Of a stretch of DNA of 64,000 bases, positions 1 through 64,000 are shown in pieces. Source of the stretch: Heliocidaris erythrogramma. Taxonomy: Eukaryota; Echinodermata; Echinoidea; Camarodonta; Echinometridae. The translations under genes and the position numbers were made by a program. The notes beneath the pieces were generated by a model. That model saw nothing but the letters and a program-made list of their open reading frames with translations, was not told the origin of the DNA and made no database searches. The stretch's first letter is position 1. Every line of letters begins with the position of its first letter. The stretch covers positions 24,211,761 through 24,275,760 of the forward strand of contig CM046857.1 in NCBI GenBank assembly GCA_025617745.1, given 5' to 3'.

Positions 1-640
1 GTGTATAGTCTACTATCTATTCCTATAACAAATCAGTATAGTAACTGTTAGTAAAACTAGCACTTTTCCTTAAAATGATATAATCCCGACTGAATTAACA
101 AATGTAAACACGTACTCTTATTCCAATAACTTTTTTTACAAAGAAACTATCAAAATGAGCCGTGATAAAATCCCCATATAATTTAAAAATGCGAATTATG
201 CAAAATTTTCCTGCCTTAATCCCTACAAGTAGTGATACGTTGGTTGCTGTCAACTAGCAAGCCGGTTACTGTTAGTCTTTGCGCGATTACTCTTTTGAAA
301 CACGTCACTACGGAGATGTTCAATTTAAGCAAATTTACGACACAAGCTGATCGAAATGGATTTATTATTTCTTTTTCTAATTAATTTCATTTCTATGCTT
401 TTGAATAATAAGTCTTATACTTCATGATATATTGTGACATAAGTGTCAACAATGCTAGTGTGGGTATTGATGTAAGACTAATACTTCTGCTCGAAGTGTG
501 CAGAATTCAACCTTACACAATTTTGAAACCCGGTTTATGCAAAGCGTACCCGTAGGGTTGCAAAATTCCACCCGAGTAGATATACGGGTGCTCCGCCAAA
601 ATTTGCACCCTAAAGTGAACCCTAATTTCTTAGTGTGTAG
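1..640. other. AT-rich intergenic sequence, nothing recognised
   Basis: I see no coding similarity, RNA gene, tandem repeat or transposon end in this stretch. It leads into a LINE fragment that begins near 640. Confidence 0.5.
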
Positions 641-957
641 CAGACTATTAAAAATAAATGACCTGTATCTATTTCATTTTGGACAATTTATGTATAACTA
701 CAGTAGAAAGACCCTTCCACATATATTTGATGCCATGTTCCCCCCAAATCGGTCATTTCACGATTACCAAACTAGACCGTCTAACGAGTTTCACCTACCA
801 CTATTTAGAACTTCATTAGCGAAGAAGATATTTATGTATGATGGTCCTAGTTTTTTGGAACTTTTTAAGTGAAGATATTAATAATAGTCCTTCCCTAAAT
901 TCTTTTAAGAAAGAAATAAAAATATTTTTGCTCAAATTTTATAATAATATACAATAA
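640..957 (+). pseudogene. LINE reverse transcriptase C-terminal fragment (CR1/L2-like)
   Basis: The translation from about 650 has the layout of the extreme C-terminus of CR1/L2-group LINE proteins: a hydrophobic stretch with FGQFMYNYS, then LPHIFDAMF, then HDYQTRPS, then a GPSF motif. The reading frame breaks near 855, where a stop follows in the original frame. A neighbouring frame continues the expected ending (INNSPSLNSFKKEIKIF) to a stop at about 957. The upstream catalytic part is absent, so this is a 5'-truncated dead copy. The family assignment rests on recalled C-terminal motifs of this LINE group. Confidence 0.7.
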
Positions 958-1317
958 TTAACCTAATAACAGCTGGTAGCTTCTAATTTTGTCCATTTAG
1001 GTCTTCATCACCTGCTCAATTTACTAAATTTCTATTTGGTCTTATGATCTTAACTTGCCAGAATCAGCAACATAACTACCTCTTTTTCGGTCATGATTTG
1101 TCCTGCTTTCCCATTATCCCTTTTTCCTGTTCCTTTTTCTTTTATCTGTTTTCCTTTTCCTTGTTTCGTGTTTGTTTGTTGTTCTGTAACACTGTTTTGT
1201 GTTTTCCAAGTCTTGGAAGGCACACTTTGAAACAATTTTATTTTCCCTGGGGGATCCACAAATTACAAGCACTGCTTTTTAGTGGATCCCCCACATTTCC
1301 TCAGAAATGAAGAATTT
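958..1317 (+). repeat. LINE-like 3' tail with 11-bp terminal hairpin
   Basis: A pyrimidine-rich tract (about 1090-1200) follows the LINE fragment. It ends in a perfect inverted repeat, GGGGGATCCAC at 1249-1259 and GTGGATCCCCC at 1282-1292, with a 22-nt loop. A 3' hairpin suits the tail of a CR1/L2-type LINE, but the link to the fragment upstream is an inference from position. Confidence 0.4.
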
Positions 1318-1319
1318 CT

Positions 1320-1992
1320 ATTAATAATTCATTATAATAATTTATTTATATGTACAATGTACTTCTCCACTTATCAAGGTAAATTGAATTTGTACATATA
1401 TTTTTCATATTTTCTGTTGGAAATATTTTTTCTGTTGGAAATGAAATGTTATTCTTTGTTTTTATCCTATCGTTTCCTATTTTTAATATAATTAACAGAG
1501 AGAGGGAAAATGATAGAATAAAAAAGAATAACACAAATTATTCTTTGTTTTTATCCTTCTATCTTCCTATCTTTTTATCTTTCTTTATGTTATTTTTTGT
1601 TTTTATTCTATCACTTTCTCTGCCTATGTTCATTATGTTGCATATAGGAACGATAAGATAAAAACAAAGACTAGCAAAAGGAAAGATGGAAAGAGAGCAA
1701 GATAGAAGGATAAAGACAAGAATAACATAATGGGAGTTAGAGAAAAAAGATGATGGAAGGAAAACCACATAACATAAAGAAAAATAGGGAATTATCTGCA
1801 TGGTGGCCGTCAAATATTTATCTAGCGTCCGCCAATGTTATGTTGTTTTCCTTTCATCATCTTCTCTTTCTAACTTTTACTTATGCTATTATTATGCTTT
1901 ATCCTTCTATCTTCCTCTCTTTCCATCTTTTCTATCGTTTCCTATTTTTAACATAATGAACAGAGAGAGAGAAAATGATAGAATAAAAAAAG
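1320..1992. repeat. AT-rich low-complexity foldback repeat
   Basis: Stretches of TTATTCTTTGTTTTTATC and their inverse (GATAGAATAAAAAAGAATAAC) alternate several times, for example at 1446-1540 and 1920-1992. The same repeat resumes at 4418 on the far side of the hAT element, so that element landed inside this tract. The short reading frames here are composition artefacts. Confidence 0.6.
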
Positions 1993-2109
1993 AATAACAC
2001 CACAGGCGTAGCCAGGATTTTTCAATAAGGGGGCCACAGGGGTGTCGATCCGTGTTCATGATACTAGGGATTATGGAACCCGGGTAAAAAAATGAAGATT
2101 TCTAGTGCA

Positions 2110-2387
2110 TTAAAGGGATACGCCACCAGGCGGCCGTGGGGAGAGTCAGGATTGCGTAAGCCCCATTCCCTCGCACACAAAGTTTGTGCGTCGAACGCGT
2201 CCGTCGGACTACTAGGATTATATTTCGGACTGCACGAAGCCGACCGAATCTCGCGCGAGAGCTCGAGCTCAGGCGCAGTGTGCATGATGTGCAGCGACTA
2301 GTCTGTCCGAAGCCTGAGCTGGTAACGATCACGGTGCCCTCTCGCGGCATAAAAACGTCCACAATCTGCTGTTGAGTATCCCTTTAA
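2110..2387. mobile_element. TTAA-type MITE, copy 1 of a head-to-tail pair
   Basis: The unit begins TTAAAGGGATAC and ends GTATCCCTTTAA, so the short terminal inverted repeats abut TTAA as in piggyBac-type elements. The second copy starts at the same TTAA (2384-2387). No protein is encoded. Confidence 0.65.
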
Positions 2388-2673
2388 AGGGATACGCCAC
2401 CAGGCGGCCGTGGGGAAACTCAGGATTGCGTAAGCCCCATTCACTCGTACACAAAGTTTGTGCGTCGACCACGTCCGTCGGACTGCTGGGAATATATTTC
2501 GGACTGCACGAAGCTGACCGAATCTTGCACGAGAGCTCCAGCTCAGGCGGTGCATGCATGTTGCGCGGCGACCAGTCTGTCCGAGGCTTGCTCCCCGCGG
2601 GGCAACGGTAACGATCACGGTGCCCTCTCGCGGCATAAAAACGTCCACAATCTGCGGTTGAGTATCCCTTTAA
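2384..2673. mobile_element. TTAA-type MITE, copy 2 of a head-to-tail pair
   Basis: This copy is clearly homologous to 2110-2387 over its whole length, starts at the shared TTAA and ends GTATCCCTTTAA at 2662-2673. It has a small insertion near 2590 relative to copy 1. Confidence 0.65.
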
Positions 2674-3159
2674 CCTGCATGCGGATTTTGGGGTGCGTAA
2701 TCCGTATAAAGATTATGATTTTTCTTTCTACCCCCCCCCCCCCCCTCCCGTAGATACGCCACGGAGCGAAGCGACCGAGTGGGGGAGGGTGTGGATGGGG
2801 GTATCCCTCCTCCTACACCAGGGACTTTTTCGAAAATCTGTCTATAAAACTTCCATTTTAGAGCATCCCAAAATGATTTTTTAATGAATAGAATGAATGC
2901 ACGGATCTCTTCTAATGGACGGAACCCCTCAATTGAGAATGACAATGCGAGCGAACGAATTTCCCTCCATATTTACGCATTGAAATTATGGCATTTCTTA
3001 TTTCCTTACTTCTAATAATTAAAGAATGTGATGGTATTTCAAGGTGAAACATAATAAGATTGGATAGTTATAAGTTTTAAGTTAATGATCATAACTGTTA
3101 TTCATTTTATCCAAAAATATTGGGGGATGAGAATACAGGCAATAATAATAATACAGGCG

Positions 3160-4290
3160 CGGAAGCTCTGACGTTTTATAGCAAATTTGAGAGAATGATC
3201 ACCGCTCGTAGCACCTTTTTTTAGGCGGAAAGTTATTTCGAGGTCCGGACTGCTTTTCAGTTATTTGGACGTAATACTGCACTGTGACAGGGATGGGTGC
3301 AGGGAGGGAGGAGCTTCCCCCTTCCCGCGCGAAGCGCGAAAGTTCTGACGTTTTAGCAACATTGAGAGAAAGATAACGGCTTGTATATAGCAAACAAACT
3401 TTTAGGCGGAAAGTAATAGTTCGACACCCCGATTGCTTTTCAATTACTTGGACGCAATATTGCACTGTATGTAACAGGGTGGATGCAGGGAGGGGGAATT
3501 TCCCCCCTCCCGCGTAAAGCGCGAAAGCTCTACGTTTTTACAGCAAATTTGAGAGAAGTTAACGGCTCGTAACACCTTTTTTAGGCGGAAAGTTAATTCG
3601 ACGCCCTGGCTGCTTTTTCAGTTATTTGGACGCAATACTGCATTGTATGTAACAGGGGTGGGTGCAGGGAGAAGGAGATCCCCCCATCCCGCTCAAAGCG
3701 CGAAAGCTCTGAGGTTTTACAGCAAATTTGAGAGAAAGTTAACGGCTCATAATACTTTTTTTTAGGCGGAAAGTTAGTTCGACGCCCTGGCTGCTTTTCA
3801 TTTATTTGGACGCAATACTGCATTGTATGTAACAGGGTTGGGTGCAGGGAGAAGGAGATCCCCCCATCCCGCTCAAAGCGCGAAAGCTCTGAGGTTTTAC
3901 AGCAAATTTGAGAGAAAGATAACGGCTCATAATACTTTTTTTTAGGCGGAAACTTAGTTCGACGCCCTGGCTGCTTTTCATTTATTTGGACGCAATACTG
4001 CATTGTATGTAACAGGGTTGGGTGCAGGAAGGGGAGTTTCCCCTTCCTGCGCGAAGCGCGAAATTTCTGACGTTTTAGCAAATTTGAGAGAAAAATAAAC
4101 GGCTAGTAGCAAACAAGTTTTTTATGGGGCAGTTATAGTTCGACGCCCTGACTGCTTTTCTTTGGACGCAATATTGCACTGTATGTAACAGTGGGTGCAA
4201 GGGAGGAGAGTTATCTCCCCCTTCCCGCGCAAAGCGCGAAAACTCTGACGTTTTAGCAAATTTTGAGAGAAAAATAACGGCTTGTAACGC
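3160..4290. repeat. tandem array, about seven units of ~180 bp
   Basis: Units start near 3160, 3335, 3515, 3697, 3878, 4055 and 4232. Each carries a GCGCGAAGCGCGAAA-like palindrome followed by CTGACGTTTTA, then GCAAATTTGAGAGAAA, then a GGACGCAATAnTGCACTGTA block. The repeated minus-strand reading frame (about 3593-4314) follows the unit period and has no motif of its own, so I do not call it a gene. Confidence 0.85.
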
Positions 4291-4417
4291 ATTTGTAGGT
4301 CTTTTTTCTCTCACTTCCCCCGCTTTTTCGCTCTTGCTCTTTTTTTTTTTTTTTTAGTGGCTGAATTGGGGGGCCATGGCCCCCTTGTGCCTCCCTGTCC
4401 ACGCCAGTGAATAACAC

Positions 4418-4740
4418 AAATTATTATTTGTTTTTATTCTATCGTTTCCTATTTTTAACATAATGAATATAGAGAGACAAAATGATAGAATAAAAAAGAA
4501 TAAGATAAGGAAAGATAGAAAGAGGAAATGAAAGAAGCATAAAAGCAAAGAAAAACATAAGGAAATAGAAAAAGCAGAAGATAAAAGGGAAAACAAAAAA
4601 AAGATAGAAAGAGGAAATGAAAGAAAGATAAAAACATAGAATAACATGACGAAAAATAGAATTGATCCGGCAGCCACCAGATAATTCACTGGCGCTTATT
4701 GTGTATCCCCCCTTTCATCTCTCTCCATTTTGTTGGACCC
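4418..4740. repeat. continuation of the AT-rich foldback repeat
   Basis: This carries on the low-complexity tract interrupted at 1992 by the hAT insertion. The same GATAGAATAAAAAAGAATAA and GAAAGATAGAAAGAGG words recur. No gene is visible. Confidence 0.6.
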
Positions 4741-4751
4741 CTGATATATGG

Positions 4752-4975
4752 AGGGGGGGGGGGGGCGCTCCCTCTTTATTAGGTACCTTATTTCATTTTC
4801 GGAATTATGAACCCTATTCTTTTTTGGGGGTGAACTACGAACCCTATTTCATTTTCGGAATTATTAACCCTTTTTCAATTTCGGAAATATGAACCTCCAG
4901 GCATTGGAAATTTGTCTTTTGGAATTATGAACCTTTAGAAATACGAACCTTCGAAAAAAATGAACCTGCGGAAAA
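4752..4975. repeat. poly-G tract and minisatellite of TTCGGAATTATGAACC type
   Basis: A 13-nt G run (4753-4765) is followed by 8-10 degenerate copies of a ~17-20-bp unit close to TTCGGAATTATGAACCCT. A second array of the same unit lies at 9410-9750. Confidence 0.75.
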
Positions 4976-5119
4976 AAAAACGAATACCACTTTATCGCAT
5001 GCCAGATGAACCATGATCCCTGTAAAAGAAAACCAACATAAAGTCGCCAGACATGTTTTTCCTTTTTCCTTAAATCTAGGTTTAGGCCCGATTCTATTAT
5101 CAAAGGAGGGGAGTATAAG

Positions 5120-5245
5120 CATGGGCGCAAATCCAACCAGGAATTCTATTCAAGTGGGGGGAGGGAGGGGGGGGGGGCACACCTGGATGCAACGATGGGG
5201 TGTCCCCCCACTTGAATAGAATTCCTGTGAGGATTGGCGCCCATG
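5120..5245. mobile_element. short foldback (hAT-like MITE)
   Basis: The arms CATGGGCGCAAATCC... and ...GGATTGGCGCCCATG are inverted and continue inward through a GAATTCTATTCAAGTGGGG block and its complement around a G-rich centre. The flanks read AGTATAAG on the left and GGTATAAG on the right, a 7-of-8 match that fits an 8-bp TSD. Confidence 0.6.
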
Positions 5246-5466
5246 GGTATAAGCTTTAAAATGATACAATAGCTCACTTTTCGTTACGTAAGAAGTAATG
5301 ATGCGAAACCCCAGTAAACGTTATTGTTGAGAAAAGATTATTTCAAGCTTGGAGTCATCGAAGAGCCCTTTCTGTCAAGGTATTTTGCAAGGGGACAAAA
5401 GGAGAATTAAGAATTCGAAAGAATCTTATATGGAGGGATAATCGGATTTTCCTGGAAGTTGGCACG

Positions 5467-5583
5467 CAGAGGCAGCGGAACGTCGGGCTCGGACAATGGA
5501 AGTGGAGGGGGACACCTTTTGTCCTCCAAACAAAAGGTGCCTCTCCACCTCCATTTGTCCGAGCCCAACGTTCCACCGCCTCC
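5467..5583. repeat. imperfect inverted repeat, ~50-bp arms
   Basis: The left arm runs from GAGGCAGCGGAACGT through CGGGCTCGGACAATGG to CACCTTTTGT. Its complement follows after a ~10-nt spacer. No clear TSD is visible. It is probably another MITE or a self-folding sequence. Confidence 0.55.
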
Positions 5584-5873
5584 GTTGGCACGCCTGCTGA
5601 ACACATTCTATCTATTATAATGCTGAAGTTTTGATACAACTCATTTTTTTTCAATGGATCGGCAAATTAATGACACCCAGTAGAAAATACAGATCGAACA
5701 AACATGGGTCGACAAAAACTGTGGAATATACTGCTTTTACATTTTACATCGATGTTCGGCGACAAATTAGTTTCTGGAAAATATTGATCTGGGCTTTATT
5801 CAATAAACTTCTAAAACATTTTTTCTTATTATAAGTTACAAGGTTGCGAATATATATATTCGCATACATATAT

Positions 5874-5946
5874 AAAAGTTGGGCATTTTTTGCCCAATTA
5901 TTTTAAGAGTGAATATTAAGACGGATACTTGAATATTACAGGAGGC

Positions 5947-5980
<34 letters not shown>

Positions 5981-6053
5981 GCCTCCTGTAATATTCAAGT
6001 ATCCGTCTTAATATTCACTCTTAAAATAATTGGGCAAAAAATGCCCAACTTTT
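5874..6053. repeat. perfect 180-bp palindrome
   Basis: Two 90-bp arms are exact reverse complements, checked at the ends (AAAAGTTGGGC / GCCCAACTTTT), in the middle and at the (TA)n centre (5951-5976). There is no spacer. The right arm contains the left end of the element at 6016-7271, so that end is present in both orientations. Confidence 0.9.
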
Positions 6054-6458
6054 AACCAACACTGGGCAACATACTGTCCACAAAACTATTGGTTAAAATT
6101 TGCCCAACTGATGTTGGGCAATCCATTTACTATGTTGTTGGGCAAATTAAATTGCCCATCAGTTGGTGACCCATCAGATTTTACCCAACTCTACAATTGC
6201 CCAACGGTTGGTTATAGTCTCAGTTGGGTAATTATTTGCCCAACCCTCTTTTTGTCCAGCTGTTGGGTAATAAATATTATGTGGTTGGGCAAATTCAGTT
6301 GCCCAATTGTTTTCTTTTTCCTCCAACCTAAGTAAAAAAAATAATAAACCTGCTTGTCATGTCTTTCTGGGTTTAACTTATCAATCCTAACCTATCCTAC
6401 TTTATAAGCTATCTAATCATAACTTACCTTATTCTATTTTAGTCCTATCCTATCTAGT

Positions 6459-6484
6459 TGGTGTGTGTGTGTGTGTGTGTGTGT
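6459..6484. repeat. (GT)n microsatellite
   Basis: About twelve GT dinucleotides stand at the 3' side of the minus-strand SINE. They may be its tail or a simple repeat that grew from it. Confidence 0.8.
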
Positions 6485-6485
6485 A

Positions 6486-6655
6486 ATTGGGTTTTTACAG
6501 ACGTGTATCAATCAGATATGATTATTTACGTCTGGGACCGACCTTTAACGTCACCATCCGAAAGACGTGACTCAGTCTCGAACCTGGGTCCGCTGAATCA
6601 GTTTATAACTTCCACTGGTAGCTGGATTACAGGCGCACGCCACAACGCCCAGTTA
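6486..6655 (-). mobile_element. SINE with 7SL/Alu-like head and Nimb-like tail
   Basis: Read on the minus strand, the head contains GGGCGTTGTGGCGTGCGCC followed by TGTAATCCAGCTAC. This closely resembles the 5' Alu domain of 7SL (SRP) RNA, where the corresponding words are GGTGGCGCGTGCCTGTAGTC and CCAGCTAC. A B-box-like GGTTCGAGACT lies downstream. The 3' part, TCTTTCGGATGGTGACGTTA then GGTCGGTCCC, matches the 3' tail of the Nimb/I-type LINE in this window (TCTTTCGGAGGAGACTTTAA then CGTCGGTCCC, about 40577-40610). The simplest reading is a 7SL-derived SINE mobilised by that LINE group. Confidence 0.6.
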
Positions 6656-7271
6656 CAATGTAGTGCAAGCTCTTATATACCCCTTATAATTTATTTGGTG
6701 ACAGTTAGTAAAGTCGGGCCACCCCAAATCATACGCTACTTAAAAGTCAGGAATATTCATTTCAGTGCTTTCCCCAATATTGAGGGGAAATTTTGTTTTT
6801 TGTTTTTTGTTTTTAGGCCTATGTCAGTCAATTATGACTATTTAAGAAATGCGAATTTCTAACCAACCATCAGTTACCCAACAAAATTTGGGTAAGTGTT
6901 AGTAAAGTCGGACCACCCCAAACCATACGCGACTAAAAAGTCATGAATATTCATATCAGTGTTTTCCCCAATATTGGGGGGGGGGGGGGGGGGGGAATGC
7001 GAATTTCTAACCAACCATCATATACCCAACAAAATTTACCCAACTGGCAAAGTGAATGTGACAAAATTACACAACTACAGGGCAACAAGTACCCAACCCA
7101 TATTTACCAAACACTGATGGTAAATATATGCCCAATATTTAGGTAAAAATTATTGACCAATATTTGTTACCCCACTCGAGTGTCCAGTTGGTTAATAATA
7201 GCCCAGAATTGGGCATATTTTTAACCAACCAGCAGTTACCCAACTAAATTTACCCAACATTTTAAGAGTGT

Positions 7272-7925
7272 TGAAGTGGTTACATAGTGGAACCAGCGAA
7301 TCTTTAAAAAAAAAAAATGCGCACCGGCTGAATACCTAGGTGCCGCGTTAGAAAACCAAGGTGCCCACCTAGTAGCTCGTGGACGGGGCCCTTACCAAAA
7401 ATATCAGGGCCCCCGACAGATCAATTTCTAAATTACTGTCTACCGTAAAAAACTTAAAACCAAAGACTAAAAAAATGTTATTTTGCACATAGATTAAGTT
7501 GGAACTTTCCTGGGCCTTTTGGTCATAATCGGCACATGCAACACATATCTTCTTAGTTTCAAAGACATAATGTCTGGCTGATCACAATAAGAAGCATTAT
7601 ACTTATATTCAACAGATCAGTGACTTTGTATTGTAACATTTTGATAAATGGGATAGCCGTTCATTTGAAATAATGGGCACCTAAAGCACTTGTATGGAAA
7701 TAAATGAATGAATAAATAATACAAATAAAAAATAAAAAATAAAAATAAATAAATACATTTTAAAAGTAAGGGAAAAGATTCCAAATAATCATGTAAATAT
7801 ATCAAAGCATACCGTATGTTTGGAGCCAGAAGGTCGTTAAATTTGCACAAATGATTGGAATTTAAAGGTCAATAATTCAAAACGCAGATTTCCTTATACA
7901 CTACCTCTTCGGAGTGACCTTGCTA
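7272..7925. other. no feature; (AAAT)n-like patch at about 7700-7760
   Basis: Apart from an A-rich simple-repeat patch I see no coding frame, element end or RNA gene here. Confidence 0.5.
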
Positions 7926-8130
7926 GTCATAAGGACCGCTATACATAACGCGTGACTAAAATGAATAGCGGTCCTTCTAAATAGCGAGACTACCATAGAC
8001 AGCTAACCTCGCTATTCATAACGATCGCCATATATAAGGACCGTTATTCATAACTATTCATAAGGACCGCTATTCATAACGCATGTTTATAGCGGTCTTC
8101 TATGAATAGCGGTCCTTATGAATAGTGAGC
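7926..8130. repeat. cluster of GGACCGCTATTCATAA hairpins
   Basis: The word GGACCGCTATTCATAA and its complement recur several times with small changes. The strongest hairpin pairs CATAAGGACCGCTATTCATA (about 8058-8077) with its complement ending near 8122. Function unknown; it may be the remains of a foldback element. Confidence 0.65.
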
Positions 8131-9409
8131 GGATCCGACCTTTTCAACCCCCTCCAGCACGTGCAGGGCGATTTCTCTACGTCCAACCATCTCATGCTAT
8201 CCTACCCGCGGGGACAAAATCCCGTCCCAGATCTAATGCATGAAAACCAATATTAACAAAAAGAGAGAAAGAAAAAGAGGAGAAAAGATGAACAGTGAAA
8301 AGTGCTATTATTCTAGATTGCAAGCCTCAAATCTGCAGGGTAAATACATCAAAAATATCCTGTTTTTACGAGGGCTTGAAAAGCTCGGTCGCTTTGCTCC
8401 ATCGCATTATGTTGCTCCAGGATTTATTAATTTCGCTCCCCAGTATAGGATACAGTGTTTTTGAAGGGCTCAAGATTTATTATCGTTTGCTCGCCATCTT
8501 GTGAGTTTCACCACCATCTTGTCAAAGTTTGCGCCCCAATATAGGATCAAGTGTAAAAATTCCCTTTTGTAAAGGTTCAACATTTCAAAGGAATGCCAAC
8601 TTTCGGTTGTCTAATTCCTAACTTACTGGACTATTTCTTAATGGTTTCCATTAATGTTGCACCCCATTTGAGAAAGAAGTGAATTTTTGATTTTTCCCCT
8701 CGATCTCAGTGGTCAATTGCAAATTTTACTGGGTAAGTTGCATAGGAAATTGCGTTAGGAGGTTAAAAATGCAACACCTAAAAATATTGCCCGGTCGCTT
8801 ACAGCTTCCCCGCTTATACAATGACATTGATAAGGGGGGGGGGGGGGGGATAGAGGTGCAATTCACTGTTTGCGCGCACGCCATATTTCCTGCAGGGATA
8901 AACAGCTTAATAACACAATAATCTGCTTACAGTACCCACTGTAAAAAGTTCCCAGATTAATTTATACATGTATAGTGCAGCTACTATTTGAATATGCTCT
9001 ACTGCTCTCTAATTGAGACTCCTATACACGGAACCGAGGGGGGGGGGGGGGGGGGCTGCAGTCATGAAGCTACAAATTACTCATGTGACATCCCCTGCCT
9101 TTCCCCTCCGTTCCTATTTTCCCTGCACCGAGTGAGTTCTGGAGGGTCAGTGAGAAAAGAAAAAGAAACGCTCTTATGTGGGGCATTTTTTTTTTCTTCT
9201 TCTTCTTTTTCTTCTTCTTTTCCTTCTTCTTCTTCTCCAAGACGTTGTCTGTAGCTGTGATTTACCTTTAAAGAAAAAAAAGAAAGAGATAAAAAGAAGA
9301 GGGGGAAGGGGCTGTGAGCAGATTTTGAAACGATCCCATCCTACACACACACAACGTATACACACGCACGTATATGCGGGGGGGGGGGGGGGGGGGGTAA
9401 CTCGTTTTT
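8131..9409. other. no gene; poly-G runs and a CTT/GAA-rich tract
   Basis: Runs of 16, 18 and 20 G occur at 8834-8849, 9038-9055 and 9378-9397. A TTC/CTT-rich tract fills 9186-9240 and a short CA-rich patch lies at 9343-9370. The reading frames across these runs are low complexity and not credible as genes. Confidence 0.6.
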
Positions 9410-9750
9410 TCTGAAGGTTCGTAATTCCGAAGCACAAACTTCCCATAGAAGTAGGTTCATAATTCCCAAAACGAAATAGAGTTCATAATTTTAAAAAGAA
9501 TGAAAAAGGGTTCATAATTTCGAAGGTTCGTAATTATTCTGCAAATGCAAAAGAGTTGTACATAACTTTTCGGAATTACAAACCTTCGGAAATGTTTATA
9601 AACCCTTTTTCATTCTTTGGAATTACGAACCGTATATTTTCTTCGGAATTATGAACCCTTTTTCATCTTCAGAATTATGAACGTTCGGAATGGCGAACCG
9701 TCGTAGCAGCGAATTTTCTAAAATACGAACATTTGGAATCATGAACCTTT
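9410..9750. repeat. minisatellite of AAGGTTCATAATTCCGAA type
   Basis: More than a dozen degenerate ~17-24-bp units occur in both orientations (GGTTCGTAATTCCGAA, TTCGGAATTATGAACC). It is the same family as 4790-4970. In both arrays a long G run lies just beside the repeats. Confidence 0.75.
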
Positions 9751-10450
9751 GGAAAAACAAAAAAACGACAAGTAACCGTATGGCTTGCCTTACTAATGTT
9801 TGTTGCCACCTCACACATTGTTCATGTAATAAATACCCCTCCCACTTTTTTTTTGTCTGGAATGCGGGACTCCATTGTCGCCACAAAAACTACTGGAGAG
9901 GGAATATGAACGTATGTCAGTCAAAAGCTTGTTTTCTGCTTGTGAAAAGTCCTTGCTCCAGATTGTGGGCTATTTGAGCATGATCAAATCCTGTCACTTC
10001 TTGTGCAATTATGAACCTCTTCTTCTTGTTTTTCTTTTTCCTTTTAACGGTCTAGTAAAAGAGCCCCAGATATTCTTGGCTTCAGTAAACAAATGATTTT
10101 TTTACTTCAAATAATCCATTCAATGACGCGGTAAAAAGGGATTAACAAATGTTATGCTGTTGACGGTTTAATGGCTGGCTACATGCAAACGCTTATCTTC
10201 CCCAGTCACACCGTGAAACCAACTCCACACCGACTTTTAACCGACCGATACTTGGCCATTCCGGGCAATGGAATCTTTTGTTCGGTCTATTGTTGAGCTG
10301 ATGACGTTCTTACCTGGTATGACTGTGGTCTTATGAGGGCTTTTCACTCTTTACATCATTGCACCTGTATAACCAATCACCGTTGGGTATTTTGGACTTG
10401 CGTTTAATTTCTTGAGTTGCGTTAAAACGAAGATGCTATTGTCCAAGATG
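9751..10450. other. no recognisable feature
   Basis: No convincing reading frame, repeat or element end was found in this stretch. Confidence 0.4.
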
Positions 10451-10461
10451 CCCACTAATCT

Positions 10462-10578
10462 TATATAAATACATTGCGAGCGTTAGAAGAGTTTAGTTGT
10501 CACAGTTTCTCTTGTGGAGAGCCCAGTCAACGTCAGTCTCCTATAGCACGTCATCAGCATCAGGTACAGCATTACGAG
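10462..10578 (+). promoter_or_regulatory. candidate TATA promoter and 5' untranslated exon
   Basis: TATATAAA at 10462-10469 sits about 25-30 bp before a possible start near 10490-10500. The following ~85 bp end in a good splice donor (ACGAG|GTGAGG, donor at 10579). The discoidin gene's first coding exon has a splice acceptor, so it needs an upstream exon. Whether this is that exon, 30 kb away, is speculation. Confidence 0.25.
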
Positions 10579-10579
10579 G

Positions 10580-11157
10580 TGAGGACAATAAATCGTAAAA
10601 CGATAATTCAACACTTCAAAGTCTAAGTAAATCCAAAAACATTGGCACTCTTCATGTATTAGTGAGATCCTTAGAAAGTAAAAATAAAAGAGGCAAGATT
10701 GACCGTTGAGACTCCGGGAGTGCCTGGTCAATTTAAGATCCATCCGTTTTTCCATGTTCTTTATGTTGTAAAAAAAAAAAATTTCCATGAGTATATCTTT
10801 GTTGTTTGTTTTGCCTCTGTTGGTTCTTCCCGCCACCCCCCCCCCTTTTTTTTAAATTCACTCTAGTAATCCCCTTTTTTCTAAATTGAAGTTTCAGTTT
10901 GTCTGAAAAAATATATATCAAATAATCATGATATGTCTATTTTGTGTCGCTTCATTCAAGTTTATGCAAAGATTGATATCAATGAAACTTAATTACCTTA
11001 TTACGTTCCATATAATGGAGAAACTGTTGCTGATGTGATTCTTTATTGTGCTGAGATATGTGTCTTCTTTACAATATCAAGCAATTATTTCGAGCTAACG
11101 AAGTGGGCAGCGCTGCTAAAATTCACGCTCTGCGCTATTCATTGCGTATGCACCAGG
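10580..11157. other. no recognisable feature; short poly-C run near 10838
   Basis: Nothing could be assigned. A run of C and T lies around 10836-10855. Confidence 0.4.
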
Positions 11158-11159
11158 TA

Positions 11160-12802
11160 CACTCTAAAAAATAAAGTGCTATTATTAGCACCTCAAGATT
11201 TGGAGGAAGCACCTGCAAGGGCATGCATAGGGACTGCACAAATTGTGCTAAAGTAGCGCTTTTACAAGTAATATAATTCAACACCAGTCCACGTGCTAAT
11301 TTAAACACTTTAAGTGTAAGCCTTTTACACTTCTGGTGCTATTAGACGCATGCAGCTCGCAAAATCAACACTTCTTGCATTAAATAACTCATTTCAGAGC
11401 CCCCAAAACGGCACTTCTAGTGCTAACACTTTTGCACCCAATATAGTGCTAAAGAACACACACAAACAGTATGCACAAAATCACACCTGTAGTGCTGAAA
11501 ACTCACTCTTCTATAGTCTGTTAAACAGCCCTACACTAAGGTCTAAGATTTTGTTTTTAGATTGATATGAACTGGTTGTATACATAGATGATATCGACTA
11601 AAACCATGGCATGTGGATTTAATCATCTGAGAATTACTTTAGACCAAGAAGTGGCAATTTCGGAGGTTTAATTGTTCCATTTCGGCAATCCATAATCGTG
11701 ACGAAAAAAAAAGCACACACACTGCCTTCCAAACTTCCCGGGCCCGTGCGGTCGATCGCGCCCCATGCCTGGCTGATCAACAATTTTCATGTCAACGACA
11801 ACGCGTACCGTAGACGGTTGGTCACACGCTGAAACATGGCATTTCCACTTCATTGCTTTTCATCATGTTTCATATCCACCACCACAAAAATTAATGTAAT
11901 TATCATATTATTTGATACCTTTATTCGCATAAAATTACAAAAGTTCTAAATTTAATGTCTTAAAGTTTTACTTACCACACCATGCCTATTGCACTACAGC
12001 TGCGTAATAAGCGATTTCGTATAATAGACCTGTTTACTATAAGTGATTCAAATTTTATACATACTTTTGAAACAAAGGTTGTTCTTGGCAACCTGAAAGC
12101 TTGCCAGAGGCTTGTCAGACATAGCAACAAGTAATGTATGCAAACTCGATTCCAAGTATTGTAGTTCATTCATTAATAACATGTTAATGATACCTCGTTA
12201 CTATTTGCCCATGAGCAACTATTCGCAAATGACTTTTCCCTTTTTCATTAGGATAGGCATCTTTTCAAAGAAAGATAATATGTAAGCTTGTCCGACATAG
12301 CAATCTAAAGAATTCAAACTCTATGAAAGAAAGACATCGTAGACCAGGTGACTAGAATAGCACGTCAATGAACACTTGGGAAAGCGCATTGTTTGCAAGT
12401 TGGCTATCATTTGGCAGACTGTCAAATACCAACCATCAATGAACACTTTGTTGCTTTTCAGTGGATTTAAAGAAAAGTATAATTAAATGAATATATGAAT
12501 AATCATTACACAGTGGACGCTTATCTCAGTGCATTTTAAACGAACATGCCAGTTTATGTCAAATGACCTTTATCTGCTCATGCGCAAATCCTAATTACGA
12601 AATCGCTTATTAAATTACGGGACGTTGGTCAGCACTTGAAGTGTAAAACGGGCGTCCTAACATTCAGCATTTACTTTCAGCACTCAATTTTCTGCACCTT
12701 ATCATCTCCCAGACGCAAATGGCACGTGAGGTGTTAGAAATAGCACGTCAAGTGCAAACTTCCAATTAGCACTCGTGTTTCAGCACTTCAGTTTTTATAG
12801 TG
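11160..12802. mobile_element. CAC...GTG element with AGTGCT/AGCACT motifs, TA-flanked
   Basis: The left end is CACTCTAAAAAATAAAGTGCT and the right end AGCACTTCAGTTTTTATAGTG. TA lies just outside both ends (11158-11159 and 12803-12804), consistent with a 2-bp TA duplication. The outer parts repeat AGTGCTA and AGCACT in both orientations. The closest relative in the window is 34658-35160. There is no transposase frame. Another element sits inside at about 12001-12615. Confidence 0.65.
12001..12615. mobile_element. nested element with TAATAAGCGATTTCGTA ends
   Basis: TAATAAGCGATTTCGTA starts near 12004, and its complement TACGAAATCGCTTATTA ends near 12614. Internal blocks (CTTGTCAGACATAGCAA / CTTGTCCGACATAGCAA) are repeated directly. 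A related copy, interrupted by a Harbinger-like element, lies around 51975-53190 and shares GTTCTTGnCAAC and CTGAAAGCTTGCC. Confidence 0.55.
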
Positions 12803-13200
12803 TAGTGTGTGAATCTGCGAGCTCACAGCAACATCATTGTGCATTTACAGATTTCACTCGTAGGGCAAGATCCTAGAAAATTACTACAATTTACTTATTT
12901 ATGATAGTGATACCCCAAACGAATGTTTTTTTTTTTGGGGGGGGGGGGGATGGATATGATATGCAGTCCAAATTTCTGTTTGGAACCGAAGTAATACTAT
13001 CGCTAACATTTCTTATTTTCCATGATTTTTCATATCTATATTCATTTATTTTTTCAAACTTCATGATTCCAAAAAAAAATCATGTTTAATATTATAAATC
13101 TTTCCATCGATTCCCGGCGGTGACATTTTTTCAACCTTTGCGCAACCATTATTAGTCCATGGGCCACGTAGAGTGCCCCTCCCCCCCCCCCCCCCTTAGG
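12803..13200. other. no gene; G run and C run
   Basis: A T run followed by 13 G (12937-12949) and a C run near 13183-13196 are the only notable features. Confidence 0.5.
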
Positions 13201-13204
13201 CACA

Positions 13205-14398
13205 ATAGTGATGTTTTCCTGGTAGCTAGGACCCTCGGCTATCAGACCCTGCCTGTTTTGCCATAGAGTTAGTGGTGGGTGTGGCCACCAGGGCCGTTAC
13301 AATGGCAACGCATCAAGGAAATATAGGAATTGACTAAAATACCTTATATTTCTAATTCAGAAATTTGAAAAATGACTGACAAGCATCTAAATATATGTAT
13401 TTTGAGTTTCCTGATTGATTAAAACAAAAAATCTTGGTCATTTGAAGTCACGGTCATGTCAAAAATTGGCCGTTACTATGGAAACGGTACCATAAAAAGT
13501 GCACGGATATTAAATATCTAAACTTATTAGTATAAAATAGAGAGAGAGGTGTCTACACAATCTTAGATTATATTTTTCTTTTAGCCAGGACCCTCGGTTA
13601 TCATAATTATTCTTCCTGTTTTCCAAAGATTTCATAGTGGGGGTGGCCGCTAGGGCAGTTACCATGGTAACACATAACGAAATACTGAAATTTAGAAAAT
13701 ACCGTATATTTGTCATTTAACAGCATAAAATATATGGTAAGGATATAATATATGTATTTCAAGTTGGCCCACCGATTCCAACCACAATCTGATTCATTTG
13801 AAGTCATTGGCGTGTTAAAACGGGCCGTTGATACGGAAACGGTCCCACAAAATGCTGATATTTGTGGAAAATATCTATGATTTATCAATACGAAATAGAA
13901 ACAACTGTCTGCACAATCGTGTTTTTCTGTTAGCTAGGACCCTCGGCTCGCATATTCTTCCTATTTTACATGACGTTCGTTGTGGGCGTGACCACTAGGT
14001 TTGTTACCATGGTAACATACCAAGAAATTGAATTTTAGAAAATACCATATATCTGTAATTCAATATAACAAAAACAAATTGTAACCATCTAACTATATGT
14101 ATTTTGGGGTGCATGTTTGATTGCAAGCAAAATCTGAGTCATTGGAAGTCACTGTCATGTCAAAAAATGGTTGTTGCTATAGAATCGTTATGGTGAATTA
14201 ATAAATATTGGTGAAAAATATCTGTAACTATTCAATGTACTTTATAAAGTAAGGGTCTCCACAACCTGAAATGATGTTTTTCCCTGTTAGCTAGGACCCT
14301 GGATATCATATCCTCCCTGACTGCCACAAAGTTGGATGCCGGGCGACCACTCGAACTGTTAGCATGGTAATAAGATAGGAAATAACATTCAACAACAT
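13205..14398. repeat. tandem array, ~355-bp period, part 1
   Basis: Units are marked by AGCTAGGACCCTCGGCTATC near 13224, 13585, 13935 and 14290, spacing about 350-360 bp. Each also has a GTTACCATGGTAAC-like palindrome and an AATCTGATTCATTTGAAGTC block. The fourth unit is cut by the L2-type LINE. The array resumes at 17177 and again at about 31311. Confidence 0.8.
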
Positions 14399-14404
14399 TA
14401 GTTT

Positions 14405-15175
14405 ATACGACGTTTGAGTATGTGCATATTACAAATAGTTCTTACTCTGTCAATTTCATTGTAGTATACAGACCTCCACCATCGACCATCAATGGCTTCA
14501 CAAATACAGCTGCATTTCTTAAGGAATTTGATGATTTTGTAAATGAGATATCTCTCTTTGCAGGGAAATTAATAGTACTTGGAGATTTTAATGTTCATTG
14601 GGATGATCCTTCCAAACAAGATGTTATTCAATTTTCTTCATCCACAAGTTCTGCTGGATTAGTTCAGTATGTTAAAGGTCCGACACATAATCGTGGACAT
14701 ACATTAGATTTGGTTTTTACTCGCTGTGACGAATCATTGGTGGTAGATTGTTATACTGATGACACAAGTATGTCAGATCACCATGTAGTGTGTTTCAAGT
14801 TACAATTACAAAAAAACAAGACATATGCAAACTGTATCAACCCTCCGTAACTACCGGAAGATTGACAAGAATCAATTTGTAAAATCACTCTCAGAGCTCA
14901 TTTCCCAACCTCACCCTGATGGTGTTGATGCATTTTTTGAGTGGTATGATTCTAGTATGGGTAAACTACTTGACAAATTAGCTCCTGTAAAAATTAAGAC
15001 CCGCATAGTAAAGAACAGAGTACCCTGGTACAATGACTCAATTCATATTGCTCGTCAAGAACGACGGCGAGCTGAAAGAAAGTGGCAGAAATCAAGATCC
15101 GACCCTGATCGTGAATCATTTCTGATTGCTAAGAAAGCTGTTTGTGCACTTACTGTAACTGCTAAACAATTTTAA
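14405..15175 (+). pseudogene. L2-type LINE endonuclease C-terminal half and linker
   Basis: The apurinic-type endonuclease half shows VVYRPPPS, then LIVLGDFNVHWDDP, then a DLVFTR motif and MSDHHVV, so the catalytic GDFN and SDH motifs are intact. The N-terminal endonuclease motifs are missing because of 5' truncation. The frame shifts near 14840 into the linker, which is rich in basic residues (RQERRRAERKWQKSR), and again near 15175. These breaks make the copy non-functional as a single protein. Confidence 0.8.
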
Positions 15176-15182
15176 AAACAAA

Positions 15183-16973
15183 TTGTCTTCTTGTAGCGAC
15201 AAGGATGTTTATCGAACTATTAATTCTCTTTTGAATAAGCAAAAGTCTGATCTTCCATTTTATGATTCGCCTTTTCTATTAAGCAACCAATTTTCCCAAT
15301 ATTTTGTAGATAAAATCAAGAATATAAGAGACGAACTTGATAACACACATGTTATGCCAGTTAGGTTCAAGGACAATATCTGCGAAGGGTTTAAGATACT
15401 TGAGGTCTTCCGACCTGTATCTCAAGACGAGTTAATGACTGTTATTTCAAGATGTCCCAGCAAAAGTAGTAAATTGGACCCACTCCCAACTTGGTTAGTG
15501 AAAGACTATATTGATCATCTTCTCCCAATACTAACTGAACTTGTAAATTCTTCTTTGTCATGTGGTGTCTTTCCACAGAAGGCTCACCATGAAATCATAA
15601 GACCTCTTTTGAAAAATTCATCTTTAGATAAAAACAATTTAAAGAATTATAGGCCTGTATCCAATTTATCGTTTGTTGGTAAACTTATCGAGAAAATTGC
15701 TTGCTCAAGACTGGTGGAATTAACAATGGAGATTAATAATCTTGCTGATCCACACCAGTCTGCTTATAGACCCAAAGATGGTACTGAATCTGCATTGATT
15801 AAGGTTAAAAACGATATTATGTTTTCATTGAACTCAAACAGAGTAGTTCTTGTGGTACTTGTAGATTTATCAGCAGCCTTCGATACGATTGACCACAAAA
15901 TTTTTATTTGTCGTTTGTCAAAGAGAATTGGTGTTAGGGGAACTGCGTTGAATTGGTTTCAGTCTTATCTTGATGGCTGGACAGCACAAGTCGACATAGA
16001 TGGGGAACTTTCAGATCCAACCATTTCTAGGTTTGGTTTACCCCAGGGCTCAGTTGTAGGTCCCACTGGTTTCACAGTTTATATTCTCCCAGTTGGCGAC
16101 ATCGCCCGGTACCATAATGTTTCGTATCATGTTTATGCTGATGACATTCAGTTGTATGTAGCATTTGATCCTAAAATTCCTGGGGAACTGGATAAGGCCA
16201 TGTTTTCACTACAATCTTGTATATCAGATATAAGGAACTGGCTGACAGCAAATAAGTTAAAACTCAATGATAGTAAAACTGAATTTTTCATTGCTGCATC
16301 ACCATACAATTACAAAAATTTGCCAGATTTAACACTGTCAGTTGGTGAAGTTTCTATACATCCATCGGATTCAATAAGGAATATGGGTGCCTTTTTTGAT
16401 GTTAACATGACTATGTCAGCACACATTAACAATGTTTGCCGCAGTGTGATTTTTCATTTGAGGAACATATCTAGGATTCGTAAATTTATTGATCAAACTA
16501 CTTGTCATCATGCTGTAAGGTCACTTATTCTTTCCAGACTAGACTATTGTAATGGGCTTCTTTCCTCTATACCAAAGTCTCATGTAAACCGTCTACAGCG
16601 TCTGCAGAATTGGGCTGCACGTCTTGTTTTTGAGGTTGGCAGAAGTCATTCTTCCCAACCTTTACTTCGTTCCCTTCACTGGCTGCCCATTCAAAAACGT
16701 ATCATCTTCAAATTAGTTCTTTATGTTTATAAATCTATCAATAACCAGGCTCCAGGGTACATATCTGAATGCTTAACTGTATATACACCTAGTAGAAATC
16801 TCAGATCCTCAAATCACAACCTTCAGCTCAGCTACCCAATGACCCGAAATTTGTCAGGTGATAGGACTTTCACAGTTACTGCATCTAGGCTATGGAATAA
16901 TCTCCCCTTGACCATTAGACAATCAGCATCCATAAAGACCTTTAAAAAAGCTGTGAAATCATATTTATTTTAA
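15183..16973 (+). CDS. L2-type LINE reverse transcriptase, 596-residue open frame
   Basis: This long open frame encodes the reverse transcriptase core and C-terminus that would copy LINE RNA at a nicked target. Motifs in order are the NYRPVSNLSF finger motif, LVDLSAAFDTIDH (catalytic Asp, motif A), LPQGSVVGPTGFTVY, then VYADDIQLY (catalytic YADD), then a thumb with WLTANKLKLNDSKTEF. The end has SLHWLPIQKRI, typical of L2 elements. It is open to its stop, but the endonuclease lies upstream in another frame and the first methionine is not a natural start. It may be a fairly young copy disabled by 5' truncation and two frameshifts. Confidence 0.85.
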   Translation: MSSCSDKDVYRTINSLLNKQKSDLPFYDSPFLLSNQFSQYFVDKIKNIRDELDNTHVMPVRFKDNICEGFKILEVFRPVSQDELMTVISRCPSKSSKLDPLPTWLVKDYIDHLLPILTELVNSSLSCGVFPQKAHHEIIRPLLKNSSLDKNNLKNYRPVSNLSFVGKLIEKIACSRLVELTMEINNLADPHQSAYRPKDGTESALIKVKNDIMFSLNSNRVVLVVLVDLSAAFDTIDHKIFICRLSKRIGVRGTALNWFQSYLDGWTAQVDIDGELSDPTISRFGLPQGSVVGPTGFTVYILPVGDIARYHNVSYHVYADDIQLYVAFDPKIPGELDKAMFSLQSCISDIRNWLTANKLKLNDSKTEFFIAASPYNYKNLPDLTLSVGEVSIHPSDSIRNMGAFFDVNMTMSAHINNVCRSVIFHLRNISRIRKFIDQTTCHHAVRSLILSRLDYCNGLLSSIPKSHVNRLQRLQNWAARLVFEVGRSHSSQPLLRSLHWLPIQKRIIFKLVLYVYKSINNQAPGYISECLTVYTPSRNLRSSNHNLQLSYPMTRNLSGDRTFTVTASRLWNNLPLTIRQSASIKTFKKAVKSYLF

Positions 16974-17176
16974 ATCCGCTATCAAATTTGTAACAGGTAC
17001 ATTCATTACATTTTGTCTCCATAAAACCACCTGGTAGTTCCCACATGGACGATTGAAGAGTTTTCTGATTTGTGTTTATATACAAATTATAATGTGTTCT
17101 ATAATTTAAATATTTTGTAAACGCTCCGAGCCTTATGGGAAGGACGTACTATAAATGCTTATTGTATTGTATTGTA

Positions 17177-17395
17177 ACAACGTCAAAATAATTAGTAGGC
17201 ATTACATCTATTTCAAGCAGCCCTTTTGAGTTCAATTTTTTGTGTGCTTTCAAGGTCACAGTCAGGTAAAACAATTATAATTCTTATTATCCGTTTGGTC
17301 TCAAACTGACGCTGTGAGCATCAGCCCCATTACTATGGCAACGCACCATCAAAATATTGGAAATTGTTTGAAAATGACATATATATTCTGCTTTG
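17177..17395. repeat. tandem array, part 2
   Basis: CCCCATTACTATGGCAACGC followed by a CATCAAAATATTGGAAATTG-like stretch matches the 13205-14398 units. This places the L2-type LINE inside the array. The segment ends at the tail of the minus-strand CR1-like LINE. Confidence 0.65.
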
Positions 17396-18102
17396 AATGA
17401 ATGAATGAATGAATGAATGAATGACTTTATTACCAACAACAAACAAGGTTACAATAGAGTAACAAGTTACAACATACAATAATATGACATAACTAGGTTG
17501 GTAAAAGGACCCTACAGAAATAGCAAGAAATCTAGTAGGGCGAAGGACCCTTTATACAAAATAAGTACTATAGATTGTTTGCGTATACATCAAGCTAAAT
17601 ATGATATATATAGTATGTCAAGACTTAATTGTAATCAAACAAAAAATCCTATAATTACATGTCAAGACTCAAGTGCAATCAACACAAAAAAGTTCTAATC
17701 GAAACTATTACCTACTGTACGTGTATTAAAATGAGGCTACTTCACACCTATACTAAATAATTGATGAATTAGGATATTTATAGCAGACTGAGAACTTAAA
17801 ACGGCATAAAAGAAACAAAAGTAAACAAACAAGTGGCAAATAAATATAAAAATAAAATCTACACAAAATATACATAACAAGTATTTGTTATGCATGTACT
17901 TAAAATGCTTTACAGTATTGATACTTTTCATTTCTAGGGGTAAGGCATTCCATATTTTAGACCCCATAAATGCAATTGATGTCTTACCATGTTCAGTCCT
18001 TACTTTAGGAATAAGAAACTTGTTTCCTTTTTGTCTCGTATCATAACAATTTTCAAAACACTTGAAGTATTCATACACTGAGTGTGGTAACTGTCTTCTA
18101 AT
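17396..18102 (-). mobile_element. 3' part of a CR1-like LINE (split by the Helentron array)
   Basis: On the minus strand this holds the last ~85 codons of the LINE protein, a 3' untranslated region with AATAAAG, and a (CATT)n tail at 17396-17425. It joins in frame to the RT portion at 27304 onward if the 9.2-kb insert is removed. Confidence 0.8.
17860..18102 (-). pseudogene. CR1-like LINE protein, C-terminal end
   Basis: The translation reads IRRQLPHSVYEYF, then DTRQKGNKFLIPKVRTEHGK, then GSKIWNALPLEMKS, which is the usual end of CR1-like proteins. The first residues before IRRQ come from the inserted element. The minus frame at 27304 ends FIFKL just before the insert, and FIFKL followed by IRRQ is the expected continuation. 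Confidence 0.8.
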
Positions 18103-18290
18103 TAGGTGGTCTGTCATTTATGACAGACCTCCTTTTAATTTTGTCAAGATTTTTCTTTATTAGGTGGTCTGTCATTTATGACAGACCTCCTTTTAATTTT
18201 GTCAAGATTTTCTTTATTATTAGGTGGTCTGTCATTTATGACAGACCTCCTTTTAATTTTGTCAAGATTTTCTTTATTTTTATTATTTAT
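18101..18290. repeat. ~60-bp direct repeat, three copies at the array's left end
   Basis: ATTAGGTGGTCTGTC followed by ATTTATGACAGACCTCC starts at 18101, 18159 and 18219. Each copy carries the subterminal inverted repeat plus its own short palindrome. Only the first unit has this left end; the later units begin directly after CTAG. Confidence 0.8.
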
Positions 18291-19496
18291 TTTTATAACA
18301 AATTTTTGTACCCACCAAATCTCAAAATCGGCGAGGTCAATATCATCGAGTTTCATGTCATGTATGAGGTCAATTATGGACATGGTCCATTAAGCTTTTG
18401 GAGGTCATCAGGTCATCGTGACGTCATCAAGACGCCATTTTGTAAATTTACAAGATCGATTATATCTTCATAATCGATCATCAAAAATAAACTATATTCA
18501 CATCACATAAACTTCAAATGACGAGTCATCAAGCAATGTCCTCACAGGTCATCTAGAGGTCAGGACGTGCGCGTATGCGCGCGTCAAAATTTAAAAATGC
18601 TCAAAATCACGTAGGATCAAGTCTGCACACGTTTCAGGTCATTTTGAGCATTTCAAAAATGTCCGTGCGTAAGTGTCCGCGCGCGCGTTTTACGCGCGCG
18701 CAAGTCGTAAATAACGTTAAAACACTGTTTTTTTCGATTGATTTGCAATCTTGACACATTTCTTCATCATTTCCATCAACTTGGAATCAATTTCAATCAA
18801 TAATAAGGTCGTACGGGCGCGTCAAACTTCAAAATCCGTGCGCGCATCTATGGCGAAAATAACGTAAAAACGTGCAAAAACATGCCTCTACAAAATTAAC
18901 TCTAGCTCTTTAAATAGTCCATAAATCCCCCAATTTTTTGTCATCATCAGGTAGGGTATGAATCATAGATATGATTTCATGTATCATTTGACCCTTATAA
19001 ACATTATGACGTCATCAAAATGGCACCAGAAATCCAAATTTCTATTTTTCATGTTTTGACGTCATCACAATTATGCAAATTTGGCTCTAGATTCGTAATT
19101 ATTGGTCTTTTTTCGCCCAGATTTTGATATGTCATAGCTGAGGCAATTTCCTACAAAATCAGTCTCCACCATTTTTCATTTTGATGACGTCATCACAGTG
19201 AAATTTTCAATTAAAGACGCCATGTCAGAATTTTCCCTATTTGCGTGTTATGTCTATGGAAGATGACTTTTTTTTCGAATCATGAATCTACATGACATCG
19301 TTCTCTGAGCAGTATCTCAGTTATTTTTGGTCTATTTTCTTCCAGATTTCAATATGTTGTAGCTGAGACTATAAGCTTTTACAAATGTGGTCTCCAATTT
19401 TTGATCAGATGTCGGGATCATGCCCAATTTTTCAGTACAAAATGTGATTTGAGAATCCCGTTTTCGTTTACGTGTTATCTCTATGGGAAATATTCT

Positions 19497-19558
19497 GGTC
19501 TATCGGTAAAGCACATGACTACCATGGTCAAGGTACCTGGTTCGATCCCCGGGGCCGA
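19497..19558 (+). repeat. tRNA-like segment in Helentron unit 1 (degenerate)
   Basis: It matches the tRNA-like segments of the other units but is altered in the anticodon arm. The GGTTCGATCCCCGG B-box remains, followed by a T run. Confidence 0.5.
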
Positions 19559-21275
19559 TTTTTTTTTTGGTTTTTTTTTTGCTTCTTTTTGCCTGTCATT
19601 TTACCATCCTCTTCGACTAGTATAACATAAAAAATCACAAATCATGTAATAAACTGCCTTATTTTCCCGTATTATGTCTATTAGAAAGTAGTGTGCAGTA
19701 GTTTTGTGTACAACCCTATGGAAATTGTGATTTCCTGTCCTGTATTAGAGCTAAGGGGTTAATCTGCCAAGTATCCTGTATCATCATCATTATTATCATC
19801 ACCGTCATGATCATCATCGCTATTATATCATCGCCATCATATATCATTATAATCATCATAATCACCATTATCATCATCACCATAATCATTTTACAATGAC
19901 CGTTACACATTTTGCTACATTCCCGTCCCCAAGAAGGACCTCCATTCATGGCAATCTTGACATCCTATCTTCAGTTTAGTATTTCCCCATTATTATGATC
20001 ATCCTGATTACAATCATGATCGTACAAATTGAAGGACAGACCACCTAATTCGTCCTCATGACGAATTAAATTCTAGTTTTTATTATTTCTTCTTTTTATT
20101 ACAAATTTTTGTTCCCACCAAATCTCAAAATCGGTCAGGTCACTATCATCGAGTTTCATGTCATGTATGAGGTCAATCATGGACATGGTCAACTAAGCTT
20201 TTGAAGGTCATCAGGTCATCGTGACGTCATCAAGACGCCATTTTGTAAATTTACAAGATCGATTATATCTTCATAATCGATCATCAAAAATCAACTATAT
20301 TCATATCACATAAACTTCACATGACGGGTCATCAAGTCATGTCCTCACAGGTCATCTAGAGGTCAGCACGTGTGCGTACGCGCGCGTCAAAATTTAAAAA
20401 TGCTCAAAATCACGTAGGATCAAGTCTGCACACGTTTCAGGTCATTTTGAGCATTTCAAAAATGTCCGTGCGTAAGCGTCCGCGCGCGCGTTTTACGCGC
20501 GCGCAAGTCGTAAATAACGTTAAAACGCTGTTTTTTGGATTGATTTGCAATCCTGACACTTTTCTTCATCATTTCCATCAATAATAAGGTCGTACGGGCG
20601 CGTCAAAGTTCAAAATCGATGCGCGCATCTATGGCGAAAATAACGTAAAAACGTTCAAAAACATGCCTCTACAAAATTAACTCTAGCTCTTTAAATAGTC
20701 TATAAACCCCCCAATTTTTTTTCATCATCAGGTAGGGTATGAATCATAGATATGATTTCATGTATCATTTGACGCTTATAAACATTATGACGTCATCAAA
20801 ATGGCGCCAGAATTCAAAATTTCCATTTTTCATGTTTTGACGTCATCACATTTATGCAAATTTGGCTCTAGATTCGTAATTATTGGTCGTTTTTCGCCCA
20901 GATTTTAATATGTTGTAGCTGAGGCAATTTCCTACAAAATCAGTCACCACCATTTTCCATTTTGATGACGTCATCACAGTTAAATTTTCAATTAAAGATG
21001 CCATGTCAGAATTTTCCCTATTTGCGTGTTATGTCTATGGAAGATGATTTTTTTTCGAATCATGAATCTACATGACATTGTTCCCTGAGCTGTATCTCAG
21101 TTGTTTTTGGTCTATTTTCTTCCAGATTTTAGTATGTTATAGCTGAGACTATAAGCTTTTACAAATGTGGTCTCCAATTTTTGATCAGATGTCGGGATCA
21201 TGCCCAATTTTTCACTACAAAATGTGATTTGAGAATCCCGTTTTTCGTTTACGTGTTATCTCTATGGGAAATGTT

Positions 21276-21341
21276 TTGGTATATTGGTCAAAGCACTTGC
21301 CTCTCATTCCGGTGACCCAGGTTCGATCCCCGGTGGGTCCA
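21276..21341 (+). repeat. tRNA-like segment in Helentron unit 2
   Basis: TTGGTCAAAGCACTTGCC with CAGGTTCGATCCCCGG resembles the D, anticodon and T arms of a tRNA-Gly-like sequence (CTC at the anticodon position). The acceptor ends do not pair, so it is not a functional tRNA gene. A long T run follows, as at a pol III terminator. Confidence 0.6.
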
Positions 21342-21589
21342 TTAATTTTTTTTTTTTTTTTTTGCTTCTTTTTGCCTTTCATTTTACCATCTTATTCGAC
21401 TATTATAACATAAGCAATCACAAACAAAGTAATAAAATGTCTTATTTTGCATGTTATGTCTATTAGAAAGTAGTGTGCAGTAGTTTATGTATAACCCTAT
21501 GTTAAATCTGATTCCCTGAAGTGTATTAAAGCTATCCTCAATATCATTAGTCCAATTTGATATCACAATTTCTCAAAATGATAATGATG

Positions 21590-22010
21590 TTGATGATAAT
21601 CATGATGATGATCATGATTATCATCAACATCATTATCATCATCACTGTCACGATATTCATGATGATGACTATCCTCAACATCATTATCATCATCACTGTC
21701 ATGATATTCATGATGATGCTGATGATTATCATCAACTTCATTATCATCACTGTCATGATGATATTCATGATGATGATGATGATGATGATTATCAACATCA
21801 TTATCATCAGCACTGTCATGATGATATAATGATCATCATCATGATTATCTTCAACATCATTATCATCATCACTGTCATGATGATATTCATGATGATGATG
21901 ATGATATAATATCACCGTCATGATCATCATTGCTATTATTATTGTCATCACCATCATTATATCACCTTCATCATGATAATCATCACCATTATCATGATTG
22001 TTATCTTGCA
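21590..22010. repeat. ATC/GAT microsatellite cores of the Helentron units
   Basis: Long interrupted (ATC)n/(GAT)n tracts lie here and at the matching place in the other units (19780-19890, 23700-23815, 25680-26400 and 26950-27115). Reading frames rich in Met/Ile/His over these tracts are artefacts. Confidence 0.85.
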
Positions 22011-23420
22011 CAAATATTATCACATCTTTCAATGACCGTTCCACACATTTTCTACATTCCTGTCCTCAAGAAGCATCTCCATGCGTGGCATTCTTGACTT
22101 CCTATCTTCAGTTTAGTATTTCCCCATTATTATGATCATCCTGATTACAATGATGATCATACCAATTGAAAGACAGACCACCTAATTCGTCCTCATGACG
22201 AATTAAATTCTAGTTATTTCTTTTTATTGCAAATTCTTGTTCCCAATAAATCTCAAAATCGGCCAGGTCAATATCATCGAGTTTCATGTCATGTATGAGG
22301 TCAATCATGGACATGGTCCATTAAGCTTTTGGAGGTCATCAGGTCATCGTGACGTCATCAAGACGCCATTTTGTAAATTTACAAGATTGATTATATCTTC
22401 ATAATCGATAATCAAATATCAACTATATTCACATCACATAAACTTCACATGACGGGTCATCAAGTCATGTCCTCACAGGTCATCTAGAGGTCAGGACGTG
22501 CGCGTACGCGCGCGTCAAAATTTAAAAATGCTCAAAATCACGTAGGATCAAGTCTGCACACGTTTCAGGTCATTTTGAGCATTTCAAAAATGTCCGTGCG
22601 TAAGCGTCCGCGCGCGCGCTTTATGCGCGCGCAAGTCGTAAATAACGTTAAAACGCTGTTTTTTCGATTGATTTCCAATCCTGACACTTTTCTTCATCAT
22701 TTCCATCAACTTGGAATCAATTTTGATCAATAATAAGGTCGTACGGGCGCGTCAAAGTTCAAAATCCGTGCGCGCATCTATGGCGAAAATAACGTAAAAA
22801 CGTGCAAAAACATGCCTCTACAAAATTAACTCTAGCTCTTTAAATAGTACACAAACCCCCCAATTTTTTGTCATCAGGTAGGGTATGAATCACAGATTTC
22901 ATTTCATGTATCATTTGACCCTTATAAACATTATGATGTCATCAAAATGGCGCCAGAAATCAAAATTTCCATTTTTCATGTTTTGACGTCATCACATTTA
23001 TGCAAATTTGGCTCTAGATTCGTAATTATTGGTGGTTTTTCGCCCAGATTTTGATATGTTATAGCTGAGACAATTCTCTACAAGATCAGTTCCACCGTTT
23101 TCCATTTTGATGACGTAATCATATTGAAATTTTCAATTAAAAACGACATGTCAGAATTTCCCCTTTTTGCGTGTTATGTCTATGGAAGATGATTTTTTTC
23201 GAATCATGAATCTACATGACATCGTTTTCTGAGCAGTATCTCAGTTATTTTTGGTCTATTTCCTTCCAGATTTTAATATGTTGTAGCTGAGACTATAAGC
23301 TTTTATTAGTAAGCCCTCCAATTTTTGATCAGATGTCGGGATCATGCCCAGTTTTGAACTACCAAATGGGATTTGAGAATCCCGTTTTTCGTTTACGTGT
23401 TATCTCTATGGGAAATATTT

Positions 23421-23485
23421 TGGTCTATTGGTCAAAGCACTTGCCTCCCATGCAGGTGACCCAGGTTCGATCCCCGGTGGGTCCA
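23421..23485 (+). repeat. tRNA-Gly-like segment in Helentron unit 3
   Basis: The anticodon loop TCCCATG gives CCC, and the T arm CCAGGTTCGATCCCCGG is well kept. This copy is closest to a tRNA-Gly(CCC). The 5' acceptor strand (AATATTT) cannot pair with GGGTCCA. A T run follows. Confidence 0.6.
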
Positions 23486-25228
23486 TAACAATTTTTTTTT
23501 TTTTTGCTTTTTTTTTGCCTGTCATTTTACCATCCTCTTCGACTATTGTAACATAAAAAATCACAAATCATGTAATAAACTGCCATATTTTCCGTATTAT
23601 GTCTATTAGAAAGTAGTGTACAGTAGTTTGTGTACAACCCTACGGAAATTGTGATTTCCTGTCCTGTATTACAGCTATATGGTTAATCTCCCAAGTATCC
23701 TGTATCATCATCATTATTATCATCACCATCATGATCATCATCGCTATTATTATATCATCATCATCATCATTCTATCATTATAATCATCATAATCACCATT
23801 ATCATCATCACCATAAACATTTTACAATGACCGTTACACATTTTGCTACATTCCTGTCCTCACGAAACATCTCCATTCATGGTATTCTTGACATCCTATC
23901 TTCAGTTTACCATTTCCCCATTATTATGATCATCCTGATTACAATCATGATCGTACAAAGTGAAAGACAGATCACCTAATTCGTCCTCATGACGAATTAA
24001 ATTCTAGTTTTTATTATTTCTTCTTTTTATTACAAATTTTTGTAGCCAGCAAATCTCAAAATCGGTCAGGTCAATATCATCGAGTTTCATGTCATGTATG
24101 AGGTCAATCATGGACATGGTCAACTAAGCTTTTGAAGGTTATCAGGTCATCGTGACGTCATCAAGACGCCATTTTGTAAATTTACAAGATCGATTATATC
24201 TTCATAATCGATCATCAAAAATCAACTATATTCACATCACATAAACTTCACATGACGGGTCATCAAGTCATGTCCTCACAGGTCATCTAGAGGTCAGGAC
24301 GTGCGCGTACGCGCGCGTCAAAATTTAAAAATGCTCAAAATCACGCAGGATCAAGTCTGCACACTTTTCACGTCATTTTGAGCATTTAAAAAATGTCCGT
24401 GCGTAAGCGTCCGCGCGCGCGTTTTACGCGCCCGCAAGTCGTAAATAAACTTAAAACGCTGTTTTTTCGATTGATTTGCAATCCTGACACTTTTCTTCAT
24501 CATTTCCATCAACTTGGAATCAATTTCAATCAATAATAAAGTCGTACGGGCGCGTCAAAGTTCAAAATCCGTGCGCGCGTCTATGGCGAAAATAACGTCA
24601 AAACGTGCAAAAACATGCCTCTACAAAATTAACTCTAGCTCTTTAAATAGTCCACAAACTCCCCAATTTTTTGTCATCTTTGGGTAGGGGAGGAATCACA
24701 GATATGATTTCATGTATCATATGACCCTTATAAACATTATGACGTCATCAAAATGGCGCCAGAATTCAAAATTTCCATTTTTCATGTTTTCACGTCATCA
24801 CATTTATGCAAATTTGGCTCTAGATTCGTAATTAATGGTCGTTTTTTACCCAGATTCTAATATGTTGTAGCTGAGGCAATTTCCTAGAAAATCGGTCATC
24901 ACCATTTTTCATTTTGATGACGTCGTCACAGTGAAATTTTCAATTAAAGGTGCCATGTCAGAATTTTCCCTATTTGCGTGTTATGTCTATGGAAGATGAT
25001 TTTTTTTCGAATCATGAATCTACATGACATTGTTCTCTGAGCTGTATCTCAGTTGTTTTTGGTCTATTTTCTTCCAGATTTTAGTATGTTATAGCTGAGA
25101 CTATAAGCTTTTACAAGTGTGGTCTCCAATTTTTGATCAGATGTCGGGATCATGCCCAATTATTCACTACAAAATGGGATTTGAGAATCCCGTTTTTCGT
25201 TTACGTGTTATCTCTATGGGAAATATTT

Positions 25229-25293
25229 TGGTCTATTGGTTATAGCACTTGCCTCTCATTCCGGTGACCCAGGTTCGATCCCCGGTGGGTCCA
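25229..25293 (+). repeat. tRNA-like segment in Helentron unit 4
   Basis: This is the same module as in unit 2, with CTC at the anticodon position, a preserved B-box and a T run after it. Confidence 0.6.
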
Positions 25294-26499
25294 TAATTTT
25301 TTATTTTTTTTTGCGTCTTTTTGCCTTTCATTTTACCATCTTCTTCGACTATTATATCATATACAATCACAAACCATGTACTAAACTGCCTTATTTTGCG
25401 TGTTTTGTCTATTGGAAAGTAGTGTGCTGTAGTTTGTGTACAACCCTATGGAAACCCTATTGGGTTTATCTCCCAAGTATCCTGCAATGTCAAATAGTGC
25501 TAGTGCTCTTTCGTCAGTCATCAGTCCTAATAAGGTCAAGTTCCCGCAACTTTTTCAAGGTCATCAGATTATCGTGACGTCATCCAGGCGCCTTTTTGTA
25601 AAAATCAACTTATGGTCGTATCTTCGTAACAAAATGTGATTTCTCTTTTATATTTGGCATGGTTAAGGTCACTGTCATTGCAGTCATGGTCATCATCATT
25701 ATCCCCATCATCATCATTATCACCATCATCATCATTATATCATCATCATGATTATCATCAACATCATTATCATCATCACTGTCATGATATTCATGATGAT
25801 GCTGATGATTATGAACTTCATTATCATCATCACCTTTATGATGATATAATGATCATCATCATGATTATCATCAACATCATTATCATCAACATCATTATCA
25901 TCATCAATGTCATGATGATATTCATGATGATGACTATCATCAACATTATTATCATCATTACTGTCATGATATTCATGATGATCATGATGATGATTAACAT
26001 CAAAATCAGTATTATCATCACTGTCATGATATAATCGTCATCATCATGATTATCATCAACATCATTATCATCACTGTCATGATATAATCATCATCATGAT
26101 TATATCATCACCATCATTATCATCACTGTCATGATATTTTTGATGATGATTATCATCAACATCATTATCATCATCACTGTCATGATATTCATGATGATGC
26201 TGATGATTATGAACTTCATTATCATCATCACCTTTATGATGATATAATGATCATCATCATGATTATCATCAACATCATTATCATCATCAATGTCATGATG
26301 ATATTCATGATGGTCATGATGATATTCATGATGATGACTATCATCAACATTATTATCATCATTACTGTCATGATATTCATGATGATCATGATGATGATTA
26401 ACAATAAAATCAGTATTTTTAATTTGTAAACAAATCTTTCGGCATATTACTCCCAGTGTTAAAGATCGTATGCTCGATCTGTAATGAAAAACACAAGTC

Positions 26500-26575
26500 A
26501 GAAAAAATTGGAACCAGCGGGATTCGAACCTGTCATCTACTGCTTGCCGGGCAGCGACTTAACCACCAGGCTATT
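26500..26575 (-). repeat. tRNA-like sequence in left foldback arm
   Basis: On the minus strand the sequence has a 7-bp acceptor pair GAACCAG/CTGGTTC, a D-arm-like CCTGGTGGTTAAGTC, an anticodon stem around CCGGCAA and a GGTTCGAATCCC B-box. Position 33 is C and not T, and the T stem has a mismatch. A functional tRNA is unlikely. Confidence 0.5.
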
Positions 26576-26746
26576 CTGGTTCACGGCCAAGTCACGACGA
26601 AAGATTTGTTTACAAATTAAAAAATTCCTCCCCAGTCAAGCTTCTTCGTTTACTAACCATTGTCCACGGCGGACCGTTTGAATATTAATGAGTCAGAAAG
26701 AAGAGGATCTTGGGTATTTGATTCTAGTTCGTCGTGACTTGGCCGT

Positions 26747-26820
26747 GAACCAGAATAGCCTGGTGGTTAAGTCGCTGCCCGGCAAGCAGTAGATGACAGG
26801 TTCGAATCCCGCTGGTTCCA
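26747..26820 (+). repeat. tRNA-like sequence in right foldback arm
   Basis: This is the mirror copy of the tRNA-like segment at 26500-26575, on the plus strand and followed by a T run (AATTTTTT). Confidence 0.5.
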
Positions 26821-27303
26821 ATTTTTTCTGACTTGTGTTTTTCATTACAGATCGAGCATACGATCTTTAACACTGGGAGTAATATGCCGAAAGATTTGTT
26901 TACAAATTAAAAATTCCTCCCCAGTCAAGCTTCTTCGTTTACTAAAATCAGTATTATCATCACTGTCATGATATAATCGTCATCATCATGATTATCATCA
27001 ACATCATTATCATCATAACTGTCATGATATAATGATCATCATCATGATTATCATCAACATCATTATCATCATCACTGTCATGATATTCATCATGATGATT
27101 ATCATCAACATCATCACATCTTCCAATGACCGTTTCACACATTTTTCTACATTCCTGTCCTCAAGAAGCATCTCCATGCGTCGCATTCTTGACTTCCTAC
27201 ATGTATCTTCAGTCTAGAATTATGATCACCCTGATTACAATCATGATCATACAAATTGAAAGACAGACCACCTAATTCGTCCTCATGACGAATTAAACTC
27301 TAG

Positions 27304-28567
27304 TTAATTTGAAAATGAAAGTTGCTACCAAATGTTTGTACAGCTTAAAAACATCTAAAACAGCCAAAGAATGAAACAAGGGTGATGAAGGGGTCAATCT
27401 GCTACTAAAAGTTATTGCTCGTATCGCCATCTTTTGTAAGATGACAGTTTTGTTAATTAACCTTGTAGGCGCAGATCCCCAGACTTCAAGGCCATAAGAT
27501 ATATGGGATTGTAAAAAGGAATGGTAAAGTAATAGGAGTACTCTTTTCGGTACAAAGTGTCTTAGTCTGAATAAAATTCCTACTTTTTTACGAAGCATGA
27601 TGCAAAGATTATTAATATGTTCACCCCAACTCAAATGTCTGTCGATATATATTCCAACAAAAAGCGCAGTGTTCACTTCATCAACTGGAACATCTTTTAG
27701 ATGAACTAAGCCATTGACATTTATTCTTTTCCTTCTCGGCTTAATGATCATGAATTTAGTCTTTTTTACATTAATAGTTATTTTATTTACATCACACCAT
27801 CGAAGAATATTCATCATATTTTCAGATACTTCTAGCAAATCAATGGTTGATTTCCCAGGAGGAAAGGAATGAAAAATATTGGAGTCATCCGCAAATAGCC
27901 TGAAATTGAAGTAATCAGATGAACGGGGCAAATCATTAATATATAATAAAAACAACGTTGGACCTAATACAAATCCCTGTGGCACCCCACAGACTATTTG
28001 TGATAATGGAGACTTTGATCCGTTATGTTGTACAAATTGATATCGGTTGGTTAAGTAATCACGAAACCAATCTAACGGAAGATCTCGTATACCATAATTT
28101 TGTAATTTGCCTAAAAGAATATCATGATCTATCGTGTCAAATGCCTTTGCAAAATCAACAAAAATACCAACTGTAACACAGCCCTCATCTTGGTATTGGA
28201 CTAACTGATTAATGAGACTTATCAATGAGAGTTTCCATAATGATGTTTGAATAACAACTCATACTTCTCAAGGTATTTAAGTAGACGATTGTTTACCAAT
28301 CTCTCAAATATCTTGCTAATGACTGGTAGAACAGAAATGGGTCGGTAATTTCCTGGATCATGCTTTGATCCTTTTTTGTACACAGGGCTAACTCGTGCTA
28401 TCTTCATAGAGCTTGGAAAGGAACCTGATTGCAAAGACAAGTTAAAAATGTAAGATAAAGGGCGAGATACATAATGTACACTGTCAGCTAAGAGATTGAC
28501 AGGAATGTCATCATATCCGCATGACTTTTTCTTATCACAGCTTAGAATTATTTTTGTAACCTCTTCA
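27304..28567 (-). pseudogene. CR1-like LINE reverse transcriptase
   Basis: The part before the MITE resumes as a finger region with KKSCGYDDIPVNLL, then VSPVYKKGSKHDPGNYRPIS. The frame breaks near 28225 inside the conserved GF-region (a stop follows HHYGNSH). The next frame carries VDFAKAFDTIDHDIL (motif A), VPQGFVLGPTLFLLYINDL and FADDSN (the catalytic FADD), then thumb motifs. It ends FIFKL at the Helentron insertion. The catalytic residues are intact, but one frame break and two insertions kill the gene. Confidence 0.85.
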
Positions 28568-28803
28568 CACTATGAACATGACGAACAAAGAAGCGGACAA
28601 TTTATGCAGCTCCTCATTATACCCGTCACAGTTGCACTGGTTAACAAAAGAACATCCATTCATTGCTATCCTGTAAAAATGTGTAGAACAGGTGTCACAT
28701 AATAGCAGTGAAGGGATGTCCTTTTGTCTACTAGAGCTATTGTGGAGGGTACAATGAGGAGCTGCATAAATTGTCCGCTCCCTTTGTCAACGTGTTCATA
28801 GTG
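28568..28803. mobile_element. CACTA-type MITE inside LINE ORF2, TSD TCA
   Basis: The ends are CACTATGAACATGACG and CGTGTTCATAGTG. The ~50-bp arms include GCGGACAATTTATGCAGCTC and its complement. TCA flanks both ends (28565-28567 and 28804-28806), the 3-bp TSD expected of CACTA/EnSpm. Removing it restores the ORF2 reading across the site. Confidence 0.8.
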
Positions 28804-30218
28804 TCAGGGGCTAAAGGCAACCAATAAAATGAATTTGCAACTGGTTCATTTAAAAAGTGTTTATAACCATGACTATGCTGTGATGTCCGTATTCTTGATG
28901 CTAGTTTGGGACCTACAGAGACAAAGAAATCGTTTAATTCATTAGCAATATCTTGTGGTTCATTATAAACCATAACACCGTTATCAGATTCCACTTGCAA
29001 TTTATCTATGACTTGTATTGATTGATTTTGCTTGCCAAGTAAATCATTAACTGTATTCCAAGTTCGATTAGAATCACCATAGCATTCTTTGAACAAATTA
29101 CCATAATATATTTTTTGGGCTTGCCTGAGAACTGAAGTGAGGACATTTCTGTATTTCTTATATTTCCTGTGCTCATTATCATCAAATTTAGAAGTTAAGA
29201 CTTTAGAATATAGTTTATGTTTTTGTTTGATGGACTTCAGTAAAGATTTTGTTACCCAAGGTCTTTTGTTTGCACAAGTCTTTTTAGTTCTTTCCACAAA
29301 AGGAGCATGTTTATCACATAAATTTTTGAAAATGTCTATAAACTTATCATATGCAAGATCAGCATCTGCAAGTTCATATATTTTCTGCCAAGGGGCTTCA
29401 GCAAGGTCATCATGAAACCTTTCCTTCTGATAATACCTGAAACTTCTAGATTTCATTTTCTTAACTGAAATTTTCTCACCAGAGAGATGTTCCAACAAAG
29501 CACACACTGGGAAGTGATATGATACATCAGTCATTAAAATACCTGCATGATTATTACCCCCACTGATATTGGTGTAAATATGATCGATTAATGTTTCGGT
29601 AAATTCTGTTTTTCGTGTTGGGTGTGCTATGACTTGCTCTAAACCAAAAGACTGCATGTTTGTTCTGAAGTCATCTATCGTTTTACTCAGCAGATCAATA
29701 TTAAAATCGCCCATAATAATACATTGATGTTTATCTAACTTTAAATTATATAAATTGTCAACCAAACTATACTGTAATTCTGTGTTAGGTTTCCTGTAGA
29801 CTATTCCTACCTTAAAAATTTTATTGTCTGCAAAAAGATTAAACCAAAGAGATTCAGCATGACAAACATGTATATCAAGAATATCATATTTCAAACTTGA
29901 GTTTATATACACACCGACACCTCCACCTCTTCCATCTAAGCGACCTCTACTCTCAAAGTTATAACCATCTAATCTAAAACCAAAATTTTCATTTAGTTGC
30001 CAAATTTCTGTCAAACCAATTACACTAAATTTATGTTCCAACACGGTTTTGTACAACAAACTAAATTGACTAAAATTTTTGTTAAGTGACCGAATGTTAA
30101 CATGTGAGAAGCTTAAGGAATCTTCGGGAATGTTACAAAAAGCTGTATTGAATTCTTCAGGTTCTAAACAAAATGATTTATAAGAACTAGTAAGGGGTTC
30201 TGCATCGAAAAAGTTCAT
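28804..30218 (-). pseudogene. CR1-like LINE ORF2, endonuclease and N-terminal part
   Basis: The open frame starts at a Met near 30218. It has the endonuclease motifs HVNIRSLNKN, then IGLTEIW, then RGGGVGVYI, then VGIVYRKP, then IMGDFNIDLL. The final catalytic SDH motif reads SYH in VSYHFPV, so the Asp is replaced. The linker (RPWVTKSLLKSIKQKHKLYS) is normal for CR1-like elements. The frame runs uninterrupted for ~470 codons until it enters the MITE. The protein would cut target DNA to prime reverse transcription. Confidence 0.8.
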
Positions 30219-30268
30219 TGAATTAACAATAACTCATTTTTATGGTTACTTATTTTCCCCGAGATCAG

Positions 30269-31117
30269 TTATACAATTTTTTGGATGTCAGCATCAGAAG
30301 AGATGAGGAGAGCTGGTGAATCCTCAGATTTCTTGACAAGGATCCGCCCATTACTGGTCCATAGGAAGCGAAAGCCCTTCTCCTTTCTGCGAATATTGGC
30401 TTGGTGTAGTAGCTTCTTAGTGCTGGAAAGAAGATTCTCATTAAGAAAGATGGACCCCTCTCCCCTCAGACCATGACCGAGATCTCTCACTTTTGTTCCT
30501 TTCAGATGTTTTCGGTTGCTGAAGATCTTGTCGCGCACTTTGCGAGTAGAAAATCGCACCAGAATAGGACGAGGTCCACGGGAACGCTGTCCTTCACCTT
30601 GGTCTCTCTGTCCTAATCGGTGAGTGATTTCAATGTCGCTCTCAGAGACTTCTGAGTCGATACGCTTTAAAACCTGTACAACAACTTCAGTAATATTTTC
30701 TTGCTGTACCTCTTCAGGTACGCCTGCAATCTCTATGTTCTGTCTCCGTCCGTTCTCTTCCAATTTCCGGACCTCTGACTCGAGGGACAAAAGTCGATTC
30801 TTTAGCTCATTGTTTTCTTTTTCAATTTTGTCATTTCGATTTTGAAGATTGTCCAGGCGTTTTGTCATCTCGTCAAACTTTTTGCTGAGAAAAGATACAG
30901 ATTCAACTACAGCATCTTGCCCTCCTTTAACTGTGGTCAGGTCGGTTCCCATGGTGACCAGCTTGGTCATGATATCAGCTAGTGATATATCACCACTCTC
31001 CAAGGCCGCATTCCTCTGCTTTGCAGTGTAGCATTTATTACACAGTGCCTCTCCGTCCTCATAGCGATGGGCTCCCTTATTTGCTGGACATCTATTGCAC
31101 TTCATTTTCAAATTCAA
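30269..31117 (-). CDS. CR1-like LINE ORF1 protein, 282 residues
   Basis: This intact frame encodes an RNA-binding ORF1-type protein. Residues ~6-30 hold two CxxC pairs (CNRC and CNKC) suggesting a zinc-binding finger. Residues ~60-125 form a heptad-rich coiled coil (QNRNDKIEKENNELKNRLLS). Residues ~128-230 resemble the RRM and C-terminal domains of L1-type ORF1 proteins, with NIEIAGVPEE, then ITHRLGQ, then RPILVRFSTRKVRDKI. It starts at the first Met after the upstream stops and ends just before ORF2. Such proteins coat LINE RNA in the cytoplasm. Confidence 0.8.
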   Translation of the reverse strand: MNLKMKCNRCPANKGAHRYEDGEALCNKCYTAKQRNAALESGDISLADIMTKLVTMGTDLTTVKGGQDAVVESVSFLSKKFDEMTKRLDNLQNRNDKIEKENNELKNRLLSLESEVRKLEENGRRQNIEIAGVPEEVQQENITEVVVQVLKRIDSEVSESDIEITHRLGQRDQGEGQRSRGPRPILVRFSTRKVRDKIFSNRKHLKGTKVRDLGHGLRGEGSIFLNENLLSSTKKLLHQANIRRKEKGFRFLWTSNGRILVKKSEDSPALLISSDADIQKIV

Positions 31118-31310
31118 TATTGTTACTATTTCCCGGCTTGTTTAGATCCACTTTAAAAGATGAAGTTCACCGTATGATTCCTGACATCCAGTTAAAACTT
31201 CTGATATGAATTTAATTCCAATTTGCTCACTGAAAACATAAAAATTTGACAAATTTCCTGGAGCAATCCAAATCGCACCGCCACATGCTTTCCCGTGATT
31301 CTTCTATTGT

Positions 31311-31450
31311 CAATAGGTAACAAAAAAATATTGGTCTTGATATATATATATCATAAACTGCCTATTATTAGTGTCATAATCCGAATCATTTAAGGCCATA
31401 GTAATGTCAAAACTTTGAAAATTGAGAAATTGAAAAAAAAAATGGTGACA
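31311..31450. repeat. tandem array, part 3 (right flank of CR1-like LINE)
   Basis: AATCCGAATCATTTAAGGCC followed by TAATGTCAAAA aligns with AATCTGATTCATTTGAAGTC and GTGTTAAAA of the 355-bp units. The match is diverged, so this call is moderate. Confidence 0.45.
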
Positions 31451-32150
31451 GATTTTTGTTATTACACAGCAGCAATTATGTTGCAAATACATTTTCGAAC
31501 TGTTCGCCGTGTTCGAATAGTTCCAGGCAAGATGTGGGTGTCCGATTTGATAATTTTGTTGAATTGGGACCGTTGCAGTAACAAGAGCTGATCCTAACTG
31601 GTTAGCTTTCTTGAGTAGTTATGCTTCCACCTCTATGCCTTGGCATTGGGAGTGAGGCAGTGGAGGCTTAATAGATGGATTAGCCTCAGTCACAGAACCT
31701 AGTGTATTCATAAGATGATAAACTTGTCGGTATGTAGCTAAACCTGTCTACTTGAAATAAATCTGAGGAGATTGGAATAGAATTTAGCAATTAACAGCAT
31801 GACCAAGGTGGTCTAGGATTTGGACTTGATCAGAAACAGGGCCAAAGAACTGAACTTTTTTGGTTCCTCATCATAGCTCAAGTCCAGGACTAAAGTGCTG
31901 ATACTTTCCTGGAGTATTTTATATTTGCTAGAAGGTATTCAAAAGAGCCACTGAGAAGGCCTGTGGTGCAATTGTAGCTCAGCATTCTTGTGACTTGCAT
32001 GATTGGGCTACATGCATATTAGCCATGGACTTGATGAGTTGGGGACCATAAGACGTATAAGTTTACATATTGGTTGCGCTTACAGGTAAGCTTGGCTTTA
32101 GAGGAGATATGGCCAATAGTTTGTGAGATGGTTCCTCTAATACTATCTTG
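31451..32150. other. no recognisable feature
   Basis: I found no coding frame with known motifs and no element ends here. Confidence 0.4.
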
Positions 32151-33900
32151 CTATTCAAGGAAAATCACAAATATGGCAATTAATGTATCACTAGAAACTG
32201 GGAAGCTTACAGATGGCAATCGTATAAGTTTTATGTCAACTGCGTATCTGATGATTATAAAAACAACACAAATAAAAGCTCTTCTCAGCATCTGGAATAT
32301 CCGAGGATTCGCCAGAAATATAACGATGTTTTGATGTCGTCACACTCGGGATCGATCCTGCTTAAGCAGACGACGTCCTATAATGAATGAACGTAATTGC
32401 AATGCAATTATTTATCAAATTATAAAGAGATTGGTGTATTTAAACATGACCTTATTTCACACCATTATAAAGGGAAAGTGAAACTGATTCTGATAGCTAA
32501 AACCGTTTCATTGTAAATACACAGGAGAAGGGTCAATGATCAATGAAATAAACCCCACTTTCAAATTGAAAAGCCCTCCGAATAATAGCAGGATGGTATT
32601 TGTTCCCTCTTGAAACGCCGAACATGCCCCGCGCGTTTACGTTTTACAACCTAGCCTAGGCATATTTTCCAAATATTGCGACGAAACGGCTCGAGCTCAC
32701 TCTAAGTACTGACTGTGGCGTTGGATCGAATGCGTATAATTTATATTCCGTTTTGTCACCTGTACACTCCATACACTGATGTAGGCAGCTACGCATTGAA
32801 GCACAGACGTGTGTATTTGACAGACGTGTGTATTTCTTCATCACAAATGAAGCGTGATGAGGGGATGAGATAAACGAACAAGGGCACATTCACATTTATG
32901 CAGGGGGAAGGGGGAAGGGGGGGGGGGGGGGAAGGGGGAAGGGGGGGGGGGGGGGGGAAGGGGGAAGGGGGGGGGTGACAATCAGTTGGCATCAGTTCAG
33001 TTCAGTTCAAAATGACATTTATTTACCCAAAAAAAATGCACACAAAAATATGGGCAAACTCAGAGACAGAGTCAGAGGCAGAGGCAGAGCTAACAACACT
33101 GCAGTCAGACTCAGAGTCAGACTCGGAGCCTTCAGCGATTTACCCTGAACCTGAGGCTGAGCTTGAGACTTCATCATCACCCACCTCCATCATGTCGATA
33201 TCTACTTCGTCTTCGACCGCGCGTCGCAAATTGATTCTAGCTAACACACCCGACGTCGAATGATATGAACGACAAAACGTGCACATTAATTCATTCAAAG
33301 AACCCGCGTCTCGATCTCTCTACGTTACGTTATGCGCTCGCTACGTATGTGTAGGGTTGCTACAATGCGTAGGGTTGAGCTCAAGCCGTTTCGTTGCGAT
33401 TTTGGAAAAATCTGCCTAGGCAAGGTTGTAAAACGTAAACGCGCGCCCCGGTGCAAGCAGCTGAAAATACAATGGCGTCTTATTTTGTTTACAAGTGACT
33501 GATTCCTTTATTTTTTTAACGCTGCATTTTTCATCAAAATAATACCATACACGAAGTTAAGAGTGAGGCAACAGACTAACATTAAGACTGACGCTAGTGA
33601 AGGAAGAGAAATAAGTGAAGAGGAGATGACAAAATAGGCTCTGAAAAATGTGTAAGATGTTATGGGACATCGTCTGCTTAGACAGGACTGGTCCATGGTG
33701 TGTCGTCACATATCTCAGCAGCGTTCGAGGAGCTCTTCAGCTGCTATATCGGGGGCTGTATTTTACCGTTTTATAATTGATAATAATCATTACTTCAAAT
33801 GTTTCCAAGCGTTGAATTTGGATAACCTTGTTTAATTTATGCCATCTATGCAATAATAAGTATTAAGCCAATATTTAAAATCATTAAAGTTCTACTTTAA
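32151..33900 (-). mobile_element. TTAA-type element, copy 2, with a nested insertion
   Basis: It is the reverse complement of 61446-62370 over almost all of that element's length. Its right end (…CTACTTTAA, TTAA at 33897-33900) matches, while the last ~9 bases at the 32151 end have changed. It carries an extra ~820 bp (32631-33447) that the other copy lacks. The minus-strand frame at 33508-33696 and the plus-strand frame at 61640-61846 are the same sequence, but I see no known protein motif in it. Confidence 0.75.
32631..33447. mobile_element. nested inverted-repeat element with GCGCGTTTACGTTTTACAAC ends
   Basis: CGCGCGTTTACGTTTTACAA on the left and TTGTAAAACGTAAACGCGCG on the right are inverted. 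The arms go on through a CCTAGGCA block and a CGAAACGGCTCGAGCTCA block. CCCCG lies at both edges, a possible 5-bp TSD. The site is absent from the homologous element at 61446-62370 (ATGCCGCGGTGC there), which confirms insertion. The centre has G-rich simple sequence (32900-32986) and an acidic 83-residue frame at 33012-33263 (SETESEAEAE, SDSESDSEP) that I cannot assign. Confidence 0.75.
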
Positions 33901-34079
33901 GCATGGTTGAATAAAGGATGGGCGTAGCAGAGTTTATAGTCCAGTAGAAGTTATTCAGACCTGGACAAGTTTTTAACTTAAAGGTTTTTTTGGTTGATTC
34001 GTGTTCTAGATGGGTATTGAGGTAAATTCAGCTGAATCCTATCCCCGCTGCCGAATTTTTTTAGATAAGTTTTGAGATT
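33901..34079. other. spacer, nothing recognised
   Basis: This is a short AT-rich interval between two element fragments. Confidence 0.4.
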
Positions 34080-34292
34080 TTGTGTCGATTGATATCTTTA
34101 GATTTTAAATATGACCAGAACCACCACAACAAATACCAAGGGTGGTTTGCAACGTTCACCGTGCGTGGGAATGGGTGATAATGATGCATAGTATTTTTGT
34201 GTTGACACTTTCCAACAGGCGCCATAATAGGACCCCGTGTACAGCTCCGTAGGCATGTACCAGATTGATAAGCCAAGGAGCTCGTACAGCTA
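34080..34292. mobile_element. end fragment of the 41819-45263 foldback family
   Basis: GTGTACAGCTCCGTAGGC, then GTACCAGATTGATAAGCC, then GAGCTCGTACAGCTA match the right arm of the Mutator-like foldback, and GGGTGGTTTGCA further left also matches. Only one end is present. Confidence 0.6.
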
Positions 34293-34815
34293 GTTAAATA
34301 CAAGTGTTCTGATCCCAATTAATCGCACTTTGGAGTGAGCATCAGAGGGTTCTCATTTTGGCGAAGTCAATAGTAACAACTTTTGATAATTAAAAATAAG
34401 CTATCGAATTGAATGAATCTGCTGTATCATGCTGAATGACTGATATGACTTAATTCATACTTTCATTTTCGATCTGCTTAAAGGAGAATTAACCCCAGAA
34501 TATTAATGCACTTACCCTGATAGCAGAAAGTGGTAAAAATTACGTGATATTTCCGTCGTGGTTTTCGTCTTTTTACGTCCTGTAATTACGTCAATAAGAC
34601 GACAACTTGCACCAACGCAAGACGTCAAGAGGACGTCTTATTTTGACGTCATCTGTACACTGTAAAAACTGAAGTGCTGTATATAGCACTTTTTGAGGGC
34701 ATGCATAGGGACTGCACTAGAGTGCTATTGAATGCACACAGCGTGCTATTTCAGCACTTTCACGGGAGCTGGACTGGCTCCTTAAACTGCTAAACATTCA
34801 TAAAAAAAAATGATT

Positions 34816-34880
34816 TGGGCGAGCTTCGAACCAGGGTCCGCTGATCGAGAATTGCTGGCATTACCGCTAGACTAACTCAC
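34816..34880 (-). repeat. tRNA-like segment, left arm
   Basis: On the minus strand: GTTAGTCTAGCGGTAATGCC (D arm), an anticodon-like arm around TTCTCGATCAGCG, then CCTGGTTCGAAGCTCG (T arm). It is probably a decayed tRNA copy and not an active gene. Confidence 0.5.
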
Positions 34881-34986
34881 ATTGTACGATTTAGAGCAGA
34901 TCATATTGTTACATAGTGAATTTACGATACCACATAGTTCATGTTATCTACTTGACTCCCATGACTAAACTGGATTGCAAGAAGCA

Positions 34987-35051
34987 TTCGTTAGTCCATC
35001 GGTAACGTCAGCGCCTCTCAATCAGCGCAACCTGGTTCGAGGCTCGCCACG
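34987..35051 (+). repeat. tRNA-like segment, right arm
   Basis: CGTTAGTCCATCGGTAACG, then GCGCCTCTCAATCAGCG, then CCTGGTTCGAGGCTCG mirrors the left-arm segment. A T run follows (AAATTTTTTTTTG). Confidence 0.5.
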
Positions 35052-36963
35052 GTCAAATTTTTTTTTGCTGGTAAATTAGCACACTACAAGTGCTATAAAC
35101 AGCATTTCAGGTGCAGTCACTATACATGCCCCTAAAAGTAGCACTTTAGTTTTTACAGTGTACAAGACGTAGAGATGACGTCAAAATAAGACGTCCTCTT
35201 GACGTCTTGCGTTGGGGCAAGTTGTCGTCTTATTGACGTAATTACAGGACGTAAAAAAGACGAAAACCGCGACGTAAATATCACGTCATTTAACACTTTC
35301 TGCTATCAGGGAAGAGGAATGAAGACGTAGAGATTACGTCAAAATAAGACGTCCTCTTGACGTCTTGCGTTGGTGCAAGTTGTAATTACAGGACGTATAA
35401 AAGACGAAAACCACGACGTAAATATCACGTCATTTTTTAATACTTTCTGCTATCAGGGTAGTTCAAAGGTGTAATATATTCTTAATAATTGGCCCGTGTT
35501 ACTTTAGAAATAGGATAATTATTAGAAAAGAGTTTAAATCGAGACATTCTAGCACACGGTATAATCTGCTAATACATGGGGGCTGCCATTTTCTTGATGA
35601 TATGGTGTTGTACATGAATTACTGGAAACCGTTCCGGTCAGGAAGATATTTTTAATCCTAGAGCTGAATTGCTTCTCTTCGTTACAAAAAAAATCCCCGT
35701 ATATGATGGAAAATACATAACAGATGTATACATATATTCAAAATTTTGAGATTTATAGAGTTCTTTTTAAATTCTCTGGTTTTGCTAAATAGAAATCGAT
35801 TTCTTGGGCTTGCCTGGCAAAGCAGAACATAATCTATAAACGCACATTCTGCATATTGAAGTCCATTATCTCAACGCAGGTTAATTATGCATAGTTTTAC
35901 ACTATTGACGCTCGGGAAAGTTATCATCCATAAATTTGAATTTGCTCCGTCGTGTACGTCATATCAAGAAAACAGATTTATATTTAGTAAAATAGTAATT
36001 TTCAGAGAAATATAAAACATTTTTGTTTTTAAAATAATTATGTATATACCTGTTAAATAGTTTAAATCTCAAATTCGATTTTGTATCAGGAAGAAAGACA
36101 ATTTTGCATTCGGATTAATATCTTCATGTACACATCAAGAAAAGGGCAGCCCCCCGGTATCGCTAGCAGTCGATAAATTTTGCTGAGAAAATCTTTAATA
36201 CCCATCTCGTATATTTCAATGCAAAACTACGTAAGACAACAGAAAGAAACAGATTACATCTTGGAATATAAGCACATTTATATTTTGAGGTTAATTCCCC
36301 TTTTAAGGGAGTTCGACTAATAGTATTTCAAATTTAGAAGGAATACTTCAAATACAATTCAAGATGGGAAGTAGGCTATTATTACAAAAAAGCACATGTT
36401 TGTTCATTCATTCGTTCGTTAAGTTCATTTCCAGAAGAAAAAAAAAATTCCCCCTGTGGGTCCGGGGGTTAGAATAGGCCCACTGTATCCTACTGCATGT
36501 CGTAAAAGGCGACTAAAAGGGGCGGCTTGTTTGCCGTGAGCTGCGACCCGTGTCTGTGGAGAAAGGGATCCTGGTGATTGAGTGGATGGTGTGACTGCGG
36601 TCCTGCTAAAGCAACACATCACTTTGGCCCTGGATTCACCTAGACGGGAGGTTATATAGGCCTGGATATAACCAATCGGCTGGTGGTGCTCAGCCCTAAA
36701 ATACAAATACAATTTATAATAACCAACATTGATTTTAGTCTGTGTCTCAATAACTGCGAATCACTAATTTTGTCAAGATTTGTATTTTTTAAGGCAGCTG
36801 CTTGATCAGGTCAATCTGGGTGTATTTTATTACACCTGGAGTATAGTACTGTTCGTATCTCTGTCGTCAGTATAAGATGTTTTTATCCTTATATGTATGA
36901 CGTCCCCTTCTTGGGCTCCGTGGTGGGTGGGGAGCAATGGTACCGAATTTTTAATCAATTAAT

Positions 36964-37706
36964 ATGGCATCTAAAACAAAAAACCTTAAAAGAAGCAGAA
37001 TAAGCGACTTAGACGATGACCAGGAATCTTTTCCAAGATTTCTGGTCTTTCAGGCTAGCGATCCGAGCCAGCCTCTCAAGTTATCGCCTTTTGCGGTGCA
37101 CAAAGGCATTGAGGGGTTGGTCGGATCCGTCAAAACGACCTCACGTTTAAGATCCGGCGACATTATGGTGGAAGTTGACAAATTGATACATGCAAAGAAC
37201 TTGTTAAAAACAACTAAATTTGTTGGCATCCCAGTGAAGGTCTGTCCGCATAGGACCTTGAATTCATGTAAAGGAGTAATTCGTTGCTCCGAACTAACAG
37301 ATTGCGACGCAGACGAAATTTTAGAAGAGCTTTCCGACCAGAACGTAACGGATGTATACAGAGTCACGACAAATCTAAATGGCGTAAGAAAACCAACAAA
37401 CACGATCTTCTTGACATTTGGAAAACCGGATCCTCCATCTTTTATCAAAGTGGGCTATTTGAGAGTGAAAGTAGATCCCTACATTCCAAATCCAATCCGG
37501 TGTTTTCAATGTCAAAGATTCGGTCACTTTAAGACCTATATTGCAAGAGACCACAGTGTTGTGTGAAATGTGGAGAAGATGGTCATGATGGTTCCGATTG
37601 CAGGGGCCAACAAAAATGCATCAACTGCAGTGGAAATCACCCTGCTGACTCAAGACGTTGCCCAAAGTGGGTTGAAGAAAAGAAAGTACAAGAAATAAAA
37701 ACCTGA
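36964..37706 (+). pseudogene. Nimb/I-type LINE ORF1 (gag-like, zinc knuckles)
   Basis: The frame from 36964 gives a ~200-residue nucleic-acid-binding protein ending in a first CCHC knuckle (CFQCQRFGHFK). There the frame shifts near 37545. The next frame continues with CCVKCGEDGHDGSDC and CINCSGNHPADSRRC, the second and third knuckles, to a stop at 37706. Three consecutive knuckles are usual for ORF1 of I, Jockey and Nimb elements, which package LINE RNA. A serine-rich remainder (37707-38280) is scattered over several frames. Confidence 0.8.
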
Positions 37707-38284
37707 AACCACGTATCTTACCCTGAAGCTCGTAAGCGATTTCAATATAATCCACCGGGCACATCTTATGCGGCTAAAGCAGGGCTGGCCCCTGCAGTAG
37801 GAAAACCAGAAAGTACCATGCAGGCCCCGGTCTGATGCAACTGTACAGACAGAGCTTACATGGATAACAGGTGATACTCCGGTCTCTATCAAGAATAATA
37901 CTTCTATGATTACGAAAAGTACTTCTACGGTTACGAAAAGTACTTCTACAATTACATCAAAAGTTTTTCCCCAAATTAAAAACAGGGATCACCAGAAAAT
38001 GGGACAGAATAAACTAAATGTCAACCGTAGAAGTCGAAGTCTAACACGTGAACCATCTGACAAAAGCACTCCCGTTAATCATGGTAATGAAACCTCTGGC
38101 AATCGTCAGCTCACAGCAAAGCAAAGAAAGAAAGTGTCCAATCAAAATCTAATTTGTCGGATATAAAAAACAGGAACAAGTATGAGATATTGTCAATCGA
38201 GGGGGAAGAAGAAATGGACGTAGTTCCCCCTACGATTCCGACGTCCAAAATTCAAGTCGTTAAAAAGAAAGACAATACGTAAAT

Positions 38285-40521
38285 ATGGATATTGTTAAAG
38301 AAATAGCCGTCATTCAGTGGAATTGTCTTCAGTGGCCTTAGACTATGAGGAAATAAAACGTCTTATGTATGAAATTATAGACCTATTTCCTTGACCAGCT
38401 GCCTTTGCAAGACAATGGAGAGAATGATCAATGCTCGATTGGTGTGGTTCTTAGAAAAAAAGGGATTGATTACTAAATATCAGAGTGGTTTCCGTCAAAA
38501 TCGAAGTACTGTTGATCAACTCGTTCGACTAAAGACTTTTATTCGTGATGGCATTATTCGGGGTCACCATGTGGTGTCTGTCTTTTTTGACCTGGAGAAG
38601 GAATATGATACCACTTGGAAATATGGTATTATGAGAGATCTTTACAATATTGGTTTGAGAGGTAAACTGCCCATTTTCATCAAGAATTTTCTTTCCAATC
38701 GTACATTTCGAGTTCGCCTTGGATCAAGTTTTTCAGAATTGCACAATCAAGAAATGGGTGTCCCTCAAGGTAGCATACTTTCTGTTACTTTGTTTTTGTT
38801 GAAGATTAACAGCATTGTGGATGTTGTCACTCCCGGTTTGACAGGTCATTGTTTGTGGATGATTTTTGTATTTCTTGCTCCTCGGAGAGTATGCCGATTA
38901 TAGAAAATATATTACAAAATTGTCTAAATCGAATTGAAAAGTGGGCAGATGAGAACGGTTTTCGCTTTTCAAAAACTAAGACTGTATGTGTACACTTCTG
39001 CAACAAACGTTCTTTACATCCTGACCCAGAAGTTAAAATAAATGGTTCTGTCATCCCGGTAACCCAGCAAACGAAATATCTTGGTCTGATATTTGATAAC
39101 AAACTCAATTTTAAGGCACATATTGATCATGTGAGGCAAAAGTGCCATAAAGCATTAAATCTTTTAAAGGTTGTATCTAAAATGGATTGGGGCGCTGATC
39201 GTATTGTCTTGCTACGACTTTATAGATCTTTAGTCAGATCGAAACTTGATTATGGCTGTGCAGTTTATAGCTCGGCTCGAAAGTCCTATCTTGAAAAATT
39301 AAAACCAATTCAGAATCAAGGACTGGAGCTTTTCGTACTTCGCCTATGGAAAGCTTGTATGTGGAGGCAAATGAACCTCCTTTGCATTTGAGATACGAAA
39401 AGCTATCTCTTAACTATGCAATCAAATTAAAGAATAACCCCTCAAACCCGGCGTACGAAAATACCTTTAGACCGCGATATGTCGGTTTTTATAACCTTAA
39501 ACCATATTCTGTGAAATCTTTTGGCTTACGTATTCAAGAAGCTCTAGTGCAAATCATTGGTACAACTGATATTTTCCCATTCCTGACACCTAATATTCCA
39601 CCTTGGGTGATCAGTGATCCAGTAATTGACATGACATTAACAGCATTCAAAAAGGGCTCTACAAGTGATTTGGTCTACCTTGATAAATTTGGAGAAATAA
39701 GACATAAATATAGGAATTGTCATGCTATATATACAGATGGATCAAAAGATCAGAATAAAGTTGGATCAGCCTGCATTAGCGGCACTATAAACGAACAAGT
39801 GAGACTACCGGACAGTTCTTCCATATATACTGCCGAACTGTTGGCTTTGAAGATGGCCTTAAACATTATAGAAAACACTGATGGAAGACGTTTTGTAATT
39901 TTTACGGATTCGCTATCTAGTTTAATGGCTTTACAATGTAGAAACCTTAAACATCCCTATGTTGTACAGTTACTAGAATGTATGTACAAACTCGGTGTAC
40001 TATGTAAACGGGTGGTATTCGTTTGGATACCAAGCCATATAGGTATTAAGGGAAATGAAAAAGCTGATTTGTTAGCAAAAGAAGCCCTCAGTATGGATGT
40101 AACAGAAATAAAAATACCTTATACAGATCTCAAGTCAAAGATTAACACCTACATTAAAACGAAATGGCAAGCATTATGGGATTTAAATCTTGGCAATAAA
40201 CTCTACCAACATCAACCAATAATCGGACATCATAATACAATCCCGCTAACCAAACGGCGGGAAGATATTGTGCTGACCCGTATTCGAATTGGTCACTCTC
40301 ACTTAACTCATGCATATTTGCTTGCAGCAGAGGACCCACCACATTGTATATCATGTGACTGTACACTTACAGTTAAACATATTCTTATTGAATGCATTGA
40401 ATTTGCTCACATCCGTAACAATTTTTATAATGTCCCTGATCTGAATACCTTGTTTAGCGAAATTCCACGATTATGCATCATAGATTTTCTTAAAGAAATC
40501 AACCTATTTATTAGATTCTAG
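38285..40521 (+). pseudogene. Nimb/I-type LINE ORF2: reverse transcriptase and RNase H with internal deletion
   Basis: ORF2 begins MDIVKEIAVIQWN at 38285. After ~30 codons it jumps directly to RPISLTSCLCKTMERM, so the endonuclease and RT N-terminus are deleted. Present are FFDLEKEYDTTW (motif A, the usual Ala replaced by Glu), MGVPQGSI, and FVDDF in a shifted frame (the RT catalytic pair, about 38849). The intact downstream frame (39346-40521) holds RNase H with YTDGSKD, then YTAELLALKMA, then FTDSLSS, then NEKADLLAK. It ends in a zinc knuckle, CISC with HILIEC. RNase H places it in the I superfamily. Confidence 0.85.
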
Positions 40522-40872
40522 ATTAGGAACTTTTTTCCCACAGCTATGCCTTTGGGCAATTTTATTCAATTTTTTAGTCTTTCGGAGGAGACTTTAAGCC
40601 GTCGGTCCCGTGTAAAGGAGAGTCACACCACTTGCACGTTAAAGAACCTGCTTCTCTGTTCGAAAAGAGTAGGGAATTTTTCCCGGAAAAGTAGTTAAGC
40701 TTATTTTTACCCAATATACTTCGTAATTAAACCTACTGATCACATACATACACACCAAACAAATATTGTACTTTAAGAAACTTTATACATTAATGTTTAG
40801 ACACTTATATGACATATTGTGTTGATAGTGTCGTTAAATTTTAATCAATCAATCAATCCAGAAAAAAAATAT

Positions 40873-41154
40873 CGAAATTTGAATGAGTACCAAAATTCTG
40901 TTTTTATTGGAACTATTCTTTCTAACACAGCTGTATGATTGCAAGAGAATACGATAGTTCAAATTCAATATGTCCGCTTGGCAAAAAAAAACAAAAAAAC
41001 AAAATAGTACGTCTTTAAGATTTTGATCAGATAATTTTCTGATGAGTATTCAAATTTGCGGAAAATAATGAAATGATGTTGGTGATGATGACAGCGATGA
41101 TGGTGATAATTGATTATGACGATGATGATGGTTTTGACAATTATTATATTTCAG
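40873..41154. other. short intergenic/intronic stretch with a GAT-rich patch
   Basis: GATGATGACAGCGATGATGG-type simple sequence at about 41080-41130 leads to the acceptor TTATATTTCAG before the first coding exon. Confidence 0.5.
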
Positions 41155-41214
41155 ATACCAAGATGGCGATACGAAAGTTAGTATTAGCGGTTGTCCTGGT
41201 CAAGATGATGATTG
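41155..41214 (+). CDS. discoidin gene exon 1: 5' UTR end and signal peptide
   Basis: ATTATATTTCAG precedes the exon, and ATTG|GTAAGC follows with a phase-1 donor. The ATG context is CCAAGATGG, a good Kozak match. It codes a basic N-terminus and a hydrophobic core. The exon starts at an acceptor, so at least one untranslated exon lies upstream. Confidence 0.75.
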
Positions 41215-44200
41215 GTAAGCTATTCTTTATCCAATAACATAAACAATACAAAATAAAACAAAACAATTATATTACCCCGAATGACCAAAAATAGGTCGAT
41301 TTGAAATTGGTGCGGAGTCGGTTTGGCGGTGTGACTTAGGTATCGCTACTTTCAATTGGAAAACAATCAAATGTGAATCAAATGGATTCTGAACCACCTC
41401 CTTCAATATATTCTGTTACCACGCTAGCTTATTCATTTCATTTTCAACTCGAGGAACAACAGACTTACTCTGATTTGGTTCTAGACCTATGATGTATGAA
41501 ATAAATTTTGCAATTATGATACAAATCTCATAACTGTTTGACCTAATCCGAACGGATCAGCATACATTTAAAGGGGAATGAAAGGCAACAAACATTATTC
41601 TATAATCATGTGGATATAAAAAATATTTTTTAATTACTCCTATTTGATTATTGAAGAAGAAGAGTGTCTCAAAAAGTTGCAGTTTCCTTGCTAGAAATTA
41701 TCCCGTGGGAGCTATTTGTGAGATATTTGTGAGATATTTGTCAGATACCCACTGACCTGGACACTAGCTGCAATGACACTCATGATTACCTGTGTAATGC
41801 ATGACACTGGGTTTTCTCTAGCTGTACGAGCTCCTTGGCTTATCAAGCTGGTACTGGCCTACGGAGGTGTACATGGGGTGCATATACTGTGTGTGGAGGG
41901 AGATCTTTAAAAAATTTAGATCTAAATATCACCATTTCCCACATACTGTGAGTCATGCAAACCACCCTCAGTTTGCTAAAGGAGTTACCTTCCAGGATCA
42001 ACTAAGATTGAATGAATAAAAAAGAAAAAACGCAAATCGGCAGGTGTGATCATGGTTTTTTTTTTTACCTTGCACATGTAACTTGTATATATGGGACTAC
42101 ACATGCAAGGTAAGATTTGTGTAGTCCCATATATACAAGTTACACATGCAAGGTAAAAAAAACCTGATCACACCTGCCTTTTTTTGTGGGTTTTTTTTTT
42201 CTCTTTTTTTAAATACAATTCAATTTTACAATCTTAATTGACCCTGGAAGGTAACCCCTTCAGCAAACTCCGGGGGTGGTTTGCATGGCTCACATAAGTG
42301 GGAAATCGTGATATTTAGATCTAGATTTTTTGGTTGATATCTCCCTCCACGCACAGTATATGCATCACATGTACAGCTCCGTAGGCCAGTTACCAGGGGG
42401 CCGTTTTACGACGCCAGCTCCATGACAGTCATATCTTTGTCGGCGCCTCACCGGAGATGTCCGCTTGCCGACAAACTGTTTCACAAAGCAATGACAGACA
42501 AGCTATCGATACCGCAAGTTCGAGAATATAGTCTTTCTCACGATCCTCTCGGCTTATTCCAGAAAATTTAAATCACGTTTTGGGGCTTAAAGGGTTGGTT
42601 ATGATTAAAACATGCATGAATTTCCCATTAAAACGTTTTACAAATTTATTAGACCAATTATACGTCATCTTTTCCGCTTTTAGTCTTTTTAGAAAAATTG
42701 AATAAAAGGAAATCGCAGTATTCATATTTTTGCTATCGGTAAATTGAACGTTGGTTGAAGGACACCATAATGTGATAGTTTAGCGCTAAGAACTCATTTT
42801 AATAAATTGACATTGAGTTTTTACAAGAATATTACTCCAAATAGCTTGTTATTGGAATAATCATGCAAATTATTAAAGTAATTAATAGAATATTTGTTAT
42901 GATTATTTCCATAAGCATATTTATACTAAACTTGTAACTATACACACTTAGAATTAAAGGTTCAGGTTTGCACCCTAAATGCAACACTGGCAGCACCCTT
43001 TTGGGTGCAATCTTGCACCCTACATGAAAAGGGTGCAAAAATGCACCTTTTTGTTCTTGTTTGCACCCTTTAATGCCCGTTTGCACCCTAAAAGATGCAA
43101 CTTTGCACCTTTAAGGGTGCAGAAACGTTTGCATTCAAAAGGGTGCAAATTTGTACCTTTTCTAAAGGGTACAACTCTGCACCCTCTAAGAGTGTAAATT
43201 ATCGCTAACTGCACCCACCCTTAAAGGTGCAAAAAGCTTCTTAGGGTACAAAGTTGCACCCAAAAAGGTGCTGCCGGTGTTGCATTTGAAAGGTGCAAAA
43301 TTGTACCTTTATTTCTAAGTGTGTAGTAATTTCTATTATGTTCATGAAACGTAAGATGGGTATGGAAGTCAAAGACTATTAATATGCTATGGAGAACGAT
43401 GTGTGGCAACTTTCAAACTGATAATATTTATCTCGCTATATTTATAAAATTGTGATTTCATTCGTTTCATACCCCCGAGGGAGGTGCATCCATCAATATC
43501 ATTCCCGCAATTTGGTTTAATCTTTTCAAAATATATTTTCCCCCTGAAATTTAGATTGATAGAGAGAGAGAGAGAGAGAGATAGATAAACGGGTAGGCCT
43601 AATATATGACAGTGACAACCATGTCCGTGATTTTAATCATTATGCATTATTATGTTTCATTGACTATATTGTTTGTTTCATCATTTAATTTTAGATGAAA
43701 ATAATACTGAACGAATGAACCAGTGTGAATGAGTAAATTGAAGGAATTAACAAATGAGTGCATGAACGAAATGATAAATTAAATACATAAAAAAATATAC
43801 CGATAAAAGAACAAAATTGAATTATCATAGCGCAAAAAGGTTAAAGTTTGGAATCTTTGTGATACAACGAGTAAAATCCTTTGTTGAATATTTAGTTTTG
43901 TATAAAGACAATGAATGGAATCTTTCAAATTCTATTTTATAGCATTTCATTTAATTATACACGAAAGAGGTGAAAAGAGGAAGAGAGAGAGGGGAGACTC
44001 GAGAACCTGAAAGAGAGGGAGGGAGGGAGAGAGGGGGGGGGGGTGGAAAGGGGAGATAGTAAGCTGAGAGAGAAGAATAAGAGGATGCCGTTGGGTGGGC
44101 AGAGATGTATGAAAGACTGAGAAAAGCTAAGAGCTGAAAGGAATGGAGAAGATAAACAGAGAGGGGAATATATATAGGGGAAGAGAAGCAGAGAGAGAGA

Positions 44201-47200
44201 CAGACTGCAGTGAATGTTTAAATGATACTAATCATGCCCCACCCTCGTAACTGATCAAAATATATTTAAAAGTGATTAGAAAAAAGGTTTAGATCGAACC
44301 TTAAAGGGAAATTAACCTCAGCGTATGAATTAGCTTATTTTGAATGGTGTAGTATATGCCTCTTATTTGATACATGCAATTTCATGTAAAAACACAGGAT
44401 ATAGATATAAATCACTATTTTCCAGCCAAGTTATCGTCTGCTAGCAATAATAAGGGGGCTGCCATTACTTTATGTGTACACGAACATATTTTTCATCCCA
44501 AGTAAAATTTCCTTCATCGTTAACTTGTAATTGATTTTTAGAGGACAAATATATATTAGATAAAGTCACATATTCTGAAATGTAAGTTTAGTTTTATATA
44601 TTTTTTAAAAGGTCTTAATTTGTTCATAAAAAATATACTTCATAAAAAAATATACGTCAAGGACGGAGAATTGACGTCAAGGACGGAGACAATCGTAACA
44701 ATACCAAAACAAAGCGAGGAATCTGCTTTACAGGATGGCTATTAGAACTCATGGGTCGTCAATTATCTAGGCCCATGGCCAATAACAATCGTAATACAAT
44801 CAGAACAAAGCGACGTATCTGTTGTAAAGGTAGGCTATTATCAATGCATATGGTACCTAATGATCCGTGTCATGCACAAAATGGCAGCCTCCATGGAAAG
44901 ACGTAGCAGACAATAGGTGCATCTAGAATATCACGTGGGGTTAATTGTCCTTTAACTAGTGTACTTACGAGTAAACGATGAGCTAAGAATTAATATTATT
45001 ACTTGAAACTACACCTTTCGCATCTCATAGAATCGCCACTAATGAACTGTGGAGGCGCTTTCCAACGAACAAAAAAGATAAGACAATCCAGAGCAGCGAC
45101 AACTCTCTTGTCGGCGAGCTTGTCGCTCATCTTGGCAAAGACGGTGTTGTGAAACACCTCGCGGACAAGTTGAGGGATAGCGCATGAGTTGTCGCCGTGC
45201 TGGAGTTATGACGCTTTCGTGAAACGGCCCTCAGCTTGATAAGCCAATGAGCTCGCACAGCTAGGTTTTCTCATAATAAACTATTCTTTGGAGTCTTTTT
45301 GTAGTCATGTACATTCAAACGAAGATATTTTTATCCGGTCATAAGATATTTGGTTCAGCCGTTTCTTTTGTTAAGCAGGATTTGGCATGCAAAAGTTGTT
45401 GCTAGGTCAAACAAAGGTTTGTCAATTCTTCAGAGAAATGACGAAAACCTACTACTGAACTATCACCAGTGTGAGACAATGCGGGTACTAAGATGGCTGC
45501 CATTTTGCATTGGTGGCTATAGCTGTACAATAGCTAGTCGGTGTGCAACATCACATACATTGTGTACGAGTAAATGGACATGTACAACTATGGCATCTGT
45601 TTTTTTTTCAAAATGGCAGCCCCCAAGAGATATCTAGCAAGGAATCTGCAAACTTTAGAGATATTTCTCCTTAAGAGTATTTTCAAGATATTTTTGAACA
45701 GGCTGACAATTTTCCACAGTCATGATTATCGGCTAATAATTGGTGGGTTTCATTCTCCTTCAAAGAAACCTGATTAAATCAATATATCTTGTCAGTACAA
45801 AACGGGTCTACGTGAATATGAAATGCTACAAGGTGACTCTACTTCAACCCATGTAAAACTACAGAACGACCTAAAAAACACAGAAGCGTTAGATTTTTTT
45901 AAAACATCAAAATTCCAGCTGTTTTGACGGGACATGTATGAAATAAAAAGTATTTTTGTGACCCAAACAGAAATAAACGGAATATAATTTGTTTCTTTAT
46001 AATAAAGCCGTAAAGCCGATTCGGAATTTATCTTCCTACGTAAGACGGACCATTTCTTGTATCATGTTGAATCGCCTTTTTTGTTTTTCGTTTGTTTGAT
46101 TTTTGTTCGTTTCGGTTTTTTTTGTCATACTATGAAAATTGGAATGTTACAAAACTCGTTTACACTTCCGGCTTTCAGTTCAATGGCGTAGAGGGCAAGG
46201 GGGATACAGACTGAAAGAAACCCCTCCGAACGGGGGAATAAATTTGATACATGGAGGATTTGCAGACAATAGGATGCTCAAGTGTAAACTCTCTACAGAC
46301 GGTTGTAGAACGAACTGTCTAATGTCCAAGGGACATTGCACGGTCACATTCATTTGTCATCGTTCCTAGGCGCGATTAACTTTCAACCAATTACATTCTC
46401 TATGCAAATTGACCAATATAGAGACCGAAATCGTGGGCCCATTAATGGGGGGCCACACTGGGGCCACGTCAGTACGCTATACTCGGCCAGCTCTCGCTCT
46501 CTTTGCGGATCGGAGATAAGAGATGATCGATGTATGTACGTATACGAATCACCAACCATGGACATCTCATTGATCACTCGTTGGACTGTTGGATATCACT
46601 ATTTCCGTCCTGCAGGCCTATTTATAATAAAGACAGTCCAATATCTATTTATTTATTTATTTATTTATTTATTCCTGCATGTTTCCCAATAATCAGTTTC
46701 ATACATACAAACTTTGAAAATAGAAACACACAGAGATCTGGCAATATAAGCTGGACGCTTGAAGTGTTGCCATACCTAAGATCTTACATATTTCATACAT
46801 TCTTAAAAGTAAACATAGATTAATAGATTAAATACAAAAAAGTGCAAATATAATACACTATATACATATACAAAAACAGATAAAGAATAAGATTGAAATC
46901 TCTACAGTACGTTCTAGAGCAGGAAAAATGTAGCAGACATGATAAAAGGTGCAGTCCATCCATACTGAAGGAGAAAAGAGAGAGAGAAGAAAACGTAAGA
47001 CAAGAGAGAGGGGGGGGGGTGGGAAGATGCCCTAATTAACAATACCACTGCGCATAATTACATATCATGGCAAATTATCCATGTATACATATTATATAGA
47101 ATATATACAATTTGTAAACAAATCTTTAGGCATTTTACTCCCAGTGTTAAAGATCGTATGCTCGATCTGTAATGCAAAACACAAGTCAGAAAAAGTTGGA

Positions 47201-50200
47201 ACCAGCGGGATTCGAACCTGTCATCTATTGCTTGCCGGGCAGCGACTTAACCACCATGCTATTCTGGTTCACGGCCAAGTCACGATGAACTAGAATCAAA
47301 TACCCAAGATCCTCTTCTTTCTGACTCATTAATATTCATTTTTAACGGTCCGCCGTAGACAATGGTTAGTAAACGAAGAAGCTTGACTGGGGAGGAATTT
47401 TTAATTTGTAAACAAATCTTTAGGCATTTTACTCCCGGCAAGCAGTAGATGACAGGTTCGAATCCCGCTGGTTCCAATTTTTTCTGACTTGTGTTTTTCA
47501 TTACAGATCGAGCATACGATCTTTAACACTGGAAGTAAAATGCCTAAAGATTTGTTTACAAATTAAAAATTCCTCCCCAGTCAAGCTTCTTCGTTTACTA
47601 ATATATACAATCATAATATAATTAAGTACAGGCTATGTTCAGGGGAATTAACAACCAACTAATAGAACAAATATCTTAAATAAAAATGTTTGCAATGAGC
47701 ATGCGCTTGACTGCATTTTTAAAAGAGTAAATTGTAGGCAAATTACGTGTTTCAATTAGTAAAGAATTCCAAACATCTGGACCAGTATGTCTCACTGATT
47801 TATGTGCCAATACTGTACGTGGATTAAACAAGTGCAAGTTTGCCGCTTGTCTCGTCGAATAAGAGTGAATAGCATTGTTTTCCATGAACATGGAAGAAAA
47901 CGAGGCAGGTAAAACATTAGTAATATAACGATACATAAATAAAGAGGTTTGAAGAAAATTAATTTCACCGACTTTAAGGCATTTAAACCTAGCAAACAGG
48001 GGATCTGTGTGTTCATGATAACCAACCCCAGCACAAATTCTTAAAGCTTTTTTTTGTAACAGATGAATGTCACTTGTTACACTCTTTGACACTGCCCATA
48101 GAATATTACAATAAGAAATATATGGCAAAAACAAGGTATTATATATCATCAATAATCTGTCAGACACAAGATATCTTACTCTATTTAAATTCCCAATACT
48201 CCGAGAAATTGGAGACATTATACTGTTCCGGTGGTCATCCCAGTCTAGCTTCTCATTAATATGAACACCCAGGAACTTAGTACAAACCTTCCTCTCCAAT
48301 TCCACATCATCCAGTCTAACTACTTATTGTTGCTCATTGCAAATCTTCCTTCCCTTAAAATGAATATAATTTAAAGCTAACAAGTTACTTCGAAACCATT
48401 GTGTTAACTTAGGAAGTTCAATATTAATTCTAATACTCCAACCACATGCTGACGATCAGCAAGGGCCTGAGCCACACGGTCATAAAATTTTAACAATGCA
48501 AGGAAAAGGTTGAAAAGGTTGGCAAAATTGAAATTGGTCTATAATTGCAGATATTCATAACATTATCTTTTTTTATGAACAGGAACAACTTTAGCAAGCT
48601 TTAAAGAAGAAGGAAATACTCCAGTTACCAGAGAGAGATTACAAATGTGTGCCAGGGGAACCAAAATCAGACCAATGACCTGTTTTATGAAGGAAGTACT
48701 TATCTCATCATGCCCTCAGGAGTTACTATTTTTCAGTCATAATACAATATCGAGTATTTCCAAAGAATAAAAATTTAAAAAGAGAGATGCCTGGGAGGAT
48801 TAACAAGGTATTCCTTGTAATTTGTACCGCAGGTATTTATTTTCTTTGCTTGATTAAGCCCAATATTAGCAAAATACTCATTAAACATATTGGCAATATC
48901 TCTCGGGTCAACAATTTCTTTATCATCTTTTACAATTTTATGAGGAGCTTCCATTTTGTTGCGCTTACACAGAATATCTTTCACAACTCTCCAGGTGGAG
49001 GACATATTGCCACTCGCATTTTCGAATTTCCTTGAGTAAAATAATTTCCGTGATGACCTAATGGTTGATGTCAACTTATGACGATATTTCTTATACGTTT
49101 CAATATTCACGGGTGAGGGTTTCTTTACACTTCTTTTATATAAAACGTTTCTCCTTTTAATGGACTGAAGAATTCCTTTCGTAATCCAAGGTTTCCTCCC
49201 CTTCTTCCTTCTTATGCGTTCCAATGGTATATGCTTATCAAAATAAAAAGAAAACTTCCTCACAAATAATTAAAAGGCCTTCTCCGTGTTATCACAGGCT
49301 AACACATCAACCCATTTTTCTAAGAATAAATCATTATTCAAACTGAGTATGTTAATGTTGTCAAAATTTCGTCTGCTATCATTACATTTCTTCCGTGGCC
49401 CCTTTATAACATGGTCATACAGTATACAGAACACTGGTAAATGGTGAGATATTTCACAATAGAATAAACCTGACTGACTATGATCTTTTTCCGTCTTTAC
49501 GAAAATATTATCCAACAGTGTTGATGACTGATCATTAATTCTTGTTGGTTTATCAATCAATATTCCAAAGGCATTCGATTCCAAAACAGTTCGGAGACGA
49601 AGGGTATTCGGGTTATTACATAATAGATCAATATTATAATCACCCATAATACAGACAGATTTATTCAATTCATTAATATCAATCAATAAAGATTCAAGAT
49701 CGTCCAAATATAGGTTCACATCTGTTTTTGGTGGGCGATATACGACACAAACAATCATACTTTTCTCATTGAGAAGGTCTGCCTCCACACACAAACATTC
49801 GGCACTGTTATTTTTAAAACCCAAGTCATGTCTCACTTTAAATGCCAATAAGTTTGAAATATACACGAGAACACCACCACCACGCCCATTCGCTCTGTCA
49901 TTACGTACCTACTTATATCCCTCTAACGTAAACAGAAGAGCGGACTTAGCAGTCAACCATGTTTCAGTTATTCCAATTATTGAAAATCTAAATTTCAACG
50001 AGGATAACAAAATATTGAAATTATCAACATTCTTAGGGAGACTTCTTGCATTACAATGTAAAAAACTCAACAATTGCGTTTCATGGGAATATTGAGACAT
50101 GTCCAAACAGAACTCATGTGGCACATAATATTGACAATCGTTATTTTGTTGTAATTCATATTCTTCTATATTCATTTAAATTCAAATAAGCAAACACATC

Positions 50201-53200
50201 TATATATATCAACGGGATCGACCCATTCGATATACACAAGTTGGCATGCAAGGTAGGGGAATGAAGGGCAGGAAGGAGAGAGAGGGATAGATTGGGGGAA
50301 GAGATGGGGAGGGCGGAAAAGAGTAAGACTGCATATATACAGTGTACAATATAGAATAAACAATATAAATATGGAAAAAAACAAAAACAGAAACAAAACA
50401 AAACATATGGCTTAAAAGAAAAGCAAAAGAGTGTTAGCAAACAACTCCATTAAACTATTTAGACAAAAGAAGTAGGTTGATAGAGCAGAGGTAATTTTTG
50501 TGAAAGAAAAAGACCAAACAAAACTGAATAGCATATATAAGCAGAAAATGAGAAGTATGCCTTCACCTATTCTAATATGGCATTAGAATAGGCATAGGTA
50601 GCGTATTTCTGTACTAAAATATTCTACATGATCACCCCTGGGGAGCAAATAACCAAATAACCAGTGTACAATAATGTGGGATGATCACATCAATAAGTAT
50701 TGGGGTCTGCAGCCAGCGGGACTATGGTTTAAACAATGGCTTTACTCGCGAGTGTAAGACTAGTGCAAACAAGGAGTTTTGTGTTTGAAGCTCCTTGGTG
50801 CAAGTTTGCTTGTTTGAAATATTATTAAACCGTAATTGCAGCCCGCATCTGAGTATCAGTCCATGCTCCGCGAAGTGCGGTGGTATCAAAAAGTACTGCC
50901 CGTGAAGATTGAGAAGCGGTGATACCGTGATAGGATTGGGGGTTGTGTGTCTTATCTGTCCGGTTAACCAAACTGTCCGGACACAAGGCGTCTGTGTATA
51001 CATTGCCAATCAATCCTGCAAGTGACCGGTGAGGATTTTGAACTATTTGTTCAGTTCTCCTTGGTATAAATACTACTTAGTACTTACGCCATTTAATTAT
51101 CTTTCAATCTTTAAGCCGCATCATTACAGGCACAGTTGGGGATGGAAGATGGCCGCCTCACGGACGCACAGATCACAGCTAGTAGCTGTTATGATGGTAA
51201 TCACTGCACGGACAGAGCCAGGCTAAACCAACCGCAAAGTAAGAAAACGAGGATGGTTTCATTTGGGATGATGAACATGGAGTAAAAAGACAGAACCTGC
51301 GATAATTGTAAAAATTTAAAGCAAATTCACTGAACACGAGAGAGAGAGAAATGTGGAGAAAGTAATGATGTGACTTTATAAGCTGAACCATGTATACATT
51401 TACTAGCTGTCTTTGTGATAACTTATCTTCTGCCTTTATTTATTTGAGAAAAATACTGATGACAGATGAACAATTAAATTAGAAATGCAGGTATTTATAG
51501 AAGCATACTAACGTTAGGCCCGTTATATTAGGCCGTGTTTTATTGGACAAAGTTAGTCCACTCACGTTCAACCTTTAGGAAAATGTCAAGAATTATAACA
51601 GATCGAAATGAAGAGGGGGAAAATCATGTAAAAATATAAATTTTTCAATTTAATTGTATAAATAATGAATTGATGAATAGATACTCGTATTAAATTTGTT
51701 CAGGAGGTGTTAAGAAGGGAGCATGGAGTGCAAGAAATAATAACCAGGAGCAGTACATCCAAGTTGACCTGAGGCAGTTGCATGAAGTCACTGGGGTCAA
51801 GACCCAAGGTTGCAATGGATATAACCAGTGGGTGACGACATTCAAGCTGCTTTACAGCCTGGATGGGCTGACATGGACTACTGCAAAGAATGCCATGATG
51901 GTTGGCAGTGACGTGAGTTTAAAACCTTAAATATTAGTAGTATAATAATATGGGGCACATGCCCCTAGTACTTCGGTAATGTTCTTGACAACCGGGGGGT
52001 CGTTTCATCAGACCGTCATAACGACAAGATCAGCGACATCTCGACACTGTCGCTCAACATGTCCGCTAAGTGTTTCACAAAGCCGTCTTTGCCAAGACCA
52101 GCGACAACTTCGCAGACAAGTGACTTGTCGGTACTCCAGACCTGTCATATCATTTTAGAACGCCATCACATGCTAGCTTTTAGTTAGTCTATGGGCTGCG
52201 AAAAAATAACAAATGTAAATTAAGAGAACATTTATTTCCTGATCTCCAAGCACTATCCTTTATCGTTCCTTTACCAGATAGTATTAATGTCCGTATTATA
52301 ATATTGTACAGACGGACAATATGTTCTTATGGCTTCTTGACCCCCCCCCCCCCCCAACAAGTAAATGAGATTAATATTAAAAATACCCACATCCGTCTAC
52401 CATAGAATCAGCATCGAAAACGGAACAGTCTGTATATACAGACCCATGTGAACGACGACAATTTATCATGTATGTATTTTCGCTTTTTCCCCGTTTTCAC
52501 GCAATGCTTTTATATGAATGATATTATATGTATCTTTTAATGAATAAATATTTAAAATTGGGCCATAAGATATCTTAATTTAATCATTTTCCCTAAAATG
52601 AACACGATTTGGGTCTTCTTTCCGTAATTAGTGAATTACGGTATCCTCTTACCTACAAATCTAGATTCGTACATCGCAAAAGCCTCCTCGAGTTTTCTCA
52701 ATTTTATAAATTCTAAGATGCCATAAGAAACACATCTTTTCATGTAAACGGGATGTTTGTATCACAAGCATTCATCTTCGCTGCCATTTTTTACATTTTG
52801 GAATAGTTTGGGGAAAACTGAGCCTCAAAATCTGTTTGGGTAATTGACGATAATTCCAATGGACTGTGATATAGACTATGTTTTTTCGCCGATGAGTATC
52901 GATATCATTGAGTTGTCGTTTATCATGTCTTCGTGAAACAGTTTTTCAGGTCCATGACATTTCCGTAGATCGCCGACAACAGTTATGACTGTCATGGAGT
53001 TGATTTGATGAAACGACCCCCTGAAAGCTTGCCGGACATAGCTACAAATAGTGTATGCAAACTAGATTCCAAGCATTGAGGCTCATTTATAAAAAGCAGG
53101 TTCATGGAGTAGCTCGTCACTAGGTGCTCATAGGTGCATAAATTTGTGTACATTACAGAAGCGGTCTATTGAATGCCAGAAAGAAAATTAAAGAAAATGA

Positions 53201-56200
53201 AAAAAAAAATCACATTGAACAATCAAGGTCTAACAGTGGTTGACTTTAAGTGTCTTATATAATCTGTAGTATATTTTAAAGTCCCTGAAGATGAGCGTGA
53301 ATACCAACTGTTTTCCCCCAGATCTTCAATGGCAATACGGACCGGGACACCATCGTGACGAATGACTTTTCCACCAACATCGTAGCGCGGTTTATCAGGA
53401 TTGAACCAGTGTCGTGGGCAAACCATATCAGCATGAGATTTGAACTCCTTGGTAGCGTTACATCAAGTAGGTTCATTGGTTGATAATAAAATTATTGGCT
53501 TTTGAAAAGAACATTGGATGGAACAAGAAGATAAAGTATACATGTATTTCCATTCACATGATTTCACAAATTGGAAAAAAACAAGATTTGATACTTTGAA
53601 AATTACATTCTATCAAAATAATTTTACTTTAAAGGCAAACTTTATATAAGGAAACTATGCTATCCTTAAGTCATAAAGATAATGCTTTAACATAAAGGTG
53701 GCGATATCTGTAGTTGTGGATAATCCAGGTGAAGAATAATTAATCCAGATTCACACCATATTATGTCACATTGTCTGTTATATTTTTTCTCTACTCTACC
53801 CGAGAGAAAAATATGGACCCATTAGCATGCACACATATCTATGTAGTTACTTGAATTATTGCATTAATAATGCCAGAGTATATATCATACTTTATTTTCT
53901 CCTTCCCCCCCCCCCCCCCCCTGGTCATAAACAGAGATTGAAGGCCCCCAGAAAGATCTGGGTATGAAAAAAGGCCAAATTCCAGACAGTGCTATCACAG
54001 CCTCCTCTGAGTATGATGCTAACCATGGAGCAGAACGATCTCGTCTAGACACTGTTGCTAGTAAGTTGTTTTATGCAGACAACAAACAAGTGTTTGAAAT
54101 TTTCCTTTGAATTGAAGAAGTACTTGCCTTGTAAAAAACAGTGGTATATTAGCTTCTCCATGCCCATAATGCTGTTCTGTGATTTTTCTAACGGGTAAAT
54201 GGTAGAATCGAAAGGGGTATGGTCAGCTCACACCAATCTACGGTGGTAGCAATATGAGTACTGTCAGTTCAGAAGTAATGCATTTTACTCTTTTGATTTA
54301 TTACAGATGGTTAGAAAGGGCGGTGGTTAGTCCATACAAATAAATGGTATAATACTCGTGTAACTACATGTACGCTACCATGTAGGAAAAGAGCATGATA
54401 CCAACAGTCCTATTTCTCCCGTGATCTTACAACGGTTAAGGTAGAAACGGGTGTGGTGAGCTCATACTTTTAATGCCGTTACTCTGTATGACAGTCGGTG
54501 GTCTTTGAAGCGCATGGTCATTGAAGCGCATGGTCATCTCATAATACATTGAACCATGCTATTACCGGTAATCCTTTACAATAACAGGTGGTCCTAGAAA
54601 GGGTGCGTGGTCAGCACTCACAAATAATGCCAACCAGTGGTTGCAGGTGGACCTGAACAGCTTCTACATTATAACCGGAGTTATCACGCAGGGTCGACAG
54701 GATTTCAACCAGTGGGTGACAGCCTTCAAAGTAGCCTACAGTGATGATGGAATCAACTGGAACACCATTGAGGATTGCAGTGGAAATGATAAGGTATAGT
54801 TACACGCTCTGCTGATAAGCAAGACTGGAACAAATTACTATGGTCTAAATCAATTTTCTAACTGGTTTAAAGTTGTTTGAGTGCTTTTACTACAATGACA
54901 ATATTTCAAGAGGAACCAAACATTGTGAACCCTTTTTTCTTCAATAGGCTTTCACCGGAAACACAGATCGCAATAGCAAGGTGACAACAGTGTTTACTCG
55001 GCCAATCACTGGCCGTTTCCTACGCATTCACCCCACCGCTTGGAATGGTCACATCAGTATGAGACTTGAGATTCTTGGAAAGGGAGCCGTGGCCAGTAAG
55101 TTAGAATTGACACCTTTTAGAATCATATATAAACCCTCTCGTGATGTTTTGGAAATTTGTTTATGTATACATTTATTTTCTCTCTTTTTCTTCAAACATA
55201 TTTTACAAACTAATTACAACATAACAAATATTAATGCATTTTCAAGTAAAGTATTTGGGTATCTGAATATAAAAACGACCCAAGTCCATGGCAGGTCATT
55301 TCGAGTAAAGTAAAACTTTTTTTTTATTTGTCCAATAACTTATTTGACTAAGATGGTATAGCAACATCGTAAATAAAAGTTTAAATGTACGTTGTTATAA
55401 TTAACATTCACGTTATTTGTGGCTTTTTAAAAAAATCATATACAGAGTAGGCTACTGTAGTAAATAGGTCTTCTAGAAAGAATTCAGAAGTTATTTTTTC
55501 AGCTTTTAATCGTATGGCTTACAAATCTGTGTGCCGTAGGTTGCATATACTACGGCACAATGTCCCTCATCACCTAGCATTTATGGGATTGTGTGTGTGT
55601 GTGTATGTGATGTGTATATGCGTGTGTTAAATGAGGACACATTTGTCTTGCATCCGAAATCATACACACACACGCACCCTCTCTAACACACACATACACT
55701 CACGCACAAATACTTGTGTGTCTTTCCCTTGGTTCTCTCTATTGTTCAAATAGCCACACAAGCAGCAACAAAAAGCCACACAAGCCCGACGGAATAAAGG
55801 CATCTATTGTTTGACTGTCCAATTAGTCACACAAGTATACCTCTGTACCATATGCAAACTACATGTATGTATGAAAAGCAATGATGGTAAACAGTTCCTT
55901 TGCAATCAGCACTGCAGCACCCTCATAAACCATAACTTGTTTTTACTCCTAAATTCAAACATACACTTTACTGACTCACATGCGCACTGAAAACATGAAC
56001 TATGCCAGATGATGATGACCCCAGGCCCAATACTTCTGTATTATTCACAATATTGTATTTTTGAGGATTGCTCTGTTAGTACTGAATGAGGTCTAATAAG
56101 GTTAGACAAGGAGTCATGAGAGAGGGCGCAATGACATGAATGTAAAACTGACTAAGTCCTGGACTTGGGCCATTCTTACATTCATACTAGATTTCACTCA

Positions 56201-59179
56201 TTCATTTTAGGCACTTCCGGGGGAGTTCAGGTTAATCATGTGTACACAAGATGGGCTTATGTATAAACAACAATTTCCCATGTTTAACTTAGTTTGGCCA
56301 AAATTTGGACTTGGTTGTTTTTATATTCAGGTCTTCAATTACATTGTATAGTTAAAGTAAATTAATCATAAACGTAGAATTGTCACATAAGCAGAGCTTG
56401 ATGGCGTGGCAATCCTTTACAAAAGATAGGAAATAATATTTTACGAAAAAAAAGAGAAACGAAAAAGGGGGATCAGTTTACTCACTCCAAGGAGAGTTGA
56501 AACCCATATAAATATGTGAGTCTATGTAGTGCCCCAAAATGGTATTTTATTTCATACGCGACTTTGAGAAACGTGCAGCATGTTTTATCCAAGAAATGTA
56601 TTTCAAAGTTCCAGTGCCCATGGGCTTCTGTTTTGTTTATTTGATAATTACTGAATTTCACTTAAAGGGGTTACTAAAATAGAAAATTAATTGCCCATTT
56701 TTCGTAGGAAGGAGTCATCGGGAGCCAAAAAATATCTATCACATTTTTTTATACATTCAGTGGTATTTCATAATCATTTGAAAAGTACATTTTTGCTGAT
56801 TTACAGAGCCATAAGCCCCGCCCCTAAAAAAAACATCAAAGCGACATCGTGATCACGTGATCTGTGACGTACGAAAAGTAAAGGAAAATATTCCACCCAC
56901 CTGTATACCGTGCATGCCCGCAGGCCCAGCCCGGTACAGTGCCGAGCGCGAGTATGATATTCACCGCATCGACCATTTGCATTGCATATTTACGTGTTTA
57001 ATCCTCACAATAACGTTGATTTTGGGACAGTTTCATCAACAATTCCGAATCGGTGTATAGTTGCGAGCTGTAGCAAGACCCCTAAAGATGATGTAAGCCT
57101 ACATTCTTTTCCTAAAGATGAAAATCTACGGAAATTGTGGGTCGCAAAGGTAAAACTCACGCGGGCAGAGTGGCAAGGGTCGGCCAAGTGAGTGGAGTAC
57201 AATCTGCAGTGATCACTTTGCCGAAGATGATTTTGAGAATCCTGGCCTGTATTCCGAATTTGGCATGAAGAAAAGGAGAAGCTAGCTATTCCAATGTTCA
57301 GACTTGGAGTCAAGTCTTCCAATCTGTTTTTCATGATCAACGACATCTCCAGCAGCTGCAGGAGTTTCACCCGTAGACCGAAAATTCTGTCTCTCATTCG
57401 TTTGCTAAGTGAAGAGCTAACGAACGAGAGGCAGAATTTTCGGTCTACTACACCCGTAACTCCAGGGAGATCCAACGCGTTGGAGCTTCACCCACGGTCC
57501 CTTCACCAGGCCCAGTGGCGGCACCTGGGGGGGGGGGGGGGGCATTTGCCCCCCCCCCCCCCCAGTTGCCCCCCCCCCCAATAATTTTCGGAGTGAAAAA
57601 TTTTTTTGTACGCCCTTGCCCCCCAACATTTTCTTTTGCCCCCCCCCCCCCCACTTTAAAAATCCTGGTGCCGCCACTGACCAGGCCCCAGCGCGTATTC
57701 TGCGAGGGGTTCAAACATATACATGTACATGTAATATGGTCGAATTCCCCTTGCCACTTGATCGCGAGCTTCTTTGCCTTCGGAATCTAATATATCATCT
57801 GATAAGTCAGAGTTCGTATCTGCATAGCTCAAAAAAGTCCTCGAACTTGGAATCGCGGTCACTTTTCATCTCTGTATATAAGTTACTCGAATTCAGCCAA
57901 AATCATAAGTCAGTACCAGGGGCTGCGGAACGTCTTGGAAAGTGGAGGGCGTGTATAACCACATTTTTGCACTGCCATAAGTTTGCACGTGTTTACTGAA
58001 AAAAGTGGGGGTCTGCAGCCCCCCCCCCCCTCCCTCGTTTCCGCGGTCCCTGAGTACTACCGTACTATGTAAAGCGAAGTACAAAAAAAAAGCCGTAAGT
58101 GAAGTAAACAAAACAAAAGCGTTCACCAGTCGCTATGTACGAGGGGAACATAATAATAAAGATGTGTAGTACATTGTACAGACGCGTAACACGGTTGTGG
58201 ACGCGTTTAAGACCAATGCAAACTTTCGTTCGGCAAGCTCAGATGGATGAGAACATTGTTCAAAAAAAGTAAAAAAAAACAAAAACAAGAGCTGTATATT
58301 TGGGCAAAGTGTTTGCTAGTCTTGTAGAAAATAATTGATAATGATTAATCACTCCTAATATTATATTGATTGATTTCCTTTTTTTATAAATTATCCGTTG
58401 AACAGAGGGGTCAAATACCCGCATTGTGTATACAATGTTATATGCTGCAGCCTGCAGATCTTGTGTCTCTTACTCTTCATACGTCACTTGGGGGTATGAC
58501 GTTAAAGAAACGGTCCCAAAACACCTACTTTCCACCCTTTTTCGCCAAAACGGGACATAATTTGGACAATCGATTGCCAGATTCGTGATTACAAGACATA
58601 AATACATGGAAACAGCACCCATTTTCTCTCTAATTTAGTCAACGTTTAAACTGCTGAAAGTTCCAGTAAAAAATCGGCACATCTGGGTTATATTTATGGT
58701 AATGGTGTGGATTACTGTAACAGTTCAATGTAATCTTGGGATATTATAAGTATTTTTTACACATTCAACTAATCTGAAATTATGGTATCCTGAATTTTCA
58801 AGACTACAAATGGTGATAGCTGCCAAATATATTTGGTATAAAAGGTATGGTAAGCGAAGAAGAATAATGACATCTAGTTGTCTATCCCGACCCACTCGCA
58901 GCAGCACCATGTGGGAAAATGAGTTGTGCTTTTGTCAGTTTATTATGATTTTGTTTTTGATATGCTGGTCCAAATAACCCACCTGTTTCATTCTCAGTAT
59001 CTTTAATGCTCCGTGTCCCCATTGTTGCTACTATTGATACGATTTACCATCAGGGCATCGGTTTGAGCCACTGAAACTTGGAATGGAAGATGGTCGAATC
59101 GCAGACAGCCAACTCTCTTCAAGCACATGTTTTAATGCAAATCACTGTGTTGACAGGGCAAGACTCAACCAAGTAGCAG
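41163..59179 (+). CDS. secreted multi-discoidin (F5/8 type C) protein, 3'-incomplete
   Basis: Eight exons can be joined without a stop: 41155-41214 (ATG at 41163), 51116-51238, 51704-51912, 53322-53466, 53935-54060, 54588-54793, 54948-55095 and 59054-59179. They code ~378 residues: signal peptide MAIRKLVLAVVLVKMMIA plus ASLQA, then two F5/8 type C domains (three exons each) and the first third of another. Domain motifs are LGMEDGRLTD, then YIQVDL, then VTGVKTQG, then NQWVTTFKLLYS, then FIRIEPVSWANHISMRFELL. This family forms beta-barrels that bind sugars, phospholipids or collagen outside the cell; the ligand here is unknown. Modules begin and end in phase 1, which favours tandem duplication. 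The Cys pair that normally closes the domain is absent. Confidence 0.85.
41215..41818. other. intron 1, left part, no clear feature
   Basis: TTTAAAGGGGAATGAAAGGC at about 41570 resembles TTAA-type element ends, and a possible partner lies near 45740, across the foldback. I see nothing else. Confidence 0.35.
42943..43323. mobile_element. CACACTTAGAA MITE saturated with GGGTGCA/TGCACCC, TA-flanked
   Basis: CACACTTAGAATTAAAGGT at the left and ACCTTTATTTCTAAGTGTG at the right are inverted, with TA outside both. Between them GGGTGCA or TGCACCC (and close variants) occur roughly every 15-25 bp in both orientations. The frames here are by-products of this repetition. Confidence 0.75.
43558..44220. 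repeat. purine-rich simple sequence (GA)n, G run
   Basis: (GA)n lies at 43559-43581. AGAGAGGGAGGGAGGGAGAG-type sequence with a G run near 44034-44043 continues to about 44210. The interval between (43600-43960) has no visible feature. Confidence 0.7.
44301..44955. mobile_element. TTAA-type MITE, 655 bp
   Basis: TTAAAGGGAAATTAACC at the left and the complement of the right end, TTAAAGGACAATTAACC, abut TTAA at 44301-44304 and 44952-44955. It is of the same family as the outer element at 34478-36306, and both carry a GGGGGCTGCCATT block. Confidence 0.7.
45264..46178. other. intron 1, no recognisable feature
   Basis: Apart from the TSD of the foldback at its left edge nothing could be assigned. 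Confidence 0.4.
46179..46369 (+). other. possible cysteine-rich alternative last exon
   Basis: A good acceptor (CTTCCGGCTTTCAG) opens a frame that, in phase 1, would continue the signal-peptide exon. It gives ~63 residues ending CKLSTDGCRTNC, then GHCTVTFICHRS, and a TAG at 46367. An AATAAA lies near 46626. It has five Cys and no domain I recognise. It could be chance, or a short secreted isoform that shares exon 1. Confidence 0.25.
47111..47599. mobile_element. tRNA-like foldback element, copy 2, with flipped middle
   Basis: AATATATACAA flanks it exactly (47100-47110 and 47600-47610). Left arm and ends match copy 1 (26418-26943). The middle segment (about 47280-47405) is in the opposite orientation relative to copy 1, and part of the right arm with the tRNA 5' half is missing. 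Confidence 0.8.
47676..48400 (-). pseudogene. CR1-like LINE, RT thumb and C-terminus
   Basis: NLLALNYIHFKGRKICNEQQ leads after one stop into CTKFLGVHINEKLDW, then LFLPYISYCNILW, then LQKKALRICAGVGYHEHTDP. The C-terminus is of the usual VWNSL type. The palm with the catalytic Asp pair is missing between this part and the finger fragment at 48540. Confidence 0.8.
48540..50175 (-). pseudogene. CR1-like LINE ORF2, endonuclease to RT fingers
   Basis: From the Met near 50175: LLSFLHCNARSLPKN, then IGITETW, an in-frame TAG at about 49907, then RGGGVLVYISN, then VCVVYRPPKTD, then IMGDYNIDLL, then ISHHLPVF (the SDH Asp replaced by His). An in-frame TAA follows near 49270, then the linker GRKPWITKGILQSIKRRN. 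After a frame shift near 48780, GHDEISTSFIKQV and LAKVVPVHKK mark the RT fingers, where the deletion begins. Confidence 0.8.
50201..51115. other. intron 1, right end; no clear feature
   Basis: A purine-rich patch lies at about 50265-50330. Otherwise I see only intron-like sequence ending in the polypyrimidine acceptor of exon 2. Confidence 0.45.
51116..51238 (+). CDS. discoidin gene exon 2: domain 1, first third
   Basis: I chose the acceptor TTTCAATCTTTAAG at 51115 because it gives a phase-1 start, matching exon 1 and the two other module-start exons. The CAG at 51129 would give phase 0. The exon codes ASLQAQLGMEDGRLTDAQ, then SSCYDGNHCTDRARLN, and ends A|GTAAGA in phase 1. Confidence 0.8.
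51704..51912 (+). CDS. discoidin gene exon 3: domain 1, middle
   Basis: It opens after TTGTTCAG and completes the AGA codon. It codes GAWSARNNNQEQYIQVDL, then VTGVKTQGC, then NQWVTTFKLLYSLDG, the core strands of the barrel. It ends GAC|GTGAGT in phase 0. Confidence 0.9.
51996..53020. mobile_element. PIF/Harbinger-like element in intron 3
   Basis: GGGGTCGTTTCATCA at the left and TGATGAAACGACCCC at the right are exact inverted ends. CTG follows at 53021-53023 and CGG precedes at 51993-51995, a CTG target with one change. The uninterrupted sequence at 12083-12100 (GGCAACCTGAAAGC) shows the empty site. Subterminal GACAAG and GCGACA words resemble those of 42397-45231. Confidence 0.75.
53021..53200. 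repeat. fragment related to the element at 12001-12615
   Basis: CTGAAAGCTTGCC, then GACATAGC, then GTATGCAAACT with GATTCCAAG match 12090-12170. The left part of this copy ends at 51992, just before the Harbinger-like insertion. Confidence 0.6.
53322..53466 (+). CDS. discoidin gene exon 4: domain 1, last third
   Basis: After TTTTCCCCCAG it codes IFNGNTDRDTIVTNDFS, then ARFIRIEPVSWANHISMRFE, then LLGSVTS. The usual terminal Cys (LLGC) is Ser here. It ends A|GTAGGT in phase 1, the same phase as exon 7. Confidence 0.85.
53935..54060 (+). CDS. discoidin gene exon 5: domain 2, first third
   Basis: It follows a C-rich tract and ATAAACAG. It codes IEGPQKDLGMKKGQIPDSA, then TASSEYDANHGAERSRLD. The two Cys seen in the matching loop of domains 1 and 3 are absent. 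It ends A|GTAAGT in phase 1. Confidence 0.85.
54588..54793 (+). CDS. discoidin gene exon 6: domain 2, middle
   Basis: It codes SGPRKGAWSALTNNANQWLQ, then VDLNSFYIITGVITQG, then NQWVTAFKVAYSDDGINW. Acceptor ACAATAACAG; donor AAG|GTATAG in phase 0. Confidence 0.9.
54948..55095 (+). CDS. discoidin gene exon 7: domain 2, last third
   Basis: It codes AFTGNTDRNSKVTTVFTRPI, then GRFLRIHPTAWNGHISMRLE, then ILGKGAVA. Acceptor TTCTTCAATAG; donor A|GTAAGT in phase 1. No terminal Cys. Confidence 0.9.
55096..56800. other. intron 7, left part; GT/CA microsatellites
   Basis: (GT)n-rich sequence at about 55589-55628 and CA-rich sequence at 55660-55710 are the only marked features. Confidence 0.5.
57040..57500 (+). 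pseudogene. THAP-domain zinc-finger pseudogene
   Basis: The first frame gives RCIVASCSKTPKDD, then SLHSFPKDENLRKLW, the C-x4-C and FP half of a THAP DNA-binding domain. It stops at 57189. Another frame continues SEWSTICSDHFAEDDFENPG, the second half with the CxxH pair, and stops near 57285. A third frame carries LAIPMFRL, as expected after THAP domains. Two frame breaks within ~250 bp and the intronic position argue for a pseudogene. A ~30-bp inverted repeat (about 57371-57448) follows. It could derive from a host THAP gene or a P-type transposase. Confidence 0.7.
57513..57679. mobile_element. 167-bp hAT MITE with exact 8-bp TSD
   Basis: CAGTGGCGGCACCTGG and the complement of the right end, CAGTGGCGGCACCAGG, are nearly identical inverted ends of hAT type. 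ACCAGGCC flanks both sides (57505-57512 and 57680-57687). The interior is mostly runs of G or C and T. Confidence 0.9.
57690..59053. other. intron 7, right part; no recognisable feature
   Basis: A C run near 58018-58030 is the only conspicuous feature. Confidence 0.45.
59054..59179 (+). CDS. discoidin gene exon 8: domain 3, first third
   Basis: It codes HRFEPLKLGMEDGRIADSQL, then SSTCFNANHCVDRARLNQ. It is 126 bp like exon 5, enters and leaves in phase 1, and ends at G|GTATGT. The next two exons of this domain are not in the remaining 4.8 kb, which is largely DIRS, so the gene continues beyond the window. Confidence 0.85.
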
Positions 59180-59345
59180 GTATGTACAAAACATGATGAA
59201 GATGTCATATTTTAGGTTCAGGTTTGTTTATGGACTAAAAGATATTCCTTATTAAGAAAAATGTCACAATTCTACAAAGACTTGGGGTGGGTTCCAGAAA
59301 TTCAGAAATCAAAGTTCTGGGAAATAACTCAATTTCGGTGTACGT

Positions 59346-59365
59346 AGGTCAAAGGTCACAGGTCA
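59346..59365 (+). promoter_or_regulatory. three AGGTCA half-sites spaced by one base
   Basis: AGGTCA occurs at 59346, 59353 and 59360, each separated by a single base. This is two overlapping DR1 sites as bound by RXR/HNF4-type nuclear receptors. It lies in an intron, so its function is only a possibility, and similar words also occur in animal repeats. Confidence 0.3.
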
Positions 59366-60046
59366 ATAAGGGTTTTAGCCTCATTGCAATATCTCTTGAA
59401 CAATTTGAGCCATTAAACTCAAACTTAATACTAGCATGCATCACCATATTGAGACGAACTGATTTACTGCAATAAATCATATATACCTACCTATCATGCT
59501 AGTCTCTTGACTACGCTAACCCGTTCGAGAACTTAACACAAATGAGTCACAATATTGTGCGCACCCCCGTAATCCTATTTTCTCCCCTTCGCCACTCATG
59601 CGCGGCAACACGCAACGGCCATCTTCCTCTTTCTTGCTCGCCCCCGTCGAGTTAGGATGTCAAGTCACGGCGCTCCTGAAATCAGGTCTTTTCGTATCTT
59701 TTCAGCGCGCTTTTTCGCATCTTAAAAGCACTTTTCTGTACTTATTTTCGTATAAGATTATAGTACTCTTGTGTTTTTATGTCACTCTTGACGATTGCAA
59801 GGGATATTTTTGATTCCTTTCCAGGCAGTTATTTTCCTTTTCACGGCCAGCCCCATGTAGTTATATCTGTGTGTCTTGCTGGTGTTTCCGTTTGACACGA
59901 TCCGTTTTCGGTTCGACGTTTGTTTATACGGTTTTTGTCTGTGGAAATTTGTACGTATCCCCAAATTTTAGGATTTATTATTACCTGCACTCTTTTAAAG
60001 TATTTCATATTTTTGTATACTTTATTGTCTGTTTTATTGCAGCATT

Positions 60047-60943
60047 ATGAGTTCGGAAGAACAAGCTGCTAGGTTGCGGAGACCTGCTTCTTCCGAAGAG
60101 TCGTCTAGCAAGACGACTCGGCCTTTCAGAACTCTCCTGAGTACTTTCGTACATGGGGGACGGAGGAGGGCTGCAGGTAAGTTGCCCAGTGGTGTTTCCC
60201 TGCAGGGTTTGCCAGCCTCGGAGCATGGGGCTTCGGGGTGGGTGGCGTTAGTTGAGCTTGGGACGTCAAGCTCTAGTGGTTTGGATATCATAAATCCAAT
60301 CCCCCGGTCGCTCAGACCAGAAGGGGCGACGTCTGTTTCCCGCACGGTAGCGATGACCTGCATAAATCCGCTAGGGGAGACGCGTGCCACTACTGCAGGG
60401 CAGCTCACGGGCACCGCCCATGTTGGTCTGGGTTCTCAAACCCTAGCCCCCGGCCGATGCCAAGTGGGGGAGCGAGTACTACCCGGGCTGTTGCTTTTGC
60501 CAGCTGATGGGAAGACTCGAGCCAACAGTTATGGGCGTTTTACGGAGTAACAGGTGCGGTCACCTAAGTGCGCGACTACTAGTGCTCTCCTATTGCCGCC
60601 CACGGGCGGAACAATAGCGAGTTCACATACTATTAGTAGTCGGTGGGCGAATACTGGGACCTCGTCCCAGTCTGTCCTCGCACTGGGCGCCTCAAGCGCC
60701 CGGCCCATGGCTGTAGCATCTTCTTGCTCAGCCAGTATGGGTAATTTGTGCGCGACTTCGGGTACATACCCTCAGCGCACTTCTCCCATAGAGGGAGGCG
60801 GGCATCCCTCTGTGGAGGGTTTGATTCGTGTTTCCGAAGCTTTTTCGGAGAACCGCCCGAAATCTGTCAGACGCCCTAAGAAGCGGGTCACGGCTTCGGC
60901 TCCTGTTGAGCCAGCTAAAAAGAAGCCTAAGAAGGGGTTCTAA
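60047..60943 (+). pseudogene. DIRS gag, N-terminal part
   Basis: The frame starts at an ATG soon after a pyrimidine-rich leader and codes a Ser/Gly/Thr-rich protein. An in-frame TAA at 60548 is followed by the same frame to 60943, where it ends in KKRVTASAPVEPAKKKPKKG, a basic tail. GC content is clearly higher than in the surroundings. I assign it to gag because of its position before the recognisable DIRS parts. Confidence 0.55.
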
Positions 60944-60989
60944 AAGAAGCAACGCTTTGCCTGCCTCTTGCCCGTCTGACCGTCTGACC

Positions 60990-61430
60990 CCTCTCAGTCT
61001 GAGATGCTCAGCATGATGCGGGTTTTTGCCCAACGACAGGGTTGGTCCCTCTTACCAGAGAGAAATACCCTCGGAGGAATCTTGCTGCCTGAACCAACGC
61101 GAAGTCGAACCATGCGCGCGGGCTGACTGAAATTCAGGGAGATATTTGGACAACAAAGCAATCGCCTCTACCCAACAAAGGGAGAGCGATTGAGGCTCTG
61201 CCTGCTCCAACAATGTCGGTTCAGAAACCGAAGCTTGAGAAGCCACATCCAAATCTGGTTCCGCTTGCATTGATTGGGACAATGGTCCACGAACAAAAGC
61301 CGAAACAGGCGGACACTCCGATGGACCACTATAAGTCTCCTCACCCGGCGGAGCCCCGATGGCTGCGGGTATAGGAGGCGCGAGAGATCCCGTCTCAGAC
61401 AATGAGGAATCAAGCACAAAAGGCTGGTTA
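60990..61430. other. DIRS gag middle, possibly inverted
   Basis: The plus strand reads SEMLSMMRVFAQRQG for a short way. From about 61050 the longest frame is on the minus strand (61417-61052), Pro/Ser/Glu-rich with SLCWVEAIALLSKYLPEFQ. This could be an inverted piece of gag or a chance frame; I cannot decide. Confidence 0.3.
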
Positions 61431-61445
61431 AGGGCCCAATTTTGA

Positions 61446-62370
61446 TTAAAGTAGAACTTTAATGATTTTAAATATTGGCTTAATACTTATTATTGCATAG
61501 ATGGCATAAATTAAACAAGGTTATCCATTTGAAACATTTGAAGTAATGATTATTATCAATTATAAAACGGTAAAATACAGCCCCCGATATAGCAGCTGAA
61601 GAGCTCCTCGAACGCTGCTGAGATATGTGACGACACACCATGGACCAGTCCTGTCTAAGCAGACGATGTCCCATAACATCTTACACATTTTTCAGAGCCT
61701 ATTTTGTCATCTCCTCTTCACTTATTTCTCTTCCTTCACTAGCGTCAGTCTTAATGTTAGTTTGTTGCCTCACTCTTAACTTCGTGTATGGTATTATTTT
61801 GATGAAAAATGCAGCGTTAAAAAATAAAGGAATCAGTCACTTGTAAACAAAATAAGACGCCATTGTATTTTCAGCTGCTTGCACCGCGGCATGTTCGGCG
61901 TTTCAAGAGGGAACGAATACCATCCTGCTATTATTCGGAGGGCTTTTCAATTTGAAAGTGGGGTTTATTTCATTGATCATTGACCCTTCTCCTGTGTATT
62001 TACAATGAAACGGTTTTAGCTATCAGAATCAGTTTCACTTTCCCTTTATAATGGTGTGAAATAAGGTCATATTTAAATACACCAAACTCTTTATAATTTG
62101 ATAAATAATTGCATTGCAATTACGTTCATTCATTATAGGACGTCGTCTGCTTAAGCAGGATCGATCCCGAGTGTGACGACATCAAAACATCGCTATATTT
62201 CTGGCGAATCCTCATATATTCCAGATGCTGAGAAAAGCTTTTGTGTTGTTTTTATAATCATCAGATACGCAGTTGACATAAAACTTATACGATTGCCATC
62301 TGTAAGCTTCCCAGTTTCTAGTGATACATTAATTGCCATATTTGTGATTTTCTTTGAATAGCTACTTTAA
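61446..62370 (+). mobile_element. TTAA-type element, copy 1, inside DIRS
   Basis: TTAAAGTAGAAC at the left and the complement of the right end, TTAAAGTAGCTATTC, abut TTAA at 61446-61449 and 62367-62370. The same element, inverted and itself interrupted, is at 32151-33900. It contains no protein that I recognise. Confidence 0.75.
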
Positions 62371-62511
62371 GGGTTAAGGCCTTTGCCTTTGGTTCCCAAG
62401 ATCAAGACAGCTTTTTCAAGGCTAAGTCTCTCTCTCTGGAGATTTTAGCGGTGGGTCGGCGTCTGCGTGCGACCAATCCGCTTCTTTTTCCTTTAAGTCT
62501 GAGGATAAGCG

Positions 62512-63051
62512 TTGGAGCAAATGTTGAAGTCAGAGCAGGTATGCGCTTGGCTGCTTTTCAAGGTTTTCTCTCCGACCTCCAGGGCGGAGGGGTTGAATGT
62601 CACTGATGGTGATAAGCTGGTTATTGATGACCTGCTGCACTCTCTTTTTAGTTTGCAGTGGTCACAACTTTCCAGTGCGGCTGCTTTGGTTACGTACCGT
62701 CGCAGGGTTTTGGCCCTCTCTGCCCTCGGGGTTAAGGAGTCTGACATCGCGTCACTTCTCCGGGATGTCCCGTCCCGGGGTCCTTCGCTCTTTGGCGGTC
62801 AATTCGCTACAGATTTTCAGAGGGAGATTGATGCGCGGAAGCAGGTCACTGAGATGACTAAGCAAGCCCGTCGGAGGCCTGTTGCTCCCATTTCGGGACA
62901 ACACAGTCGTGTTTCTGGGGGCCTGTCTGCTGAGTTTCAGCCAGTTCCTTCTCGTGGGAGAGGGGGGCGTGGCAGAGGCTCTTCGAGAGGTACTCGTGGC
63001 TCCCTGCGTAGCAAGGCGACGGCTTCGCACAAAGCTAAGCCTAGTCTTTGA
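62512..63051 (+). pseudogene. DIRS gag, C-terminal part
   Basis: The frame codes SSAAALVTYRRRVLALSALG, then SRGPSLFGGQF, then EIDARKQVTEMTKQARRRP, and ends in an Arg/Gly-rich tail (RGRGGRGRGSSRG). This pattern matches DIRS gag proteins as I recall them. The upstream continuation (62375-62510) is in other frames. Confidence 0.65.
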
Positions 63052-63059
63052 TGGTCTTC

Positions 63060-63204
63060 CCCGAGCGCTTGTTCAATCCGACATGGTAGGTGGCCGACTT
63101 CGTTCTTTTCACCCGGCTTGGGAGGCCATCTCCGGGGACGCATTCGTGCTCTCTGTAGTGCGAGACGGATTCTTCATAGATCTATCCGCCTCGCTCCCCG
63201 GAGG
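63060..63204 (+). pseudogene. DIRS pol, N-terminal fragment
   Basis: VGGRLRSFHPAWEAISGDAF, then VLSVVRDGFFIDL, is the usual start of DIRS pol just before RT. The foldback element splits it at 63205, and the reading resumes after 63560. Confidence 0.65.
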
Positions 63205-63560
63205 CTAAATTTTTTTTCCCACGAACTTTTTGTCCCTGTCCTCCCTGGCGCATGCGCACCTGATCCTTTCCGATCTAAATCAATTTCGCAATCATAGGGT
63301 TTATTCCGTAAGCGATATAATGACGATTGCTCCCAGCGTCTTGCTGTGGCGAGATGCGTTAGCCCTCGGACATTTAACCTGAGGTATGTGGGTTCGACTC
63401 TCAGTTTGGACATTATAAAAATAACGTTTTGTATTTTTATTATTACTAAAAGTAGGATGAAACTTTGAAACCCCATCCAATTCCAAGCATTGGAGGGCTA
63501 TTTCAAAGTTGCGCATGCGTCAAGGACGATAGTGACAAAAAGTTCGTGGGAAAAAAAAGT
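63205..63560. mobile_element. foldback element with an internal tRNA-like segment, in DIRS pol
   Basis: TTTTTTTTCCCACGAACTTT at the left and AAAGTTCGTGGGAAAAAAAA at the right are inverted ends. TCGCTCCCCGGAGG occurs at 63191-63204 and 63561-63574, a direct repeat of up to 14 bp read as TSD. The centre (about 63345-63413) has a tRNA-like arrangement with GATGCGTTAGCC and GTGGGTTCGACTCTC. Confidence 0.7.
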
Positions 63561-64000
63561 TCGCTCCCCGGAGGGGCTATAAGATCTCGTTCACCTCCCA
63601 TGTCTGCCCTGGCCCGTTGTCACGCCTCAATGGAGATCAAATCTCTGTTGAACAAAAGGGCTATAGAAAGGGTAAGAGACCGACCGTCTCTTTCCCTTTC
63701 TCCGATTTCGTTATTCCCAAGCGCTCGGGAAAACTTCGTTCGATACTGAATTTGAAAAGAATTAACAAATTCATTCCTTCAGCTCATTTTCGGATGGAAA
63801 CTGTCGCCTCCATTCTCACGTTGATCAAGAGGAAGGACTACGCGATCTCGATAGATCTCAAAGATGCGTATTTCCATATCCCCATTCATCGCGCTTTGCG
63901 ATATTCCTCTCAGAGACTTTTCGCTTTCGCGCTCTTCCCTTCGGGCTGCGCCCAGCCCCTCGGGTATTTATGCAAGTTGTAGCCGTCTTGGCAGCCTCGC
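63561..64000 (+). pseudogene. DIRS reverse transcriptase, N-terminal part (runs off the window)
   Basis: EIKSLLNKRAIE is followed after a frame shift near 63660 by VSFPFSDFVIPKRSGKLRS, then LNLKRINKFI, then HFRMETVASILTLIK, then ISIDLKDAYFHIPIH (catalytic Asp of motif A). A second shift near 63940 leads into PFGLRPAPRVFMQVVA. These are RT motifs of DIRS elements. The YxDD motif is beyond the edge. Confidence 0.8.

What the first reader, a model, noticed from the sequence alone, without database searches (positions are those of the whole stretch)
19497..63560. tRNA-like segments captured independently by four kinds of DNA element
tRNA-like modules with a B-box and often a following T run occur in the Helentron-like units (19497, 21276, 23421, 25229), in the foldback pair (26418-26943, 47111-47599), in the CACTGTAAAAACTG element (34816 and 34987, facing each other) and in the foldback at 63205-63560. 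In two families the copies sit divergently in the inverted arms. Repeated capture suggests a role such as pol III transcription, replication pausing or insulation, and not chance.
Basis: partly seen in the sequence, partly recalled or inferred. Interest (0 to 1): 0.75.

Follow-up and report, generated by a model that had tools for sequence, protein, structure and literature searches.

The report
tRNA cassettes in Penelope-type retroelements, Helitrons
Several unrelated mobile elements in this animal genome carry a small tRNA-gene-like cassette; the 'foldback' pair looks like a reverse-transcribed Penelope-type element rather than a DNA transposon, which suggests a little-known kind of genomic parasite built around a tRNA gene.

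Summary
The modules are real; the interpretation needs correcting. The window holds 8 perfect B boxes against 0.075-0.175 expected, all in the Helitron units and foldback pair. Covariance support in the window is weak: ARAGORN 0, best Rfam tRNA 24.3 bits against a cut-off of 29. The foldback pair is not a DNA element: its 290-bp unit forms tandem, head-to-head arrays elsewhere, with 12-14 bp target-site duplications and a 31-42 nt 'tail' between outer ends in the 9 elements measured. These are published hallmarks of Penelope-like retroelements (PLEs). Two further families (B, C) show similar anatomy and good tRNAs (43.5-54.4 bits); a PLE-type reading frame exists in the genome; no hammerhead was found. 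The Helitron module is present in 40 of 40 copies sampled by flank, in two versions, B box invariant; the B box is more conserved than the rest of the type 1 module, but not shown to be more so than the Helitron outside it. The CACTG and 63204 elements carry fixed modules without clear extra B-box conservation. Best reading: tDNA-like cassettes in at least two element classes, one a tRNA-bearing PLE satellite. Function is inferred.

The parts
19497..19559 (+). Helitron tRNA-like module, type 2, followed by T runs
   Evidence: A box 1 mismatch, B box perfect, T10; same type in 11 of 40 genome copies
21276..21342 (+). Helitron tRNA-like module, type 1
   Evidence: type 1 in 29 of 40 copies
23421..23485 (+). 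Helitron tRNA-like module, type 1, best tRNA score in the window
   Evidence: RF00005 24.3 bits, below the cut-off of 29
25229..25293 (+). Helitron tRNA-like module, type 1
26418..26942 (.). Penelope-type element, family A: head-to-head minus/plus units
   Evidence: unit coordinates of outer ends 165 and 197; 13-bp TSD
26405..26417 (.). left copy of 13-bp TSD TAAAATCAGTATT
26943..26955 (.). right copy of the 13-bp TSD
26511..26582 (-). tRNA-like module with 7-bp acceptor stem, then T6
   Evidence: tRNA-Sec model 19.4 bits, cut-off 47; B box perfect
26747..26818 (+). tRNA-like module, second arm, then T6
47112..47599 (.). second family A element, middle differently arranged
   Evidence: outer ends 159 and 197 in the unit
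47100..47111 (.). left copy of 12-bp TSD AATATATACAAT
47600..47611 (.). right copy of the 12-bp TSD
47199..47270 (-). tRNA-like module of the left arm (ends approximate)
   Evidence: perfect B box at 47218-
47434..47475 (+). remnant of the right-arm module: B-box half only
   Evidence: unit match starts inside the module
34513..35461 (.). outer foldback element that carries the CACTG element (edges from self-match, approximate)
   Evidence: inverted match; nearly the same flanks in 15 of 15 copies
34658..35160 (.). CACTGTAAAAACTG element with TA at both edges
34816..34885 (-). tRNA-like module, B box 1 mismatch, A box perfect, T9
   Evidence: no tRNA match in Rfam
34987..35056 (+). tRNA-like module on the other strand, B box 1 mismatch, A box 1 mismatch, T9
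   Evidence: no tRNA match in Rfam
63204..63564 (.). fixed 361-bp TIR element with 9-bp TSD TCCCCGGAG, inserted in a DIRS-like region
63341..63413 (+). doubtful tRNA-like module (B box 1 mismatch, A box 2 mismatches, T4)
   Evidence: no tRNA match in Rfam

Best explanation
The modules are tDNA-like cassettes (A box, B box, T-run terminator) acquired by unrelated mobile elements. The foldback pair belongs to family A, an abundant non-autonomous retroelement with Penelope anatomy. Its tandem 290-bp units, each with one tRNA-like cassette, are copied by target-primed reverse transcription from both strands of a staggered break. That gives head-to-head inverted arrays, a roughly 35-nt tail at one end and a 12-14 bp TSD. 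Shown: this anatomy in family A and, in fewer loci, in B and C; a constant outer end; an RT plus GIY-YIG frame in the genome. Inferred: that such a PLE supplies the enzyme. In the Helitron the cassette is kept and exists in two versions, with boxes and terminator retained. Most likely role (inferred, about 0.35): a TFIIIC/Pol III site that makes a short tRNA-like RNA and keeps the element's locus accessible. I do not think it is the promoter of the template RNA, because T4-T8 follows directly and junctions do not cluster at the tRNA start.
For: Arrays such as L039 (2 minus units, then 5 plus units) lie wholly between TSDs. Exact TSD of 12 bp or more in 12 of 22 located elements against 2 of 460 swapped flank pairs (one of the 2, of 62 nt, compares overlapping DNA of L044; L047 and L048 look like one event); L044-C has 12 bp once its edge is corrected. 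In all 9 family A elements measured (those with a TSD of 10 bp or more, out of 15 located) one outer end is at unit position 196-198 and the other at 156-166: tails 31-42 nt, mean 35 (L042 and L054 trimmed by eye at the TSD). Tails of about 31 nt (B, L043) and 45 nt (C, L056) were read by eye. 12 TSDs are 82% A+T against 62% for the window. 14 loci chosen by the 3' 20-mer (shared by construction) lose homology at varying distances upstream; 5,248 exact copies of that 20-mer. RVT_1 (29.1 bits, just under its cut-off of 29.6) and GIY-YIG (25.5, cut-off 22.6) in one frame at L155; 121 GIY-YIG matches over cut-off. Families B and C: tRNA 43.5-54.4 bits, five matches in L043 and L044. PLE hallmarks in print: PMC3846280 (passages), PMC11167929 (passages and first part of section 3). 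Helitron.
Against: No hammerhead, which PLEs are reported to carry (PMC7761336 passages), was found. TSDs are longer than the 8-10 bp in the Adineta passages. No shared sequence between families A-C and a PLE was tested; the enzyme link rests on anatomy. 10 of 22 elements lack a TSD of 12 bp or more, 9 of them lack even 10 bp, and the ends of the six family A elements without a TSD were not measured. The first loci were chosen by a perfect B box, so 'every PLE-type family has a tRNA' cannot be concluded. tRNA folding of family A is sub-threshold in the window and absent at E<=1 in its arrays. Helitron copies were sampled by an exact flank and all lie on contig C1; 25 of the 67 listed places lie within 55 kb of each other. 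Outside the module the Helitron is about as conserved as the B box.
Confidence: 0.7

Rival explanations
1. Family A is an ordinary tRNA-headed SINE moved by a LINE, and the inverted arms are frequent twin-priming products.
For: tRNA-like part, a constant outer end, loss of homology at varying points, 12-14 bp TSD; LINE-type RT and endonuclease frames lie in the window.
Against: Internally repeated 290-bp monomers, two preferred outer ends 31-42 nt apart in the 9 elements measured, T6 right behind the tRNA, and no clustering of junctions at the tRNA start (1 of 18, expected 1.9). The tRNA-headed family at L051 has no T run behind the tRNA.
Confidence: 0.15
2. A retrozyme-like cycle: circular RNA monomers are reverse transcribed by rolling circle, with the tRNA replacing the hammerhead as the processing site for RNase P and RNase Z.
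For: Monomer size of about 300 bp, tandem copies and TSD longer than 4 bp match metazoan retrozymes (PMC7229834 passages); no hammerhead found.
Against: Cutting at the tRNA would remove it from the template, yet arrays keep the tRNA in successive monomers; no RNA data.
Confidence: 0.25
3. The modules are passengers: tRNA-like DNA was in the founder copies and is kept only because the copies are young.
For: No clear excess of B-box conservation in the CACTG and 63204 families, none against the Helitron outside the module, none visible in Helitron type 2; the copies fetched are 97-100% identical, though chosen as best matches.
Against: Helitron B box invariant in 40 of 40 while the rest of the type 1 module has 36 of 59 invariant columns, two module versions at one site, T run of 5 or more in 40 of 40.
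Confidence: 0.35
4. Chance matches to A/B boxes.
For: The 63391 module has no tRNA match, mismatches in both boxes and only T4; 1.7-2.6 such pairs are expected by chance.
Against: 8 perfect boxes against 0.075-0.175 expected; genome-wide excess of 57 to 120 fold. Plausible only for 63391.
Confidence: 0.05

Closest known systems
Penelope-like elements (Penelope/Poseidon) and their pLTR structures
   Same: Partial tandems, head-to-head inverted copies, 30-40 bp optional tail, TSD, A+T-rich sites, cleavage and extension of both strands (PMC3846280 passages; PMC11167929 passages and part of section 3).
   Different: No coding capacity in the roughly 290-bp unit, no hammerhead found, a tRNA-like cassette in the monomer, TSD 12-14 bp.
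Short non-autonomous Penelope elements of heliconiine butterflies
   Same: Non-autonomous Penelope elements are mentioned there (PMC6685494, two passages).
   Different: The passages say nothing of a tRNA part or of array structure.
Metazoan non-LTR retrozymes
   Same: Small tandem monomers of about 300 bp, non-autonomous, PLEs/Terminons named as likely mobilisers (PMC7229834 passages; PMC7761336 passages).
   Different: Hammerhead not found here; tRNA-like cassette present; head-to-head arrays, while the word 'inverted' does not occur in the main text of PMC7229834.
Helenus (TRIM with a tRNA-like sequence in its LTRs)
   Same: Mobile element with a tRNA-derived Pol III promoter-like part (PMC10886601, abstract and outline).
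   Different: LTRs, PBS and PPT with 4-5 bp TSD; family A has 12-14 bp TSD and tandem units; PBS and PPT were not sought.
tRNA-derived SINEs
   Same: tRNA-like part with A and B boxes, constant outer end, truncation (general features recalled).
   Different: T-run terminator right behind the tRNA; tandem head-to-head arrays; two preferred ends.
Helitron/Helentron-like non-autonomous tandem elements (HINE type, recalled)
   Same: Terminal hairpin and CTAG-T 3' end by eye; tandem units with microsatellite core.
   Different: A tRNA-like cassette in 40 of 40 sampled copies; the searches returned no paper and a list of six of which I opened none.

Membership tests
Penelope-like element (as non-autonomous member) | partial tandem and head-to-head inverted copies | tested here: met
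   families A, B (L043) and C (L044, L050, L056); L046-L048 of family B are direct only
Penelope-like element (as non-autonomous member) | 30-40 bp tail between two reverse-transcription start sites | tested here: met
   31-42 nt in the 9 family A elements measured, of 15 located; B about 31 and C about 45 by eye
Penelope-like element (as non-autonomous member) | target-site duplication | tested here: met
   12 or more bp exact in 12 of 22; swapped control 2 of 460
Penelope-like element (as non-autonomous member) | RT plus GIY-YIG reading frame | tested here: not met
   no room in the 290-bp unit, so not an autonomous PLE; such a frame is elsewhere in the genome (L155)
Penelope-like element (as non-autonomous member) | sequence shared with an autonomous PLE of this genome | not tested
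metazoan retrozyme | type I hammerhead ribozyme | tested here: not met
   no Rfam hammerhead at E<=1 in L039-L045 or E<=10 in 26410-26950; strict core regex 0 hits in 9 loci, the unit and two window stretches; L046, L050, L056 by regex only
metazoan retrozyme | circular RNA | not testable with these tools
   needs RNA data
SINE | tRNA part with A and B boxes | tested here: met
   tRNA 43.5-54.4 bits in B and C; family A below threshold
SINE | Pol III transcript runs from the head through the body | tested here: inconclusive
   T4-T8 starts 12-19 nt behind each perfect GGTTCGAATCC in 11 loci of families A-C; none in L051; no RNA data
   elements of about 230 to 1,990 bp, varying junctions, TSD 12-14 bp
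Mutator-like MITE (63204 element) | 9-bp TSD with TIRs | tested here: met
   14 of 20 loci exact (L084 and L085 have the same flanks), 1 with one mismatch, 3 with 2-4 mismatches as parsed, 2 not parsed; transposase not sought; the class name is recalled
Tc1/mariner-like MITE (CACTG element) | TA duplication in independent sites | tested here: not met
   15 of 15 fetched copies, the best of 725 candidates, have nearly the same flanks, so it moves as part of a larger element
Helitron | 3' hairpin then CTRR-T, no TSD | tested here: inconclusive
   hairpin and CTAG-T read by eye; Rep/Hel protein not sought
Helenus TRIM | LTRs, PBS, PPT, 4-5 bp TSD | tested here: not met
   TSD 12-14 bp in family A; monomers are tandem; PBS and PPT not sought

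The most novel reading that the evidence does not exclude
A class of 'tRNA retrozymes': non-autonomous elements of unrelated body sequence that each adopted a complete tRNA gene with terminator and are all moved by Penelope-type reverse transcriptases. In the same genome a Helitron family keeps, and has exchanged, a similar cassette, pointing to a shared advantage of Pol III occupancy for selfish DNA.
Probability: 0.4. Interest if true: 0.78.

Novelty: new variant of a known kind. Interest (0 to 1): 0.6.

Why it matters
If correct, PLEs have SINE-like parasites built on tRNA genes, which extends the retrozyme idea beyond ribozymes. The inverted 'foldback' form of such elements is explained by reverse transcription at both broken strands, which gives genome annotators a rule (two ends about 35 nt apart, 12-14 bp TSD) that separates them from DNA foldback transposons. 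Many thousands of tRNA-like sequences in such a genome would be element parts rather than tRNA genes. The Helitron result makes the question of why transposons carry tDNA-like parts testable by Pol III ChIP.

Tried and rejected
Rejected: chance for the perfect boxes (controls); the four Helitron modules as independent captures (tandem units of one family); PLE membership of the 63204 element. I first read a 14-bp TSD there, but 20 loci show a fixed element of about 361 bp with a 9-bp TSD. Hammerhead ribozyme in families A-C: none found. Cloverleaf stability by folding energy: no better than shuffles. A TSD control with random pairs of places (154 of 4000 with 10 bp or more, 120 with 12 or more) drew on loci that are themselves repeat arrays; I replaced it by swapped flanks. 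Rows dropped before the count: the family A fragments in L055 and L060 and the cross-matches between B and C units at their tRNA parts. B-box conservation in family A could not be tested: of 14 loci chosen by the 3' 20-mer only 3 keep part of the tRNA region, and 2 of these (L111, L112, alike) have lost the B box. Literature: searches returned nothing. One search returned one paper with the words 'nonautonomous Penelope' (two passages seen). Searches returned lists, of which I opened only the papers cited and PMC8490949 (passages: W-elements with hammerheads, the word tRNA absent). PMC4209133 and doi 10.1093/molbev/msab225 are not held.


Full report
Observation. The CACTG and 63391 modules have one B-box mismatch each; such boxes alone are common (14 in the window, 4.2-6.9 expected), and of these three modules only the two CACTG ones also have a good A box and a long T run. 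Formal tRNA support within the window is weak: ARAGORN 0, Rfam gathering 0, tRNA 24.3 bits at 23421, tRNA-Sec 19.4 bits on both arms of 26418-26943, and no tRNA match at E<=10 for the CACTG and 63204 elements. RNA folding energy of 8 modules is no better than shuffles.

The window's genome is held without a name (G000: 1.064 Gb, 26 contigs; window = C5:24211761-24275760). The word GGTTCGAATCC occurs 19,159 times against 160 for its reverse, and GGTTCGATCCC 6,038 against 105. The Rfam tRNA search had 104,536 first-look candidates, of which 63 were scored and all 63 matched, 60 of them on C12, mostly in one tandem cluster.

The foldback pair. The first loci found by the B-box word showed that the unit of the window's foldback forms tandem arrays elsewhere, for example C1:95 kb with two minus units followed by five plus units, most spaced 290 bp. 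The whole array, not the unit, is flanked by a duplication: TAACTTCAGAACT in L039, AAGATATGTGAAGT in L041, TAAAATCAGTATT and AATATATACAAT for the two window copies. Of 22 located elements of families A, B and C, 12 have an exact repeat of 12 bp or more at their edges and 13 of 10 bp or more, against 2 and 7 of 460 swapped flank pairs; one of the 2 compares overlapping DNA of L044. L044-C adds a 12-bp one after edge correction. L047 and L048 look like one event. Fragments in L055 and L060 were left out.

Ends. In unit coordinates (0 = first base of the tRNA-like part) the 9 family A elements that have a TSD of 10 bp or more (of 15 located; the other 6 were not measured) have one outer end at 196-198 and the other at 156-166, in either orientation: tails of 32, 40, 31, 32, 42, 34, 37, 32 and 38 nt, mean 35 (L042 and L054 trimmed by eye at the TSD). 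Inner junctions are scattered and do not gather at the tRNA start (1 of 18 within 15 nt, 1.9 expected). Families B (L043, L046-L048) and C (L044, L050, L056) match each other only over short stretches at the tRNA and have other tRNAs, yet show a similar layout; tails of about 31 (L043) and 45 nt (L056) were read by eye. L043 and L050 have no TSD of 10 bp or more. Their tRNAs score 43.5-54.4 bits with Rfam in L043 and L044, while the family A arrays in the same call have no tRNA match at E<=1. Fourteen family A loci chosen only by the 3' 20-mer (5,248 exact copies) lose homology at varying distances upstream, by truncation or by a junction; 3 of 14 keep part of the tRNA region. No DNA beyond the 20-mer was fetched there, so they do not by themselves show the 3' end.

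Mechanism. These features match what is published for Penelope-like elements. Partial tandems, a head-to-head inverted pLTR, a 31-bp tail and TSDs of 8-10 bp (some copies without) are described in Adineta (PMC3846280, passages seen). The anole Poseidon protein cuts and extends both strands, starts reverse transcription internally, the interval between two start sites corresponds to the 30-40 bp tail, and it prefers A+T-rich sites (PMC11167929, passages and the first part of section 3). Twelve TSDs here are 82% A+T against 62% for the window. The genome holds PLE-type frames: 121 GIY-YIG matches over cut-off among 150 scored of 1,721 candidates, and a 500-codon open stretch with RVT_1 (29.1 bits, just below its cut-off of 29.6) and GIY-YIG (25.5 bits) at L155. 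My reading is that both 3' ends of a staggered break prime synthesis on family A RNA, so each flank grows an array inward and the two meet head to head. The duplicated tRNA-like parts in the arms follow from that. That a PLE of this genome supplies the enzyme is inference from anatomy. No hammerhead was found, so these are not retrozymes as defined. Non-autonomous Penelope elements as such are in print (PMC6685494, passages); the tRNA part is what I did not find in the listings of my searches, most of whose papers I did not open.

What the cassette does is open. In 11 loci of families A-C a run of 4-8 T starts 12-19 nt behind each perfect GGTTCGAATCC, whereas the tRNA-headed family at L051 has none. 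This looks like a closed tRNA gene and argues against a SINE-type promoter for the whole RNA. I favour Pol III/TFIIIC occupancy with a short RNA, at about 0.35; it is not shown.

Helitron units. The four modules in the window are copies of one family; between the boxes they are more variable (16 of 31 columns invariant) than the boxes (20 of 22, A box counted by eye), while the sequence upstream of the module is about as invariant as the boxes (46-55 of 60 per block). The 20-mer just upstream occurs 4,198 times. I fetched 40 of the 100 listed places, all on contig C1, taking few from the dense cluster (38 distinct sequences). All 40 carry the module: 29 of type 1 and 11 of type 2, the B box exact in 40 and a T run of 5 or more in 40. 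In type 1 the B box has 11 of 11 invariant columns against 36 of 59 in the rest of the module (Fisher p=0.008); in type 2 nearly every column is invariant (45 of 47 before and 11 of 12 after the B box), so nothing can be said. In the listed range 65 of 67 flank places have a perfect B box downstream, 42.8 being expected at the type 1 change rate of 4% per base. These 67 include most of the 40, and 25 of them sit within 55 kb of each other, so they are not independent. Retention and two versions at one site suggest, but do not prove, selection or repeated conversion.

The CACTG element and the element at 63204. The first has 725 first-look candidates and 40 scored copies, all close to full length. 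In the 15 best, it lies in nearly the same outer sequence every time, so it is a part of a larger element; its two B boxes show 1 change in 330 cells against 0.83% overall, no clear excess. The second is a fixed element of about 361 bp with TIRs (632 candidates, the best 20 fetched); a 9-bp TSD was exact in 14 of 20 loci, and 12 of these 14 contain CCGG. Its B box is not conserved beyond the rest (0.9% against 1.2%), and its module has no tRNA match. I regard that module as doubtful.

Ascertainment. Loci are the best matches and thus young. Families B and C were found through a perfect B box, so PLE-type families without a tRNA may exist.

Noticed in passing
6561-6653, minus strand: 7SL-like sequence: Rfam Metazoa_SRP 34.3 bits (E 3.3e-05, below the cut-off of 70) with a B-box-like word; a possible 7SL-derived insertion.
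   Followed up: no
5873-6054: Perfect 182-bp palindrome with an (AT)14 centre.
   Followed up: no
32150-33903 and 61443-62362: Two nearly identical (97%) stretches in opposite orientation, apparently parts of a DIRS-like element (name recalled); the 63204 element is inserted near the second.
   Followed up: no
3157-4288: About 6.3 tandem copies of a 180-bp unit, 83% matches.
   Followed up: no
L066-L085, flanks: The 63204-type element inserts mostly at CCGG-containing sites, in two loci inside tRNA-like sequence by eye (L074, L075), so it may prefer the GC-rich arms of tRNA-like repeats.
   Followed up: partly
L051, L052, L057-L059: A separate tRNA-headed SINE-like family (GGTGTTGTGGATCAGTGG...CTTTGGCAAGACGTT), direct repeat of about 300 bp in L051, without a T run behind the tRNA there.
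   Followed up: no
G000:C12:18858807-18889677: Large tandem cluster of high-scoring tRNA genes, many spaced about 280-310 bp, mostly 74.2 bits each.
   Followed up: no
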